64,000 bases of DNA. Source: Lenzites betulinus. Its lineage: Eukaryota; Basidiomycota; Agaricomycetes; Polyporales; Polyporaceae. A program made the translations under genes and the position numbers. Of the stretch, positions 1-64,000 are shown one piece after another. Each line of letters begins with the position of its first letter. The stretch's first letter is position 1. The stretch lies in the NCBI GenBank assembly GCA_022264855.1, contig JABYQU010000018.1:1-64000 (forward strand). The letters are read 5' to 3'. Below the pieces are notes generated by a model. The model did no database searches. It was given only the letters and a program-made list of their open reading frames with translations, and was not told the DNA's origin.

Positions 1-1194
1 AATCTGTTGGTGCAGTGCTATGTATGTGTTCATTCTGATCCGATGTGAGCGTATGCTCACACCAAATTATAGGCCGATCATCTGGTCCAGTATCAAGTTT
101 CTATGTCAAGGTTGATGACTTGTATGAGTTTTATGTAATATTAGTGATCACAAACTAATTTTTTCATAGCATCAGCGTCATGCCAGATGGCTCCCACCGA
201 GATGATGCTATTGGTGATAACATCAAGACATATGCTCGTGTTGTTGGTGTTGCCAATCACAAACACTGGGGTCCAGTTAGTAATTTTTATAGTAAGGCCT
301 TTATTAATTTGCTAAAGCCTATCTGTAGCTTGTGAAGGTCCACTGGTTCTTCAACTACAACGAGCTGGACCCTGACTTCATCCGCAACGAAGCTGGCAAG
401 GACTTTCTGGAGACTGTTGGTCGCAAGGAGCTCATCTCCCTGTCGCATGACACATACATGTTCGCCGATTGCATCTGGGCCATCGAAACTGTTGTTGGGT
501 TCGATGAAACCACCATCAGTCTACCAGTGACTGATGGATCCGAACACGTATATCGTGAAAACAAGTCGCTGGTGCGCAGCTTCAATCTATCCCATGATAG
601 GCATGAGCGTTACCTCCTGCCTTTGGTAAGTGCAGTAATACTGTTTCAACAATATAATCTAATCACTTTGAACAGAGCTGCATCACCTATATCTGTTGGC
701 CTCAATGTGATGGCCTCTACAATCTCCAATCCGATGACAACCCCGAGCAAATCCTACGTTGGTGTGACCATTGCACTCGATGGTTTCATATCGCCTGCTG
801 CGCCCGCGCCACTTCTCGCACAGTCACCCTACCTCCACCCCATCCTGACCGACCGGAACAGCCATCCACTATGGCGGACGCGACCATGGCCAGGATGAAA
901 CACGAAGTGCCATTCTCCCCTCTCGACTGGGCAAAATGGCAGAAAATGCGTCTTCTGCCAATCCAGCGGGGCATGCGTCAAGTGGATTACCTTCTATCTT
1001 TTGAGAAGCTTGTGGCCAAAATTCGCACCCAGGACAATCTAGAAGGCTGTCCTTCAGATGTCGAGGAGTTTATATTGCATAACCTTAACCCAGCTCATCA
1101 CATTCAGGCTCAACCTTTTGTAGCTCTTGGAATCTTTTTTGCCTGGAAGCCTACTAGATTCTACAAATGCCCCCTTTGTTCTTCTATTATCTAA
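1..1194 (+). CDS. BAH + split PHD-like protein, copy 1 (5' partial)
   Basis: The gene starts left of the window. Visible exons are <1-21, 73-121, 170-275, 329-625 and 676-1194, all with GT-AG introns. Exon lengths 49, 106, 297 and 519 are identical in the two other copies (2218-3475 and 35129-36398). The first four exons read as a BAH domain (bromo-adjacent homology, a chromatin-binding fold), with LSHDTYMFADCIWAIE as a core block. The last exon opens with cysteines spaced as in a PHD finger (CWPQC, WCDHC, WFHIACC) and ends with CPLC just before the stop. About 120 residues lie between the two halves of the finger. A chromatin reader role is inferred from the BAH/PHD combination. No defect is visible in the part present. 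An 80-bp tandem array follows directly. Confidence 0.75.
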
Positions 1195-1330
1195 AAGCCA
1201 TTACCTTTAGGTATTCACTTGAAAAGTATAATGTCATATGATGAGATCCAATAGAACACAATTAGAGCATACTTGCATGTCACCTTGTGGTACTCTATGC
1301 AGTGTAACACATCCATGCTACTTTTGTACA

Positions 1331-1857
1331 CCATGGTATGGGCCACGACACCCAGTGGCACCCTCTGCAGCCGTGTATAAATTGTGACACGTACGTGCTC
1401 TATCCGTGTATCGTGCCATGGGCCACGACACCCGGTGGCACCCTCTGCAGCCGTGTATAAATTGTGACTAGTACGTGCTCTATCCGTGTATCGTGCCATG
1501 GGCCACGACACCCGGTGGCACCCTCTGCAGCCGTGTATAAATTGTGACTAGTACGTGCTCTATCCGTGTATCGTGCCATGGGCCACGACACCCGGTGGCA
1601 CCCTCTGCAGCCGTGTATAAATTGTGACTAGTACGTGCTCTATCCGTGTATCGTGCCATGGGCCACGACACCCGGTGGCACCCTCTGCAGCCGTGTATAA
1701 ATTGTGACACGTACGTGCTCTATCTGTGTATCGTGCCATGGGCCACGACACCCGGTGGCACCCTCTGCAGCCGTGTATAAATTGTGACACGTACGTGCTC
1801 TACTCGTGTATCGTGCCATGGGCCACGACACCCGGTGGCACCCTCTGCAGCATAACA
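1331..1857. repeat. 80-bp tandem array, about 6.5 copies
   Basis: Near-identical 80-bp units start at about 1331, 1411, 1491, 1571, 1651 and 1731, with a partial unit at 1811. Each contains the motif GGGCCACGACACCCGGTGGC, a TATA-like GTATAAATTG and an NcoI-type CCATGG. The array lies about 135 bp behind the copy-1 stop codon. The GTGTCACC/GGTGGCACC flavour recurs behind the other two BAH/PHD genes (3607-3760 and 36540-36775), so the array is probably part of the same repeated unit. Confidence 0.9.
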
Positions 1858-2217
1858 TGTATGTGGTCTGTTGATATAACATGGTGTGGGCCATGTCACC
1901 AGGTGGCACCTTTTACGGTAGTATATGAGTATTGATATATATACAATTCATTTATATAACCAACTATGGGCCACATTATCAAGTAGTAGACTGTAATTTA
2001 CTGCATGAGTTATATACCTCTTGCGTAAGGTCACATTATGTAGCATATTAATATATTAATATGCTAATAATATATATTACATCGTGAGTGCCTAGATCTT
2101 GATTGATTTGTGGAGGGCCAGTGTACCGGATATTGATGGAAAATTTTCTTCTGATAGGCATGAAGGCTATAAGACCATGGAGATTTGGAACCGCCTGACC
2201 AGCTTCCCTGATTCAAA
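1858..2217. other. AT-rich spacer, no gene seen
   Basis: This AT-rich stretch lies upstream of the second BAH/PHD gene. It contains a run of AATATATTAATAT-type sequence around 2045-2080. No open frame or RNA gene is recognised. It should hold the promoter of the gene starting at 2218, but it shares no obvious sequence with the upstream region of the copy at 35129. Confidence 0.5.
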
Positions 2218-3475
2218 ATGCCCCCCTATCGAGCAACCATCCGCAGTGCAACTGAGTGGGCTGAGGCATACCGTGTCTCACCACAGGCCGGTCCAGTGCT
2301 TTGTGTGCAAACTTTCATCATGTGATATACTTTTTACTAAGTATCATTTTTAGGTCACTCACCAGCAACAGTTACCAGTTTCTATATCGAGACTGGGGAT
2401 TAGTATGTAGGAACTCCACTTTTATGAACAGATAATCTAATATTGGTGTAGTGTTAGTATTATCCCTGATGGATCAGGCCGGGATGATGCTATCCGGCAT
2501 AATATCAAAACATATGCCCGTATTGCTGGAGTAGCAATGCATGCACACTGGGGTGCTGTACGTAATATTCCATGCCCTTTCAGTGGTGTAATGCTTATAT
2601 ATCTACAGATTGTCAAACTGCACTGGTTCTTTAACCATGGCGAGATTGTTCCCGATCTGGTCAGAAATGACCCAGGCAGGGAATATATCAACAGCATGGG
2701 CGAAATGGAGCTTGTCTCACTTTCCCACGACACCTACACCTTTGCCGACCGCATCTGGGCCATTGAACCACTCATTGGGTTCAACGAAAATGGAATCACC
2801 CTCCCTGTTATAGACGAGCACACACACGTCTACAGGCAGAACAAGTCCCTGGTGCGGAGCTTTGATGTTAATCAGCCCATGCTAGAGCAGTATTACCTGC
2901 CGGTAGTAAGTTTTTTAAATATCCTCTATCATATAATTCTAACTTTATATTTGTAGAGCTGCATGAGCCGAATTTGTTGGGAGCTGTGCAATGGCTATTA
3001 CAACCTCTATGCTGGGAATCACCCTCTCGATATCCTCCGCTGGTGCGACAAATGCTCCAAGTGGTTTCATACCTCTTGCTGCCAACTATCCAAAATCAAT
3101 GTGGTAACCCTTGGCCAACCCCATGTCAACCGGCCGAAACAGCCGCTTACACTCCACGAGGCTACAAAGTCCTACATCCAAGGCGACGTCCCCTTTACAC
3201 CTCTCGATTGGGAGCTTTGGCAAAAGCTCCGCTTCCTCCCAGTTCAGCGCGGCATGCATGGTGTTGACTATCCTCTCTCCTTTGAGAAGCTGGTTGCCAA
3301 AATCCGCAAGCAAGATGATATGGAAGGGTGTCCTGTGGATGTCCAGGAGTTTCTGTTAGCTAATATTAACCTTGCTACCCATCTCAAGGCAACCCCTTAC
3401 AAGTTTCTTGCAATTTTCCAGGCTTGGGTTCCTACTGATTTTTATGAATGTCCCCGGTGCGGCTGTGATATTTAA
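2218..3475 (+). CDS. BAH + split PHD-like protein, copy 2 (complete)
   Basis: Five exons, 2218-2302, 2354-2402, 2452-2557, 2609-2905 and 2957-3475, give a 351-residue protein with GT-AG introns at the same positions and phases as its paralogues. Residues of about 15-165 form the BAH domain. From residue 180 a PHD-like pattern follows (CWELC, WCDKC, WFHTSCC), completed only at the extreme C-terminus by CPRCGCDI. The segment between the two zinc-ligand halves contains PFTPLDWELWQKLRFLP and PLSFEKLVAKIR, blocks conserved in all copies. The start is the first ATG in frame with the BAH domain. It probably acts as a nuclear chromatin-associated reader (inferred). No frameshift or stop is seen, so it looks intact. 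Confidence 0.82.
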
Positions 3476-3606
3476 ATAAGTATAGAAATATATATGGTTA
3501 CAGTCATACCATATGAGTAAACAGAGATGGATATGAATGTGAGCTCTAAGTTGTATAATTTGGCACATGTTTACTACATGTAGAAGATTAGATACTGCAT
3601 ATGTAA

Positions 3607-3765
3607 GAGTGTCACCTGGTGTCACCCTCTGTACGTATGCCTGCTCAGCATCCCATATGTATATGTGCACATAGGGTGTCACCAGGTGACACCCTCTGGT
3701 GTGGAGTATCTGGTCTGCCATGTGTGTACAGAGGGTGACACCAGGGGGCACCCCCATGCATGGTA
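3607..3765. repeat. GGTGTCACC imperfect repeats behind BAH/PHD copy 2
   Basis: Three imperfect copies of GTGTCACC(T/A)GGTGTCACCCTCTG appear in alternating orientation, including the near-palindrome GGTGTCACCAGGTGACACC at 3680-3698. The same motif family forms the 80-bp array behind copy 1 and the 120-bp repeats behind copy 3, linking all three loci. Confidence 0.7.
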
Positions 3766-4033
3766 TGCATAGGCAATAATATTTGCTATACCACGGGGTG
3801 CTTGTGCAAGACACCCCTTGTCATAATATATGATTACGATACATTGCAATATGGTACGCAAATATTATCAGTGATACGTGAAGTGGTGTCGCACTATACG
3901 GTACTTGTAGCAAAATATATTTTATGACCGACGTCCCAATAAGGCAAGTGCTAACCCTAAAAGTGCGCACCGTAGGGTTAGGTTTGGCCCATAATCTGAC
4001 CCCTGTGACCCCTGGCATGTCCTCATAACCTAG
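3753..4033 (+). mobile_element. Conserved 3' module A (probable element end)
   Basis: About 270 bp from GCATAGGCAATAATATTTGC to CCTCATAACCTAG recur at 6014-6248 and 36702-36984 with few differences. Close to the end is a stem AACCCTA/TAGGGTT (3953-3959 with 3973-3979) enclosing the inner palindrome GTGCGCAC. The three copies stop at the same place, with CTAG here and CTAA in the other two. That is compatible with a Helitron-like CTRR terminus, or with a telomere-like TTAGGG-bearing end on the other strand. No transposase gene is visible. The element class is not settled. Confidence 0.6.
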
Positions 4034-4380
4034 CTTACTCTCTTACTTTTTAAAACTTTTAACTCCTTTTTCACACTCCCTAACACCCAAACACTCCTTA
4101 ACAAACTTAGCTTACACCTCTTGACACTCCCTAACACTCTGTAACACTCCTTAACAAACTTAGCTTACCCCTTACTTACTCCCTACTAACCCCCTAACAC
4201 CTAAGCTTACTTACTCTTACTCTCCCTTAACACTCCTTACTACTCCCTAAGCTTAGCCCTACTACACACCTACTACTCCCTTAACACCTAAGCTTACTTA
4301 CACTCACTTACCCTACTACACTCTCACACTACTTACCCAAAGCTTACTTGTCCCTTACACTGACTCACTTACTGAGTACA
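4034..4380. repeat. Low-complexity CTTAC/AACACTCC tract
   Basis: A pyrimidine-rich strand is built from degenerate iterations of AACACTCCTTAAC, CTTACTC and AAGCTTA. There is no open frame. It begins directly after module A and ends where the CGCATTTTTT motif field starts. Confidence 0.7.
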
Positions 4381-4390
4381 CCACAACTGG

Positions 4391-5320
4391 TCGCATTTTT
4401 TGACACTTGGCAGTCTCACTTGTTGCTTGTAACCACTGTGGTAGTAGTCACAGGTAGTCTGAGCTGCTAGTGTGCTTGGCAGTTGTTGCTTGTAGTGTAT
4501 CTCACACTGGGTTGACACTGGTTGCTAGTGCTGCTTGACTTCGCATTTTTGGCTTACTTGACTAGTAGCAGTGACTTACTGTAGTATCTGAGCACACAAG
4601 TTCTAGTAGTCTCACTAGTGTGGCGCATTTTTTGTGTTTTGGCTGGCTTGATTACTTAGTGGTCACTGGCTTAGCTCAAGTGGTGGTAGTGGCCAGGGCT
4701 TACTTCGCATTTTTTACTTGTTGAGTTGCACTAGTAGCTGAGTATACTAGTACTAGCTTCTAGTAGTACACTTGGGTCGCATTTTTTGCTTACTTGGCTC
4801 ACAGTAGTGATGGCTACACTGGTGCTTTGGCTTCAGCTAGCTTGTAGTAGTACACTTGCTTCGCATTTTTTCACTACTGGGTGGTAAGCCTTGCTAGTAG
4901 TGCACTCACTCACTGGTAATATCTGACACTAGTTGGATTGCTTGGCTTTTCACTTCGCATTTTTGGCTCACTAGTAGTAGTAGTAGTAGTAGCTGTAGTG
5001 GTACTCACTTACTAGTTGGCCTACACTTTGGGTCGCATTTTTTGATCTTGGTTAGCATGGCTAATAATCACAGGTTGTAGGCCTATTAGTTCTTTACTAG
5101 TACCACTTTGTTACACATTTGTAGCCCCATTAGTTCCGGAGTTTTTTGACTTACAACTTTAGGGGGGGTCAATAATGTAAACTGTGACAGATGTTACTTC
5201 AGGTGACTGGGTGACGTGACTCTCTTTGCCTGACAGTCAAAGCTGGTCACAGATGTCACAGGTATGTGACTGACTTTGACTGTCTGCCCAAGTTGGTCAC
5301 ATTAGAGTGTGTCGCATTTT
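4391..5320 (+). repeat. Nine same-strand CGCATTTTT motifs, mostly 70-150 bp apart
   Basis: TCGCATTTTT (once GCGCAT) occurs at 4391, 4541, 4624, 4705, 4777, 4861, 4955, 5033 and 5312, always in the same orientation. The sequence between them is non-repetitive CTAGTAG-rich DNA. No gene is seen between 4381 and 5575. The regular spacing suggests binding sites for a DNA-binding protein such as a transposase acting on subterminal repeats. That role is inference. Confidence 0.75.
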
Positions 5321-5580
5321 TTCACTAGCACAGCCACATGACAATCTCAAAACATCGGCCAATTAGATCTGTACTAGTAGCACTTTGTTATGTATTAATA
5401 GCCCTACTACCCTAAGAGATAAGTGACTATTAAAGAAAGGGGGGGGCGTTTCTGTAACTTGGGTCGTAAGTGAAGGTCACCGATTCACTCCGGGAAAGTT
5501 GTAGACTGTAGCCAGAGCTTATCTGAGTCTAGATCACCTACTTACATGCTCCCAGACTCGGTGGTTGTAGAGCAATGACC

Positions 5581-5960
5581 TCGCATCCGCTGAAAAAGTC
5601 GACATTTGGATGCGAGCACGGATGCGAGGTCATTGTGACACGGGGAAACATTGCACATCCATGGCATATATATTTCTGGATAGCCCTGAAGCATGGCTAC
5701 AATCGGTCCTTTCGCATCCGTGAGATTGCCCATGCCGTTGTGGAGAAACAGCCTCGCATCCGTGGACTAGGGGGTACTGATACGCTCGCATCCGACGGAT
5801 GCGAGGCAATTGCGGCACGGGGAGAGAAGCGACAGACATAAAACAAGATGCATATTGTAGCTCTGAATGAGGGCTACGATCCCTGATTGTCATCCCTAAG
5901 ATTGCCCTAAGCATTGTCCCACAAACAGCCTCGCATCCAACCTCGCATCCGCTCGCATCC
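5581..5960. repeat. Ten TCGCATCC/GGATGCGA octamers
   Basis: TCGCATCC or its complement occurs at 5581, 5608, 5620, 5712, 5754, 5786, 5797, 5931, 5943 and 5953. Some sites are paired in direct orientation and some inverted (for example 5786/5797 as TCGCATCC-GAC-GGATGCGA). The core TCGCAT is shared with the neighbouring CGCATTTTT field. No credible coding region overlaps. Confidence 0.8.
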
Positions 5961-6013
5961 ACTTTTACGATTGTAAAAGCCGGGTTATATGGATAGTACT
6001 ACACACCAGCAGA

Positions 6014-6248
6014 GCCTCCGGGAGACACCCCTTGTCATAATATATGATTACGATACATTGCAATATGGTATGCAAATATTATCAGTGATACGTGAAGTGG
6101 TGTCGCACTATACGGTACTTGTAGCAAAATATATTTTATGACCGATGTCCCAATAAGGCAAGTGCTAACCCTAAAAGTGCGCACCGTAGGGTTAGGTTTG
6201 GCCCATAATCTGACCCCTGTGACCCCTGGCATGTCCTCATAACCCTAA
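6014..6248 (+). mobile_element. Conserved 3' module B (solo copy)
   Basis: This is the same roughly 230-bp module as at 3753-4033 and 36702-36984, here without a BAH/PHD gene directly upstream. It ends CCTCATAACCCTAA at 6248. The next bases are GC-rich and coding-like. It may be the true 3' end of a larger unit reaching left across the BAH/PHD genes, or an independent insertion. Confidence 0.6.
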
Positions 6249-6427
6249 GGGCGTAGAGGAAGATGCGGTTGGAGATGACGGCGGAGGTGAGCGGCTGGAG
6301 ACGCTGGCGCAGAACATCGTGCAGCGGCATTCAGACCCAGAGCAGCCAACGACGACAGACGACCAGGAGGAGGACGAGGACGACGGCGACAACGACGAGT
6401 ATGGGTGGCTGAGAGCGGGCACACAGG
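6249..6427 (+). pseudogene. Coding-like acidic exon remnant
   Basis: From the end of module B an uninterrupted frame runs to a donor-like GTACGT at 6428. It encodes an acidic stretch with LETLAQNIVQRHSDPE and EEDEDDGDNDEYGWLRAG. Codon choice is GC-biased in third positions, as in the housekeeping genes further right. The 5' end is cut by the module, so this is probably the tail of a disrupted gene. I do not recognise the family. A further GC-rich frame after an acceptor near 6502 may be its last exon. Confidence 0.35.
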
Positions 6428-6642
6428 GTACGTGCCTCGTCATGTGCGTCGCGCAGGCGTCTGTGAGTTGTAGGTCCACCCTCTCATCTCACCCTTCATT
6501 CCAGTCTCCTCCGCGCTTCCGTCTGGCCCGCGTTTCTCATGATGTGCCTTCTCCAGTACTTATAGATCGCATTGCCCGCGACCACCGACAAATGCCCCAC
6601 TTCCCCCGCTTTCGACAACGCCATGCCTCCCTCCGATGACTC

Positions 6643-6785
6643 CTGCCCACCCGCGGCCGCGCACCTGCGCGGCCGCGGGCACTCGCCTGAGTGTGAGCTG
6701 GCCACCCACGGTCGCGCACCTGCGCGGCCGCGGCTACTCATCTAAGTATTTAACAGCCACCCGCGGCCGCGCCCACTCACCCCAG
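6643..6785. repeat. GC hairpin array 1 (three units)
   Basis: Three copies of a unit with arms CCGCGGCCGCGCA and TGCGCGGCCGCGG around a two-base centre are separated by about 25 bp containing GCACTCGCCTGAGTGT, itself an inverted repeat. The second and third copies are degraded. This is the same family as the arrays at 8563, 14105 and 17945. Confidence 0.85.
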
Positions 6786-8562
6786 GCGGCGGGATTGAGC
6801 TCGTAGTCATGTACGTACATATTGAACGATCGGGGGTGCGACGCGGAGGCCAGGCAGGCCGGCATCGTTATGTGGAGGAGCATCGACGCATGCGGGCGCG
6901 TGTGAGGGCTTGGGGAACGCGCATGGCCCCACGTGCGCTATCCGTGGTGTCCCTGGGGTGCGCGAGTACGCGTCGGGCTGCGTGCGCTGGCGAGGGGCGA
7001 TCGCGGTCGGGATTGTGCGACGGAGTGTCGTGACGCTGGCGCAGACCTTCTTGCGCGGGCGTGGGACACGGCAGGGCGCGGGCGGACCATGCACAGGGGC
7101 ATGCATACGAGGTTGCGGGGCACCGGGATGCTGGACACGGGCGGGACGGGCGAGTCTTGGCATGTGTCCGCGAAACCGCGCAGCAAGGGCGCGGGTGGTT
7201 TCTTGCGCGGATCGGGTCGGGTTTCAGCATACGTAGACAGGACGTGTAGTGGGGTGTACATACCAAGCGGCGAAGGGTGGTAATGGGAACTCGGCGCACG
7301 GGTCGCGATTTCCTGTGCAGGTCGCTGAAAATGCAAGAAAATGGGCAATTTGATCGACATTTCGACCTCCTCCGTTCGCGCTGCAACTCGGCGTGCGCCG
7401 CGTGAATACACAGTCGAATGTGCTCACAAGGCGGCGAGGCGTGGAGACCCGTACTCGGAGCGCGATCCGCGATGTTGTGGGCTTGTCATGGGAAATGTAC
7501 GAAATGTCAATTTTCTGTTCTGTGCTGTTCGAGCTGCAACTTGGTGTGCGCAGCGCGAATGTGCAGTCGAGTCCACTCACGAGGCAGCGCGGCATGGGGA
7601 GCCGATCTGGGAGCGCGATTTGCTATTTTCTGGGCGTGCGCTAGAAAATGCATGAAAACGCGCAAAAATGTTGTGTTTGTATATTGCTCTGTTCAGGCTG
7701 AAACTCGGCGGACATGTGCGGTACGTTTCTACGAGCTGAGTGGTGCGGTTGCTGAGCGTGCGCGATGCGACGAGGGTCGGCAGCGAGAAGAGCAAGGCGG
7801 AGGACCCACTGTCTGTCTGAAGTCAGCCAGCGAGGCGGCGGGAGGTGGGGACACGGACGTACGAGGGCGCCTGCGTGGGGACATCGTACAGGTGGCCGTA
7901 CTGGCGGCTGCGGGGGCAACGCAATGAGCGTGGAGACTGTTTGGGCTGAGCTAGCCTGTTTGCGTGGCCTGCGCTGGCTGTTCCGCGGTCATGCTTGCTC
8001 GCGGCGCTGCGGGAGCGCTGGCGTCGATTCAGTGGGACTGGGGCTGCCTTGTGTGCCCGGCGCAGAGGCGCTCCGTGTGCGGATGCGGCCTGGACGCAAT
8101 GTAGGTTATAGATCTTGGAGATGAGTCACACCTGGAGCAGAGGGTCAGTATCTTGATCGCGCGGCGAGCGCACAAGTCCTGGCTCTCGTACATACTGAAA
8201 CGGTGCATTAACAAAGATCGAGTGGCGGTCGGCTTTGCACACATGTCTTGGCTCGCCTGGGTACTCTGTGAGTGACGGCGGGCGGTAGCGGATGGACGAA
8301 CTCACAGCGAGTGAAGCCAGCGTGGGCGATGTTGATGGTACGCGAATATGTTAGCAGGCGGGCGTCATGCGTGGGATCCGAGTGCAGTTGAGGGCCGGGC
8401 TGCTCGCTGGGGGAGTGGATGTGCACAAGGGTGCAACGAAGTGGATACTACAAGAGGTGGGCGCGCAGCGGGGAGGGCGAGCGACACTCATAGCTGTACT
8501 CGGACGTCTCTATGAATAATAACATATCCCACTATGTACGCGAACCACACTGCGAGGACACG
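6786..8562. other. GC-rich gene-poor stretch with degenerate tandem repeats
   Basis: I recognise no gene. Between about 7320 and 7720 a 150-165 bp unit is repeated two and a half times: GCAACTCGGCGTGCGC recurs as GCAACTTGGTGTGCGC about 150 bp later and again, more diverged, near 7696. From about 7960 to 8545 the sequence matches 12365-12868 at a diverged level, for example the shared block GGGCCGGGCTGCTCGCTGGG (near 8392 and 12716). The long open frames here look like chance products of high GC. Confidence 0.55.
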
Positions 8563-8770
8563 CAGATGCGCGACCGCGGCCACTCACCTGAGTGTTAAAC
8601 ACCCACCCGCGGCCGCGCACCTGCGCGGCCGCGGGCACTCACTTGCTTGTTACTCGCCCACCCGCGGCCGCGCACCTGCGCGACCGCGGGCACTCGCTGG
8701 CTTGTTCTTGTTACATGCCCACCCGAGGCTGCGCACCTGTGCGGCCACGGCCGCTCGCCTGAGTGCTAGG
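8563..8770. repeat. GC hairpin array 2 (four units)
   Basis: Four units are built on the NotI/SacII-rich palindrome CCGCGGCCGCGCA-CC-TGCGCGGCCGCGG, the first and last decayed. Spacers carry CACTCACCTGAGTGTTAAAC-like sequence. Every recognisable centre reads CACCTG on the plus strand. Confidence 0.85.
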
Positions 8771-9449
8771 CGCGGCTCGGAGCCAGGCGGTGCGGGGTCG
8801 TAGACATGGGTGAGGAAAGAAACGCGTCGTTAGCAAACTCGTGTCCTCAGTGCACACAATATATTTGTTTCCATCCGTCTCGAACACGGTCGGCAGAGCA
8901 GGACATCGACACAAGAAATATATTAGGTGGCCAATAACTACGTAGGTACTATACATGGTCTCGTTCACATTGCCTGCCGTACTTGTCCCTGTCGAAGCCC
9001 GCAGGCTTACCTGGCCAGCCGCGTATAGTTCATGCCCCGCCTACTAGCCAGGAGTTGTTTGACGGTTGGCTAGGCGAGCGGCCCGGGGGAGCGCGCTGTG
9101 CGGCCACGGCAGTATTGAGGTCGCAGGACGAGGGCCGTCGGGCTTGGGGTTCGGGGGACGGCCGCGTTGGAGTCGTTTCGAGGAGCTTCAGAGCGCGTTC
9201 ATCCGCGCCGCGGCGGCCGCAAGAGAACGGCGTCGCGTGCGCTTGCCAGACCTTCCATGCAGGCCTCTGACCGTATTGTGCGAGGCCAGAAGGGCAGGTG
9301 AGCAGGGCGTTGCGCTCTGTGGACGCGGCTGTATTGAGGTCGTGGGGTGAGCTGCGCGCAGCGCGCCTGGAGCCCGAGGGGCCATGGGACTTGGGGGACG
9401 AAGGATGGCAATGTCCAGGACGTGTTGAGGAGGCCTCGGGGCGCAGATG
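8771..9449. other. GC-rich flank, diverged repeat
   Basis: No gene is recognised. The stretch 9180-9400 resembles 12010-12200 at a diverged level: GCTTGCCAGACCTTCC here matches GCTTGCCAGGCCTTCT there, followed by TATTGAGGTCGT against TGTTTGAGGTCGT. These look like old duplicates that now lie either side of foldback element 1. Confidence 0.5.
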
Positions 9450-9910
9450 CACCAGCTGATGTACTCCTGATGTATCAGGAACCGTTTGTGACTCCGCGCC
9501 GCTTTACATCAGGAACAGGAAGGTTCCTGATGTATCACGGGCGGCCGGGGGCGCCAGCGCTGCCCTCCGGGACCTGCCTAATATGGTAGGCAGGCCCGGG
9601 GGACAGCGCTGGCGCCCCCGGGGGTCTCTAATCTCTTATCTCTCAATAGATAAGGTGTTATCTCATCTCCCCGGGGCTCTCCCGCGCGCGCCTGTGCCTC
9701 TCACGCAGCCACATCCCGATTAGGCAGGTCTGCCTCAGCCACCCACCTCTGCCTGCTTGCACCCCTTCTACCTCGCTCGAATCCCGGCCGATTCGCTTCA
9801 AAATTAGCGCGTTTTACTCGGATTTGATTACGCTACAATCGCGCGCAAACAGAACGGGAATACAGTAAGTACTGACCGCTCTACAGTAGATACAGTAACA
9901 GGGTAAAATA

Positions 9911-9952
9911 GGCGACAAAGAACGGGCGATATCCCGTCCGTTCTTTGTCGCC
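9911..9952. repeat. Hairpin B of the element arm
   Basis: GGCGACAAAGAACGG pairs with CCGTTCTTTGTCGCC around a GCGATATCCCGT centre. It recurs in the other arm (11507-11548) and in the other two elements (for example 26707-26748 and 32036-32077), showing that the hairpins themselves are conserved. Confidence 0.85.
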
Positions 9953-10188
9953 TTGACGCGCAAATGATTTCCCCATGAAGACGGAGCTCAGCGCGTTCGA
10001 ACGAGCTCGCACGCGCGTGATTTGGCCCACGGACGGTGGAGCTGCGCTCCGCCCACCCCGGGCAGAGTGCAGCTCCACCTCCTCTGCACATATATCATTC
10101 GTTTTTGCTCTCAATCGTTATATTCAGTGACTAATACATTCTACCTTACAGTTACAACGTCCTCTGAGCAAACTACAGCCCACAGACA

Positions 10189-10237
10189 CGTTGAGGAGGG
10201 TGGGTAGTAGTCCAGCTACTACCCACCTTCCTCGACG
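10189..10237. repeat. Hairpin D of the element arm
   Basis: GAGGAGGGTGGGTAGTAGT pairs with CTACTACCCACCTTCCTC across a four-base centre. The equivalent hairpin in the other arm lies near 11222-11271, with matches in elements 2 and 3 near 26985, 28015, 32314 and 33350. The paired bases are more constant than the centre. Confidence 0.8.
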
Positions 10238-12009
10238 CATATCTCCGTGACATCGGCGCGGATCGCCACGCAAAAGGCACCGCCAGAAAGCGGCTAAATG
10301 CTGCTTTCTGTCGGTGCCTTTTGCGCGACGATAAGACCGCACAAACCCTCGCAATACGGCATCTTGTGTTCCATACAGTGTAATAACATGTTGTAGCGAT
10401 ATAATCATGTATAACTCTTCAAATGACATTCTGTTTCCTCCAATATATCAGTGTTGGCAATCGCTATGCGTACACAAAGATGTAGGACAATCGGAGCCCG
10501 TTCAGACTTGTAAATCACTTATCAGTGGTCGGAATGTACATCTTTACAACGTGAGATCCGCTCAATCGATTTTGATATAAACTGACACGATTAGCACCTT
10601 ATTGAACCGCTATCTATACACAAAGTTACATGGTAAAAGGACTAGAACTGACGGAGATATCGTGTTTTCAGTGCACACATGCAGGTAGCCGCCCACCGTC
10701 TTAAGACGGTCTCGGGCAGCTTCTGCAAGTCTGTCAGTACTATACATTACTATGCCTCCCTGTAGAATGCTTTGTAGCACACAAATTCGAGTTCTTGGCC
10801 GATTTACATGTTTTTGGGCTTGTCTGAAAGCTATATACGAGTGCTATATAGCTGCTGACTTGATGAATATATGTTTGCTTTCAGTAGCTATGTATCAGCT
10901 AGATTAGTGTGCACCAGCTGCAGTTTTCGAGTTTTCAATGACTTCCTGTGTTTATTGAGGAGAAATGGATCTACATTGTCATATAAGAGGTATATATGGT
11001 ACATTCAGTGTGAGATAACATGTATGCATTGCTCCAGGGTGCCTGTGAAGAGATGGAAGGGGGGGTGAGCAGGTGGGGGGGAGGGAGGAGGAGCAGATAG
11101 TGATAGCGACGCGCTGTGTGGTCGTATCACCGCGAAATAGGTACCGACAGAAAGCAGCATTTAGCCGCTTTCTGGCGGTGCCTTTTGCGTGGCGATCCGC
11201 GCCGATGTCACGGAGATATGCGTCGAGGAAGGTGGGTAGTAGCTGGACTACTACCCACCCTCCTCGACGCGTCTGTGGGCTGTAGTTTGTTCAGAGGACG
11301 TTATAACTGTGGATTAGAATGTATTAGGTACTGAACAAAACATGTGCGAGCAAAAACGAAGGTAATCTGGGTACAAGAAGTGGAGCTGCACTCCCCCCGG
11401 GGTGGGCGGAGCGCAGCTCCACCGTCCGTCGGGCGATTCGGACGTATGTGGGCTCGTTAGAGCGCGCTGGACTCCCTCTTTATGGGAAAGTAATTTGCGC
11501 GCCGAGGCGACAACGAACGGACGAGATATCGCCCGTTCTTTGTCGCCTCCTTTGCACTTTTACTGTATCCTCTGTAGAGCAATCAGTACTTACCCAATTC
11601 TCGTTATGTTTGCGCGCTATTGTAGCGTAGGTACACACGAGTAAAATGCGCTATTTTTGAAGCAAATTGGACGCGATGTGAGCGAGGGAGAGGCGAAGCA
11701 GACAGGCAAGGGAGGGAGGACAAGAGCACACCTGCCTAATCGGGATGTGGCTGCGAGAGAGGCACAGGCGCGCGCGGGAGAGCCCCGGGGAGATGAGATA
11801 ACACCTTATCTATTGAGAGATAAGAGATTAGAGACCCCCGGGGGCGCCAGCGCTGTCCCCCGGGCCTGCCTACCATATTAGGCAGGTCCCGGAGGGCAGC
11901 GTTGGCGCCCCCGGCCGCCCGTGATACATCAGGAACCTTCCTGTTCCTGATGTAAAGCGGCGCGGAGTCCTAAACGGTTCCTGATACATCAGAACTACAA
12001 CAGGGGCTG

Positions 12010-13071
12010 GCAGATGAACGCGCTGCAACGGCCGCGGGAGGACGACACCTCGTGTGCTTGCCAGGCCTTCTGCGGACGCCTCTGACGCTGTTGCACACAG
12101 CCGGGACTCGTTCAACGGGAGGACGGGAGAGCGGCAGAACACGCCATGCGGAGGCGGCGGTGTTTGAGGTCGTACAGGATGCGCAACGGCGGCTAGGCTC
12201 CTGTGTATTGAGAGTCAGTCGGCAGGGCTGCAGGTGGTCTGGGCGCGAACATACGATGACAGTCACACGGGGACGTTGTACAAGGACGTCGCACGCAGGT
12301 CGCGATGGGCGCCAGGGGGGCGAGGGAGCCGCACGATGTGCGCGCGGCTGCCCGAGTGGCGCCTGTATGGACTGCCCGCGCTGGCGTTTCGGTGATGAGT
12401 CTTGCTCGCGGCGCTGCGGGAGCGTTCGGCGTCGTTCGTGTCAGCCTCGGGTAGCTTTCTTGTGCGCCGCCGAGGGCTCGCCGTTTGCAGAGACGACTTG
12501 CAGGCTAGAGCAGTATCCTGATGAGTTCATCAGTACTTGTCCGGATGGCGCGTGGCGCAAAGTGTAAGCGTGACTACGTACCTAGGAGATACTACACATG
12601 AACATCGCTATAACGAACACGCATGGAGGTGACTGTGCACGAGGGGGGCGGTAGTGTTGAACGTTGGTGAGAAGCAAGGACGCGGGCGTCACACGTGGGA
12701 TCCGAGTGAGGTTAAGGGCCGGGCTGCTCGCTGGGGGAGTGGATGTGCACAAGGGTGTAGCGAAGTGTATACTACGAGAGGTGGGTGCGGGGTGGGGAGG
12801 GCGAGCGATGCTCGTAGCTGTACTCGGACGCGTCTACCATAATAACATATCCCACTGTGTATCGCCGGTTAACGCGAGCACGCGCTCGCAGGCGGAGGTC
12901 GTTGGCGGGGGAGGGCAGACGGGGCGCGGCGGGGAGCGCAGTGCGGCGGCGGCGGAGGACAGAGCGCGCGTGGGCGGTCGGTGGCGGAGGGCGCAGGCAG
13001 AGTGCGCAAGGCCGAGCTGGACAGGCGCAGGCGAGAGGGCAGACGCGGGCGTGTGGCGTAAGAGACTTGCT
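12010..13071. other. GC-rich flank with diverged repeat copies
   Basis: No gene is recognised up to the hypothetical gene ending at 13072. The stretch contains the right-hand counterparts of 9180-9400 (at 12010-12200) and of 7960-8545 (at 12365-12868). Order and degree of divergence suggest an older tandem or segmental duplication that element 1 entered later. Confidence 0.45.
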
Positions 13072-13950
13072 TCATACGGGGATGCGGCTGGGAGGCAGTG
13101 GTGCGCGAATGTGCGCATCGGTGGCGTCTGCGAAAGGGTTCGCTGGACGGGCGAGATGCGGGGCTGAGAGGGACTTGGGGAGGGCGGGGCGCGCGTTCTC
13201 CTGTCCGTCGGCGTTGGCGTCATTTGAGAGAAGAGCGGGGAGGGGTGTGCATGCGTCGTCGCAATCAGGGACGATGGTGGCGGCGGAGCTGCCGCGGGAG
13301 TCCATGGAAAGCGAGCGGGTGATCGTGTGCTCGTCGTCGTCTTCATCGACGGGCGAGGGCATGGGCGTGAGATCGGGCGAGCTCGCGCTCACGTGGGCGA
13401 AGGAGAGGGAGAGCGGCGCGGGCGGGAAGACGCAGGCAGAGCCTGAGCGACGGAGGGAGGCAGGGTTGAGGCGGCTGGACGAGCCGGGCTGCTCGGCATG
13501 CTGCAGGACATTAGCAGGGAACTAGCACGATAAAGTGACGACATACCCATTGCGCAAGCTCCTCGCGAGCCCCTGGCGTATCCCACGAGAGCCCGTCAAG
13601 GTCCGCGAACTCAGTCTTCACGGACTGGACCGATTCCTCCAATATGCGCATCTCCTCCTGCGAAACGAGCGCATGAGCGTACTGCAGCGTGAACAAGAGT
13701 GAGAACGCACTGCTGTGATGCGGAGAGCGTCACGCTCCTCGGCCTTGAGCTCGGCCTTGGCGACGGCCTGACAGATGAGGCGCTGCTGGGCCTTGTCGCT
13801 GAGGGCCTGCACGGGCGGGCGCGGGCGCGTGGGGCTGGTGCGGACGGCGACGGAGTGGGAGGCGAGGGCGATGGCGAGCGGAATTGGGAGCGAGTCGGCC
13901 GTGGCGAGCGAGCACAGGCCAGCAGTAGTGTGTGTGGAGGAGTGTAGTAG
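13072..13950 (-). CDS. Hypothetical fungal protein, 5' end unclear
   Basis: Three minus-strand exons join in frame with canonical introns. The first (open from about 13950 or further) reads SDKAQQRLICQAVAKAELKA. After an intron at about 13663-13715 comes EEMRILEESVQSVKTEFADL. After a second intron of about 46 bp comes a Ser/Pro-rich tail with SASSPDLTPMPSPVDEDDDE, ending RIPV-stop at 13072. The middle part is predicted helical. I do not recognise the family. No ATG is found in the first exon's frame before the GC hairpin array at 14105, so the start may be in a missed exon or lost. Confidence 0.5.
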
Positions 13951-14104
13951 CAGCGAGCGTGGAGGCAGCGAGCGTGGAGGTGGTGGTAGCAGAGAGAGCG
14001 AGAGAGCGCGGTCAGCCACAGTACGGCGCGTGTTGACGCGTCTGTGACCTGTGTGACGGACGCGTTGAGTCCAGGCGGGCGTCTGCACGCGTCTATCTCC
14101 CTCG

Positions 14105-14290
14105 CACCCGCGGCCGCGGGCACTCACCTGAATGTTAAACAGCCACCCGCGGCCGCGCACCTGCGCGGCCGCGGGCACTCGCCCGAGTGTCAACCAGCCA
14201 CCCGCGGCCGCGCACCTGCGCGGCCGCGGGCACTCGCCCGAGTGTCAACCAGCCACCCGCGGCCGCGCAGGTGCGCGGCCGCGGGTCACG
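14105..14290. repeat. GC hairpin array 3 (four units)
   Basis: One half-unit and three full units have a roughly 56-bp period, each with arms CCGCGGCCGCGCA/TGCGCGGCCGCGG. The centre is CACCTG in the second and third units but CAGGTG in the last, which is the inverted form of an otherwise symmetrical hairpin. The array sits between the hypothetical gene and the WBP1 fragment. Confidence 0.88.
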
Positions 14291-14493
14291 TATGGCTGTA
14301 TCGCGGATGGACCGCGGATGCGGGGGCCCTCCGTCGCTGCGACGATTAACGTGATCCCAACCTTACCTCACATGTAATCTAGTGGCACTTAATGCCAATA
14401 TGCATGTCGAGCCCACTTCACACATCACTCCAAGGTCGCTTGCAAGGCTCAGCGGAGAAAGTATGTCAAATAATTAAGCAAAATACACGGGCT

Positions 14494-15430
14494 CTACTCC
14501 GTCTTCGAGCCCCTCGCTTTCCTCGGCTCGCGCTCGTCGCCCGCAAGCCACAGCGCGACGAAGATCCCGAATGCAGCGCTCGTAGAGAAAGCGCCCGCAT
14601 AGTACGGCCACACTGCGCTGAGGAAGCACGGGTACCCGTCGTGCCGCGGGGGGACGACCGGGACGACGGTCGAGCTCTCAAGGAACGTCAGCCTGAAACG
14701 GGGCACGGTCAGCATGACGCGCAAGATAAGTGGAGAAAGAGGGAAGAGCGCGTACCCCTTGCGCTTATGGTTAATCACGAACTGGAAGACGCCATGCCGG
14801 TCCGGGACACGGAAGGTGACGGAGTACTTGCCGGGCTCGCCTGCGATGGGCGGGAGCGTGGTGCGTATGTGCGGGTCGAGCATGGTGAACTCGAGCTGCA
14901 AATCCTTCAGGCCGGAGTACACTTCCCAGGCCTCAAGCTCGGGGTTATACTTGGAGATGCACGCGGTGTAGGTCTAGGGGAAGCATACACGTAAGAAGGC
15001 ACTGTAGAAGTGGAAGCACTAAGCATACGTACCACACGGTCGTTGGTCGTGTACATCTCGAGGGGGCTAGTCTCGTTCACGCGGTGGTGCTCAACACTGT
15101 CAATGCGGAGGACTTCGGATTCCAGGAATGTCCAGGCCGCGACGTCACGCGCGAACTGCCTGTTGCCTGACTGTTTGCCCCTGGATTCATCTTCAACACC
15201 CGCGGGGAGTGAACACAACAATGGCGACTCACTTAGCGACCTCCTTGTTGAAGAATTTGTCAGTGAACATATCAACGCCGCCGATCCAGGTGGTGCGTGC
15301 GTTCGTGGGGGTCTGGAAACCGGTTACCAGGCTCAACTGGCTGCCTGCCCAAAGGCCCTCACCGCCCTTCTCTGCAGCCTCAACCAAAACGTCAGCGCTG
15401 GAGTCGCTGTCTGCGCCAATCTCCCAGCGG
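14494..15430 (-). pseudogene. WBP1: OST48/WBP1 oligosaccharyltransferase subunit, C-terminal half only
   Basis: WBP1 (DDOST/OST48) is an ER-membrane subunit of the oligosaccharyltransferase that N-glycosylates proteins. The visible minus-strand exons are about 15430-15233 (GGEGLWAGSQLSLVTGFQT, WIGGVDMFTDKFFNK), 15180-15033 (RQFARDVAAWTFLESEVLRI), 14973-14756 (KYSVTFRVPDRHGVFQFVIN) and 14692-14494. The last carries the C-terminal membrane segment YYAGAFSTSAAFGIFVALWL and ends at TAG. Introns are canonical and the frame is intact throughout. The N-terminal half expected upstream, including the GATase-like luminal domain, is not found between 15430 and 18500, where the sequence is GC-rich and unrelated. 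It is therefore a 5'-truncated copy. An intact gene is expected elsewhere, since the subunit is essential in yeast. Confidence 0.8.
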
Positions 15431-17944
15431 GGAGAGGGCCGCGCCCGTGTCTTGGTACTCGCGCGTCGTGCGCGGACTCTGCGGATATTATGAGAGGGCC
15501 GCGGGGCGACGCTGGGGCTCCGACATCCCGGAATGTGTCCCGCCTGCGAGATGGGACCGGACCAGAGCAGACTCGCACGCGGGGGCTCCCGCTCCCGTCG
15601 CCGACTCCAGTCGAGGCGTGCCAATGCGCGTGTGCTCATTCTGACGCGTTCGACGCGTCCGGGGTGCGCACGTGTCTTGAGGAGCGCCCCACCTCTCGAT
15701 GCGTGCGCGCTGCGGCACGGTACGGCTGGCGCTGCGGCGCGGGGCGTTCCATGTGTGGCCTGACGATGTCCGGGAGACGAGCGCGTCGCGGTACGCGTTC
15801 CGCGCGCGCGGGGCGAGTTGACGGCGACGAACGCGTGCTGGGAGTATCTCTGTGGGCGTACCTGATGAGATGCGCAGGAAATCATGTACCGTGGCGAAGG
15901 AAAGAAGGTATGTACATCAGAGGTACAACTTACTATCTGCGTTCACTCTATTTGGTAGCCGCGCGAGAATGGAGGACGTGAGCGAGGCGGGAGGAAGCCT
16001 GGGATCAGATATTGGCGGTACGCGAGCGAGCAGAGCAAGAGAAGCAGGCAGCCCGAGGCACAGACAGACAAGGCACGGAATCTCAGAATAGGCGCCCGTG
16101 CGGATGCGAGTGCACCGAGTGTCTCCCGGGCTTGTTTGGTGCGCTCGCGGCCGCCTCCCATGGTGCGTAAAGCTTACCGTTGTATTCTACCATGTACCCG
16201 CAGCTAACTCCGGTAAATTCGCAGTGCGCAGAGGGGTGTCCCCGGCGGGCGGGGGCTCCCATGTGCACGGGCGGCGGGACATGCACAGCGCGTCCGCGGC
16301 GGCCGTTTTCGACGCGGGACGTCGCGAGAAGACTCCCACGACGTTACGGTACACGTCTATATGCACGAAGGGGTTTACCTTGTGCTCAATACACGCGCAG
16401 AAAGGTGCGGGGACTTGCCTTTGGCGGCGGCTGGAAGTGACTTACCGAGAGCTTTCTTTCCGTGGCAGATGCGAGGACGACTTGGCAGCGCAGACTAGAG
16501 CAAGCAGAGTCGACATCAGGGCAGATGCGCTACACAGAGAGAGGCCGGGTGCGCGTGGTGCAGAGGAGAGTCGCGAGACGCGCCCGGAGCTGGACTTGTC
16601 GTTCCGAGCCGCATCGAATGGGCGCCCCGTGTCTGTGTGAGTGCGGAGAGTGAGTTTCGGGGCACTCGTAAGCCCACCCCTGCGAAGAAAACGAAGTACG
16701 CCCTCGCCCTTGCATCGTACGACAACGTCCTTTCAACGACGACTCCCGCGCACCAGCGCGCATACACCCTCCGAGTTACACGGCGATCTGACAAGATTCA
16801 AAACTCGACATTTTCGACCCATTAATTTCATAGGCATCAACAATGAATCACGCACTGGCCCTCGTGATCTTGCCCAATCGCGCCCACACTTTGTACGCCG
16901 TCTCGCCTGCAGGTACGCATCATGCTCACCAAGTTTCAGCCGGATTGGACGAGTGCGCGAAAACGCCGTTTGCATGCCATTTCGCACGGGCGCCCACCCA
17001 ATCGCGCACATCTCCCGGAGCACACATCGCCATGCGACGCCACCTCGTACGTACACTCGCATGCACGTACCGCATGTGCTCGCTGAATCCCGGGGCGATC
17101 CGCGCAGGTCCGGAATGCGCCCACTGCGCACACCCATGGGCACCACCAGCAAAGGCTCGCCCGTCGCGGGACAGCCCCGCCGCACATGGCCGCACAACTT
17201 GGAACACATACTCGCGTGTGTGGACGCTCGCTGCCATAGAAAGCGCGGCACGATCCGAGCAGGGGCTGCTCGCGGCCAAGTCACCACCGACACGTCGAAA
17301 TCCGCGCGCAGAGGCCCGTGCGCCCATCGGCGCGGCCCGAAACTTGAAGCACACCCGCCTGTGCACCCCCCGCGGCGGCCCCGCCAGTCTTGCGCCGATC
17401 CTGGACAATTGGAATGGTGTCATCAAGGACGTCGCCCATGGGCACGCGCGAAGAATCGCGCGCAGCGCCGCGCCTACTCGTCCTGCAGCCGCGAGATGTG
17501 GCACACACTGCCTCAAAGGCTGGTGGCGTCGTATCCCATCATGCGCGAAGTGCGCAAACACGCGGAACACCGCGCGCGGGCAAGGGCAGCCCTCCCTGCA
17601 AGCAGTAGCATCAGCCGGCCGCCACGGACTCCCGCGCGGCCTCCCGGACGTACATAACGGCGCGTGCATGCCCCTCTGCCGTATCGCAAGCCCCTCCTTG
17701 CCCTCTCATGTCGCCGCGCCCGCCCGCGCTGTTCGACGCGCGCCCGCAATCATCTAAGGTATATATCTATGTGCTAACTAACCCGCGAGGCCGTGCAAGA
17801 CGACACCGCGCACCCAGCTCCCTCCCGACCAAGCACCGGGTCTCTTGTGATCGCGCTGCAACAGGAGCATGTGTGGCCGTTCGTGCACGGCTCCCGCCGG
17901 TGGTCTGCGTCGACAGCGGCACCCAATGTGCTGCACTTACACCG
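15431..17944. other. GC-rich stretch, no recognisable gene
   Basis: Many overlapping long frames exist on both strands, but none resembles a known protein. They are Arg/Pro/Ala-rich, as expected from GC-biased noncoding DNA. Around 16820-17000 the composition drops briefly and contains AAACGCC/CGCGCCC blocks vaguely like 7650-7700. I cannot assign a function. Confidence 0.4.
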
Positions 17945-18480
17945 GCCACACGAGCTCGCGCAGGTGCGCGGCCTCGGGCACTCACTCGCGTGTTAAATGC
18001 TCACCCGCGGCCGCGCAGGTGCGCGGCCGCGGCGACTCAACTGAGTGTTAACCGCTCACCCGCGGCCGCGCAGGTGCGCGGCCGCGGCAACTCGTGTGTG
18101 TGTTACGTGCATACCCGCGGTCGCGCAGGTGCGCGGCCGCGGCGACTCAACTAAGTGTTAACCGCTCACCCGCGGCCGCGCACCTGCGCGGCCGCGGCAA
18201 CTCATGTGTGTGTGTTACATACCCACCCGCGGCTGCGCAAGTGCGCGGCCGCGGCGACTCAACTGAGTGTTAATCGCTCACCCGCGGCCGCGCACCTGCG
18301 CGACCGCGGTGACTCATATGGGTGTTACGTGCATACCCGCAGTCGCGCAGGTGCGCGGCCTCGGCCACTCGTCTGCGTGTTACATGCCCACCCGAGGCCG
18401 CGCAGGTGCACGGCCGCGGCCACTTGCCTAACTGTTAAATGCCCACCCCATCTTGCACATGTGCATGGCCTTGGACCAGG
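17945..18480. repeat. GC hairpin array 4 (about ten units)
   Basis: Ten units have a 53-59 bp period, the last one or two decayed. The stems are the same CCGCGGCCGCGCA/TGCGCGGCCGCGG. The centres vary: about six read CAGGTG, two read CACCTG (near 18182 and 18292), one CAAGTG, and the last CATGTG. Spacers carry GACTCAACTGAGTGTTAACC-like inverted repeats. Confidence 0.88.
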
Positions 18481-18977
18481 TGTTTGTTTCCCATGCCCTT
18501 CCTCATTTCCACCTGCCCATACAGGCCGTCCCACAACATTTGTTTGGTAAGTCACTAGGGTGAAGCCGCATACCAAGCCCTAACCCGCACCATTTTACTT
18601 ATCTGCATGCGTCGTTCATTGGTTTTTTGTAGGACCTTCCATAGTTATTATACAGTAATATAATTATCTATGTGTTCTGCCACCTTGCTGTCTACTATAT
18701 TAAGCTGAGGCAGCAGACGATGCAGGGACTAATAACCCTGTAGGCTGCACTCCTCCTTAGGCAATATGGTACTTATGCATTTCTACCCTTTAGAGATATA
18801 GGGAATGGGCACTTAGTGCGCTGCACTCCTAGTGAGCAGCGCAGCTTGCAGGCAGGCATCTGAGACATCGCCATCACAAAGTGGCTGAACCATCAAAAAG
18901 TGGCTGCCCATCACGGTTTTGCCGCCCATCCATCAGCGCTTAACCTAGCCCCCCCGCGCTTAGCCTCTCCCTAACCC
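18481..18977. other. Spacer, no gene seen
   Basis: Mixed-composition DNA between GC hairpin array 4 and the end of the SNF2 helicase gene. A pair of loosely similar GCTGCACTCCT blocks (near 18746 and 18820) is visible. CCCTAACCCTCACCC lies just before the helicase stop. No open frame of interest. Confidence 0.45.
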
Positions 18978-21129
18978 TCACCCACTCGACTTTTGCCCCT
19001 GTGTATGCGACGTACGTAGACTTGGCTCAATGCCGGAGAACTCGCTGTGGAGCGTACCCTTCTGGAAACCGATATTGTTGAGGAAAACGTCCGAGGTGCC
19101 GCGTGCGATGATACGGTAAATGGCGACAATCTTGGGTTGGGAGTAGCGCCACACACGCCCAATGAGTTGTTGATCTTCTTGAGCGGACCACAGATTGTCC
19201 TAGAGGGAGATCAGGACCTGCAACAAGACAACCCGGGAGCGTTAGAGTCACATACCACAATGATGACAATATTAGCGAAAGCCATATTGAGGCCACACAT
19301 CCCTACGCCCGACAATAGCAGAACGTTGCACTCGGGATTGGTACGAAAGTCGAGGAGCGCCGCTGAACGTTGCGCGGTGTTCACTAACCCATTGATTTCC
19401 TGGTAGTGAATCCCGCGCTGCTCGAATGCCTAGATCGGCGTTAGTGAGAGTGCCAATGTCAACAACAGGATACTTACCGATTTGATGAGCCAGTTTAAGC
19501 TTGGAAACGCAAGATAGACGATAATCTTGTCGTTTGGAAGGGCGCCGTCGGGGTTATCGCGCTTGGGGTCCCATGGCCAGGACTCAGCGTCGACTTGCGA
19601 GTAAACGTGACTGTCGGTGTTGTATTCAAGCGGCGGGCGGCAACAATGGCCCAAGTGCCACTCGAGAACGGAGAGGACGGCGTCGATTTTCGTTGAAGGG
19701 TGGTCAGTGTACGGCTTGAGCTCATCTTCAGGTGTGAACGCATATCCGCTGAGCTTCGAGAACCCTGGATGCAGCAATGCCTGGCGAATGCTGAGGTAGA
19801 AACTCTGCATTGACGGGTAATTCGTCAATAGGAGAGCTTCCGGGGGGTACGCGTGCGCGCGCAGTACGCGCACGTACCGATACGGATAGTCATAAACACG
19901 GAGACAGAGCGGGTGACACGAGGGGACTGTGGCATGTCCCCCGGAGGTACGAGCGCGCGCACACAGTCACGGAGCGGGCGCGCGGGGTGCGGGGAGAGCG
20001 TAGTGCGGGGATACAATTGACGGCCCGCTGCCGTGTATGCCAGAGGTACGCGTGGTCATAAAGAGACAGGCCGGAAGCCGCCGAGTTCAGTGCACGCACC
20101 AACGCATGTGTCCAGGAAACACGCCCCGCGCTGTCTATGGACGCGACGGCATCCGCGAACGGCAGACCACACACGCGCCTGTACTTGTCACGGACGCGCG
20201 CGCGTGTCCCCAGGGGACCCGCCGCAACGTAGGCCTATCGGCTACGCAGCAGCGCCACGGACCCCAGGTGCAGCGCACCCTGGTGTGTCCCGGGGACACG
20301 ACTCGTCGGCTCCGACGATCGAACCAGGGTATACGGAGAGAAATGGAGTGCACGCGGGGACGTGTCCCGGGGGGGCACGCCAAACGCCTTCGTTTGGCGT
20401 GCTCTCTCAAGACGCACGACCCTCCCACAATGTATTCCTAGAACATATTAGAGTGAAAAGACTTACCCCGACGCCTTTGCTGTCCACGGACACGCCTTCT
20501 TGCGCGAGCTGAGCAGCAAGTTCGCGCTGCACCTCCATTTCTTCTTCGGTTAGGTTGACCAGTAGCGACGACTCAACCCACGGGGCTAGTCCCGAGATCG
20601 GTTTCCCGCGATTGTCCTTCGAATAGATGGTGCGGCGCATCATATAACCCTTGTAAATGACGCGAATGGCGGCGATCCAGTCGTGGTTTGCTTGCTTGAT
20701 CTTATCCTCTATGGCGTCCTTCGAGACCTGTCCGAGGGCGACGACGCGGGCCAGTCGAACGTCGCCCTTACCTTTCTGACGCTTCTCGCGCTCCTTGCGG
20801 CGGGCACGATCGAGTTCTCGCTTGAAGCGCGCCATCTCGCTATTGACGATGCCCGGCAGTTCCAACCACTTAGCAATGTTAACCAAGTCCTGGGGAGAGA
20901 GTAACCCTGTCAAAATGTGTCGTCGGCGGCGAATTCGAGCGACTTACCATAGGCCCGGTCATCACTGGCGTTGCGGTCAAAGCGATTGACATGCGCGAGC
21001 GGACCGTGAGCTCGACACATCCAGCGCGCTGCTTGTTAAGGTTGCGCGCGTAATGGGCCTCGTCGAGGACGAAAATCCCATAGTTGCGGTTGACGGAGAA
21101 TAGGGTGTTGTCGACGAGGCCCTTTGCGC
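18978..21129 (-). pseudogene. SNF2-type helicase, C-terminal part of a split gene
   Basis: This minus-strand half continues the gene interrupted at 21129. It starts inside the exon with GLVDNTLFSVNRNYGIFVLD followed by the DEAH box (near 21070) and SIALTATP (motif III). After an intron at about 20940-20900 comes a basic linker rich in RARRKEREKRQK. A large intron of about 590 bp (about 20465-19870) is filled with GC-rich repeats. The helicase C domain follows: LLSGVGMCGLNMAFANIVI and, in the last exon, QLIGRVWRYSQPK (motif VI). The likely stop is at 18978-18980. SNF2 enzymes are ATP-driven DNA translocases that remodel chromatin. No frameshift is seen in the exons, so the main lesion is the insertion of foldback element 2. 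Confidence 0.75.
19870..20465 (-). repeat. GC-rich repeat-filled intron of the SNF2 gene
   Basis: The intron starts with GTAAGTCTTTTC (minus strand, near 20465). Its body carries repeated CCCGGAGGTACG-like and TGTCCCGGGGACA-like blocks, resembling the tandem repeats at 34260-34776. The acceptor near 19870 is not certain. It is about ten times longer than the other introns of this gene, suggesting an insertion into an intron. Confidence 0.45.
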
Positions 21130-21624
21130 CACCAGCTGATGTACTCCTGATGTATCAGGAACCGTTTGGGACTCCGCGCCGCTTTACATCAGGAACAGGA
21201 AGCGTTCCTGATGTATCACGGGCGGCCGGGAGCGCCAGCGCTGCCCTCCGGGACCTGCCTAATATGGTAGGCAGGCCCGGGGGACAGTGCTGGCGCCCCC
21301 GGGAGCCTTTAATCTCTTATCTAACGTAGATAATAGCCATATCTAATCTCCCCGGTACTCTTTTTTTTTTTTTTTTTTTTTTTTTTTGGTGGAGCGCGTC
21401 TTGAGCCTGCTTCCCCAGTGAGCTCGTCAGAGCGTGTGGTGAGTTAGCGGGCGCGCTTGGTGACTTCTAGGGAGAAACAAGAAACCCCAGCAATCACTTC
21501 AGTAGTGAGAGTTTAGATGTGCATTAAGGTCGCGCTATCACCGTACCGCGAGGAAATGCCGTTTACGCACTGAGTGTGGGACTCCAAGGTCATCGGGAGC
21601 TTCATCTGAGGGCCCCAGGCGCCC

Positions 21625-23862
21625 TCATCCATTCCCTCTCTTAATACCCACTAAAACCCCGCTGTCCGTCACCCATCTCGGGGGTAGGTTCCTCTCCTCT
21701 TCCAGTAGGGGGGACCAGGTCCCTTCTACCAGCCGTATGTACCGTTTACGTTTTTTGCCTAGCAGTAGGGTTGCGACGCGCCGATCGAGGGTAAGCCGTC
21801 TGTTTATTTCCGCAAACCAGCGATTGTGTACCTCTCTTCTAGTGAATTCAGCGCCATCGTTTGCTATTACCCGCTCGCATCGGAGCTTCCATATCAGCCG
21901 GGCTGACTCGACTGCCAGTATTGCCCAGCGATTTTCCAGTGCAGACACGCGTCGGCCTCCATTCGCCTTCCTCCCAGTGCAGGCCGCGCCCATTATGGTC
22001 CCCCATGATGGGTCACGCGGTAGGCCTCCCGCCATTGTCCAGGCCTCACGCAGCAGTTTCCATATGATTTCGCGTCCTTTCGCTGTACAGGTGAACAATA
22101 TGTGTTCCATGGTTTCGGTTTGACCGCATATCTTACAGACTGCTCGTTCTTTCAGCTCGTCAGACATCGAGGGGCGCAGCCAGTGGGTCCCGACCATGTA
22201 TGCGTCATGCAAGGTCATCCACATCCATTGCCTCGCTTCCCGGGTGATCGCGCTACTGGCAAGCGACTTCCAGAGTGTTTCCGGGGCAATGTGGACATCA
22301 AGTTTGTCTTTCAGATCCCGTATCACTTGATCCACCCTTTCCTTGGTGCGTCGCCTCGGTTCTATCTCCACAGATTTCCGTGCTCGTATCGCTCTATAAG
22401 CTAATTTTTGCGTTATTTTACTCAGTTTCGCCCCAGTAACCCGGAGTTGCCGAGGTACGGTAACATCCACAGGGTCTGGGGCGGGTTTGCGAGCTCCGCG
22501 GCCGGCTAGGACATCCGCTCGCTCATTTCCTGGGTGGCTGTTGTGGCCCTTGACCCATTGGAACGCAGAGTGCGCTTTCCGTTCGAGAATCGCAGCCCTG
22601 ATTGCTCTGGTAAGGTCGGGGTTCTTGTGGTGTATAAATCCTTCGTCCTCATTCTTATGGAACCGCTTTGTTACAGCTTCCAGCGTCGTTTTCGAATCCG
22701 TGATATGGAGGAGCGGCTTCGCGGGGTCTGCCACGCGTGTTGCTATGAGAGTCGCCACCGCCTCTCCTGTTTGGTTTGACTGCTCCATAGTGGGGGGAAG
22801 GCGGATGCTTTTATTCTGTGGGTGGTTTTCGGCAAAGAATACCCCTGCCCCTGCCTTAGCTGACGCTGTGCCATTTTGCAGACATGATCCATCGGTGGCC
22901 ACCTCGGTTATGCCTGCGGCGTTACCTGTTGCCAGGTTAGGGAGTTCATTACATACTTCTTCCTGTCCTGTGAAGATTCTCAGTGCATCGGCGAGCGTCC
23001 CCGTTGTGGTTATGCGCCGATCACATATTTCGATGTTTTCGTGCGCCGAGAATAGCCGGTGTGCTTCTTGGTGGGACTCTTCTTCATAATCTTCCGGGCG
23101 CTCGCCTCTTGGATCCCACTTTGGCGGGAGCGTGTTTAAGAATGCGATTGCTCGTGCATAGCACTCTGCCGGGGCTGCGCACCCGAGTTCCAGTCGTAGG
23201 TAGGTGCAGCGGTCACATTGGCATGCTCTTGAGAGCTCATTGTGCCCCGGTTCCGACGCGCCCATAACGAACTTTTCAAAGTCACCGACTGTGACCAGTA
23301 AGTGGGTGTTCTTGAGGCACGCCGTCGCTGCCGATCGTCCTCCAAGTGTTCTGATTTTTGCTCTATCGGCCTGTGCATGGTCCCACATTGGCATCGCCCT
23401 GATGATGGATCTCTCAGGGGCGAGTGCTTCTAATCTCAATCCATACTTCTTTGCTATTGCTGACATGTGTTTCAGGTCGTCTGGGAGGTGCGTCTTCGTT
23501 GGTTTCCAGTTTTGGAGAAATGGGTTGATGCGCAAGTAATCTTCTGATGGCACACAGTTCCTCGCTACGCACTTGGCGAATAAGTCGTCTACTATGAACG
23601 TCCACAGGGGGCGATCTGGCCCCATCTGCAGGTATGTTTTTAACCACATTACATCGATCGCTTCGTTGCGCGATGCTAGGTCCAGCATCCCCAGCCCGCC
23701 CTGTTCTATCGGGAGGAGGAGGCAATCGAACTGTACTGGTGGTGAGTGCCTGTCGTTCCAGACATATTCGCGGATGAGTTTATTCAGTCTTATCATTACT
23801 GATTTCGGCATTCTCTGCACGTCTGTTAGGAATTGGGACATCCCTCCAACCATCATTTGCAC
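21625..23862 (-). CDS. LINE ORF2, part 2: RT thumb, RNase H, zinc knuckle
   Basis: This is in the same frame as part 1, separated only by the TAG at 23902. It continues with the RT connection region (REYVWNDRHSPPVQFDCL). It then has an RNase H domain (VATDGSCLQNG for the first Asp, QTGEAVATLIA for Glu, LLHITDSKTTLEAV for the next Asp, WVKGHNSHPGNERAD). A C-terminal zinc knuckle CKICGQTETMEHILFTC follows. RNase H in a LINE points to a Tad/I-like clade. Total ORF2 would be about 1596 codons. Confidence 0.88.
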   Translation of the reverse strand: MQMMVGGMSQFLTDVQRMPKSVMIRLNKLIREYVWNDRHSPPVQFDCLLLPIEQGGLGMLDLASRNEAIDVMWLKTYLQMGPDRPLWTFIVDDLFAKCVARNCVPSEDYLRINPFLQNWKPTKTHLPDDLKHMSAIAKKYGLRLEALAPERSIIRAMPMWDHAQADRAKIRTLGGRSAATACLKNTHLLVTVGDFEKFVMGASEPGHNELSRACQCDRCTYLRLELGCAAPAECYARAIAFLNTLPPKWDPRGERPEDYEEESHQEAHRLFSAHENIEICDRRITTTGTLADALRIFTGQEEVCNELPNLATGNAAGITEVATDGSCLQNGTASAKAGAGVFFAENHPQNKSIRLPPTMEQSNQTGEAVATLIATRVADPAKPLLHITDSKTTLEAVTKRFHKNEDEGFIHHKNPDLTRAIRAAILERKAHSAFQWVKGHNSHPGNERADVLAGRGARKPAPDPVDVTVPRQLRVTGAKLSKITQKLAYRAIRARKSVEIEPRRRTKERVDQVIRDLKDKLDVHIAPETLWKSLASSAITREARQWMWMTLHDAYMVGTHWLRPSMSDELKERAVCKICGQTETMEHILFTCTAKGREIIWKLLREAWTMAGGLPRDPSWGTIMGAACTGRKANGGRRVSALENRWAILAVESARLIWKLRCERVIANDGAEFTRREVHNRWFAEINRRLTLDRRVATLLLGKKRKRYIRLVEGTWSPLLEEERNLPPRWVTDSGVLVGIKRGNG

Positions 23863-23901
23863 TATGTGCCTCTTACCGTTCAGGGTCGCAGTCGCGTTCT
23901 T

Positions 23902-26412
23902 CTAGTGATTGATTACAGTAAGGATTTTCTCGATTTTTGGTGCCCATATCTCGGACTCATTTACTCCATTTCCTAGCCATGCACCCAGTATTCGTACTGG
24001 TTCACCATCGGCTGCCAAGTGCACGTTTTCTGGGTAATTTCCCCACCGGCCCGTTGTTCGGTAAGTGTTTTCGACATTTGTGCGATACTCCGGGGTTCCA
24101 ACCGGGATAATTTCGGTTTTCTTTAAGTTAAAGCGTGCCTTCGCAGCTGTACACCAGGTGTCAAGGACATATTGTAGCTCAGCAAAGTCATCTGTTGCCG
24201 CCAGATAGACGGTCATGTCGTCAGCGAACAAGGTTGCCTTTAGCGCTTCGCCACAACGGGGTACGCTTAGGCCTTGAATATTTGAGTTCCGTATCATCGC
24301 AGATAGTGGTTCGATCGCCAAATCGAACAGGAGACACGAGAGCGGGTCCCCTTGTCGGACTCCCCGCTTAACAGCATAGGGGGTGCTCGCTACTCCGTTT
24401 ATCATTACTGACGTCATTGCTCTGTCGTAGAGTGATTTCACAGTGTTTATGAATGACTGGGGGATCCCAAATCGTCCCAGGACCCGCCACAGGTAGTCAT
24501 GCGCCACTTTATCGTAAGCTTTTTCTTGGTCGAGTGCGACAATTGTTCCATTGACATCATTTGCTTCTGCCCAGTGTATCATCAGCTTAGCAAGCTGAGT
24601 GTGGTTATGAAGACGCCGCCCCGGGACGAACCCAGCTTGGGCAGGGTGTATTAGGTCAGGGGCTACGGCCGCTAGTCGAATGGAGAGGATTTTACTCAGC
24701 AGCTTGTAATCCGTGTTCAGGAGCGTAATTGGTCTGTAGTTCGCGATTTTTGTGCGCTCACCCTTTTCCTTATAGATCGGGGCCATCCATCCATCTGCAA
24801 ACGGGATGCCAGGTGCCACTCCGTGGATTTGAACGTCTCGGTAAGCACATGTGAGTATTTTTATTACATCAAAGGCTGGTCGACCTTCGTGCCTCTTATC
24901 TTCAGTATACCTCGCATGCATGGTCTTCCAGACCTCATATTGTATGCCGTCTAGTCCAGCAGCGGTTGCGGACTTGGAGAATCGGAGAGCAAGCTCACAA
25001 TCCTCGTACGTTATTGAGGCTCCCAGCTCTGCCATTTGGTCGTCATTTAACAGGCGGTCAATACTCGCCAGTGCCTCCTGGATGCATTCTTCTCGTTGTT
25101 GCGGGAACGGTAGGCCCTCCTCATCCCATTGTAAGTTTTCATGGTGCTCTCGCGCCATCTCCGCCATTTTAAGTGCGTCAGACTCATAGAGCCTCGGACG
25201 CTCTGCGGCCCCCGATTCGTTCTCCCGTTGGAACGCGTGAATCAGCTCGCGTGGTGCGGACGGCTTATTTAAAGTCATCCAATACCTTGTTGGGCGTTCG
25301 CCATCAAGCCTGTGCCGTGCCCTCCCGTTCTGCTGCCGGAGGTGAATCTGTCTGACTTTTAGGTCAACAATCTGCTTATTTAGGGCAACCATGTTTGCAG
25401 CTCGCGTTTCTTCGGACTCTGTTATTTCGCGTTCCCGCGCGAGCCGCGCCTTCTCTTGCTCCAGCTGGCGGATTTCGGCAAGGAGCTTAGGTACCGTTTC
25501 CTTCTCTCGCGCGCGTGCGCTGCTCATCCACTCCTTCTTTAGGTTGTACAGGACTGTCTGCGGGTTATGGGCGTCCGTCCGCTCCGTCCCGTTACACAGT
25601 CCTTCAAGTTGAGCTATCGCCCTCAAGCCTGCGTCCTTCATGTTTTTTGTTAATTTTTTGTCTCTCAGGAGGTGCAATGGAAACACCGGGCGTCCCGGCC
25701 CTACCCGCGGGGCGTCGGTCATCGTTACCTGCACTGTTACGAGGTTGTGGTCCGTGCGGACACCCGGCGCGATAATATCCCATTCACGCGCTCGTGCGAA
25801 TACATCTGGGGTGACATATATTCTATCCAGCCGGGAGCACGTTGCTTCATTTCCCGAGCCACGGTGGAACGTATAACTACGTGTCGCAGGATGGGTCATT
25901 CGCCAACCGTCTGCTATCATAAGGCCTAACGCTGATTTGAGGTCATCTAGATCTCCTAGCGACGCATCTGGGTCTGCGACTGGAAGGCGGTCGATCACAT
26001 CCTCTGTGTTGTTGAAGTCTCCAGCAATCAGGTGCGGTTTTTGCACCGTCGGATGTGTTTCGTAATATTCACGGACTTTCTTGAAAAAATCTCGCCTCTC
26101 GTCAACACCGTCTGACGTCGGCGCGTATATGCAGAGCACCCGAAATGGGTCGTTTCCATGCGCGCATAGGGACACTTGCAGAGCCCGCCCAGGCACAATT
26201 ACGGTTGGGACAGCCCCATTCGCGTTCACTTGGGACTTATTTAGAACAATCGCTACGCCTTCTTTGCGCGTCGGCGCATCTGGGTGTGCAGAGTATAGGA
26301 TTTTAATACGTCCTTTAAACATGCGTTTTATGTCATCTTTGCGCTGTTCAGTCAGATGCGTCTCCTGTAGTAACAGTATGCCAAGGCCAGTTTTCTTAAT
26401 CATTTGGTACAT
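23902..26412 (-). CDS. LINE ORF2, part 1: AP endonuclease + reverse transcriptase
   Basis: This reads as an APE-type endonuclease (LLLQETHL, GDFNNTEDVIDR, LDRIYVTPD, DHNLVTV) followed by reverse transcriptase (VALDQEKAYDKVAHDYLW, GVRQGDPLSCLLFDLAIEPL, catalytic FADD near 24225). The endonuclease nicks target DNA and the RT primes from the nick. Residues 1 to about 220 form the endonuclease and about 400-780 the RT. The frame is open to a TAG at 23902-23904. The next codon onward continues the same protein in the same frame, so the stop is a single nonsense change, probably at a former Trp codon. Confidence 0.9.
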   Translation of the reverse strand: MYQMIKKTGLGILLLQETHLTEQRKDDIKRMFKGRIKILYSAHPDAPTRKEGVAIVLNKSQVNANGAVPTVIVPGRALQVSLCAHGNDPFRVLCIYAPTSDGVDERRDFFKKVREYYETHPTVQKPHLIAGDFNNTEDVIDRLPVADPDASLGDLDDLKSALGLMIADGWRMTHPATRSYTFHRGSGNEATCSRLDRIYVTPDVFARAREWDIIAPGVRTDHNLVTVQVTMTDAPRVGPGRPVFPLHLLRDKKLTKNMKDAGLRAIAQLEGLCNGTERTDAHNPQTVLYNLKKEWMSSARAREKETVPKLLAEIRQLEQEKARLAREREITESEETRAANMVALNKQIVDLKVRQIHLRQQNGRARHRLDGERPTRYWMTLNKPSAPRELIHAFQRENESGAAERPRLYESDALKMAEMAREHHENLQWDEEGLPFPQQREECIQEALASIDRLLNDDQMAELGASITYEDCELALRFSKSATAAGLDGIQYEVWKTMHARYTEDKRHEGRPAFDVIKILTCAYRDVQIHGVAPGIPFADGWMAPIYKEKGERTKIANYRPITLLNTDYKLLSKILSIRLAAVAPDLIHPAQAGFVPGRRLHNHTQLAKLMIHWAEANDVNGTIVALDQEKAYDKVAHDYLWRVLGRFGIPQSFINTVKSLYDRAMTSVMINGVASTPYAVKRGVRQGDPLSCLLFDLAIEPLSAMIRNSNIQGLSVPRCGEALKATLFADDMTVYLAATDDFAELQYVLDTWCTAAKARFNLKKTEIIPVGTPEYRTNVENTYRTTGRWGNYPENVHLAADGEPVRILGAWLGNGVNESEIWAPKIEKILTVINH

Positions 26413-28798
26413 CGTTTTCCATTTATTATCTGGATTTTCAGGCCTAAGCGACCCGAAGCCGTTCTCCCCGGTACTTTCCCGCGCGCCTGTGCCTCCCTCG
26501 CAGCCACATCCCGATTAGGCAGGTCTGCCTCAGCCAGCCACCCCTGCCTGCTTCCTCCCCCTCTCCCTCGCTCAGTTCGTGGCCGATTCGCTTCAAAGAT
26601 AGCGCGTTTTACTCTGGTGTACATACGCTACAATCGCGCGCAAACGGAACGGAAATCCGGTAAGTACTAACCGCGCTACACTACATACAGTAACAGGGTA
26701 AGAAAGGCGACAAAGAACGGGCGATATCTCGTCCGTTCCTTGTCGCCTCGGCGCGCAAAGTACTTTCCCATGACGGGGGAGTCCAGCGCGTTCGAACGAG
26801 CCGTCATGCGCGCGAATCGGCCGACGGACGGTGGAGCTGCGCTCCGCCCACCTTGGGGGGAGTGCAGCTCCAGCTCTTGTGCTCATATTTCGTTCGATTT
26901 TGCTCGCATCTGTGTCCTTCAGTTACTAATACACTATATGCTACAGGAAAGACGTTTTACAATCAACACAGGGGCCAGAAACCCGTCGAGGAGGGTGGGT
27001 AGTAGTGAGACTACTACCCACCTTCCTCGACGCATAGCTCTGCCAGTTCTGCGCGTATCGCCGCGCAGAGGGCACCGTCAGATCGCGGCGCAACACGGCG
27101 TTCCAACGGTGCCCTTTTCGCGGCGATCCGACGGCAGAAACCCTCGCAATAGGCTATCCTGTGTTTTATACATTGTAACCACATGTTTTAGCAACAGATT
27201 CATGTAAAAAGCTTCAAATCACATTTCGTTTTCTTCCAAATACGAGTCTAGCCCATCGCTATGCGTGCACCAAAGTATGAGACAATTGGTGACCGTTCAG
27301 GTGAGTGATCTGTTTATCTGTGTCCAAGATGTACCCCTTTGCTGCGCACGATCCGCCCTGCCGATTGTTATAAAAGCTGGCACGATTAATACGCCGTGTG
27401 AATGCTACCTGTATACAAAATTGCAAGAGAAACGGATGGCAACGGACGGAGATATTCCGTTATCAGTGCACAGATGCAGGTAGCCGCCCACCGTCTTAAG
27501 ACGGTCTCGGGCAGCTTCTGCAAGTTTGTAAGTACTGTACATTACTATACATCACTGTAGGACACTTTGTAGCACATTGACATGAGTTCTTCGCCAATTT
27601 ACCTGTTTCTGGGCTTGTTTGAAAGCTGTATACGTTAGCTATCGATTTATACACTCCACAGATGTATTGGAGGTCTACCTAGCTTTGTAGGGACGGAATG
27701 AGTGTGCAAAACTCGCTGTTTTGCTCAGTTTTGCTCAGTCTACTATTTATGCAGCACATAGGAGTACAAATCATTATTGAAAAGGTATATACACTACATA
27801 AGATGTTACTAGACATGTACATAGCATTCCAGAGTCCCTGTGGAGAGATAGAAGGGGTGGTGAGCAGCTGGAGGGGGAGGAGGAGCACATGTAGATAGCG
27901 ACGCGCTACATGGTCGTATCGTTGCGCAAAGGGTACCGAAAGAAAGCTGCATTCAGCCGCTTTCTGGCGGTGCCTTTATCGCGGCGATACGATCAGGAAC
28001 GGTAGCGCTGTGCGTCGAGGAAGGTGGGTAGTAGTCTCACTACTACCCACCCTCCTCGACGTGTCTTTGGGCTGTGGTTCGTTCAGATAACGTTCTACCT
28101 GTGGAGTAGAGTGTATTAGTGAATGAGTAAAGCAAGTACGAGCCAAAACGAATGAAATACAAGCACAGGAGGAGGAGCTGCACTCCCCCCGGGGTGGGCG
28201 GAGCGCAGCTCCACCGTCCGTCGGCCGATTCGCGCGCATGACGGCTCGTTCGAACGCGCTGGACTCCCCCGTCATGGGAAAGTACTTTGCGCGCCGAGGC
28301 GACAAAGAACGGACGAGATATCGCCCGTTCTTTGTCGCCTCTTTTACCCTTTTACTGTATGCACTGTAGCACGATCGGTACTTACCGGATTCCCGCTCCG
28401 TCTGCGCGCGATTGTAGCCTGGGCTCTCCCGAGTAAGACGCGCTAAATTTGAAGCGAATCGGAGCAGAAGCGAGCGAGGTAGAGGCGGAACAAGCAGGGA
28501 GGGGAGGGTGGCTAAGGCAGGCTTGCCTAATTGGGAAGTGGCTGAGAGGGAGGCAGAGGCGCGCGGGGGAAAGCAGGCAGATGTGATAAGGACGCAATCT
28601 ACAATAGATAACAGATTAGAGACTCCCGGGGGCGCCAGCGCTGTCCCCCGGGCCTGCCTACCATATTAGGCAGGTCCCGGAGGGCAGCGCTGGCGCTCCC
28701 GGCCGCCCGTGATACATTAGGAACGCTTCCTGTTCCTGATGTAAAGCGGCGCGGAGTCCTAAACGGTTCCTGATACATCAGAACTACAACAGGGGCTG

Positions 28799-30770
28799 CT
28801 TTGCGCACGCTTTGCTCGGCTTGGGACGGACGCCTTTGGTTGGCTTCTGAAAATACATGACAACATCGGCCTTGACCGCCTGTATACAGAGTTAGAGACA
28901 ACCGCAACAGGTACTTGCATGTGGGACTTACACTGCTCGACGCGAGGATAATCACGGGATTCGAGACTTCACTATAGAGTTTCCAGAAGGCCTGACGGGC
29001 CTCTACAGTACAGTTGCCGGCGTAGGGTAGGACACTGAAGGACCCGCGCTTGAGGTAGCGGTGGAGTTCCATCATCCATTGGTGCATTAGCCCGGGGGGA
29101 GCGACGAGGACGTGGGTGTCCGCCGTGAGCTGGCTCTTCCCCCACGTATGGCCGACTGGAAAAGCGATCAGCAAAGCTGGTGCGATGTATAGAAAATGAA
29201 CTTACCGAATCGATCGGTATGCTTGCCGTACTGCGCGAAGTGCAGCCGTTGATATTCATACATGGCGATTGCGCCCACCGCCTGCATAGTCTTCCCAACA
29301 CCGACTTCATCCATGATCAGGAGGTTCTTCTTATCGAACAGGTTGTCGATGATCTTGGTGATTCCTACCATTTGATGCCACATCGGTTTGAGTGGCACCG
29401 CGGCGTCGGAGCGTAACACCGCCTGGCCTTCCTCTGACCAGGCGTCCAGCTCGCCGATGGGATCCTGCAATAGATTGAAAAAAGGGAGGTCCGAGTTGGG
29501 AAGTCCGAGCGCGCGCGCGAGTTCGGCGTACGAGAGCTTGGAATACTCCTCGACACCTTCGGTCCACTTCCCGATGTCGCAAGCGATGCGCCATACAGGC
29601 TGCTCCTCGTCGTGCTCGTGCGCTTTGATGAGATCCATCACTACTCCGAGGACCTGGGCGCACTCTGCCTTCGTCGCGAGCGTAGCCAGTGCAGCCGACA
29701 ACGCGGCAGGCAGCTCTGACCAACTTATGTCAGAGAGGCTAAGAACATCAAGCTCGACTTACTTTTGGACGCGGTTGTAGGCACTCCCTGTAGCTGATCC
29801 CTGACGCCCTCCAGAGTCTCCTGGGCCTCTGCATGTTCGTCCCCGAGGTGATCGGTCTTCCACTTTCCGAGACGGTTCAACCACAGTTCGAGCGCGCGAA
29901 GATAGCGCAAACCCGCGGCCGCGGTAGGCACCGGCAGTTTTTCAAATGCTGCGAGGGCCGCGTTAATTGAGGCCAGACTACCTATAATCATGAAAAAGGA
30001 TGAGTCTGCTCACCACTGCGTTCGCGCTCCATGTTCTCTTGAGCGCGCTTCAGGCCGGCGCGCTCGCGGGCTAGCTTGTTCCGCATCCGCTTCCAATAAC
30101 CGGCGCAGAGTGTGCGCACGAATCGCGTCGCCGGTTCCTTGATCATGAGGCTGTTTTGATAAGCGTCATCACCGAAAAACCGCACCGCGATTTCGCGGTA
30201 CAGCGCAACGACCGGGGATAGATCCAGAGGATACAGCTTTGAGCGTGGTCAGCGTGATACATAAAACAGGGTGTGAAATTCGCGTACTTTGGCCATGCCA
30301 TGCTCCGCCATCGTGAAGACGTCGATGTCATTCGCCTTGAGTATACCGTCGAGCACCTCGTTGATCCCCCAGTTCGGCCACTGCTCCGCGAGGTAAGCAA
30401 TCATGGCATCCCGCCCAGCCGTGTTGTTATGGGCACCACGACGTTGACAGTATGCAGCGCGATCCTTCGCGCTTGAGAGAGCATAGTAGCCCTGGGCGAA
30501 TGCCTTGATCTTCTCCACTTTGTCCTGGGGTAACCCGGTGTTCGCGGACGTCGCAGAGAGGGCCCACGGCGGAGTGGTATCGGCGACGCTTTCGCGCCAC
30601 TCGTCCCAACAGAACGGTGCCGGAATCTCCGTGTCTGTAGCAGCGGCCATGTGCAAGAAAGCTTCGAAGTACTGGTCGGTAGGCATCCTGTTTGTGAGCA
30701 CGAGGACAACAGAGAGAGTACGAAAGAGCTCACACTCTAAACTCTCTCGAGTCCCACTTTTATACTCCAT
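28799..30770 (-). pseudogene. SNF2-type helicase, N-terminal part of a split gene
   Basis: Minus-strand exons start with ATG at 30770 or, more likely, near 30687 (MPTDQYFEAFLHMAAATD). A long N-terminal region follows with YWKRMRNKLARERAGLKRAQ and WLNRLGKWKTDHLGDEHAEA. The ATPase domain begins with PLKPMWHQMVGITKIIDNLF and the Walker-type MDEVGVGKTMQAVG (near 29300), then VLVAPPGLMHQWMMELHRYL. The part ends inside an exon at KPSKACAK, where foldback element 2 begins. Introns are short and canonical. Reading continues correctly on the other side of the insertion (21129). The N-terminal domain is not one I recognise. Confidence 0.75.
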
Positions 30771-31572
30771 TGAGTCCCATGCATCGAATCGCGATGCGAT
30801 ATTCTGTGCGAAAATGTGCGATCGTTAGCAACATATTTTTTGGTGGAACACCTCAGCCCGCCGCGATCGCCCGCGCCATCACACGTCGATCGTGCTGCAC
30901 TGACGCCACAAGATAGGAGCCCGGATTACCGGAAAGACATACGTTTGGGCATGATGCTTAACGCAGCAGACGCGGCTCGGTAATTCAGTGTACGCGGCTT
31001 GTTAAAGTACTCAGGAGGCGCAAATACTGAACGACACCAACTTCTAAATTGGGCGAGTTGATTACAGCTGTTCTCTAATCGATAGGCTCCTGGGAAAAAT
31101 AATTGCGGACAGCGGTTTCGGGCAGCGACGGCGGGGAGGATGCGGGTGTGCATGCCGAGGGCGCGTAGCTCTTCGCGCTGCCCGCTACCTGTCAAACCGA
31201 CTGTTACCGCATCACGCGAAGCGTCGCCGCCCCGTCTGGGCTTGAACGCCTCTGTGTGTGTTTTTTCACGGGGGCCTATCGATCTGAGAACAGCTGTAAT
31301 TAGGCCGGGCGGCTCGCGCGAGTGAACCCACGTGGCTGTGCGAAACCTTGAAACCTTAAGTCCTACCGACGCGTCCCCGTAACTATTATCCTCCCCTTGC
31401 ACCCTCCAACCCGTCTCCTCCGTCGTCAATAGATCTACCCTACCTGGGCGCTCAGCAGCAACCAGTACGTCCCCTGGGAGACTCCGAGCGGGTATACGGT
31501 CAGACGGTGGTCGTAAGGTTAGCCCGGCAAGTCCTACAGATACGCAAGAGTACTTACCGCAATGTCGGGTTC
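30771..31572. other. Spacer with one uncertain minus-strand ORF
   Basis: Upstream region of the helicase gene, so its promoter should lie near 30780-30850. A 167-codon minus-strand frame at 30926-31429 (ends MPKRMSFR) is open and ATG-started but shows no domain I know and no supporting introns. I treat it as unproven. The flank at 31566-31572 is one copy of the element 3 target duplication. Confidence 0.35.
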
Positions 31573-34129
31573 CAGCCCCTGTTGTAGTTCTGATGTATCA
31601 GGAACCGTTTAGGACTCCGCGCCGCTTTACATCAGGAACAGGAAGTGTTCCTGATGTATCATGGGCGGCCGGGAGCGCCAGCGCTGCCCTCCGGGACCTG
31701 CCTAATATGGTAGGCAGGCCCGGGGGACAGCGCTGGCGCCCCCGGGGGCCTCTAATCTCTTATCTCTCAATAGATTATGTCTTATCTCATCTCCCTGGGG
31801 CTTTCCCGCACGCGCCTGTGCCTCCCTCGCAGCCACATCCCGATTAGGCAGGTGCACTCTTGTCCTCCCTCCCCTGCCTACCTGCTTCGCCCCTCCCTCG
31901 CTCAATTCTGGCCCGATTCGCTTCAAAAATGGCGCATATTTCTCGGATGTAATCACGCTACAATCGCGCGCAAACAGAATGGGAATTGGGTAAGTACTGA
32001 CTTTGCTACAGTAGATACAGTGAAAGTGCAGAAGAGGCGACAAAGAACGGGCGATATCTCGTCCGTTCCTTGTCGCCTCGGCGCGCAAAGTACTTTCCCA
32101 TTACGAGGGAATATAGTGCATTCGAACGTGCCGTCATGCGCGCGAATCGGCCGACGGACGGTGGAGCTGCGCTCCGCCCACCCCGGGGGGAGTGCAGCTC
32201 CACTTCCTGTGCTCATTTCTTGTTCCTCTTTGCTCGTATTTATTCATTTTTGCTACTAATACATTGTAGAACACAGGCAGTACGTTTTACGAACACAATA
32301 CGGCCCAGAATCACGTCGAGGAGGGTGGGTAGTAGTGAGATACTACCCACCTTCCTCGACACATAACACTACCGTTTCGGCGCGTATCGCCGCGCAAAAG
32401 GCAACGCCAGAAAGCTGCATTCAGCCGCTTTCTGTCGTTGCCTTTTGCGCGGCGATACGACCACGTAGCGTTTCGCTATCCCTCTCTGCTCCTCCTCCCC
32501 CCTCCCCAGCTGCTCAGCCCCCTTCCATCTCTTCACAGGTACTCTATAACACTGCATACATGTTACTTGATACCCAATGTACCATAGCTACCTCATATAT
32601 AACAATGTAGATCCATCTGTCTTCAACAAACACAGGAAGTCATTAAAAACTCGAAAACTGCGACTGCTGCATATCAAATTAGCTGATACATAGCTACTGA
32701 AGGCACAAATATATCCATAAAGTGGATGGATAGATAGCACCTGTATACAGCTTTCAGACGAGCCCAAGAACATGTAAATTGGTGGAGAACTCGGATTACT
32801 GTCCTACAAAGTGTTTTACAGGGTCTGTATGTACTGTGCTGTACATACAGACTTGCTGAAGCCGCCCGAGACCGTCTTAAGACGGTGGGCGGCTACCTGC
32901 ATGTCTACAGTAATAACGCGATATCTACGTCAGTTCTCGTCCGTTTCCTCTGTAATTTCGTGTGCTGATAGCGAGTTTATACCCCATCAATCGTGCGAGT
33001 TTCTATTGCAATCGGTTCGGCCGATCGCATGGGGCAAGGATGGACATTGTTAGAGCAGATAGGTAGATTATACATTCAAACGGCGTGCGATTGCCCTGTA
33101 CGTTACTCTTCACATACAACAAGCCTATATTCATACATGGAAAAAGTCAGAACGAGATTATATGGAGTATGTGTGCAGCTATGGTCGAAATGGTTTGCTA
33201 CACTGAAAGAGGCACCAATTATCGTACAGGGAGGGTTCCTGCGGTCGGATCGTGGTGCGAAAGGCGCGGACAGAACGCTGAAAGACACCGCGTTCTGTCG
33301 GTGCCTTCCGCGCGGCGATACACGCAGAGATGGTGGAGATATGCGCCATGGAAGGTAGGTAGTAGGGGGACTACTACCTACCCTCCTTGACACATTCTGT
33401 GGCTGTCGTTTGTTTGTAGAACGTATTTCCTGTGGCTTACAGTGTATTAGTAACTAAACAAAACAAGTCCGAGCAAAAACGAACGAAATATCAGCGCAGG
33501 AAGTGGAGCTGCACTCCCCCCGGGGTGGGCGGAGCGCAGCTCCACCGTCCGTCGGCCGTTCCGCGCGCATGCGGGCTCGTTCGAACGGGACTGATGCCCT
33601 CTTGATGGGGAAGCAATTCGCGCACTGGGGCGACAAGGAACGGACGAGATATAGTCCGTTCTTTGTCGCCTCTTTTACCCTGTTACTGTATCCACTGTAG
33701 CACGGTCAGTACTTACCGTATTCCCGTTCCGTTTGCGCGCGATTGTAGCGTAGGCTCACCCGAGTAAAGTGCGCTAATTTTGAAGCGAATCGGCCGCGAA
33801 ACGAGCGAGGGAGAGGTGGAGGAAGCAGCAGGGGGGTGTGGCTGAGGGCAGACTTGCCTAATTGGGATGTGGCTAAGAGGGAGACAGAGGCGCGCGCGGG
33901 AAAGCAGGCAGATGTGATAAGGACACAATCTACAATAGATAAGAGATAAGAGGCCCCCGGGGGTGCCAGCACTGTCCCCCGGGCCTGCCTACCATATTAG
34001 GCAGGTCCCGGAGGGCAGCGCTGGCGCTCCCGGCCGCCCGTGATACATCAGGAACGCTTCCTGTTCCTGATGTAAAGCGGCGCGGAGTCCCAAACGGTTC
34101 CTGATACATCAGGAGTACATCAGCTGGTG
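31573..34129 (-). mobile_element. Foldback hairpin element 3 (2557 bp, inverted)
   Basis: This copy is in opposite orientation to the first two: the left end starts CAGCCCCTGTTGTAG and the right end finishes CAGCTGGTG. It is flanked by the 7-bp repeat CGGGTTC (31566-31572 and 34130-34136). Left arm is to about 32470, centre about 32470-33240 with CCGTCTTAAGACGG near 32872, right arm to 34129. All five hairpins per arm are present, e.g. 32036-32077 and 33628-33670. No transposase frame. Arms differ from those of elements 1 and 2 by scattered substitutions, so the copies are related but not brand new. Confidence 0.88.
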
Positions 34130-34136
34130 CGGGTTC

Positions 34137-34777
34137 AGGTACCAAATCTCCCACTACCGGTTCGACCGATGCACGCGCACGTCATCGCAACATTCAACTC
34201 TCTGCAGCACGTGCACGTCGTTTGACGGAATCCTCCAACATAGGCGACCAACATCGAGAGCAACGCAAGACCCCCGGAGGTACGCGCGCCCCCTCGCATT
34301 CCTCGACGCGCCATCCCGGAAGTACGCGCGCCCTCATCCGTGCGCCCTCGCACACACAACTCCGAGCGTCACGGCTCCGCGCTCGCGCAAACGCGGGACC
34401 CCCGGAGGCACGGGCGCATCCGTGCACTCGCCCATACGCAAGATCACCACTACGCTCACAGAGCGTCAAGGAGCGTTACACGCGCACGCGCGAGACTCCC
34501 GGAGGTACGCCCTCACCATTGCATCCTTCGACACGCTATCGCAGCGCGCTGAGCTGCCACCGTACAGAGTTCCGCGCACCAAATTGGACGCGCCCTCCCA
34601 GTCGGCTCGAGTACGCGAGTCTCCCGGAGGCTCCCGCGCATCCGTGCACTCACCCATACGCAAGATCCCCTCTACGCTCACAGAACGTCAAGGACCGTTA
34701 CACGCGCACACGCGAGACTCCCGGAGGTACGCCGGCTCATCGCATTATTCTATGCGGCATCGCAGCGCGCTGAACTA
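34137..34777. repeat. GC-rich direct repeats with CCCGGAGGTACG blocks
   Basis: The motif CCCGGAGG(T/C)(A/T)C recurs near 34270, 34396, 34500, 34624 and 34722. The segments 34393-34553 and 34622-34776 are direct copies: both run from CCCGGAGG through GCATCCGTGCACTC and CGCATACG-like sequence to GCATCGCAGCGCGCTGA. The frame running through 34222-34773 is low-complexity and not a credible gene. The first 80 bp (34137-34215) may be the continuation of whatever element 3 interrupted. Confidence 0.6.
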
Positions 34778-35128
34778 ACATGTAGCTTAATAGCAATACT
34801 CATATGGGCAACATTGATTATAACTAGCATATAACAGTGCAAATAGTTCATATTAAATGTGTATAAGTGTATATACTGCTTCAACAGAGCTATAGTAACC
34901 CAGCTATGGCATTGTAACGACCTGTAATTACTTGAAGCAGATATAGAAATACTATTCAATATGGTGCTGGATTATTAGGGTGATATGCGACTGCCAGGAG
35001 AATTGGCAATTGCATATTATAATTTCACTGGTGATCCTCAATTATTGCACAGCCTCTGAACTGGCTATATATATAGTCTCAGGCCTTTGGGCTCAGATAG
35101 CCCCCTTCCAACCCCCCCTTTCTAAGCT
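34778..35128. other. AT-rich upstream region of BAH/PHD copy 3
   Basis: Composition switches abruptly from GC-rich to AT-rich at about 34777, a likely element or unit border. No coding sequence. It presumably holds the promoter of the gene at 35129. A pyrimidine-rich CCCCCTTCCAACCCCCCC tract lies about 20 bp before the start codon. Confidence 0.5.
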
Positions 35129-36398
35129 ATGCCTACCCTCGCACCAGTCCCTCGCACTGCGATAGAATGGAGTGATGCATTCCGTGCAGGTGAAGTTGTA
35201 CAGGGCCTATTGTGTACGTATTCATCCCGCCTGCGTTCTGGTGTATTTTCTAAGTTGAATTATTAGGCTGTCGCCCAGAACCTGGTGAAAGCTTTTACAT
35301 CAAATGTCGCGATTAGTATGGCTCTGCCTGTCATTTGTGCACAAACACTAATGGCTTGCTTGCAGTGTCTCCATTTACCCTGATGGGTCTGGACGTGATG
35401 ATGCAATCAAGTTCGACCGCAAGATGTATGCGCGCATTGCTGGGTTGTGCAAGCATCCTGAACTGGGTTCGGTAAGTATATATACAATATCTAATATGCT
35501 ATCTCTCACATTACACTTCACATAGCTTGTCAAGCTCCACTGGTACTTCTCCTATGGGGAGCTTACCCCTGACGAGATGGCCAACCAAGTCGGGCGGGAC
35601 TTTATTGTGTCCCAGGGGGAGAACGAGCTCGTATCGCTGTCCCACGACACATACACATTCATCGAACGCATCCATTCGCTCGAGCGGGTCATCAATATGA
35701 CCCCCACTGCCATCTCCTTCCCAGTGATCAATGCAGTCACCCTTTTCGCCAGGGGTGACAAGACTCTCATACGCAGCTTCAACATGAACAACCCCACCCT
35801 TGAGCGCTATGAGCTGCCACTTGTGAGTTCTTTCCCCCCGTATTTGCTCAAATCTATTTCTAACACATATTAACTTTAGAGCTGTGTGTTCAGCATGTGC
35901 ACCGAAACCTGCGATGGCCAGTATAGCCTACCGGCCTTGGGAGCTGAGGGCGACATACTTCGGTGGTGCTTTCGGTGCAACAAGTGGCTCCATACCACCT
36001 GCTGCGAGCGCTCCAATGCTGTCGAGGTCTCCCTCCCCCTCCCTCGCGATACCCGTCCTCTGCAGCCCCAAACAGTCGAGGAGGCCGTTCAAATGCGATG
36101 CGGAAACCGTGTCCAATATGGGCCATTCGACTGGTTGCTTTGGCAGCAGCTCAGCACACTTCCCATCCAGCGTGGGATGCCAGGCCTCAACTACGTGCTC
36201 TCATTCGAGCTCATTATCAGCAAGATCCGCGAAGAAGATGCTGAGAACGGCTGCCCCAATGACGTTCAAGAGTATCTTTTGGAGAATATTGGTGTGGCAA
36301 AGGATATTGGGCTGATGCCCCAGGAGGCATTGGCATTGTTGCAGGGTTGGAAGCCAGAGGACATTTATGAATGCCCTATCTGTGGTAATGATATCTAG
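35129..36398 (+). CDS. BAH + split PHD-like protein, copy 3 (complete)
   Basis: Exons 35129-35213, 35267-35315, 35366-35471, 35526-35822 and 35880-36398 give 351 residues. Exon lengths (85, 49, 106, 297, 519) equal those of copy 2. BAH domain spans about residues 15-165. PHD-like ligands are at about C186, C190, C209, C212, H217 and C220, then C344 and C347 at the very end (ECPICGNDI). The 123 residues between C220 and C344 contain YGPFDWLLWQQL and SFELIISKIREED. Start ATG is followed by a short N-terminus that leads straight into the BAH domain. The protein is diverged from copies 1 and 2 yet free of stops, which suggests selection on the protein. Nuclear chromatin reading is the inferred role. 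Confidence 0.82.
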
Positions 36399-36535
36399 TA
36401 TTTTTACTGAGTTTGAATACAATTTACAAGAGTATTTGATTGACTAAGATCATAAGATTATATGCCTGTGAACAGCTTTATACCTGTCTTATGTCACCTG
36501 TAACGTCTACCAAACTTATAGTAACCCAATGCAGT

Positions 36536-36775
36536 TATACACACAGAGAGTGTCACCGGGAGGCACCTCTGTGCATGGCATACATAGGCAATAACATTTG
36601 CCATGCCACGGGGAGCTTCTGGGTGACTCTCTTTACACACACACACCTGTTTTGTTAACGTAATGCAGGTATACACACAAAGAGTGTCACCGGGAGGCAC
36701 CTCTGTTGCATGGCATGCATAGGCAATAACATTTGCCATGCCATGGGGAGCTTCCAGGAGACACCCCCTCTTATA
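36536..36775. repeat. Two 120-bp repeats behind BAH/PHD copy 3
   Basis: Two direct copies start near 36536 and 36662. Each contains GAGTGTCACCGGGAGGCACC and GCATAGGCAATAACATTTGC. They match the repeats behind copy 2 and share the GTGTCACC/GGCACC motif with the 80-bp array behind copy 1. Confidence 0.75.
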
Positions 36776-36984
36776 ATATATGTTCACAATGCATTGCCAT
36801 ATGGTACGCAAATATTATCTGTGATACGTGAAGTGGTGTCGCACTATACGGTACTTGTAGCAAAATATATTTTATGACCGACGTCCCAATAAGGCAAGTG
36901 CTAACCCTGAAAGTGCGCACCGTAGGGTTAGGTTTGGCCCATAATCTGACCCCTGTGACCCCTGGCATGTCCTCATAACCCTAA
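36702..36984 (+). mobile_element. Conserved 3' module C, abutting a truncated Gypsy
   Basis: Third copy of the module also at 3753 and 6014, nearly identical from GTGATACGTGAAGTGGTGTC to the end CCTCATAACCCTAA. Its last base adjoins the Gypsy integrase coding sequence, which is cut there. The inner hairpin AACCCTG/TAGGGTT now has one mismatch. Confidence 0.65.
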
Positions 36985-39728
36985 GTTCGCTCGCTTAATC
37001 CATCGGTCTGAGGATGGAACGCAGTAGACATGAGCAGTTTTGCTCCCATTAGTCTATGAAGTTCTCGCCAAAACTTGGACGTGAATTTACTGTCTCGGTC
37101 CGAGACAATAGATTCCGGCAGCCCATGCAGCCGCACAACTTCTTGGAGATATATTAACGCCAATTCGGCGGCAGTATCCGTTGTTCGGATGGGTATCAAG
37201 TGGACCATCGACGTCAGTCGATCCACTACTACCCATATATAATCGCAACCAAACGCGACCGGGAATGGCCCAACGAAATCCATAGAAATAGACTCCCAAG
37301 GCCGCCTGGGCACCGGCAGATGGTGTAATAGCCCGGCAGGCCGTTGAGTCGATGCTTTAGCCATGTGACAAATACCACAGGTGGTACAGAACTTATCCAC
37401 ATCTCGCCTCAAAGTAGGCCACCAGAACCATCTGCGGATGTATTCCGCGGTCCGTTGCGGTCCTAAATGGCCCAATGCTGTATGAGCTCGGTCTAAAATA
37501 AGTTCAGGAATCATCCTGCGACCGAATAACACTCGGGGAAGGCATAACACTTCTTCATAATCACAATTTTTCGTGTATATTAGCCCATCGGGCTGTCGGA
37601 AGTTACGGTGGTGGTCCGGATTCTCCACTATCTTCCGAAACGTGACATCGTGGCTATAACCCCGCCGAATGGCTTCCATCAGCCCATCCTCCATCTCCAC
37701 ATACGGGCGTAATGATGGCCCATTAGCCAGTGATTCCGATAGTGTTGGATTGGCCTCCTCATCCTGCGTTTCTCGCACCACTGGCCTGGGCTGATGCGAG
37801 GCGTACTCAGCCGCTTCTTCTTGCTGAGCTTCTACGGGCTCTCTCAGTTTACGGGCTGCTTCTGCCTCCGCTATCATGGCCATTTTCTTGGCAGTATGAC
37901 GAATTATACGGCCGGCACCTAGTTCAAGTACTCGGGACTGGGGCAAATCATCCCTATCAGGGTCTAGCCTGGCGTCGGCATTAACATATTCGTATTCCTC
38001 GAACAAGTCATGAGATCCATCGGCCTCATGATACCTCGACAAACAGTCCGCGACCTTGTTCAGGTGACCCGGTATGTACGATATCGTATAGTCGAATCGA
38101 GATAGGTACTCATACCAACGAATCTGCCTATTATTAGGCTGGGGAACACCCTTGAGAAATTCCAAGGCTCGATGGTCGGTCACTATACGGATTTTCCGTC
38201 CCAGTAGCTTGTCTTCCCACTTGAGTAGTCCTTCTAGGATGGCGAGAGCTTCTTGCTCGTAGGTTCTATAGGCTCTTTGTGCACTCGTCAATTTCTTTGA
38301 CATGAACCCTGCAGGCCTGCAAGTCTGCCAATCCTGGCCTTGACCATACAACACTCCTACTCCATACAGCGAGGCATCACAAATCAGCCATATTGGCTCT
38401 GGCTTATTAGGATCAATAGGCCGTAGAATGGGCACTTTACATGCTAGGGCTTTGATCGATTCAAAGCATTTATCATGTAAGGCCCGCCATATGAACGGCC
38501 GGTCATTATGTACCATGTCCGCTAACGGGGCAGTGTATGAAGTAACGTCAGGCATGAAATGCGCCAAGTAGTTGACTAGTCCTAAGAATCGTTGGACGTC
38601 GTGATATGTACGAGGCGTCCGCCAATGGCGGATACGGCTCATTTTGTCGGTATCTGCATGTAGCCCTCGGTCATCAATCCGATGGCCGAGACAGTCTAAG
38701 CTCTTCGAAAACAAATCGCACTTTTTGCGACTTAAGTATAGCTTCGCTTTACGGAGCGCATCAAACACGAGCTTCAAGTGCTCTTCATGTTCTGCCTTGG
38801 TATTGGAAAAGACGAAAATATCGTCTAGATACACATGTACGAATCGGCCTATAAACTCACGAAATATCGTGGTCATTAGTCTCTGGAAGGTGGAGGGCGC
38901 ATTCGTATCGCCTTGTTGCATGACTTCGCTCACAAACGTCCCAAAGGGCGTCGCGAACGCAGTTTTCCAGATATCCGACGCAATAATGCGAACTTGTTCA
39001 TACGCATCGGATAAATCGATCTTCGAGCAATATTTGGCTCGGGCTACGTCCATCCTGATTTGGTCCTGATCCGGGAACGGAGTCAAATCATGAACGGTAT
39101 TGTCGTTACGCTGTCTTGCGTCAATGACAGTCCTTAGCTTGCCATCTTTCTTGGCTACACATAATAACGGCGCCGCTTGCGGCACGGTAGCTGGCTTCCA
39201 CCAACCTGCCTTCACATATCTGTTAATCTTGGCCAATAGCTCAGTCTTTATAGACTCTGCACATCTTGGCAGGTGATACTTGTATGTCTTATGTTCATCG
39301 ATGAGTGGTATCTTATGATCTACCTCCCGGAATGGGGGCAGCTCCTCCGGCGGCGGCCGCATTATATCCTCCGTGGCCTTATACCACTTCTCCCGGAGCT
39401 TCTCTAGCTCGGCTTCTTCGTCATCCTCCACCGTAGCCATATGGCTACTCTTGTCTCGTATCTCCTCCCATTGCCCTATAGCAATTTGTTCCATTACTCG
39501 GCCTATTCGGCGCTGATTCTCCTCCTTGGCTACTTTTAGCCGGTGTTCCGACGAATGCACCGAAGGCGGCATCTCTTCCATGATTACAGGCATTGAGCTA
39601 TTTTTTGCCCGTCCTTGATGTCGAATTGGAATGTCTACGGCTTCCTTGCCGTCCCCTCCCCTTTCCATACTCGACTCTGAGAGCGCATGACGCGTGCGGG
39701 AGGGCTCCACCTTAGTGGATTGCGTCAT
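36981..39728 (-). CDS. Gypsy pol: RT, RNase H, integrase (truncated)
   Basis: Order: linker of about 130 residues; reverse transcriptase (LLCVAKKDGKLRTVIDAR, SKIDLSDAYEQVRI, catalytic YLDD near 38830); RNase H (LICDASLYGVGVLYGQG, YRTYEQEALAILEGLLKW, VTDHRALEFL); integrase with a zinc-binding HTALGHLG...CTTCGIC motif and the DDE core (MDFVGPFPVAFG; IVSDRDSKF; Glu in DGLSERT). The frame breaks off one codon or so after the third catalytic residue, where module C starts; the TAG that ends it belongs to the module. Upstream it is in frame with gag-protease across a TAG at 39735. Confidence 0.9.
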   Translation of the reverse strand: MTQSTKVEPSRTRHALSESSMERGGDGKEAVDIPIRHQGRAKNSSMPVIMEEMPPSVHSSEHRLKVAKEENQRRIGRVMEQIAIGQWEEIRDKSSHMATVEDDEEAELEKLREKWYKATEDIMRPPPEELPPFREVDHKIPLIDEHKTYKYHLPRCAESIKTELLAKINRYVKAGWWKPATVPQAAPLLCVAKKDGKLRTVIDARQRNDNTVHDLTPFPDQDQIRMDVARAKYCSKIDLSDAYEQVRIIASDIWKTAFATPFGTFVSEVMQQGDTNAPSTFQRLMTTIFREFIGRFVHVYLDDIFVFSNTKAEHEEHLKLVFDALRKAKLYLSRKKCDLFSKSLDCLGHRIDDRGLHADTDKMSRIRHWRTPRTYHDVQRFLGLVNYLAHFMPDVTSYTAPLADMVHNDRPFIWRALHDKCFESIKALACKVPILRPIDPNKPEPIWLICDASLYGVGVLYGQGQDWQTCRPAGFMSKKLTSAQRAYRTYEQEALAILEGLLKWEDKLLGRKIRIVTDHRALEFLKGVPQPNNRQIRWYEYLSRFDYTISYIPGHLNKVADCLSRYHEADGSHDLFEEYEYVNADARLDPDRDDLPQSRVLELGAGRIIRHTAKKMAMIAEAEAARKLREPVEAQQEEAAEYASHQPRPVVRETQDEEANPTLSESLANGPSLRPYVEMEDGLMEAIRRGYSHDVTFRKIVENPDHHRNFRQPDGLIYTKNCDYEEVLCLPRVLFGRRMIPELILDRAHTALGHLGPQRTAEYIRRWFWWPTLRRDVDKFCTTCGICHMAKASTQRPAGLLHHLPVPRRPWESISMDFVGPFPVAFGCDYIWVVVDRLTSMVHLIPIRTTDTAAELALIYLQEVVRLHGLPESIVSDRDSKFTSKFWRELHRLMGAKLLMSTAFHPQTDGLSERT

Positions 39729-39734
39729 GCTCCC

Positions 39735-41837
39735 CTATTTGACAGGATTAGCCTTGTTCGGCACGCGATTCCCTGGCCTATACTCCTTCATCGCCGTATT
39801 GATAATTGGTTCTTTGAATAACGGTATCACCGTTCCTCTGACCACTATCTGATCACGGCCGAAATCTAAGAGCACTCCATGCTCGCGACAAAACACTGTT
39901 CCCAGTATGGCATCGTATCGGTCTATGTCGACAACGTCGAAGTAGTGTTCTTTCTTAACAGTTCCCACTGTCAAAGTAGCCCTTGCACCAAAATTAATGC
40001 GGGTCTTGCTACCCTTCGTGCCCAGTTGAAGCCCTACTGGCTCCTTCAAATCAACCCTGCTAGCTTTGCAGATATAGGCAAATTCCGGAGTAATAGAATC
40101 CGTAGTACACCCAGAGTCAAACAGCACGAGCGCCTTGACGTTGTTTATCCATAGTTCGGCGCATAATGTACGCTGGCTGTCTAGCCTCCGTTGTGGTTGA
40201 TCCCCATCATCCGTGGCCTTTCGCACTTTAGCGTCGTATAACCATGCGTGCCTCAAGCCCTTGTCTCTCGCTACGGCCATGCTATTAAGCCGTTCGGCCT
40301 CACCGACACCATCGTTTTGTAGGGACTCTACCCTCATGGCCCCAAATAATACGGCGTCCCCGTAATCGTCTATTTCGCCTGGCGAGTCCGCCTCGTTCAC
40401 ATCGCTTTCGTACTGCGATCCGCCGTAGCCCGGTTCAGACTGGGGATACTCATCCTCATCGGGATATGTTTCCTCGTCCATGAGCCCTTCGGCTTCGTAT
40501 TCACTAGCTTCCAAGGCTTTCTCGTCTGAGGCTGCCTGAGCGTTTAGCCCACTATTCTCATGGTCCGAATTGTCATCCACTACTCTTTGTGCAAACATCT
40601 TCGGCCCAGCGATTCCTCGCTGATTGAATTTGGGACAAGTGGGGTCGGCCGCATAATGACCTATCTGTCCACATGCAAAACATTTCACAGCCGCTTTACT
40701 GGCATTCGGCTTATCAGTCCGTTGTTGAGGGGCATGAGGCGCAGCAGGCGGAGCTGAGGGCTTATTTGAGGCATTCATGCCTCGAAATCCTCGCCTACCA
40801 AACCCCCTAGACACGCTGCGAACAGGTCGCGAGGCTCCCTTCTCCGCGTCCTCCTTGGGTTTATTACCCTTGTGGTCATTAGCACTCTTGCTACTAGCAG
40901 GGTGTGCTGCAGTCGATGTCCTCGACTTTCGGCGCATTGCCATAGACCGTGAGTTTTGCTCTAGGTCCAATGCTGCTTGATACAGCTCCGTCAATGAATT
41001 ATACTGCACGGACAGGCCGTTATATACAGTCAACAATTCCTCAAATCGGTCGGGCAACGCGTCCATGAATTTCTGACGTTGTTGGAACTGAGTGGGAGTC
41101 TCCCACATGCGCTCTGCATGATATAGTAATCGTTCGTATAACGAGGCAACTCCGCCCTTCTCGGCACTATACTGCAATTGTTCAAATTCATGAGCGGCGA
41201 CCATATGGATGTCCCAATGTATAAACCGGCGATATAGGCCGACGATGGCCTCGTCAAACCACCAATCGCGTTTATCGCGTGAAGGGGATCGAATGGTATT
41301 CTGGAACCAAGTGGCTGCGTCGCCGCCCAGGCAGGTGCCTAATATTCGCACTCGATCCCCATCCAGCTCAGGACCTGTAATTCGTAATGTACTAAAGTAT
41401 TCCAGCAGATTCTGGAGCCAAACTATAAACCCATCTGGGTCATCCTTGCCCTCAAATGCCTTGGGCACCGCCAATTTGGCTACTTTAAGATATGCTGGCG
41501 GCGCCGTGGTAGGTGGGTCGGCTACCGACTCTTGAATCATGTCCAATATACGTTGGACGCCTTGTATATCCCTGGGTCCGTTTCCAGGCACAAGGTAGGC
41601 CAGATCGTCCCGTCCAGCCATGGCACCAGGTGTTTGCCCCGCCGCTGAGCTCATCCGATTGCCCGGAAATCGAGAAGGGGCCATGGATCGGCGGGACCGT
41701 AAAGGGTCCGCTCTGGCGAATACGGAGATCGAAGGCATGGTGGTACGCCGAAATGGCGTAGTTGAAGCGGACGATTCATCGCGGCCTTCCGCGGCTCCAG
41801 TACGTCTGCGGCGCAAGTTAGCGGAGTCGAATGCCAC
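39735..41837 (-). CDS. Gypsy gag core and aspartic protease
   Basis: Gag-like helical region (FDEAIVGLYRRFIHWDIHMV, FMDALPDRFEELLTVYNG), a zinc knuckle CFACGQIGHYAADPTC (with six residues between His and the last Cys, one or two more than the classic spacing), an acidic linker, then a retroviral-type protease with FDSGCTTDS and YDAILGTVF. The frame starts directly after a TGA at 41844-41846 and is continuous with the 42827-41844 segment. It ends with TAG at 39735-39737; pol follows in the same frame after GGG AGC. Confidence 0.88.
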   Translation of the reverse strand: MAFDSANLRRRRTGAAEGRDESSASTTPFRRTTMPSISVFARADPLRSRRSMAPSRFPGNRMSSAAGQTPGAMAGRDDLAYLVPGNGPRDIQGVQRILDMIQESVADPPTTAPPAYLKVAKLAVPKAFEGKDDPDGFIVWLQNLLEYFSTLRITGPELDGDRVRILGTCLGGDAATWFQNTIRSPSRDKRDWWFDEAIVGLYRRFIHWDIHMVAAHEFEQLQYSAEKGGVASLYERLLYHAERMWETPTQFQQRQKFMDALPDRFEELLTVYNGLSVQYNSLTELYQAALDLEQNSRSMAMRRKSRTSTAAHPASSKSANDHKGNKPKEDAEKGASRPVRSVSRGFGRRGFRGMNASNKPSAPPAAPHAPQQRTDKPNASKAAVKCFACGQIGHYAADPTCPKFNQRGIAGPKMFAQRVVDDNSDHENSGLNAQAASDEKALEASEYEAEGLMDEETYPDEDEYPQSEPGYGGSQYESDVNEADSPGEIDDYGDAVLFGAMRVESLQNDGVGEAERLNSMAVARDKGLRHAWLYDAKVRKATDDGDQPQRRLDSQRTLCAELWINNVKALVLFDSGCTTDSITPEFAYICKASRVDLKEPVGLQLGTKGSKTRINFGARATLTVGTVKKEHYFDVVDIDRYDAILGTVFCREHGVLLDFGRDQIVVRGTVIPLFKEPIINTAMKEYRPGNRVPNKANPVK

Positions 41838-41843
41838 GCTTCT

Positions 41844-42827
41844 TCATGGCTCTGGAATGTCCAGCGGGCTACGGGTGGTTGTAGCTGACAATAACGGCGT
41901 GTTATTGGGCGGAGCAGGCGCACTTCTGGAGGGCCCAGACACGTCGGACCTAGCTAGTCCAGCTGCGGCTAGCCGTTGGAGCCGGCCGTGTTTCAGCCTT
42001 TCATGAGGATCAACATCCTCGTCCGACTGTCCTACTTCCGAGGCAGCGTCCAATAGTTCCCCTTCTACCTCGTCCTCCTCGTCCCGATGCCATTGCCTAG
42101 GAGATCCTTGGGAAGCGTCTACTGCAGGCGTTTCAACATGCACATCAGCATATCCTTCCGGGATGTCTCCATCTTCGCCGTCTTCGGCGATTCTTCCCAG
42201 TAGGTCGGATACTTGAGCATTGAGCTCGTCCTCTGCTCGTTGCACTTCCAGGCGCAGCGTCGAAAATCTGCGTCTCGACGCCTGTAACAATGATACCAGC
42301 TGAAGTGCTGACGACTGGCTTATAGCCATGTTTGGGCCAATTATTGGTGAGGACCGGGGACTAACCATGCCTACCGGCATATCATCTACCGGCTCGGCCT
42401 CCTTGTCTAACTGACTAGGCGGTCGAGATCTCACAGATACATTGGACACTCGTGCCGAATGGTATCCTTCAGTTCGAGATGACGGCCGTGGAGCGGCCCG
42501 GCCCTTGCCTTTGTCGGCCGCGGAAGTCCTGCCCCTCGTAGTTTCCACGTGTAGGGCAGAGCTCAATCCCAGCTGACTAGCTGTTGGCACATCCTCCGGA
42601 GTAGATCCCGGCGACACCCGGGGAAATTGGTATGACTCGCGGCGATCTACGCGACTATGGGCTCTAGTCGCGGCCTGAGAGCCTGTTTGTGTAGGCGATT
42701 CCCGCCTGGAGGCACTCGGCCTGTAAGGTCCAGCACCACTCGTGGTGACTGGACCCGAGGGAGTCGTCGGGCGCGACGATCGAGATGGCCTTCTGCTGCT
42801 GGCCGGGAAGTTCCCAGGGACTTCCAT
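41844..42827 (-). CDS. Gypsy gag N-terminal region
   Basis: 327 codons, low-complexity Ser/Pro/Arg-rich with a predicted helical stretch SALQLVSLLQASRRRFSTLR and QRAEDELNAQVSDLLGRIAE, typical of the variable N-terminus of fungal Gypsy Gag. Starts with ATG at 42827 behind the leader. Ends in TGA, but the same frame continues into the gag core, so the stop is either a single mutation (for example from CGA) or a site that must be bypassed. Confidence 0.75.
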   Translation of the reverse strand: MEVPGNFPASSRRPSRSSRPTTPSGPVTTSGAGPYRPSASRRESPTQTGSQAATRAHSRVDRRESYQFPRVSPGSTPEDVPTASQLGLSSALHVETTRGRTSAADKGKGRAAPRPSSRTEGYHSARVSNVSVRSRPPSQLDKEAEPVDDMPVGMVSPRSSPIIGPNMAISQSSALQLVSLLQASRRRFSTLRLEVQRAEDELNAQVSDLLGRIAEDGEDGDIPEGYADVHVETPAVDASQGSPRQWHRDEEDEVEGELLDAASEVGQSDEDVDPHERLKHGRLQRLAAAGLARSDVSGPSRSAPAPPNNTPLLSATTTRSPLDIPEP

Positions 42828-42837
42828 GTTCTATTCG

Positions 42838-43142
42838 AAATAGTCAGTAGTCACTGATGACGTGTACGTCGCCCAGTGAGGCGTAGCTGTAAAGCTTCAC
42901 GGGAAGCTAAAAAAGTGTTAAGTTCACGTGGGTGCTTTTACCGTGCCCAAGTCCTAACGAAGTAGCTTGGTCCGGGCCTTTATTAGGCGGCGTACTCCGT
43001 GAGGATGGTGGGCGTTGGCAAAAGACTTGCCCCACCAGGCGCCCGAGTCCCGAATACTCGGACGCCGTACGCGACTACGTATTACATAATAAAATGAGTT
43101 ATTCTACGGGTAACGAATACCAGCCCTCGGGCTAAGTCCACA
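42838..43142 (-). repeat. Putative Gypsy 5' LTR plus leader
   Basis: On the minus strand the region begins TGTGGACTTAGCCC (a TG start) near 43142 and contains an AATAAA near 42983. No second LTR remains for comparison, so the inner LTR end and primer site cannot be fixed; a tRNA-type TGG primer site was not recognised, leaving self-priming open. Confidence 0.5.
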
Positions 43143-43149
43143 GGAGCGT

Positions 43150-43771
43150 CCCTTACAAGGGCACACACACGGGCGAAAAGGTCAACAGGGTGATGTGCGT
43201 ACTGCGCGATGTCGCTCACCCAGCTTTGCGCGCGCGCAGATGGCGTTGAAGCGGCCGCACGCGATCTCCTTCTCGAAGAAAAACTCGGTGCGGCCGTTCG
43301 AAGATGCGTCCTCGCTCGAGTTCTGGGCGCAGAAGAATGACGCGAGCCTCTTCCTCGTCGGCCAGAGCACGAAGAAGCGGCCGGGCGGAATCACGTTCGT
43401 GCGCATGTTCGACCACCGGGTGCTGGACATGTGCGAGCTCGGCGTGGACTGGCCGAGTTCAAGGTGTGTCCCCCCGCCTTCTATCACTTAGTGTTGTTTT
43501 AAACGACCTCACGCAGACATCGAAAGTGACGCCGGGCCACAAACCGCTACTACACTTTGCGTCGGAGCTGTTCGACAGCCACCCGCGCTTCGTGCAGCTC
43601 AAGTCGATGCTCGTCGACTTTTTCGACGGCGAGGGGATCGACTCGATCTGCCTCGCGGGGCTGGAGCACGTCATCAGCGTGTTGGTGGATGGGAACGACG
43701 AAGCACCGGACGACGGCGAAGGCGGGTCGGAGGACGAGGGTGGACAGCGGTCGAAACGACAGCGGGCATAG
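43150..43771 (+). pseudogene. RPF2: RPF2 ribosome biogenesis factor, damaged
   Basis: RPF2 is the Brix-domain nucleolar protein that with RRS1 recruits 5S RNP to pre-60S ribosomes. Present: KGTHTGEKVNRVM (43168-43206), an exon from about 43239 with MALKRPHAISFSKKN and EFWAQKNDASLFLVGQSTKK, and an exon from about 43516 with TPGHKPLLHFASELFDSHPR and SICLAGLEHVISV. Three defects are visible. The first exon(s) are missing, replaced by Gypsy. After CELGVD the codons for the usual FVGM-like segment are gone and the frame shifts (reads WPSSR). After HVISV the protein jumps to an acidic/basic tail (SEDEGGQRSKRQRA), so the second half of the Brix domain is absent. An intact copy must exist elsewhere if the fungus is viable. 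Confidence 0.78.
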
Positions 43772-44854
43772 CGGTCAGCAGGTGGTCGCGGACGGCGGGC
43801 TGGTGCAGGGCATAGGCGCGGTGGCCAGGCCAGCCAGTGCGATGCAGGAGCGCGAGGTTTAGTTGACGTTGCACGCTCTCCTTGGGCCGGTGTTATCCAG
43901 AACATGACTGTCAATGGATGTATCCCGCGAGCACGGCGTACATGTTCCGCGAAACGTACGCGAGTCGGCCTGGGTGGCGGGAGCCTCGACTATGTTGCAA
44001 GTTTTTGTCGCGCCGATGCGATGCGATTCTCCGCGGAGGGATAGCGCGTGAAGTGAATAGAGACCCCGGAGGGGCCGCCATGTTAGCTGTTGATTGCAGG
44101 AAACGTACAGCGCACTTCGAGTCAGCGACGCAGTCCGCGCGCATGTTCACCCGCCGCGGACAACCCAACCGCTCTCTCTCCTGGCCACATCCCCTTCCCT
44201 CGCGCGAGGGCCCCTCAAGGACGGCATCGTGGCCAACCTCGGCAGCGCCGACCGATGGTGCATGTCCCACCCTTGTGCTTGGAATGCCCTAGCCAAACCA
44301 CGCTGACGCGAGGATGCGGCATTCGAGGATGTGAACGCGACGCGGGCGTCCATCCAGGGGCGGCTCCAACCCGGACACGAAAAAGCTTGAGGCAGCGAGG
44401 GGCGCGCTGTTGAAGCGCTGACACACGTCCCTGTCCCCAGCGTCGACATCTGGGTGCGCGCATTTTATATGGAGTACCATAAGCGGATGCGAGTCTACGC
44501 TCGGTGAAGCTAAAGAACGGTACTTGAGCGCGATTTAGAACGTGCTTACTTGTAAGGAGGGCGAGCGGCGGTTGGTCGAGACCAGCAAGCTGGGGACATG
44601 CGGTCGAGGGAGCTAGATAGATCCGCGCTGCATATATAAGCGCTGTCGCACGCAGCTGGGATGAGCGCCATAATCGTAAATTGAATAACTCAGATGTGGC
44701 GGGTGCATCTTGCTCGGGACCCAGCGTGATAGCGTAGCGGCCAAAGAACTGTGTAATTAAGGCGAGAGCACGGTAGGGATAATTCTAAAACGTCTGTAGG
44801 GCGGCGTCAGCAGCGTGCGCGCGGGAAGAGAAAGAGTACGGACCACGACGGGTG
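43772..44854. other. Spacer between RPF2 remnant and bL31m
   Basis: No gene is recognised on either strand. A minus-strand frame near 44147-44480 is open but has no known domain. The 3' ends of the two neighbouring genes face each other across this interval. Confidence 0.4.
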
Positions 44855-45304
44855 TCACTGCTTCTTGCCGCTCCCATCCTCCGCGGGGGCGTCCTCCGCA
44901 GCCTGGTCCATCCACGCCATATCGGAGCGCTGTCCGCCCAGGTCGCCGAACCGCCTGCTGAAGCGACCCATGCGACCGGTGACCTCGTCCTCCTCCTCGT
45001 CCATGCCGACGAAGCGGGCGGCGTTCCAGAGCGGGTTGTTAGTGGTGTCGCGGGTGAGGCGGATGAGGGAGCGCGGGGAGGTGGTGTAGTGAACGACGGT
45101 GGAGCCGTCGACGCGGACGAGGCGTTGGGGGAAGACAGGGACCGTTGGGTTCGGCAGCTTCTTCTCGCGGCGTTTCCAGACGTGCGTCCGTCCGTACGGC
45201 GACGACGACACCCTGCGCGTTTGCTGCGCGGCGCACGCACGGGTCGCGGCAGAGCCCGAGCTGGCCGCAGGGCGCGCGCAGGACAGGACAGCGAGCAGGC
45301 TCAT
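44855..45304 (-). CDS. MRPL36: Mitochondrial ribosomal protein bL31m (MRPL36 type)
   Basis: A 149-residue single-exon gene. The first 30 or so residues (MSLLAVLSCARPAASSGSAA...) are Ala/Ser/Arg-rich and fit a mitochondrial presequence. The core RLVRVDGSTVVHYTTSPRSL followed by IRLTRDTTNNPLWN is the hallmark of fungal bL31m, a component of the mitoribosomal large subunit. The tail is acidic then Gln/Lys. ATG at 45304 is preferred over an in-frame ATG at 45457 because the presequence follows it directly and the region before is of upstream-leader type. It is divergent to the gene at 45568, sharing a promoter region of about 260 bp. Confidence 0.85.
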   Translation of the reverse strand: MSLLAVLSCARPAASSGSAATRACAAQQTRRVSSSPYGRTHVWKRREKKLPNPTVPVFPQRLVRVDGSTVVHYTTSPRSLIRLTRDTTNNPLWNAARFVGMDEEEDEVTGRMGRFSRRFGDLGGQRSDMAWMDQAAEDAPAEDGSGKKQ

Positions 45305-45567
45305 AGTGCGCAAGTGAGTGAGTGGGTACACGGACCGAGTACACGGTGGGTTGGCAGAGAGCACTTGTGGCGGGTGTTTGTGCGTGTTAGGATCTGAAGC
45401 CTTTCGCCGTTTCGGGCGGCGCTGCGAAACTCGGCTGCTTATGTCAGCTCCACTCATTGAACGGCCAACGGGCGCTTCCCGCCTTCGCTTTGACTGTCTG
45501 CGTCTCCAAGCTCACACATCCCGCCTTGGTTTCTCCTCGACCACGACCGCTTCCTCGACCACATCGC

Positions 45568-46746
45568 ATGGAGTCGCTCAACCTCAACAACCTCGCGAGC
45601 TCTCTCCCGTCCTCCAGCTATGCAAAGGCAGAGAACGAGCTTACGAATAACTTCAGAGGTATGTCCCATCGCTCCCCATCGCTCCCTCTCCTCGCCGTAC
45701 CCCCAGCCCGTCTCCCGCCACCAGCCTCCTGGCGAGCATGCGAGCTGCGCGACGTCGAGTCCGGGAACGCCGCCATCTTCTTCCGCAGCTCACATCGCTC
45801 ACACCCGTCCTCCCTCCGCAGCCGCGGCCCTGAGCCTCACCACCCTCTTCCGCACCTCCAAGACCGCATCCAAGCGGGCCTACAACGCCGGATATGCCGC
45901 CGCCTGCCACGATCTCCTCAACATGATCCAGCAGGGCGTCTCTACAGACGCCGATCCCAGCCGCGAAGTCTCCATAGGCCGCATCATGGACTACATCGAA
46001 GCCCGCCTCGACGCCATCCGTGCCCGCGAGGAGGAGGAAGACGAGGAGGAGGAGCGTGCGTCCAAGGCCGGCCCCTCTTCCTCCTCTTCCGCCGCCGCCA
46101 CCGCCCCATCCAAGCCCAAGGCCCCCACTCCCCCCTCGCGCCCGCGAGAGACCGTAAGCACCCTACCCCCGTCTCCCGTCCCCATGCTAACCACCCCCAC
46201 CCAAAGACCGTCGTCGCCCCGCCGACGCCGTACACCCCCTCCACCACGGACGCCCGCCCCTACACCGCCCTGGCGCCCTCCTCCCCAACGCCCGCCACAA
46301 CCGCCCTCCGGCCCGCCCCCGCCCCCGGGCCCCTCCCGCGCGCCTCCAAGGCGCGCCTCCAGCCCTCCGCACACCCCAAGGACCTCGCCCTCTCCTCCAT
46401 CCCACTCCCCGTGCCCGCCGCGCTCCCGTTCTCGTTCGAGCCGCCCGCGGTCCTCGACGTCACGGTGCCCGCGTCCCCGCTCTCCATGCCCATGAAGCGG
46501 CGGCGCGAGCCCGCGGGCGCGGACGCTGGACTGAGCGCGGGCGCAGCGAGCCCGGGGTCGGATGCTGGGGCGCCTGGCGCGGGCGCGGGCACGAGCCGGC
46601 GGCGCACGCGCAGCTGGCGCGGGTCCGACCAGCACCGCGACGGCGCGGCCCAGCACCAGCACCAGCATCAACAGCAACAGCAGACGAGCGAGGACATGGA
46701 CGTGGAGGAGGAGGGCCCGCAGCGGAAACGCGTCGCGCGGCGATGA
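45568..46746 (+). CDS. Conserved basidiomycete protein, helical N-terminus, disordered tail
   Basis: Exons 45568-45658, 45822-46153 and 46207-46746 give 320 residues with canonical introns. The N-terminus MESLNLNNLASSLPSSSYAK then NNFRAAALSLTTLFRTSKTA and YNAGYAAACHDLLNMIQQGV form a compact helical domain of about 110 residues that I recognise as widely conserved in fungi though of unknown function. A run of EEEEDEEEE leads into a Pro/Ala-rich disordered region and a His/Gln tract (QHQHQHQQQQQ). The C-terminal PQRKRVARR looks like a nuclear localisation signal. Function not assigned. Confidence 0.72.
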   Translation: MESLNLNNLASSLPSSSYAKAENELTNNFRGMSHRSPSLPLLAVPPARLPPPASWRACELRDVESGNAAIFFRSSHRSHPSSLRSRGPEPHHPLPHLQDRIQAGLQRRICRRLPRSPQHDPAGRLYRRRSQPRSLHRPHHGLHRSPPRRHPCPRGGGRRGGGACVQGRPLFLLFRRRHRPIQAQGPHSPLAPARDRKHPTPVSRPHANHPHPKTVVAPPTPYTPSTTDARPYTALAPSSPTPATTALRPAPAPGPLPRASKARLQPSAHPKDLALSSIPLPVPAALPFSFEPPAVLDVTVPASPLSMPMKRRREPAGADAGLSAGAASPGSDAGAPGAGAGTSRRRTRSWRGSDQHRDGAAQHQHQHQQQQQTSEDMDVEEEGPQRKRVARR

Positions 46747-47736
46747 GTGCGCGCGGCCCGAATGCGCAGTAGATGATCACGACACGACGTATGTCTTCCG
46801 GCCTGTCCCTACTTACCTCCTACCTACCTACCTACCTACCTACATACCACCCTCATTAAGTACGTAAGATGCGCGGCGGGCGCCGCCGGCCTTGTTATCT
46901 ATACCGTTTACCGTTTACCGTTTACAGTGAGCAGCCGCACGATGTGATTGTATCCTATAGCCATATGTTTGTTATGTTTGGCCGTGGCGTCCATTGTATA
47001 ACACATTCATTGCCCGCACTTCAGCTTGGGCCCTGGGACCGAAGTTGGCCTCGCACGGGTGCCTCCCATTCCACGCACCGCCACACTGAGTGATCCATGT
47101 CGTCGCAAGCAATTCCAGCACGAAGATACTGTGCTCGTTCTTAACTCACTGGCCGCGTGCAAGCGCACCGCTCACTCGCCGCCCCAGCGCGACTATGGTA
47201 GCAGATAAAACCAGGCAAATACACCACAACGCCTAAGATGATGGAGGTGCGTCACCCCGAGGGCGGACTCTGGTAGTATGGGTGCAAACGAAGTTACAGA
47301 ACGGCAGCCGCACCATCTCGAGCACCGCACGGATCCAAGCACGAGCAAGTAGTAGTAGTGAGTGGATCTACGACCATCGTAACTTGAACAATGTGTGATT
47401 ATGTTTGTATGTATTTGTAGGCGCAGGCGGGGGGTGATATGAATGAGAGGCTAGACTGGCGGTCAAGGAGCACGATGGATCGGAAAACAGCAGGCGGGGC
47501 AAGAAACTTTGTAACAAGATCACTGATACATTCTTGCAAACACGCACGGAGGGTCGGAGCGGCGGCCAGATGAATGCATGGAGTGACAATCTCTTCGAGG
47601 TTCGTGTGTGAGTGCACTCAAGATCGGAAACCTAGGAGGAATAAGGACGGGTATATCTGTGACGCGGCGTTACGTTCACCGCTGGCCATGGGCTGTTGGA
47701 TGATCCGCAGACGGCCCTGCAAATCGGGGTGGCGCG
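46747..47736. other. Spacer, microsatellite only
   Basis: Contains a (CTAC)n tract near 46815-46845 and a short CCGTTTA repeat near 46900. No gene is recognised. Both flanking genes end here (the plus-strand gene at 46746 and the minus-strand gene at 47737). Confidence 0.5.
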
Positions 47737-49564
47737 TCATGCCGCCGTCGCTGAAGAGCTCGGCCCGGCCAGCGTCCGCACTGGTTCCACCGCTATCTCA
47801 CTACGCCCATCGTCAACGGCGCTGCCTTCCGCATCGCCCTCTGGAAACGTATGCAAAATCGGGCCGGCAAAAGAGTGCAGGAACGGCGAGCTATCGAGCG
47901 CATCCGCCCCCTCGAGTCCGGTGAAGTGGAGACTGAGGTTGAGGTGAGACTGGGAGAGGGACGACCCGCCGCGTTCGAGCCGCGCGTTGGTTTCGTAGAG
48001 GTCGAGCAGGAAGCGGCAGCTCAGAATCGAGTTCAAGCTGCCGCATAGTGTAAACACTATGGTGCTCAGCGGCGAGATGCATCAGAGATGAAGGAGAAGA
48101 CGCACGGATTGATTAGAAGGATAACGTCGCTTCCTTGGTTGCCTGGGACTGTAATCTATGGAACACGACGGGGATACTGATAAGATCACGTTACGGGAAA
48201 TGGATAGACAAGCAGGCGTACCGACAGCGTGACCAGGATAAGGTCCAGTAGATTTGCAAGCAGCAGCGTGCTATGCACATGGACATTGTCAATCGTGTGG
48301 GCGACGGTTCCCGGTGTGCACGTAGCTTACACGAAATATATGTTCCCTGCGCAGATCGAGACAATATACGATTAGCATATCGCCAATTCCTGTATTCCTG
48401 TATGCTATTGAAACGAATTATGGACGCACCGTTTTTCCACATGACGTAATGCAGCGACGGTTGCTGAAAGCTAGCTCTCAGGACCTGGCGTGAGCTTCTG
48501 GTCGCCCGCCAAGTGACCACAATCGCCAAGAGGTCCGCGAGGATTGTAGCGGTCCGTGCGACGGCCACCACTACCTGGGTTGAGAGTCTGTCGATACAAG
48601 CTTGACGTCTCACTCACATCTCAAATCAACAACGTCAGCACCATTGAATGATCCTACATAGTACGGCTGGGCAAGCAGCGGCTCACGTTACGTCTAGCGC
48701 TGCGCTGCCCGGGTTTTGATCAACGCAGTTTTGAGGAGGCGGTAAATTGGCAGGCTTTTCTTGGTGCGAAGTCACGGTGCTCTACGTGGGCGCAGATTAG
48801 CTGGGCTTCATAAATATGTTTGTACAGTAGCGGACACTTACCACATTCACGATCAACGGGACGAGACCCAGTATCAATGCGACTCCGCCCACCCTCTTAC
48901 TTCTCCCTGAGAGAACGTACGTTCTAAGCAATGTAAGGACTTCCGCGCTCGGTCAGCAGTCGGGTTTTTGGTCGTGATCAAACGACGAGACACTCACCAG
49001 CAGGTCCGAGAAAACCAAGAAACAGCAGGGAAAATGTGACCCAGCCAATGACCGAGCAACTTCATAGTAATCACGGGGTTAGATATGCTGGGGACCCACG
49101 GTGTTGGAATTCACCTCTATGCATGATACCAGCGTCAGTCGGCGCACGTCAACGACTGAAAGGTGGACAGGCATGCTTACAGCATCCAACAACGGAGGGA
49201 GCGTGGAGAGCGGCACCACAGAGTTCAACAACGACATGTACCTGATGTACAGGTACACGAGCCGGGACGTCTTCGACTTTCCCGATTGCCAAACGTAGTC
49301 ATGCTCCCTGCCTAGGCACAGGACGTAGTCGTATATGTTGATACCTACAGCAGTACTGTCTTCAGACTCAGGTCTGAGCTCAAGGGTGTGATGCGGAACA
49401 GCTCACCGATGGCTGCGACTCCGCAAGTAGCATACGCTCTCCTACAGGTGAGCATGTTGTCAGATACTACGACTCCCGGCGACGTTCACGCCGGCGGAAA
49501 CATACGAGGTCCGGTAATCCAGGATAATAGCAGCCGTAGAGATAGCGGCAGACGAAGAAGGCAT
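47737..49564 (-). CDS. DUF6533-type membrane protein, copy 1
   Basis: About eight short minus-strand exons. Start MPSSSAAISTAAIILDYRTS (49564), then RAYATCGVAAI, the DUF6533 core INIYDYVLCLGREHDYVWQS with RLVYLYIRYMSLLNSV, later RTYVLSGRSKRVGGVALILG, VARTATILADLLAIVVTWRA, LLLANLLDLILVTLS, and a C-terminal LNSILSCRFLLDLYETNARL with Ser-rich tail ending 47737. These are multi-pass membrane proteins of unknown function, highly expanded in mushrooms. Its paralogue at 61225-63026 matches exon by exon. The first intron's donor reads GG/GAGTCG where the paralogue has GG/GTTAGT, so correct splicing there is doubtful and the copy may be inactive. Confidence 0.68.
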
Positions 49565-49986
49565 CGTTCGCGCTCTGAGGGTCGAGGTCAGATGGAGGGT
49601 AAAGTGCGTGAGCCGACTCGGGGCAAGGTGGGCTTGGCAGTATACATCGCAGCAATATATGGGCGCCGCATCTTGCTGGAACGGTGACAGGCCAAGACGG
49701 GGGCTGTAGACGAGTGCCGTAATCTTGCTGCGGTCCATACATTGTTTTGACAAGGATAACCACGAATGTCTTGGACCTAGGGTGCCCGTCAGCCTAAGAC
49801 AGATAGATAATCATCGAGCGATTAGTTCCGAGGAGCGGCGTAGAGAGCCTAGTTCAAAGACAGGTCAGACGCGAAAGCAGGCTCTGAGATGATGAACAGT
49901 ATACCTCGAGGGATATTATTCTTCTGGCATGCGCTTAGCTGGGTCAAAGTCGATGCGAAGCGGTTGGGAAACATCTCAGGCTGTGA

Positions 49987-51335
49987 TCATGCCAAGCGGT
50001 ACGCCTCCGCCGCCATCGCATCCCGTCGCAGATGGTCGTCCGTGTGCATTTTCCTGTATACCTTGTGGCGGGATGCATAGCGGTGGTGCTCACGGACGAC
50101 CTCCTTCACTTCCTCCGGCAGCCCGTCCATATTGGTGGGCCACGGCGGGGACGAGTCGTCCGACGGGACCGGAATCAGGGACCCGGGGTATTTTATCGCA
50201 GGCGGCATCCTGCTCGCTGTGATGAAGGGCATGATGGCCACACCCTGTCAGTCTATCGCACAGTGCACGGCCGCTCGGCCTTCGGAGGGGACAACCAGTT
50301 TCCGTTGGGAAAGATCCGGGTGGTTGAGCACAGGGAGGGCGAATGCCGTGTCGCGCGGGGCGAGCAGAGGAGCCAGCTCTATGCAGTTTTTCAGCAGTCT
50401 GCGGAGCAGAGGCGCGTCTGCGGGTGTGGACTCGACAAGCGACGTCGGCCACGCCGCTGCGCTGTTCTGCGTGCGGAGCTGGAATTCGGCTGCACTTCTT
50501 ATCATAGCTGGTATATCGGACCCTGCGCAGATGTCGGCGAGGAGATCACAGCGAAGATAGCCACAAAACTTACACGGTCCGAGGTCGGCCTCGACCTGCG
50601 CATAGCTATAACGCCACCATTCGCGGCTGACCGTCGGTTCAATCCGGTACTTGCTGCTGAGCATTTGCTTCAGCTCGTTGCTCGACGTAAGGTCGCACGT
50701 ATTCTTGTACATCGTCCTGGCGCAGAACCAGGGTAGAGCGGCCCTCTCCAGTAATCCAATCTTCGGACGGGTTGGCCATGAGGAGTGGTCGGTCGCGCAA
50801 AGCTTCTGGCACATCCTCACGGAAGAACAGAGACCCGTATTGCGCGAAGGTGTCGTGCATGAGCGCAGTCTCCATGAAAAACACGGCGACCAGTGCTGCC
50901 AGTGCGTCTGCGCCTTGGATGGACGCCCACCGCGCGGCCACTTCGGCGCCTTGAGCAAACTCTGTGATGATATAAGGGATCCCCGCCGGGTTGTGGGGCG
51001 AGCCTTCCCACGGAATTACTTTCGAGGGGAGCGGCATGTATGTCCCACACTCGACCGGGACCAGCGGTCGTGGACGTAACACTTCGTGGCGACCTCGGAC
51101 GCGGATCGCGGCCTGTACGTTGTTGTCGCAGCGGAGCACGAAGACTCTGTTGTTTCCACCTCGAGGGGTAAGAGATGGATGGATATGACAAAGCATAGCT
51201 GGACAGACCTTCGCCGATATTGTCCCAAGGGAGACAACGCTGTGCGCCGACACGGCTACGTCGTCCAGAGCGTCGACTCGAGGTCGAATGGAGCGTGCTT
51301 GACCTCGGCGACTGCGGATGTGTTAGCACTGGTGA
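49987..51335 (-). pseudogene. APH/AIM9-like kinase-fold protein with nonsense codon
   Basis: Minus-strand gene of the aminoglycoside-phosphotransferase-like family expanded in Agaricomycetes (fold related to protein kinases; related to yeast AIM9). Visible: GGNNRVFVLRCDNNVQAAIR (nucleotide-binding strand region), GIPYIITEFAQGAEVAARW, DTFAQYGSLFF, and after a short intron near 50720-50765 KYRIEPTVSREWWRYSY. The catalytic-loop equivalent PVLNHPDLSQRKLVVPSEG leads to AID followed by TGA (50248) where the family has IDWQ. The frame continues correctly beyond the stop (QGVAIMPFITASRMPPAIKY) to 49987. So a single TGG-to-TGA change truncates it. 5' end uncertain. Confidence 0.65.
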
Positions 51336-51662
51336 GCGCTTGAGCGGTAGTAGCTGCGCGCAATTAATGCCATGATCGAGTGGGCATGGTGCAGGGCAGG
51401 AATACGCTGTTCGTGGGGCGCCCACTGCGACACCAAAGTCGAGCACTCATATCCCCCAGACAGTCAATAATATTGAATGAGCAAGCACTCGGCCCAACCG
51501 AACGTCGAGGCCAGGGTCTCCCGGGTCCGCACGGGCCCCGGACACTGCGGGGTAGTATCACGTGTGCTTGAGCCAATCCCGTTCGCGGCATTCTGCTCCT
51601 CGTCTTCCTCGTCTTCCTCGTCCCCGGCCGCGCCCTCCGACCTCCTTCACTCGACTTGCAGC

Positions 51663-53733
51663 ATGCTTGCCCGTTGTAGAGCGGGCCCATCTCGCCCACT
51701 CACCCGCTTGCTCCACGCCACGCCTTCGCGCAGCCGAGAGCCGTTCGATCCAAACAATGTCGAGCGCGCTACCGACGACGTCGACGTCTGCATCGTCGGC
51801 GCCGGTCCTGCAGGCCTCAGCGCCGCCATCCGCCTCAAGCAGCTCGAGCAGGAGAAAGGCCGCGAGGTCCGCGTCGTCGTCCTCGAAAAGGGCGCCGAAG
51901 TCGGTCAGTCGTCTGCTGCACACCCCGTTTTTATGCTCACTCCCTCCCAGGCTCCCATATATTGTCCGGAGCCGTGCTTGAGCCCCGCGCGCTGAACGAG
52001 CTCCTGCCGGACTGGAAGGACCGCCCAGACCACCCGCTCACACAGCCCACCACCTCCACACAAATGCGTCTCCTCACCAAGAACCGCTCCTTCCGCATAC
52101 CGCAACCTCCCCAAATGGCCAAGACCGGCACCTATGTGATCTCGCTCTCGCGCGTAACTGCCTGGCTCGGCTCCATCGCCGAAGAACTCGGTGTGGAGGT
52201 ATACCCCGGATTCGCCGGTGCAGGTCTCGTATACGGCTCCGACGGCCGCTCGGTCCAGGGCGTGCGCACGAACGAAGTCGGACTCGACCGGCAAGGCCGC
52301 ATGAAAGACGCCTTCGAGCCCGGGATGGAGTTCCGCGCGCGCGTGACGCTCCTCGCCGAGGGCGCGCACGGCTCGCTGTCCAAGGAGGCCATCCGACGCT
52401 TCAAGCTCCGCGAGGGACGAGATCCCCAGACGTACGGGCTCGGACTGAAGGAGGTCTGGCGCGTGGACCCCAGCAAGCACGAGTCGGGCAAAGTCGTGCA
52501 CTCCATGGGCTGGCCGCTCGATCTCCACACCTACGGCGGCGGATGGGCGTACCACATGGCAGACGGGCTCGTCACCCTCGGCCTCGTCGTCGGGCTCGAC
52601 TACGCCAACCCGTATCTCAGTCCGTACCGAGAGTTCCAGGTGCGCGCCTTCGATACACATCATTTCTGCTTGCTGACGCCCACTGCAGCGGATGAAACAC
52701 CACCCGTACTTCCGCGACCTTCTCTCGGGCGATTCGACGCGAATCGCGTACGGCGCGCGCGTCCTCAACGAGGGCGGGCTGCAGTCCGTGCCCAAGCTCG
52801 ACTTCCCCGGCGGCGCGCTCATCGGATGCTCCGCCGGCTTCGTCAACGTCGCAAAGATCAAGGGCACACACAACGCGATGAAGAGCGGCATGCTCGCCGC
52901 CGAGACCGCCTTCGACGTCCTCTCCTCGTCCACCGAAGAGTCCCTGGTAGACATGAGCGCATACGACGCCGCGCTGCACGCGAGCTGGGTGCACTCGGAC
53001 CTGCACGAAGTGCGCAACGTCCGACCGTCATTCAACACACGCCTCGGCGCGCTCGGCGGCGTCGCCTACTCCGGCATCGACACGCTCCTCCTCCGGGGCC
53101 GCACACCCTGGACGTTCCGCAACACGGCGGGCACCTCCGACGCCGCGCACACACGGCGCGCAGCGGAGTGCACGCCGATCACCTACCCCCCGTTCGAGGC
53201 GCCGCTCTCGACGGACCTGCTCACGAGCCTCGCGCTCACCGGCACGAACCACGCAGAGGACCAGCCCGTGCACCTCCGCGTCCGGCGATACCTCCCGCAA
53301 GGCGAAGCCGCGGGCGCCGAAGGCTCGGATAGCGCGCCCAGCCTCGCGCCAGAGCACTACAGCGAAGACGCTGCCGTGCGGCGTGAGCACGTCCGCGTGA
53401 ACGTCGGCGAGTACGCGGGCCTGCTCGGGCGCGGGTGCCCCGCGCAGGTGTACGAGTACGTCGACGCGGAGGACGCGGCGGTTGCGGAGCGCACGCAGGA
53501 CGCGGCGGTTGCGGAGCGCACGCAGGACGCGGCGCAGGCGGGGTGGGCGGGCAAGAAGCTGGTCATCAACTCGCAGAACTGCATCCACTGCAAGTTCTGC
53601 GACGTCAAGGTGCCGACGCAGGACATCACGTGGACCGTGCCCGAGGGCGGGGGCGGGCCCAAGTATAGTGAGTGCTTGATGATGTATTGCGTGGTGGGAT
53701 GGTGCTGACGTTCGCTTTGTAGCTGTCACGTAG
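51663..53733 (+). CDS. ETFDH: Electron transfer flavoprotein-ubiquinone oxidoreductase
   Basis: Exons 51663-51903, 51951-52639, 52689-53667 and 53723-53733 give 639 residues (the last exon adds only TVT and the stop). ETF-QO passes electrons from ETF to ubiquinone at the inner mitochondrial membrane. The N-terminus (LARCRAGPSRPLTRLLHATP) is a plausible presequence. FAD-binding GAGPAG is at 46-51; HILSGAVLEPRALNELLPDW, TYGLGLKEVWRVDP and NEGGLQSVPKLDFPGGALIG are family blocks. The 4Fe-4S ligands are the Cys of RGCPAQVYEY and three in NCIHCKFCD. Between the first and the other three lies a 27-bp tandem duplication (DAAVAERTQ twice). Otherwise all motifs are present and it looks functional. Confidence 0.92.
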
Positions 53734-54436
53734 CACGATTCAGGTAGACTTCGTGCTTCGCTATTCTTGGTTGAGCTCGGCGAACGCTGGTAATTTGTCA
53801 TTTGCGTGCATTTCGTGTGTGGCCCATGGTGCTCCCGAACTGTTGAGACGGCTGTATCTCGCCGGTTGCGGCTCAGACTCACGCTTGACAAGTTTAAAAG
53901 GTTTGGCCTGACTCCTGCGGCACCCGGTCGATCTGGTGGGCACGCCAATATAGTAGGTCCTCCAATTCTGTTCTTCCTTGGGCCTCTCCTGGGAGAAGGC
54001 AGAACAACACTCAGTGGACTGCGCTTGTACTGGGGACGTTCTGAATGACAATCTGACTCTTCGGTCCTCCGCAAGCTCCGGCGCTCTGGTCTGAATCCTT
54101 TTTGTCGTCGACGTTAATACGCCTCACATCCTATCATTCTATGGCAAATAACTTCTCAAGATTTGCAGAAACGTCTGCGGCTCTCCAACATGCACGACTG
54201 CGATGACGGCTATGTAGGTGTTCGCCTCGCCTCTTTCATTCGCTCCACTCCAGTCAAATTAACCAGGGTACGTTACTCCCCTCGTGTGCCAAAGCTCAAG
54301 CCTACACGTTTCCGCCCCCCTCATATATAACCTGCGAGCTCAAGAGTCATCGCTACATCGTCTTGCTTCCCTCTATCATCCACTTCACGACTATCCTACT
54401 CACTCTTAGAGCAAGCGTACATCGCCGTACAGCACA
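53734..54436. other. Spacer with promoter of the MARVEL-type gene
   Basis: No gene recognised. The last 150 bp hold a CATATATAA-like box near 54322 and pyrimidine-rich leader sequence before the ATG at 54437. Confidence 0.45.
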
Positions 54437-55408
54437 ATGGCAACCAGAAACGCCCTCCGTGTTGGTCTCTATGTTCTCCTCGTGCGTTCCCCGCCGTATA
54501 CAGTTTTTCGCAGACACTAACCTCTGCTTCCGCGCCCTTTTCGCCCCGTCAACATCGCGCCGCTCGCAGTGGCTCTTCTCTGCTGTCCTGCTCGGTCTCG
54601 CGGCAACCCGTATCCACTACACCCTCCGTCTTCCTCCCGGTGATCCGCTCAACAACGGGAACAGCTTCTACGACCCTATCGTCGCCGAGCTGCTCGTAGC
54701 CTCTCTCCTCGCCCTGTTCTGGTCCTCGTTCATGTACGTCATTCCGCCTCCCTCGTTCCTGCGGTGCCTCGCGGACGCCTGTCTCTGCTGCGTGCTCCGC
54801 TCTTCTTCGCGCATGAACGCACTGTGCCGCGCGACGAATCTCCTTCACGCTCAGTTGGGGTAAACGGAGGACGGAATGGAGAAGCAGCAGCAGTCTCTAT
54901 ATTACACGACACTCACAACGCAGCGCAGCATCCACGTCATCCACAAGAGCCGCGACTACGGCCGCATCTCCTCCTTCGCCGGCGAGCTCCTCGGCCTCCT
55001 GTGCCTCTTCGCCCTCTACCTCGTCGGCGCCGCCATCGCCTCCGTACGCCCTCCCCCCTCCCTCCCGCATCGCCCGCGCCCACCCCACTGACGCTGACGC
55101 TGACGCACGCACCAGATGTACTGGGGCGCCCTCTTCTGGTGCCACGCGTTCTGGCAGTGCCGCGTCCTCACCGTGCTCGTCGCGTTCGCGTGGATGTGCT
55201 GGGCGCTCGTCCTCGCGCTCGTCTTCGTCAGCGCGATGCTCGCCGCCACAAACAGGGCGTACATGCGCCCGCTGCACGGGCGGTACGACGCGCGCGACAG
55301 CTTCTTCCGTGCGTGTTCTCTCCTCTGACTCTGCGTGCTCGAATGCGATGACGCTGACTCGCGCTGGTAGAGGGCACGCCGAAGGGGCGGCGGGCGTGGG
55401 GCTTCTGA
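54437..55408 (+). CDS. MARVEL-type four-helix membrane protein
   Basis: Exons 54437-54481, 54570-54733, 54929-55043, 55116-55308 and 55371-55408 sum to 184 codons plus stop in one frame. Hydrophobic segments: ALRVGLYVLLWLFSAVLLGL; VAELLVASLLALFWSSF; ELLGLLCLFALYLVGAAIAS; and FAWMCWALVLALVFVSAML. The arrangement and the loop VIHKSRDYGR fit the MARVEL family, four-span proteins of the plasma membrane and transport vesicles. The C-terminus is short and basic (GTPKGRRAWGF). The third intron border around 54733-54929 is the least certain. Function in this fungus unknown. Confidence 0.72.
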
Positions 55409-55758
55409 AGGGGCTGCGGAGGTGTTCATTCTGGTTTTGCGGGCACGTTCTTTGGCATGATGTAGGCTCCCGCTCCACGACGAACTCTTGCACAATCACA
55501 TCCACGTCCGGAGTTGTAGTTACGCCTTAGCCTCAGTTAAGATTTTTTCAGAATGTGTGTCACACCAGGGACGGCCGTACAGCCAGCTGTATCATTAAGC
55601 ATGGGAGACACGTCTCGTAATAAAGACATAAAGCATAGGTCAACACGGCGCAGCTGAGCCAGAGCCACGACGAAGGGAAGGAGTCTACGTAGGGTATCTG
55701 TTCTGCTCTACAGCAGACACCCGGAACGTCGCTGGTGGAGGCAATCTACTCGCATCAA

Positions 55759-58700
55759 TCAAAGTAGCCCACAACACAGAAAAGACAAGAACGTTTTCCA
55801 ACATCCTTTGGATTCGGGTTCCTCAAGCCGTTCAGAGGCGAGCCTCTCTTTCATCTGTGCAGGGCGCGAGAGCTGCCCCGAGTCCGGGGCTTGCGTTGAG
55901 TGCGGGGGTTGTGTAGAGTCCGGTGCTTGTGTCGAGTTCGTGGGTGGTGGTATATAACTCGGAGCTTGTGCTGGGTTTGAGTCGGGTTGACGAGTCGGGG
56001 CAGTGACTGGTGTTGGGCCCGTGGTCTGTGTCTGGGCTGAGGACTGGGTTCCGTTCCTGGAAAGCTTCGAGGGCATGGGAGAGTGCTCCGAATACCTGTC
56101 GGAAGCGCCAACCTGTTCTTGGGACGCATTTCTGTGAAATGTGGCGCCATCGGACCCGCCGTTCCCCGCGGATTGATCGCCCTCCGTATAGTACTGGTCG
56201 GTGTTCGGTAGCTCTTGGACATCCGGCTCGACCGAGTCGTCTGAAGAGTTGTTGTGGGTGATATCCGAGATCGAGTGGGTCTCATCAGGATGTGGCGGAC
56301 TCGGATTGTCTTCCTGCGAGGACTTCGGAGGCGGCGTGGACGCGACCATCACTACCGTGGGTACCCCTGGTCCTGGATCGCTATTATCAGAAGGCCCAAG
56401 CGAGCTGTTATGTATTTGATTGGTCTGGCCGCGCGGTGACCCATCCGGGTGTCCCTCAGACCCGCGAAGTGGTGACCGGACACAACCCTCGGTTGAAACG
56501 GGGACGGGACTCGGAACGGGTTGAGGCTCGGGTTGAGGCTCAGGCTCAGTAGGCATAGGCATAGGCATAGGCATAGGCATAGGCATAGGCATAGGCATAG
56601 GCATGCGCTCGGGCTCGGGCTGAGGCTGAAGCGAAAGCTCGATTTGGGGCTGAGGCAAAGGCTCGGGCTTGGGCTCTACTTGGGGCTCAGGTTTGGGCTC
56701 GGGCTCGGGCTGAGGCTGGGAGTGATGCTCGTTCGGCTTTACCGTCATCTGTGTCGTCACGAGTGGCGCATCCGACGAAGGGGGTTCGCTGGCTGGCTCA
56801 GAATTTGAGGGCCCGGGAGGAAGCCTACTGATTGCATCGGCTAGGCGTGCTTCACGTTAGGGCCGTGCGTCTGGTAATGAGAAAGCGTGACCTACGCATA
56901 CTAGGGTGAGGCAACTCCTTGGTAGTACGTTTATCAACGTGACGCCCGTTGGATTGCGCTACTTGCGGATTTGCACCATGATTTACGGGCGCGGGTGTCA
57001 CCCCATTTGTCACGCCGCCTAGCCCTGAAATCATGCGAAGTGTTTGGACATCCCTTCGAATGCTTGTGAATGGCGGGCGTATCGACGCGTCACGATTCCA
57101 CCACTGAGAGATCATTCCGAACAATTTGGGGGACCAAGGCCATTGCATGGGCACCTCAGGACGCATGTTCCGCTCTAAGAGGTTAGCGTCAGAGGGGGTG
57201 TCTCAAAGAACGTTACCAGACAAAAGACGTACCGAAAACGAGGTGGCGCACATTGTCATCGTTGTTTAATTTCCATGGAAGCTCGCCCTTCGTGAGTATC
57301 TCGACGCAGGTGATCGCGAAGGCATAAACGTCGACTTCCTGCGTAAGCTTGCTCTGGCCGTTCATCACTTCGGGTGCGAGCCATCGGAATGTTCCGCCTA
57401 CGACACGTCCCGCCGCATTATGTGTCAGTGTGATCTGACAGATACAACATATATACGGTGATACGCACGGGGCGGAGGGGTATTGCTGAGCCTGTATGTT
57501 TCCGACCTCATCTCGCTCTGGCCGAAGTCAGAGATGATGCAGTCCCCGTCGTCGCTGACGAGTACGTTCGCTGCCTTCAGGTCGCCGTGGAGCATGTCCC
57601 GAGAATGTAGATACGCCATTCCCGTGGAGATTTGGAGTATCAACTTGAGAACGTCGACGCTGTCGAGACTGTCCATGCATTTGAGGTACGTGACAAGGTT
57701 CCCGCGGCTGTAGTACGGGCTCACGAAGAACCATCGCGGAGCGCTCATGGGAGAGGACGCGCCAAGCAGTTTGAGCACATTGGGGTGGTCGAGCGGCTTC
57801 CATACTTCGACCTGTGCCGAGAAAAGTCATTATTCACCTAGCTGAGCAAGCGTGCTCCGCAACCCGACTTAGCACACTCACCTCTCGTACAAACAGGCGC
57901 CTGGGCGTCTCCTTCTTGAGTATCTTGACGGCCACCGTCTGACCTCGCCACTTGCCCCTATACACAGACGAGAAGCCGCCGTATCCGACCTTCTCCTCCT
58001 TGTCGACATCGTACCGTGGGATCGCCCAGATAGGGAGCGGCCCTCGGTCGCTGCTCAGTCGACGTAGAGCCTCCACCCCTGTCCTGAGAAACTGCGTATC
58101 AAGAGCTGTACCGGGGTAGTGCGGCCGTCTGTTCCGTGCGCCAGCCATGTTCGAATCCCTGTGATCATCCAGAGTGGACGATCTCGAAGACGGCGCAACG
58201 CTCCCTGCCCCGTCGTCGTCCTCGCCTTCAACCTCCAGAATCCGCTCCAGAACCCGAATTGCCTCGGGCATCTCGTCGTCGGGTACTTCCAGAGTACGTA
58301 GTATGACATTGTCGTCGTGTGATGCCAATGCTGAGGATATGCGCTGCTGGATCCTCGCGGCGTCTTCCGCGGCGTCTTGCTCAGCTTGCTGCAACGCTGC
58401 TGCGGGTGAACTCTCTGGTACGGGCGCTGGTTCATGTCGAGTGCCTGCGAGGGATCTGTTCATGCTTGTCCGGCTGGATGAGGATCGCAGTCCGTATGGC
58501 CGCCGGACAGCGGGGTCGAGGAGCCCTAAGATACGCATCTGGGTAGCAGCCTGTGTACGATGGAGTAAGCATACTTGCACGCAATAATCACGTAAACTAC
58601 CTACGTTAAACACATCGAATGCATCGTTAAGCTGCTTGCGTAATTCGTCCAGAGCTTGCTGTATCTCTCGGCGCTGGAGGTACTGCACGAGGAATGGCAC

Positions 58701-59211
58701 AGTGCTTTGTTTGAGGATGAATATACGGATGTCGTGGAAGGATCTGGGTCCGAACTATAAGGAATGTGCAATATGTCAACCCTGTGGAAAGAGAGACGTA
58801 CTTGACCAGCCGTGAGATGGGTTGCTGTAATTGAGCGATGCTCGCGTCACCGATTCCCCAGATTCCCTGACGTACAGACATCAAGATGATGGCGCATCGT
58901 TCCGTCAAGTGCAAACAGGCCCGCTGGTTGATCTGAATGGACTTCAGTACGACGACCTTACGCAAGATGAAGAGCTTTCATACATCAACGTGTTCGACCG
59001 AGTCCCAGATACTGAGTAAAATATTTGCGGCTTCTGCCAAGCCGGGGATAGGCACAAAACGAAGGACGATGGTGCTTGTGGTTAAGATTTCGCGCACAAC
59101 CTGTGGCCCATTGCCAAGAACGTTCCCCACAGCTTCCCCTACCAGCTGTCCAAACGAGTCGTCAGTCTCATCGGAGAACGACGGTATAGCCAAGACTACG
59201 AAACGTGACAT
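55759..59211 (-). CDS. MLKL-like TKL protein kinase with Pro-rich tail
   Basis: Minus-strand multi-exon gene. The N-terminal part (FVPIPGLAEAANILLSIWDS, RACLHLTERCAIILMSVRQG, VPFLVQYLQRREIQQALDEL) matches the MLKL/HeLo-like four-helix bundle found before kinases in basidiomycetes. After a Ser-rich linker with a coiled stretch comes the kinase: VGYGGFSSVYRGKWRGQTVA, KILKK lysine, LHGDLKAANVLVSD (Asp present, Arg of HRD replaced by Gly), ISDFGQSEM, FRWLAPEVMNGQSKLTQEVD. The C-terminal frame 56760-55759 is Pro/Glu/Gln-rich with (MP)n and ends FLSFLCCGLL, a possible lipid anchor. The splice linking kinase and tail near 56850 is not resolved, so the tail could be a separate or shifted frame. The start may instead lie at 59432. 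A role in regulated cell death is inferred from the domain pair. Confidence 0.7.
56553..56606. repeat. Hexanucleotide ATAGGC microsatellite
   Basis: About nine perfect ATAGGC units on the plus strand, read on the minus strand as alternating Met-Pro codons within the Pro-rich kinase tail. It is flanked by GAGCCT/GGGCTC-type degenerate repeats that encode Glu-Pro and Gln-Pro pairs. Confidence 0.9.
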
Positions 59212-59432
59212 ACCCTGCGAGTCTCACGATAACCGTCAGTATTTGGATCCAAACGTCTGGACTCTCTCCTTGGCCACCAACTCAGATTCCTTGCATTAGG
59301 TAGAGTGGACGAAATTGGAGATGGATACAGTCTGATCGAAGAGATGGTGCTGGCGGAGCTACGACGAGCAATCGCCGTCGAGACACCGTTGGTATATGAA
59401 GCGAAGGTGGATGAGGTATAATCTTCCGCCAT

Positions 59433-61224
59433 AGCGATGTCCGGAGGTCCTAAATCTTCCTGTCGACCAAGCCCAGCGCTAGAGTAGAGTCCTATGCACG
59501 AGTGTTCACTGTCCCTCGTTTGAATGTGGAGAGCCAGATCACTGAAGTGGTCAGACGGATCAAGACAGGGTCGGGAGAGCAGGACGCTTTGGCATGGCCA
59601 TATACCGGATCCGCACCTTGCAGGGCATGGCTACGGGATGGTGTGTGCGTGGACGGTATCCTGCCATGACAGATGATTGACGTCCACCACGAGGAATGGA
59701 ACTCACAACAGGGAAGTCGCTTGTAGGCCCGCCATTGGACCATCCAGTTCTAGAAACTTAGCAGTAATACGCATTCGTAGTCGCTGCATGCACGTTTTCC
59801 CGGCGTTTGTGTCGCGCGCATGAGCATGCGTCACACGCATGCGTATCAGCTGCAGGGTGAGAGCGCCGACCTCTCATACCATCACGCCGACATCATTGCG
59901 TCGAAGCCGGATCAACCATGCATCATCGTACAGCTGTAGCAAACGCGTTGGTGGTCTGGTTACAGCATGCAGGATAAACATCGATACTGGAATGGCTCGA
60001 GCGCTGAGTTCCACCTGAAACAGGCTGTTGTAAGGACATGGCAGCGGACCTACGATTTTACGACGACCCTGGACTTGCGGCGGGTATTCGCCAAATCGTG
60101 GCGCGTACCCGAGCACTGAGGATCTCGGAGTCAGTGTCCGCCTCGATGTTCGAACCTGTACGGACCTCATCTTCTGGGTGCGGAACGGGCGCCCGTGTAG
60201 CTTCGTGTGCCTGCAGTATACCACACCGAAGATGTACTCATCAGCTCGCCCCCATCTGGACAGTAGCGCAGCAAAGCTCCGTTGCCCTAGGCAATCGTAG
60301 AGCGGGGCACGCTGGAGGTTGTCTTCGTAGACGGCCACTGTGTTCACGCGTCAGCACCAATATGCATACGCACGTTGGGTGGTAGTACCCACCGTGATGC
60401 ACAAACTGATTTCGCACAGGCCCTCCTTGACGAACGCGTTGGTCCTGCTCACATGGTGGCCGCTGCCAGTGGCGGCGGGACGGTGTAAGCTGCTTTAGCG
60501 CGCAACGGTACTTCCACGACGCGGTTGAAACTCCGTGTTCCCACGCCCTCATCTCAGTCGAGGACCTTCAACTTGTTCGCGTGTGTCTTCTGCGTTTTCT
60601 GACCAACTCTATGAAGCAATGTACACGCCCGAGCAGTATCATTATCTGCAGTAGGGGCTATCATCGCAGTTGCTTGCTCTTGCGTCTCGCTCGTGGTAAG
60701 TCTACATGACAGCTATACTGCTCGTTCGATGATCATCTTCACATCTAACAGGCACCCAAGCCCTCGTATGTTCGCGGTGGTCAGCTTGAAGTACTGATAC
60801 GCAGAATTTGGCTACGGTGTCACGAATGAGCTTCGACTTGACATGTGATGTTTCACAGGCTCACATTTCGCTCAATATCGACTTTCCTAGAGTGTACATT
60901 GATGTTCCAGACTCTCAGAATCCACAAACACGCCTGATATATGCCCTCATGCAACCCGTTTCGCGGCCAGGGACGGTATCTTGCTCGACCGGGATTCTGC
61001 GATACGCTCATCGCTGCAGAATCCATATGGATATATCAACGCGGTAGGGATAGATCGAAGCACGAAGACCACTTGCGACAGCCGTCACCTTGCCAGGGGC
61101 TTGTCACCGTTGCAGCAAGATCCGATGAAAGTCGGTGCCCATAAATCGCTGCAAAGTATATTACCTGGCGCAGCTAACGCACTTTACCACTCATCTACTC
61201 TCGACCTTTATAGCGTGTGGCAGA
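59433..61224. other. Gene-poor interval with degenerate coding-like pieces
   Basis: Nothing assignable. Short frames with coding flavour on the plus strand (for example NVESQITEVVRRIKTGSGEQ near 59525 and LEVVFVDGHCVHASAP near 60320) are interrupted by stops and resemble no family I know. The last 200 bp (from about 61080) match the promoter region of the paralogue at 49564, including CACGCACTTTACC-like sequence before the ATG. Confidence 0.4.
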
Positions 61225-63026
61225 ATGTCTTCTTCGTCTGTCACTATCCAGACAGAGTCCATAATTTATGCCTACCAATCTTCGTACGCTTCCGCTCTAA
61301 CCGTTACTGGGGTTAGTAGTAGCTGACGACACGCTCACCCACAGAAGAGCGTATGTTACCTGCGGGCTCGCAGCAATCGGTAAGCTGCTCCGCATCGCAT
61401 CCTTGAGCTCACACCTGGGTCTGAAGACTGAAGATGACATCCCTCAACCTCATAGCTATATACGTATACGACTACGTTCTATGCCTGGGCCGGGAGTCTC
61501 AATACGTCTGGCAATCGGGCAAATCTACGGCCTCCCGGCTCGTGTACCTGTACATCAGGTACATGTCGTTGTTGAATTCTGTGTTTCCGCTTTCCGCGCT
61601 CCATCCGTTATCGGATACTGTAAGCATGCATATCCAACCTCCGCTTATTTGCGTGCACCGACTGAAGCACGCCTCTTGCATATATAGGTGATCTATTACC
61701 CCGCGGGTTATCTAGATCTCTAACTTATACGATCACGACGCAGTTGCTCAGTCCTTGGCTGGGTCATCTTTTGCCTGTTGTTTTTGAGCTTGATCGGGCC
61801 TGCAAGTGAGTCAGTAGTTGCTGGTACCATGATCTCACAAATGAAAAACACGACTACTTACCGCACATAAAAGTGCTGACGGCGATTAGAACCTACGCCC
61901 TGTCAGGAAAGAACAAGTGGGTGTGCGGAGTTGCGTTGATACTGGGTCTCGCTCCGTTTATAGTGAACCTGGTGAGTACTGTACGTACATGTCTGTAAAG
62001 CACAGCTGATGCACACCGACGTAGAGCACTGCGAATAAAAAACAACCTGCAAATCTGCCACCTCCTGAAAATTGCGTCAATCAATATACGGGTAGCGCTG
62101 CGCTGGACGTAAGGTGAGCGCTGCTTTGCGAGTCCTTCGTGGTTTGAACGAACAACGCTAACTTTATTATCGAAGATGTGAGTAAGACGTGAAGCTTGTA
62201 TTCAATAGACACTCAAGCCAGACAGTGGTAATCGTTGCACGATCCTGTACAATCCTCGCCGACCTCTTAGCCATTGTCGTCACCTGGCGGGTCACTAGAA
62301 ACTCCCACCAGGTCTTGAGAGGTAACTCTCAGCAACCGTCGCTGCACCACATAATGTGGAAGAACGGTACGCCCACAACTAGCCCTAGGAATCAACGACA
62401 TATTGATCGCATGCCTCTTTCGGTGTAGGAAATATATATTTCGTGTAAGCATGCGCACTGAGAGCTGCTGCCGCTGTGACTGACATTTTCCCCAGCACGT
62501 TGCTACTCGCAAACCTACTGGACCTCATTCTGGTCACGCTCTCGGTATGCTCTGTTGTCTATACATTCCGCGTAACAACGCCTCATCAGTGTCCCCCTTG
62601 CGGTTCCATAGATTGCAGTCCCACAGAATCAGGGGAGCTACGTTATCTCCTTCCTCGATCCGTGCGCCCATTCCTCCTCCATCCTATCCCGTCACTCATC
62701 ACTACACGTACCCATGCAGCTTGAACTCGATTCTGAACTGCCGCCTCCTGCTCGATCTCTACGAAACAAACGCGAGGCTCGAGCGCGGCGGGTCGTCCCT
62801 CTCCCAGTCTCACCTCGACCTCAGTCTCCACTTCTCGCGCATCGAAGGAGCAGACGGCCCCGATAACTCTCCCTTCCTCAGCTCGTTTGCCGGTCCGATC
62901 CTGCATACGTTCCTCGACGACGATACGGACGTCGACGTGGTCAACGTCGGGCGTAGCGAGGGAAAAGTGGACTCGGAGCCCGTGCTACCAGTGGCCGGGC
63001 CAAGCTCTTCGGAAACGGCGGCGTGA
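61225..63026 (+). CDS. DUF6533-type membrane protein, copy 2
   Basis: Same exon plan as the copy at 47737-49564 but on the plus strand. MSSSSVTIQTESIIYAYQSS starts the protein; canonical donor GG/GTTAGT, then RAYVTCGLAAI, the DUF6533 core AIYVYDYVLCLGRESQYVWQ and RLVYLYIRYMSLLNSV, LGWVIFCLLFLSLIGPA, RTYALSGKNKWVCGVALILG, ARSCTILADLLAIVVTWRVT, LLLANLLDLILVTLS, then LNSILNCRLLLDLYETNARL and a Ser-rich cytoplasmic tail ending 63026. One small exon between 61622 and 61738 could not be resolved. Multi-pass membrane protein of unknown function. Confidence 0.7.
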
Positions 63027-64000
63027 CACGCAGCCGCCACCTGAAGGGCGGCTTCCAGATGATCCACAGCCCACTGGCGGGTACCACCTCCCTCTATACC
63101 CGTACATCCCTATCCGATAGCTTAGATTTTGGACGCCGAGTGCACCCACGAACGTCGTTTCTTGTCTCATCTGTTCCTCGTAGACCATCCTGCACATCCG
63201 CTCTCACGGTGGGTGGGTGTATAAGTACGCTATGATCTTGTTGTACACTACAATTCCGTTGATTTTGGGCATAGGCGAGAGTGAGCGAGGCTCAGAGCTA
63301 TCGTCGATCTCACCTCGATGTTATTCGATCAGATAAAGAGAGCTTCTTCCAGACATGTACAAGTACCTAACGCATGGACGAGGAAAATAGGCAGCAGAAG
63401 AGTGGGGTCAAGGACAACTTGCATAGGCGCGCGCGGTGAACGTTCGTACTTCCCGTCATCCACCTAGGGTTAGTGTCAGAGGCACTTCTTGCGTTCTCCG
63501 TACTACTACTCTCATGCTTCCCACTCTCATGACAAGCTGAACCCCCTCAATGTACAGCTTGCCGGATTGACCTCAGCACACATTGACAGCACGTGCAGCA
63601 TGTCCCACGCCGGTCTTTTTTCCGAATTGTTTGATTTGCCGAGGCTGATGATATGGTTTGAGGTATTTTGCATGCGATCAACATCAAGGTACAGCTGCAT
63701 CGCTCTTACGGTGTCGCGAAAGGTCGATCATACTTATATCTCTCACAGGTACCACGCCGTCGTAACAGTGCCGACGGGATATATACCGCTCGCCGTCTTC
63801 CAGGCGGTATCTCAGACGACCACGGTCGTCTGACTGTCATGGGACCGTACGCAGAAAGAAGCTCCATCGCGCACGCAGCCCCTATTGTCTCCGCCGACGA
63901 CACCACGATGTCCACGCATGCTAATATGATTATCAGTATAGGGAGCCGCCGAGCCCGAGAGGCCGGGAGGCTGCTGAGCGCCGAGTCCCGAGGTCCTGAA
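63027..64000. other. Right-edge region, possible exon 63802-64000
   Basis: From an acceptor-like TTCCAG near 63801 a plus-strand frame stays open to the window end (GGISDDHGRLTVMGPYAERS, MSTHANMIISIGSRRAREAG). It may be an internal exon of a gene continuing to the right. No family recognised. The rest of the interval shows nothing assignable. Confidence 0.25.

Follow-up and report, generated by a model that had tools for sequence, protein, structure and literature searches.

Hairpin-string elements of Lenzites betulinus as probable non-autonomous satellites of KDZ transposons

Three copies of a non-coding element

The window, a 64,000-nucleotide stretch of contig JABYQU010000018.1 of Lenzites betulinus, contains three copies of a non-coding element with long inverted arms, the second of which is broken by a nested non-LTR retrotransposon (LINE). 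The features are as follows.

9450..12009, plus strand: copy 1, complete and non-coding, 2,560 bp, 7-bp target duplication (TSD) GCAGATG
9450..9545, plus strand: left terminal segment of copy 1, of type 1 (CACCAGCTGATG...), presumed transposase-recognition end
9505..9534: H0, subterminal palindrome, mirror at 11925-11954
9545..9621: H1, 77-bp hairpin, mirror at 11838-11914
9910..9953: H2 hairpin (GGCGACAAAGAACGGGCGATA...), mirror at 11504-11549, also in the cross-family set
10035..10079: H3 hairpin, mirror at 11380-11422
10189..10237: H4 hairpin, mirror at 11218-11272
10262..10332: H5, innermost hairpin, mirror at 11123-11199, compensatory changes across families
10684..10717: central conserved palindrome block (...CCGTCTTAAGACGG...)
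11914..12009, minus strand: terminal segment at the right end of copy 1 (CAGCCCCTGTTG... as read on that strand)
21130..21361, plus strand: left piece of copy 2, broken by the nested LINE, 8-bp TSD CTTTGCGC
21361..26462, minus strand: nested LINE in copy 2, ORFs of 758 and 870 aa
26463..28798, plus strand: right piece of copy 2
31573..34129, minus strand: copy 3, complete, reverse orientation, 2,557 bp, 7-bp TSD

All three copies were re-found where an earlier note on this DNA had placed them, with the lengths it gave for copies 1 and 3 and, as it described, target duplications of 7 bp (copies 1 and 3; GAACCCG for copy 3 in the orientation of copy 1) or 8 bp (copy 2). The two pieces of copy 2 sum to 2,568 bp, or about 2,555 bp (2,553 in the earlier note) without the LINE's own flanking duplication of 12-13 bp (CTCCCCGGTACT); the LINE has a T-run at 21361-21387. 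The inverted arms, put by the note at about 900 bp, measure approximately 890-900 bp. Every arm of copies 1 and 3 carries the five main hairpins it had counted together with a smaller, subterminal hairpin, all with mirror counterparts in the opposite arm. No long frame appears in the open-frame listing of copy 1; the longest stop-to-stop frame wholly within it spans 107 aa.

Copies across the genome

Searches of the 37.4-Mb genome recovered at least 21 end-to-end copies of the window's family. Related families raise the end-to-end total to at least 47; these elements (hereafter satellites) measure 2,391-2,568 bp and bear strings of hairpins on long inverted arms. The counts are lower bounds because genome DNA searches score best candidates only. 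The further copies anticipated by the earlier note therefore exist, and their ends coincide, as it expected, in 20 of 21. MITEs are short, typically below about 800 bp, and the satellites exceed that length throughout.

Satellite TSDs are 7 bp long in 27 of 34 cases and 8 bp in two, with none in the remaining five; these counts exclude the partial pieces L028-L038 and the copy L027, which is cut by a contig end and was likewise excluded from the arm-pair, mosaic and hairpin counts. CA..TG termini are present in the satellites. Copies L014 and L015 are identical across 2,560 bp and carry different TSDs, as do the pairs L017/L018 and L025/L026 (99.8%), and the occurrence of different target duplications around identical copies indicates recent movement. 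Separately, 130-bp matches (L039-L044) adjoin 55-bp minisatellites.

In MAFFT alignments, the 35 pairs listed under 90% identity differ by 366-609 substitutions and 3-13 indel events; across 12 non-redundant copies, at least 1,809 substitutions accompany 37 gap intervals. By blastn, the mean over 231 pairs (complete copies plus L027) was 16.8 gap openings per 424 mismatches; blastn opens gaps more readily than MAFFT. Decayed pieces of about half length gave, also by blastn, 20-22 gap openings per 327-375 mismatches (L029) and 12-26 per 330-358 (L034), while the partial pieces L028, L030, L031 and L033 gave 3-17 per 147-236 and are not clearly unlike complete copies. Length constancy was considered as proof of constraint and is kept as an observation only, the indel contrast between complete and decayed copies being modest.

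Mosaic copies with paired end types

In family A, the left end type equals the right end type in 21 of 21 copies. Between end types, identity is 68-70% in the end cassette and 94% just inside it, and the PHI statistic for mosaicism is 0.368, below all 200 permutations (minimum 0.515). The copies are mosaics whose end types are paired left and right. Since one chassis bears varied end cassettes, matched at both ends, lineages appear to have switched transposase while keeping the body.

Hairpins and their persistence

Copies 1 and 3 together (5.1 kb) contain 21 hairpins scoring at least 14, compared with 13 in the 51.2 kb of the window outside the elements and the LINE. Among 15 elements, each holds one to eight hairpins above threshold, and none was found in five Markov-shuffled versions of each; the left arm of copy 1, folded as single-stranded DNA, gave z = −15.2, with 0 of 20 shuffles equally stable. 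Hairpin density in copies 1 and 3 is beyond chance. Palindrome order and position are retained across families: H5 is present in 41 of 46 arms, and all 33 elements scanned have the central palindrome at about mid-length, four of them in variant form.

Stem compensation was assessed by permutation. Across families (19 sequences, 2,000 permutations), H5 shows 87.4% standard pairs against a permutation maximum of 82.0% and 73 double-change cells against a maximum of 52; its double-change positions number 16, not above the permutation maximum of 17 or 18 in two runs. The innermost palindrome retains its pairing via compensatory changes, for which the earlier note had proposed testing the stems. 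The pairing of H4 (seven non-redundant sequences) lies only at the permutation limit and that of H2 (only four) is not beyond permutation, and within family A most stems scarcely vary, H2 and H3 having no double change. Conserved cross-family order and the compensatory changes in H5 support the note's view that the hairpins are not accidental; the functional role it also ascribed to them is a possibility.

Mismatches within the stems stand at a G.T:A.C ratio of 182:149 in the left arm and 152:142 in the right, without a flip between arms (the cells are not independent), and in H3 and H4 G.T exceeds A.C in both arms. The lack of a single-strand RNA signature in these mismatches favors DNA palindromes. 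We tentatively propose that the palindromes would be kept as double-stranded DNA by folding-templated correction and by conversion between arms and copies, in combination with selection as structural or protein-binding sites that aid satellite mobilization or copying, a mechanism we regard as possible rather than probable.

Two other accounts concern this persistence only. The palindromes could be a mutational by-product of quasi-palindrome correction and arm conversion that brings the element no benefit, which we consider plausible though short of an even chance. Strong mosaicism, near-identical arms in some copies (99.5% in L088, 95.3% in L022, 93.1% in L011) and the lack of the arm-to-arm mismatch flip expected of one RNA strand are consistent with such an origin. 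However, pure correction is not expected to hold positions, and several palindromes, including the central one, keep their order and position across families whose alignable stretches above 100 bp are mostly 64-74% identical, while in family A conservation is about 95% for H1 and falls to 70-75% in some spacers. Alternatively, the palindromes might act as RNA, their hairpin transcripts feeding or jamming a host small-RNA pathway, as the very stable folds and the subthreshold matches of H1 to miRNA-precursor models in Rfam (best 37.1 bits, gathering score 60) might suggest. This is unlikely: the arm-flipping G.U excess of one transcribed strand is missing, with the same dependence among cells, and none of the 13 Rfam matches listed to E 0.5 reaches its gathering score.

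Large elements sharing the satellite ends

Four elements of 12.6-14.4 kb (C22:87335-101694, C87:1688-15875, C87:20955-35024 and C79:19016-31641) are bounded on both sides by satellite-like ends and carry CxC2 followed by KDZ transposase domains. A fifth, on C33, was seen at one end only, with KDZ alone found beside that end. The best end matches between satellites and large elements extend over 71-158 bp at 93-99%: the ends of both C87 elements match L088 over 71 bp at 93%, those of the C79 element match L092 over 100 bp at 96%, and the C33 end at 58056 matches L084 and L091 over 158 bp at 98-99%. For the C22 ends, the match to the four type-2 copies of family A that were compared covers 92-94 bp at 88-98%. 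Ends are shared with KDZ elements, then, for the type-2, L088, L092 and L084 end types. The type-1 end of the window is only 76% identical to those of KDZ elements, rising to 78-80% for the ends of some copies; the partner search for this type used one query (the terminal segment of copy 1), whose 34 matches include only two that are KDZ-borne, both on C87 (76%). A scan for the end pattern lists 100 of 129 places.

The large elements also have CA..TG termini, and their TSDs are 7 bp long in the three checked (CACAAGA, GAATCGG and ACACTGC). Because their ends are shared with KDZ-bearing elements and their 7-bp TSDs and CA..TG termini are as in Kyakuja, the satellites look like non-autonomous KDZ elements. 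The partners are most likely of Kyakuja type.

Origin of the satellites by internal deletion of the C22 element was considered and rejected. The first 1,000 bp of that element yielded 31 matches, of which 29 lie outside it, each within its terminal 94 bp, and the remaining two are its own two ends. When entire satellites served as queries, the C87 and C79 elements matched at their ends only among the best 40 candidates scored, a weaker indication. By these alignments, the satellite interior is apparently not a deletion remnant of C22, the one large element examined. The inverted arms of the C22 element, each about 900 bp long and 89% alike across 912 aligned columns, lack the hairpins, so its transposase would have no obvious need for them.

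Mobilization of the family by hAT elements, as the earlier note proposed, is very improbable. Its notion of a non-autonomous foldback element moved in trans is supported; hAT as the source is not. A TSD near 8 bp, CA..TG-like ends and 11 genomic matches to the dimerization domain (PF05699) are compatible with hAT, and 7-bp-TSD lineages are described in rusts (PMC12730594). In a whole-genome search, however, none of these 11 matches lies inside the four end-bounded large elements, where CxC2 and KDZ are found instead, and the 8-bp TSD is the rare form among satellites. Still less credible is an affiliation with Galileo, a P-superfamily element alike in its long arms, foldback form and 7-bp TSD, as the large elements sharing ends carry KDZ and CxC2 domains.

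Proposed explanation

We consider it highly probable that these elements are non-autonomous satellites of KDZ transposons, mobilized in trans through shared ends and built on a palindrome chassis with exchangeable ends. Specifically, the CxC2- and KDZ-bearing transposase from the large elements would recognize the terminal 70-160 bp common to the satellites and move these 2.4-2.57-kb elements, leaving a 7-bp, sometimes 8-bp, duplication. The interior is a non-coding chassis whose two arms carry the palindromes in mirror order on either side of a central one. It occurs with different end cassettes matched on both sides, the swapping itself being read from sequence comparison. Trans-mobilization of the satellites, inferred from sequence, is very likely.

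More speculatively, the satellites may form a gene-less hyperparasite lineage with a heritable palindrome body plan of near-fixed length that swaps end cassettes to follow KDZ transposases, the palindrome array functioning as a DNA device, such as one for docking or synapsis or for raising copy number, and not being debris; we rate this below an even chance. Little work has been done on KDZ transposons, which are large. A satellite family that lacks genes, conserves its body plan, pairs its end types and has several KDZ partners in one genome would allow testing of what a KDZ transposase recognizes and of whether DNA palindrome arrays help transposon spread, and would constitute a defined case of non-coding elements evolving by module exchange.

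Comparison with known systems

Like the foldback elements FB of Drosophila and Galileo, and like Tm1, the satellites have long inverted arms able to fold back. The arms of FB elements are built of tandemly repeated subunits; those of the satellites hold distinct palindromes, and none of the window's 23 tandem-repeat rows corresponds to a repeat in the arms of the three copies, the sole overlap being the LINE T-run at 21361. Galileo arms have been called internally repetitive, whereas here strings of different palindromes occur with a KDZ partner transposase. To our knowledge, maize Ds1 has no palindrome string; at about 400 bp and Ac-dependent, it is unlike the satellites. Ds1 is described as non-autonomous and sharing little homology (PMC3260210).

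In Marasmius oreades, whose repeat library includes KDZ, non-autonomous DNA elements were classed by the TIRs and TSDs they share with autonomous families (PMC8290104). As far as that account goes, they are mostly below 1,000 bp, with no palindrome strings mentioned, in contrast to satellites of 2,391-2,568 bp. In Cryptococcus, KDZ1-KDZ3 are KDZ elements of about 9-11 kb that were shown to move, with CxC1, TIRs of 139-241 bp and TSDs that measure 8 bp in KDZ1 and 4-8 bp in KDZ2 and KDZ3; clearly non-autonomous copies were not seen to mobilize in that study (PMC12810828). The partners described here differ in carrying CxC2 and, in C22, arms of about 900 bp.

The nearest likeness is to Kyakuja, for which 7-bp TSDs and CA..TG termini are reported in two Laccaria families, said to be without TIRs, and of which TET-bearing families are described (Kojima 2025, PMC12730594). 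The C22 element does not share this absence of TIRs; we take it as a description of the two Laccaria families and not as a definition. The TET/JBP profile (PF12851) had no match in the genome, and control genomes were likewise silent. The satellites and their partners join the 7-bp TSDs, CA..TG termini and KDZ transposase of Kyakuja to long TIRs and, unlike Kyakuja as described in that source, to a gene-less satellite with strings of palindromes.

Satellite copies and their ends

All three foldback elements that the earlier note had claimed in the window were confirmed:

9450-12009, copy 1
21130-28798, copy 2, interrupted by a nested LINE
21361-26462, minus strand, the LINE nested in copy 2 (two open reading frames, 758 and 870 aa; it has a T-run and is flanked by a 12-13-bp duplication)
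31573-34129, copy 3, reverse orientation

The window also contains an ETF-QO gene. Its closest named relatives, 74-75% identical, belong to Trametes and Postia, which points to an Agaricomycete, probably in Polyporales. At 36981-42830, three adjoining minus-strand frames (917, 702 and 328 aa) resemble the gag-pol of an LTR retrotransposon.

A search of the 37.4-Mb, 108-contig genome with copy 1, in which the best 40 of 66 candidates were scored, yielded at least 111 matching pieces. Among these, the family of the window copies (family A) comprises 21 end-to-end copies, copy 2 included, as well as partial pieces. Complete copies are 2,548-2,568 bp long, the figure for copy 2 still including the duplicated bases of the LINE. 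The proposed coincidence of ends was upheld in 20 of 21 copies, which start with CACCAGCTG and finish with CAGGGGCTG; L022 departs from this, with the CACCAGCTG type on both sides and no target duplication (TSD). Two end cassettes exist, type 1 (13 copies, among them those of the window) and type 2 (8 copies), about 93-98% identical within a type and 68-70% between types, while the next 85 bp are 94% identical between types. Left and right end types matched in all 21 copies.

TSDs measure 7 bp in 17 family-A copies and 8 bp in two, and are absent from two. L014 and L015 are identical across 2,560 bp and the pairs L017/L018 and L025/L026 are 99.8% alike; the TSDs differ within each pair, which points to recent movement.

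Sister families

A genome scan for the end pattern returned 129 places (65 forward, 64 reverse) compared with 59 for a reversed control. From 100 of these 129 places and two further DNA searches, related families were found:

L075-L078, 2,453-2,457 bp
L088, 2,461 bp
L093, 2,468 bp
L083, 2,448 bp
L079 and L080, 2,473 and 2,486 bp
L084/L091, 2,534-2,535 bp
L090, 2,547 bp
L092, 2,396 bp

Thirty-four elements were measured by script, 21 of family A and 13 others, the latter with 7-bp TSDs in 10 cases and none in three. Thirteen more are end-to-end by match coordinates only (C19:533429, C90:8388, C39:373247, C55:143812, C19:234026, C28:318218, C24:192697, C3:5779, C50:19206, C76:488847, C81:47697, C1:1020487 and C18:30754), giving at least 47 end-to-end satellites in the genome, every one of 2,391-2,568 bp.

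L080 lacks a TSD and combines a left end of L079 type with a right end of L084 type, and so looks like a recombinant between two families; the centres of L079 and L080 read as reverse complements of each other. Open frames of the flanking DNA extend across the ends of L083, L084 and L087, suggesting insertion into genes or other transposons. Many satellites lie within tens of kilobases of a contig end or are truncated by one (C50, C64, C99, C65, C82, C106, C20, C19, C30), which may reflect subtelomeric clustering or assembly breaks at repeats.

The palindrome string

The left arm of copy 1 carries a row of palindromes, mirrored in the right arm:

9505-9534, H0
9545-9621, H1
9910-9953, H2
10035-10079, H3
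10189-10237, H4
10262-10332, H5

The central block of copy 1 is GTCTTAAGAC. All of the family-A copies scanned (21) contain the central motif, which has a substituted base in one of them; among 12 other elements scanned, eight have it as CTTAAG and four (L084, L091, L092, L090) as a GTCTTAC variant. Sister families have hairpins at corresponding positions with different letters, and the set is incomplete in some (3 to 13 per element among ten elements at the threshold used). The H2 centre reads GATATC or GATAGC in family A, L075-L077, L088, L093, L083, L092 and L090, and is framed by several distinct stems.

A GC-rich, self-palindromic 55-bp minisatellite (CGCGGCCGCG...) occurs in the window at 6647-6772, 8567-8765, 14109-14285 and 17957-18448, and palindromic arrays of 55-bp spacing adjoin 130-bp partial matches to the satellite body on C75, C48, C89 and C57 (L040-L044).

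Mosaic evolution

In 12 non-redundant family-A copies with 485 informative sites, neighbouring sites agree much more than distant ones (PHI 0.368, whereas none of 200 permutations fell below 0.515). L020 and L023, for example, are 96-100% alike in the first 1.7 kb, drop to 80-84% over 2.0-2.4 kb and return to 100% in the terminal part. The two arms of one copy are on average 85.1% identical; for arms of different copies the mean is 83.4% between left arms, 85.8% between right arms and 81.8% between a left and a right arm. In 5 of 43 cases an arm is closest to its partner in the same copy, and arm-to-arm conversion is therefore occasional rather than general. On the separate question of what the palindromes do, we give maintenance by correction alone, without benefit, somewhat under an even chance.

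Stem covariation

Stem-compensating changes, which the earlier note had singled out as a check, were found for H5, while H4 fell right at the permutation limit across families (7 sequences) and H2 not beyond it (4 sequences); the H1 set held one non-redundant sequence. H5 was found in 41 of 46 arms (23 elements). In 19 sequences less than 85% alike, with the 3' halves permuted 2,000 times, H5 pairs in 87.4% of cells (permuted mean 77.4%, maximum 82.0%) and has 73 double-change cells (mean 28.3, maximum 52), its 16 double-change positions lying within the permutation range (mean 10.5, maximum 17); such permutations model the relatedness of copies incompletely. In a stricter count of Watson-Crick pairs only (20 sequences, 1,000 permutations), 80.5% of cells pair (permuted maximum 73.8%) and 72 cells have a double change (maximum 51); the double-change positions again number 16, within the permuted maximum of 18.

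Within family A (26 non-redundant of 43 arms), H5 has 10 double-change cells (shuffle maximum 7), H1 and H4 two each, equal to the shuffle maximum, and H2 and H3 none. The two terminal stretches have 27 (shuffle maximum 21) and 18 (shuffle maximum 13), an excess at the ends that the existence of two end types explains at least partly.

If selection acted on a single RNA strand, G.T mismatches should outnumber A.C in one arm and be outnumbered by A.C in the other arm when that arm is read in mirror orientation. Across H1-H5 of 33 elements (66 arms; 36, 58, 53, 42 and 61 hairpins found, respectively), we counted 182 G.T and 149 A.C in the left arm and 152 and 142 in the right, in cells that are not independent. 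Individual hairpins vary: G.T exceeds A.C in either arm for H3 and H4, and A.C exceeds G.T in the right arm for H5. This pattern weakly favours DNA palindromes. Their maintenance at the DNA level with selective use is a tentative reading that we hold at rather less than even probability, and action of the palindromes as RNA, which predicts the strand asymmetry, is unlikely.

Larger elements with KDZ transposases

Satellite-like ends also bound larger elements. L088 matches 71-bp ends on C87, spaced 14.2 and 14.1 kb, L092 matches 100-bp ends on C79, spaced 12.6 kb, and pattern ends on C22 are spaced 14.4 kb. Each of these large elements contains a match to the KDZ transposase family (PF18758) with CxC2 (PF18803) directly upstream in reading direction (4 of 4 elements):

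C87:4159-4726, KDZ; C87:5224-5556, CxC2
C87:31986-32553, KDZ; C87:31156-31488, CxC2
C79:28941-29721, KDZ; C79:28338-28670, CxC2
C22:98344-99131, KDZ; C22:97744-98076, CxC2

The genome has 22 CxC2 and 77 KDZ matches; the majority of the latter lie outside these elements, which means that many of the genome's KDZ genes lack known satellite-type ends. TSDs were 7 bp in all three large elements checked (GAATCGG and ACACTGC for the C87 pair, CACAAGA for C22). A fifth large element, on C33, has one end at 58056; its terminal 158 bp are 98-99% identical to L084/L091 and a KDZ frame begins about 2.4 kb inside. No second end was found, and the PF18803 genome matches include no adjoining CxC2.

A query made of the initial 1,000 bp of the C22 element matched 31 places, two being the element's own ends and 29 confined to query positions 1-94. 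The element's arms, about 900 bp long and 89% alike across 912 columns, form no hairpin string (the left kilobase has one score-10 hairpin, shuffles 0-2, and the right arm has none, shuffles 0-1). At the level of sequence, the satellite body is not related to the C22 element, the partner examined.

Type-2 family-A copies match the C22 KDZ element at 88-98% over their 92-94-bp ends. The type-1 end has 34 matches: 31 satellites or satellite pieces, C17:365077 (85%) and the two C87 KDZ elements (76%), to which the right ends of some copies are 78-80% identical. Assignment of the window copies to KDZ thus relies on the body they have in common with type-2 copies, on TSDs of equal length and on the C87 match, which is weaker. 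At C17:365077-365267 (L036, L056), about 190 bp of type-1 end, 84-87% alike, are followed by unrelated sequence; this may be what is left of a truncated copy, or one end of a larger element.

The satellites are mosaics with conserved palindromes, and have ends in common with larger elements that carry KDZ and CxC2 and have matching TSDs. We propose that they are very probably mobilised in trans by the transposase of KDZ elements with similar ends, whose specificity the matched end cassettes may mirror.

Comparison with known systems

Kojima (PMC12730594) describes two Kyakuja families with 7-bp TSDs and CA..TG termini, and 8-bp TSDs in Zisupton and in a Dileera family; by analogy, TSD length and termini of the large partner elements would fit Kyakuja. 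Kyakuja and Zisupton families are recorded in Agaricus (PMC7473861), giant KDZ elements are described in Ectocarpus (PMC12477816), and KDZ elements are reported to move in Cryptococcus, in a study that saw no clearly non-autonomous copies move (PMC12810828). Non-autonomous DNA elements of Marasmius, mostly under 1 kb, were sorted by common TIR and TSD (PMC8290104). Our literature search found no account of palindrome-string KDZ satellites. Non-autonomous DNA transposons as such are known; a form of them built on a palindrome chassis, with ends exchanged among KDZ-related types, appears to be new.
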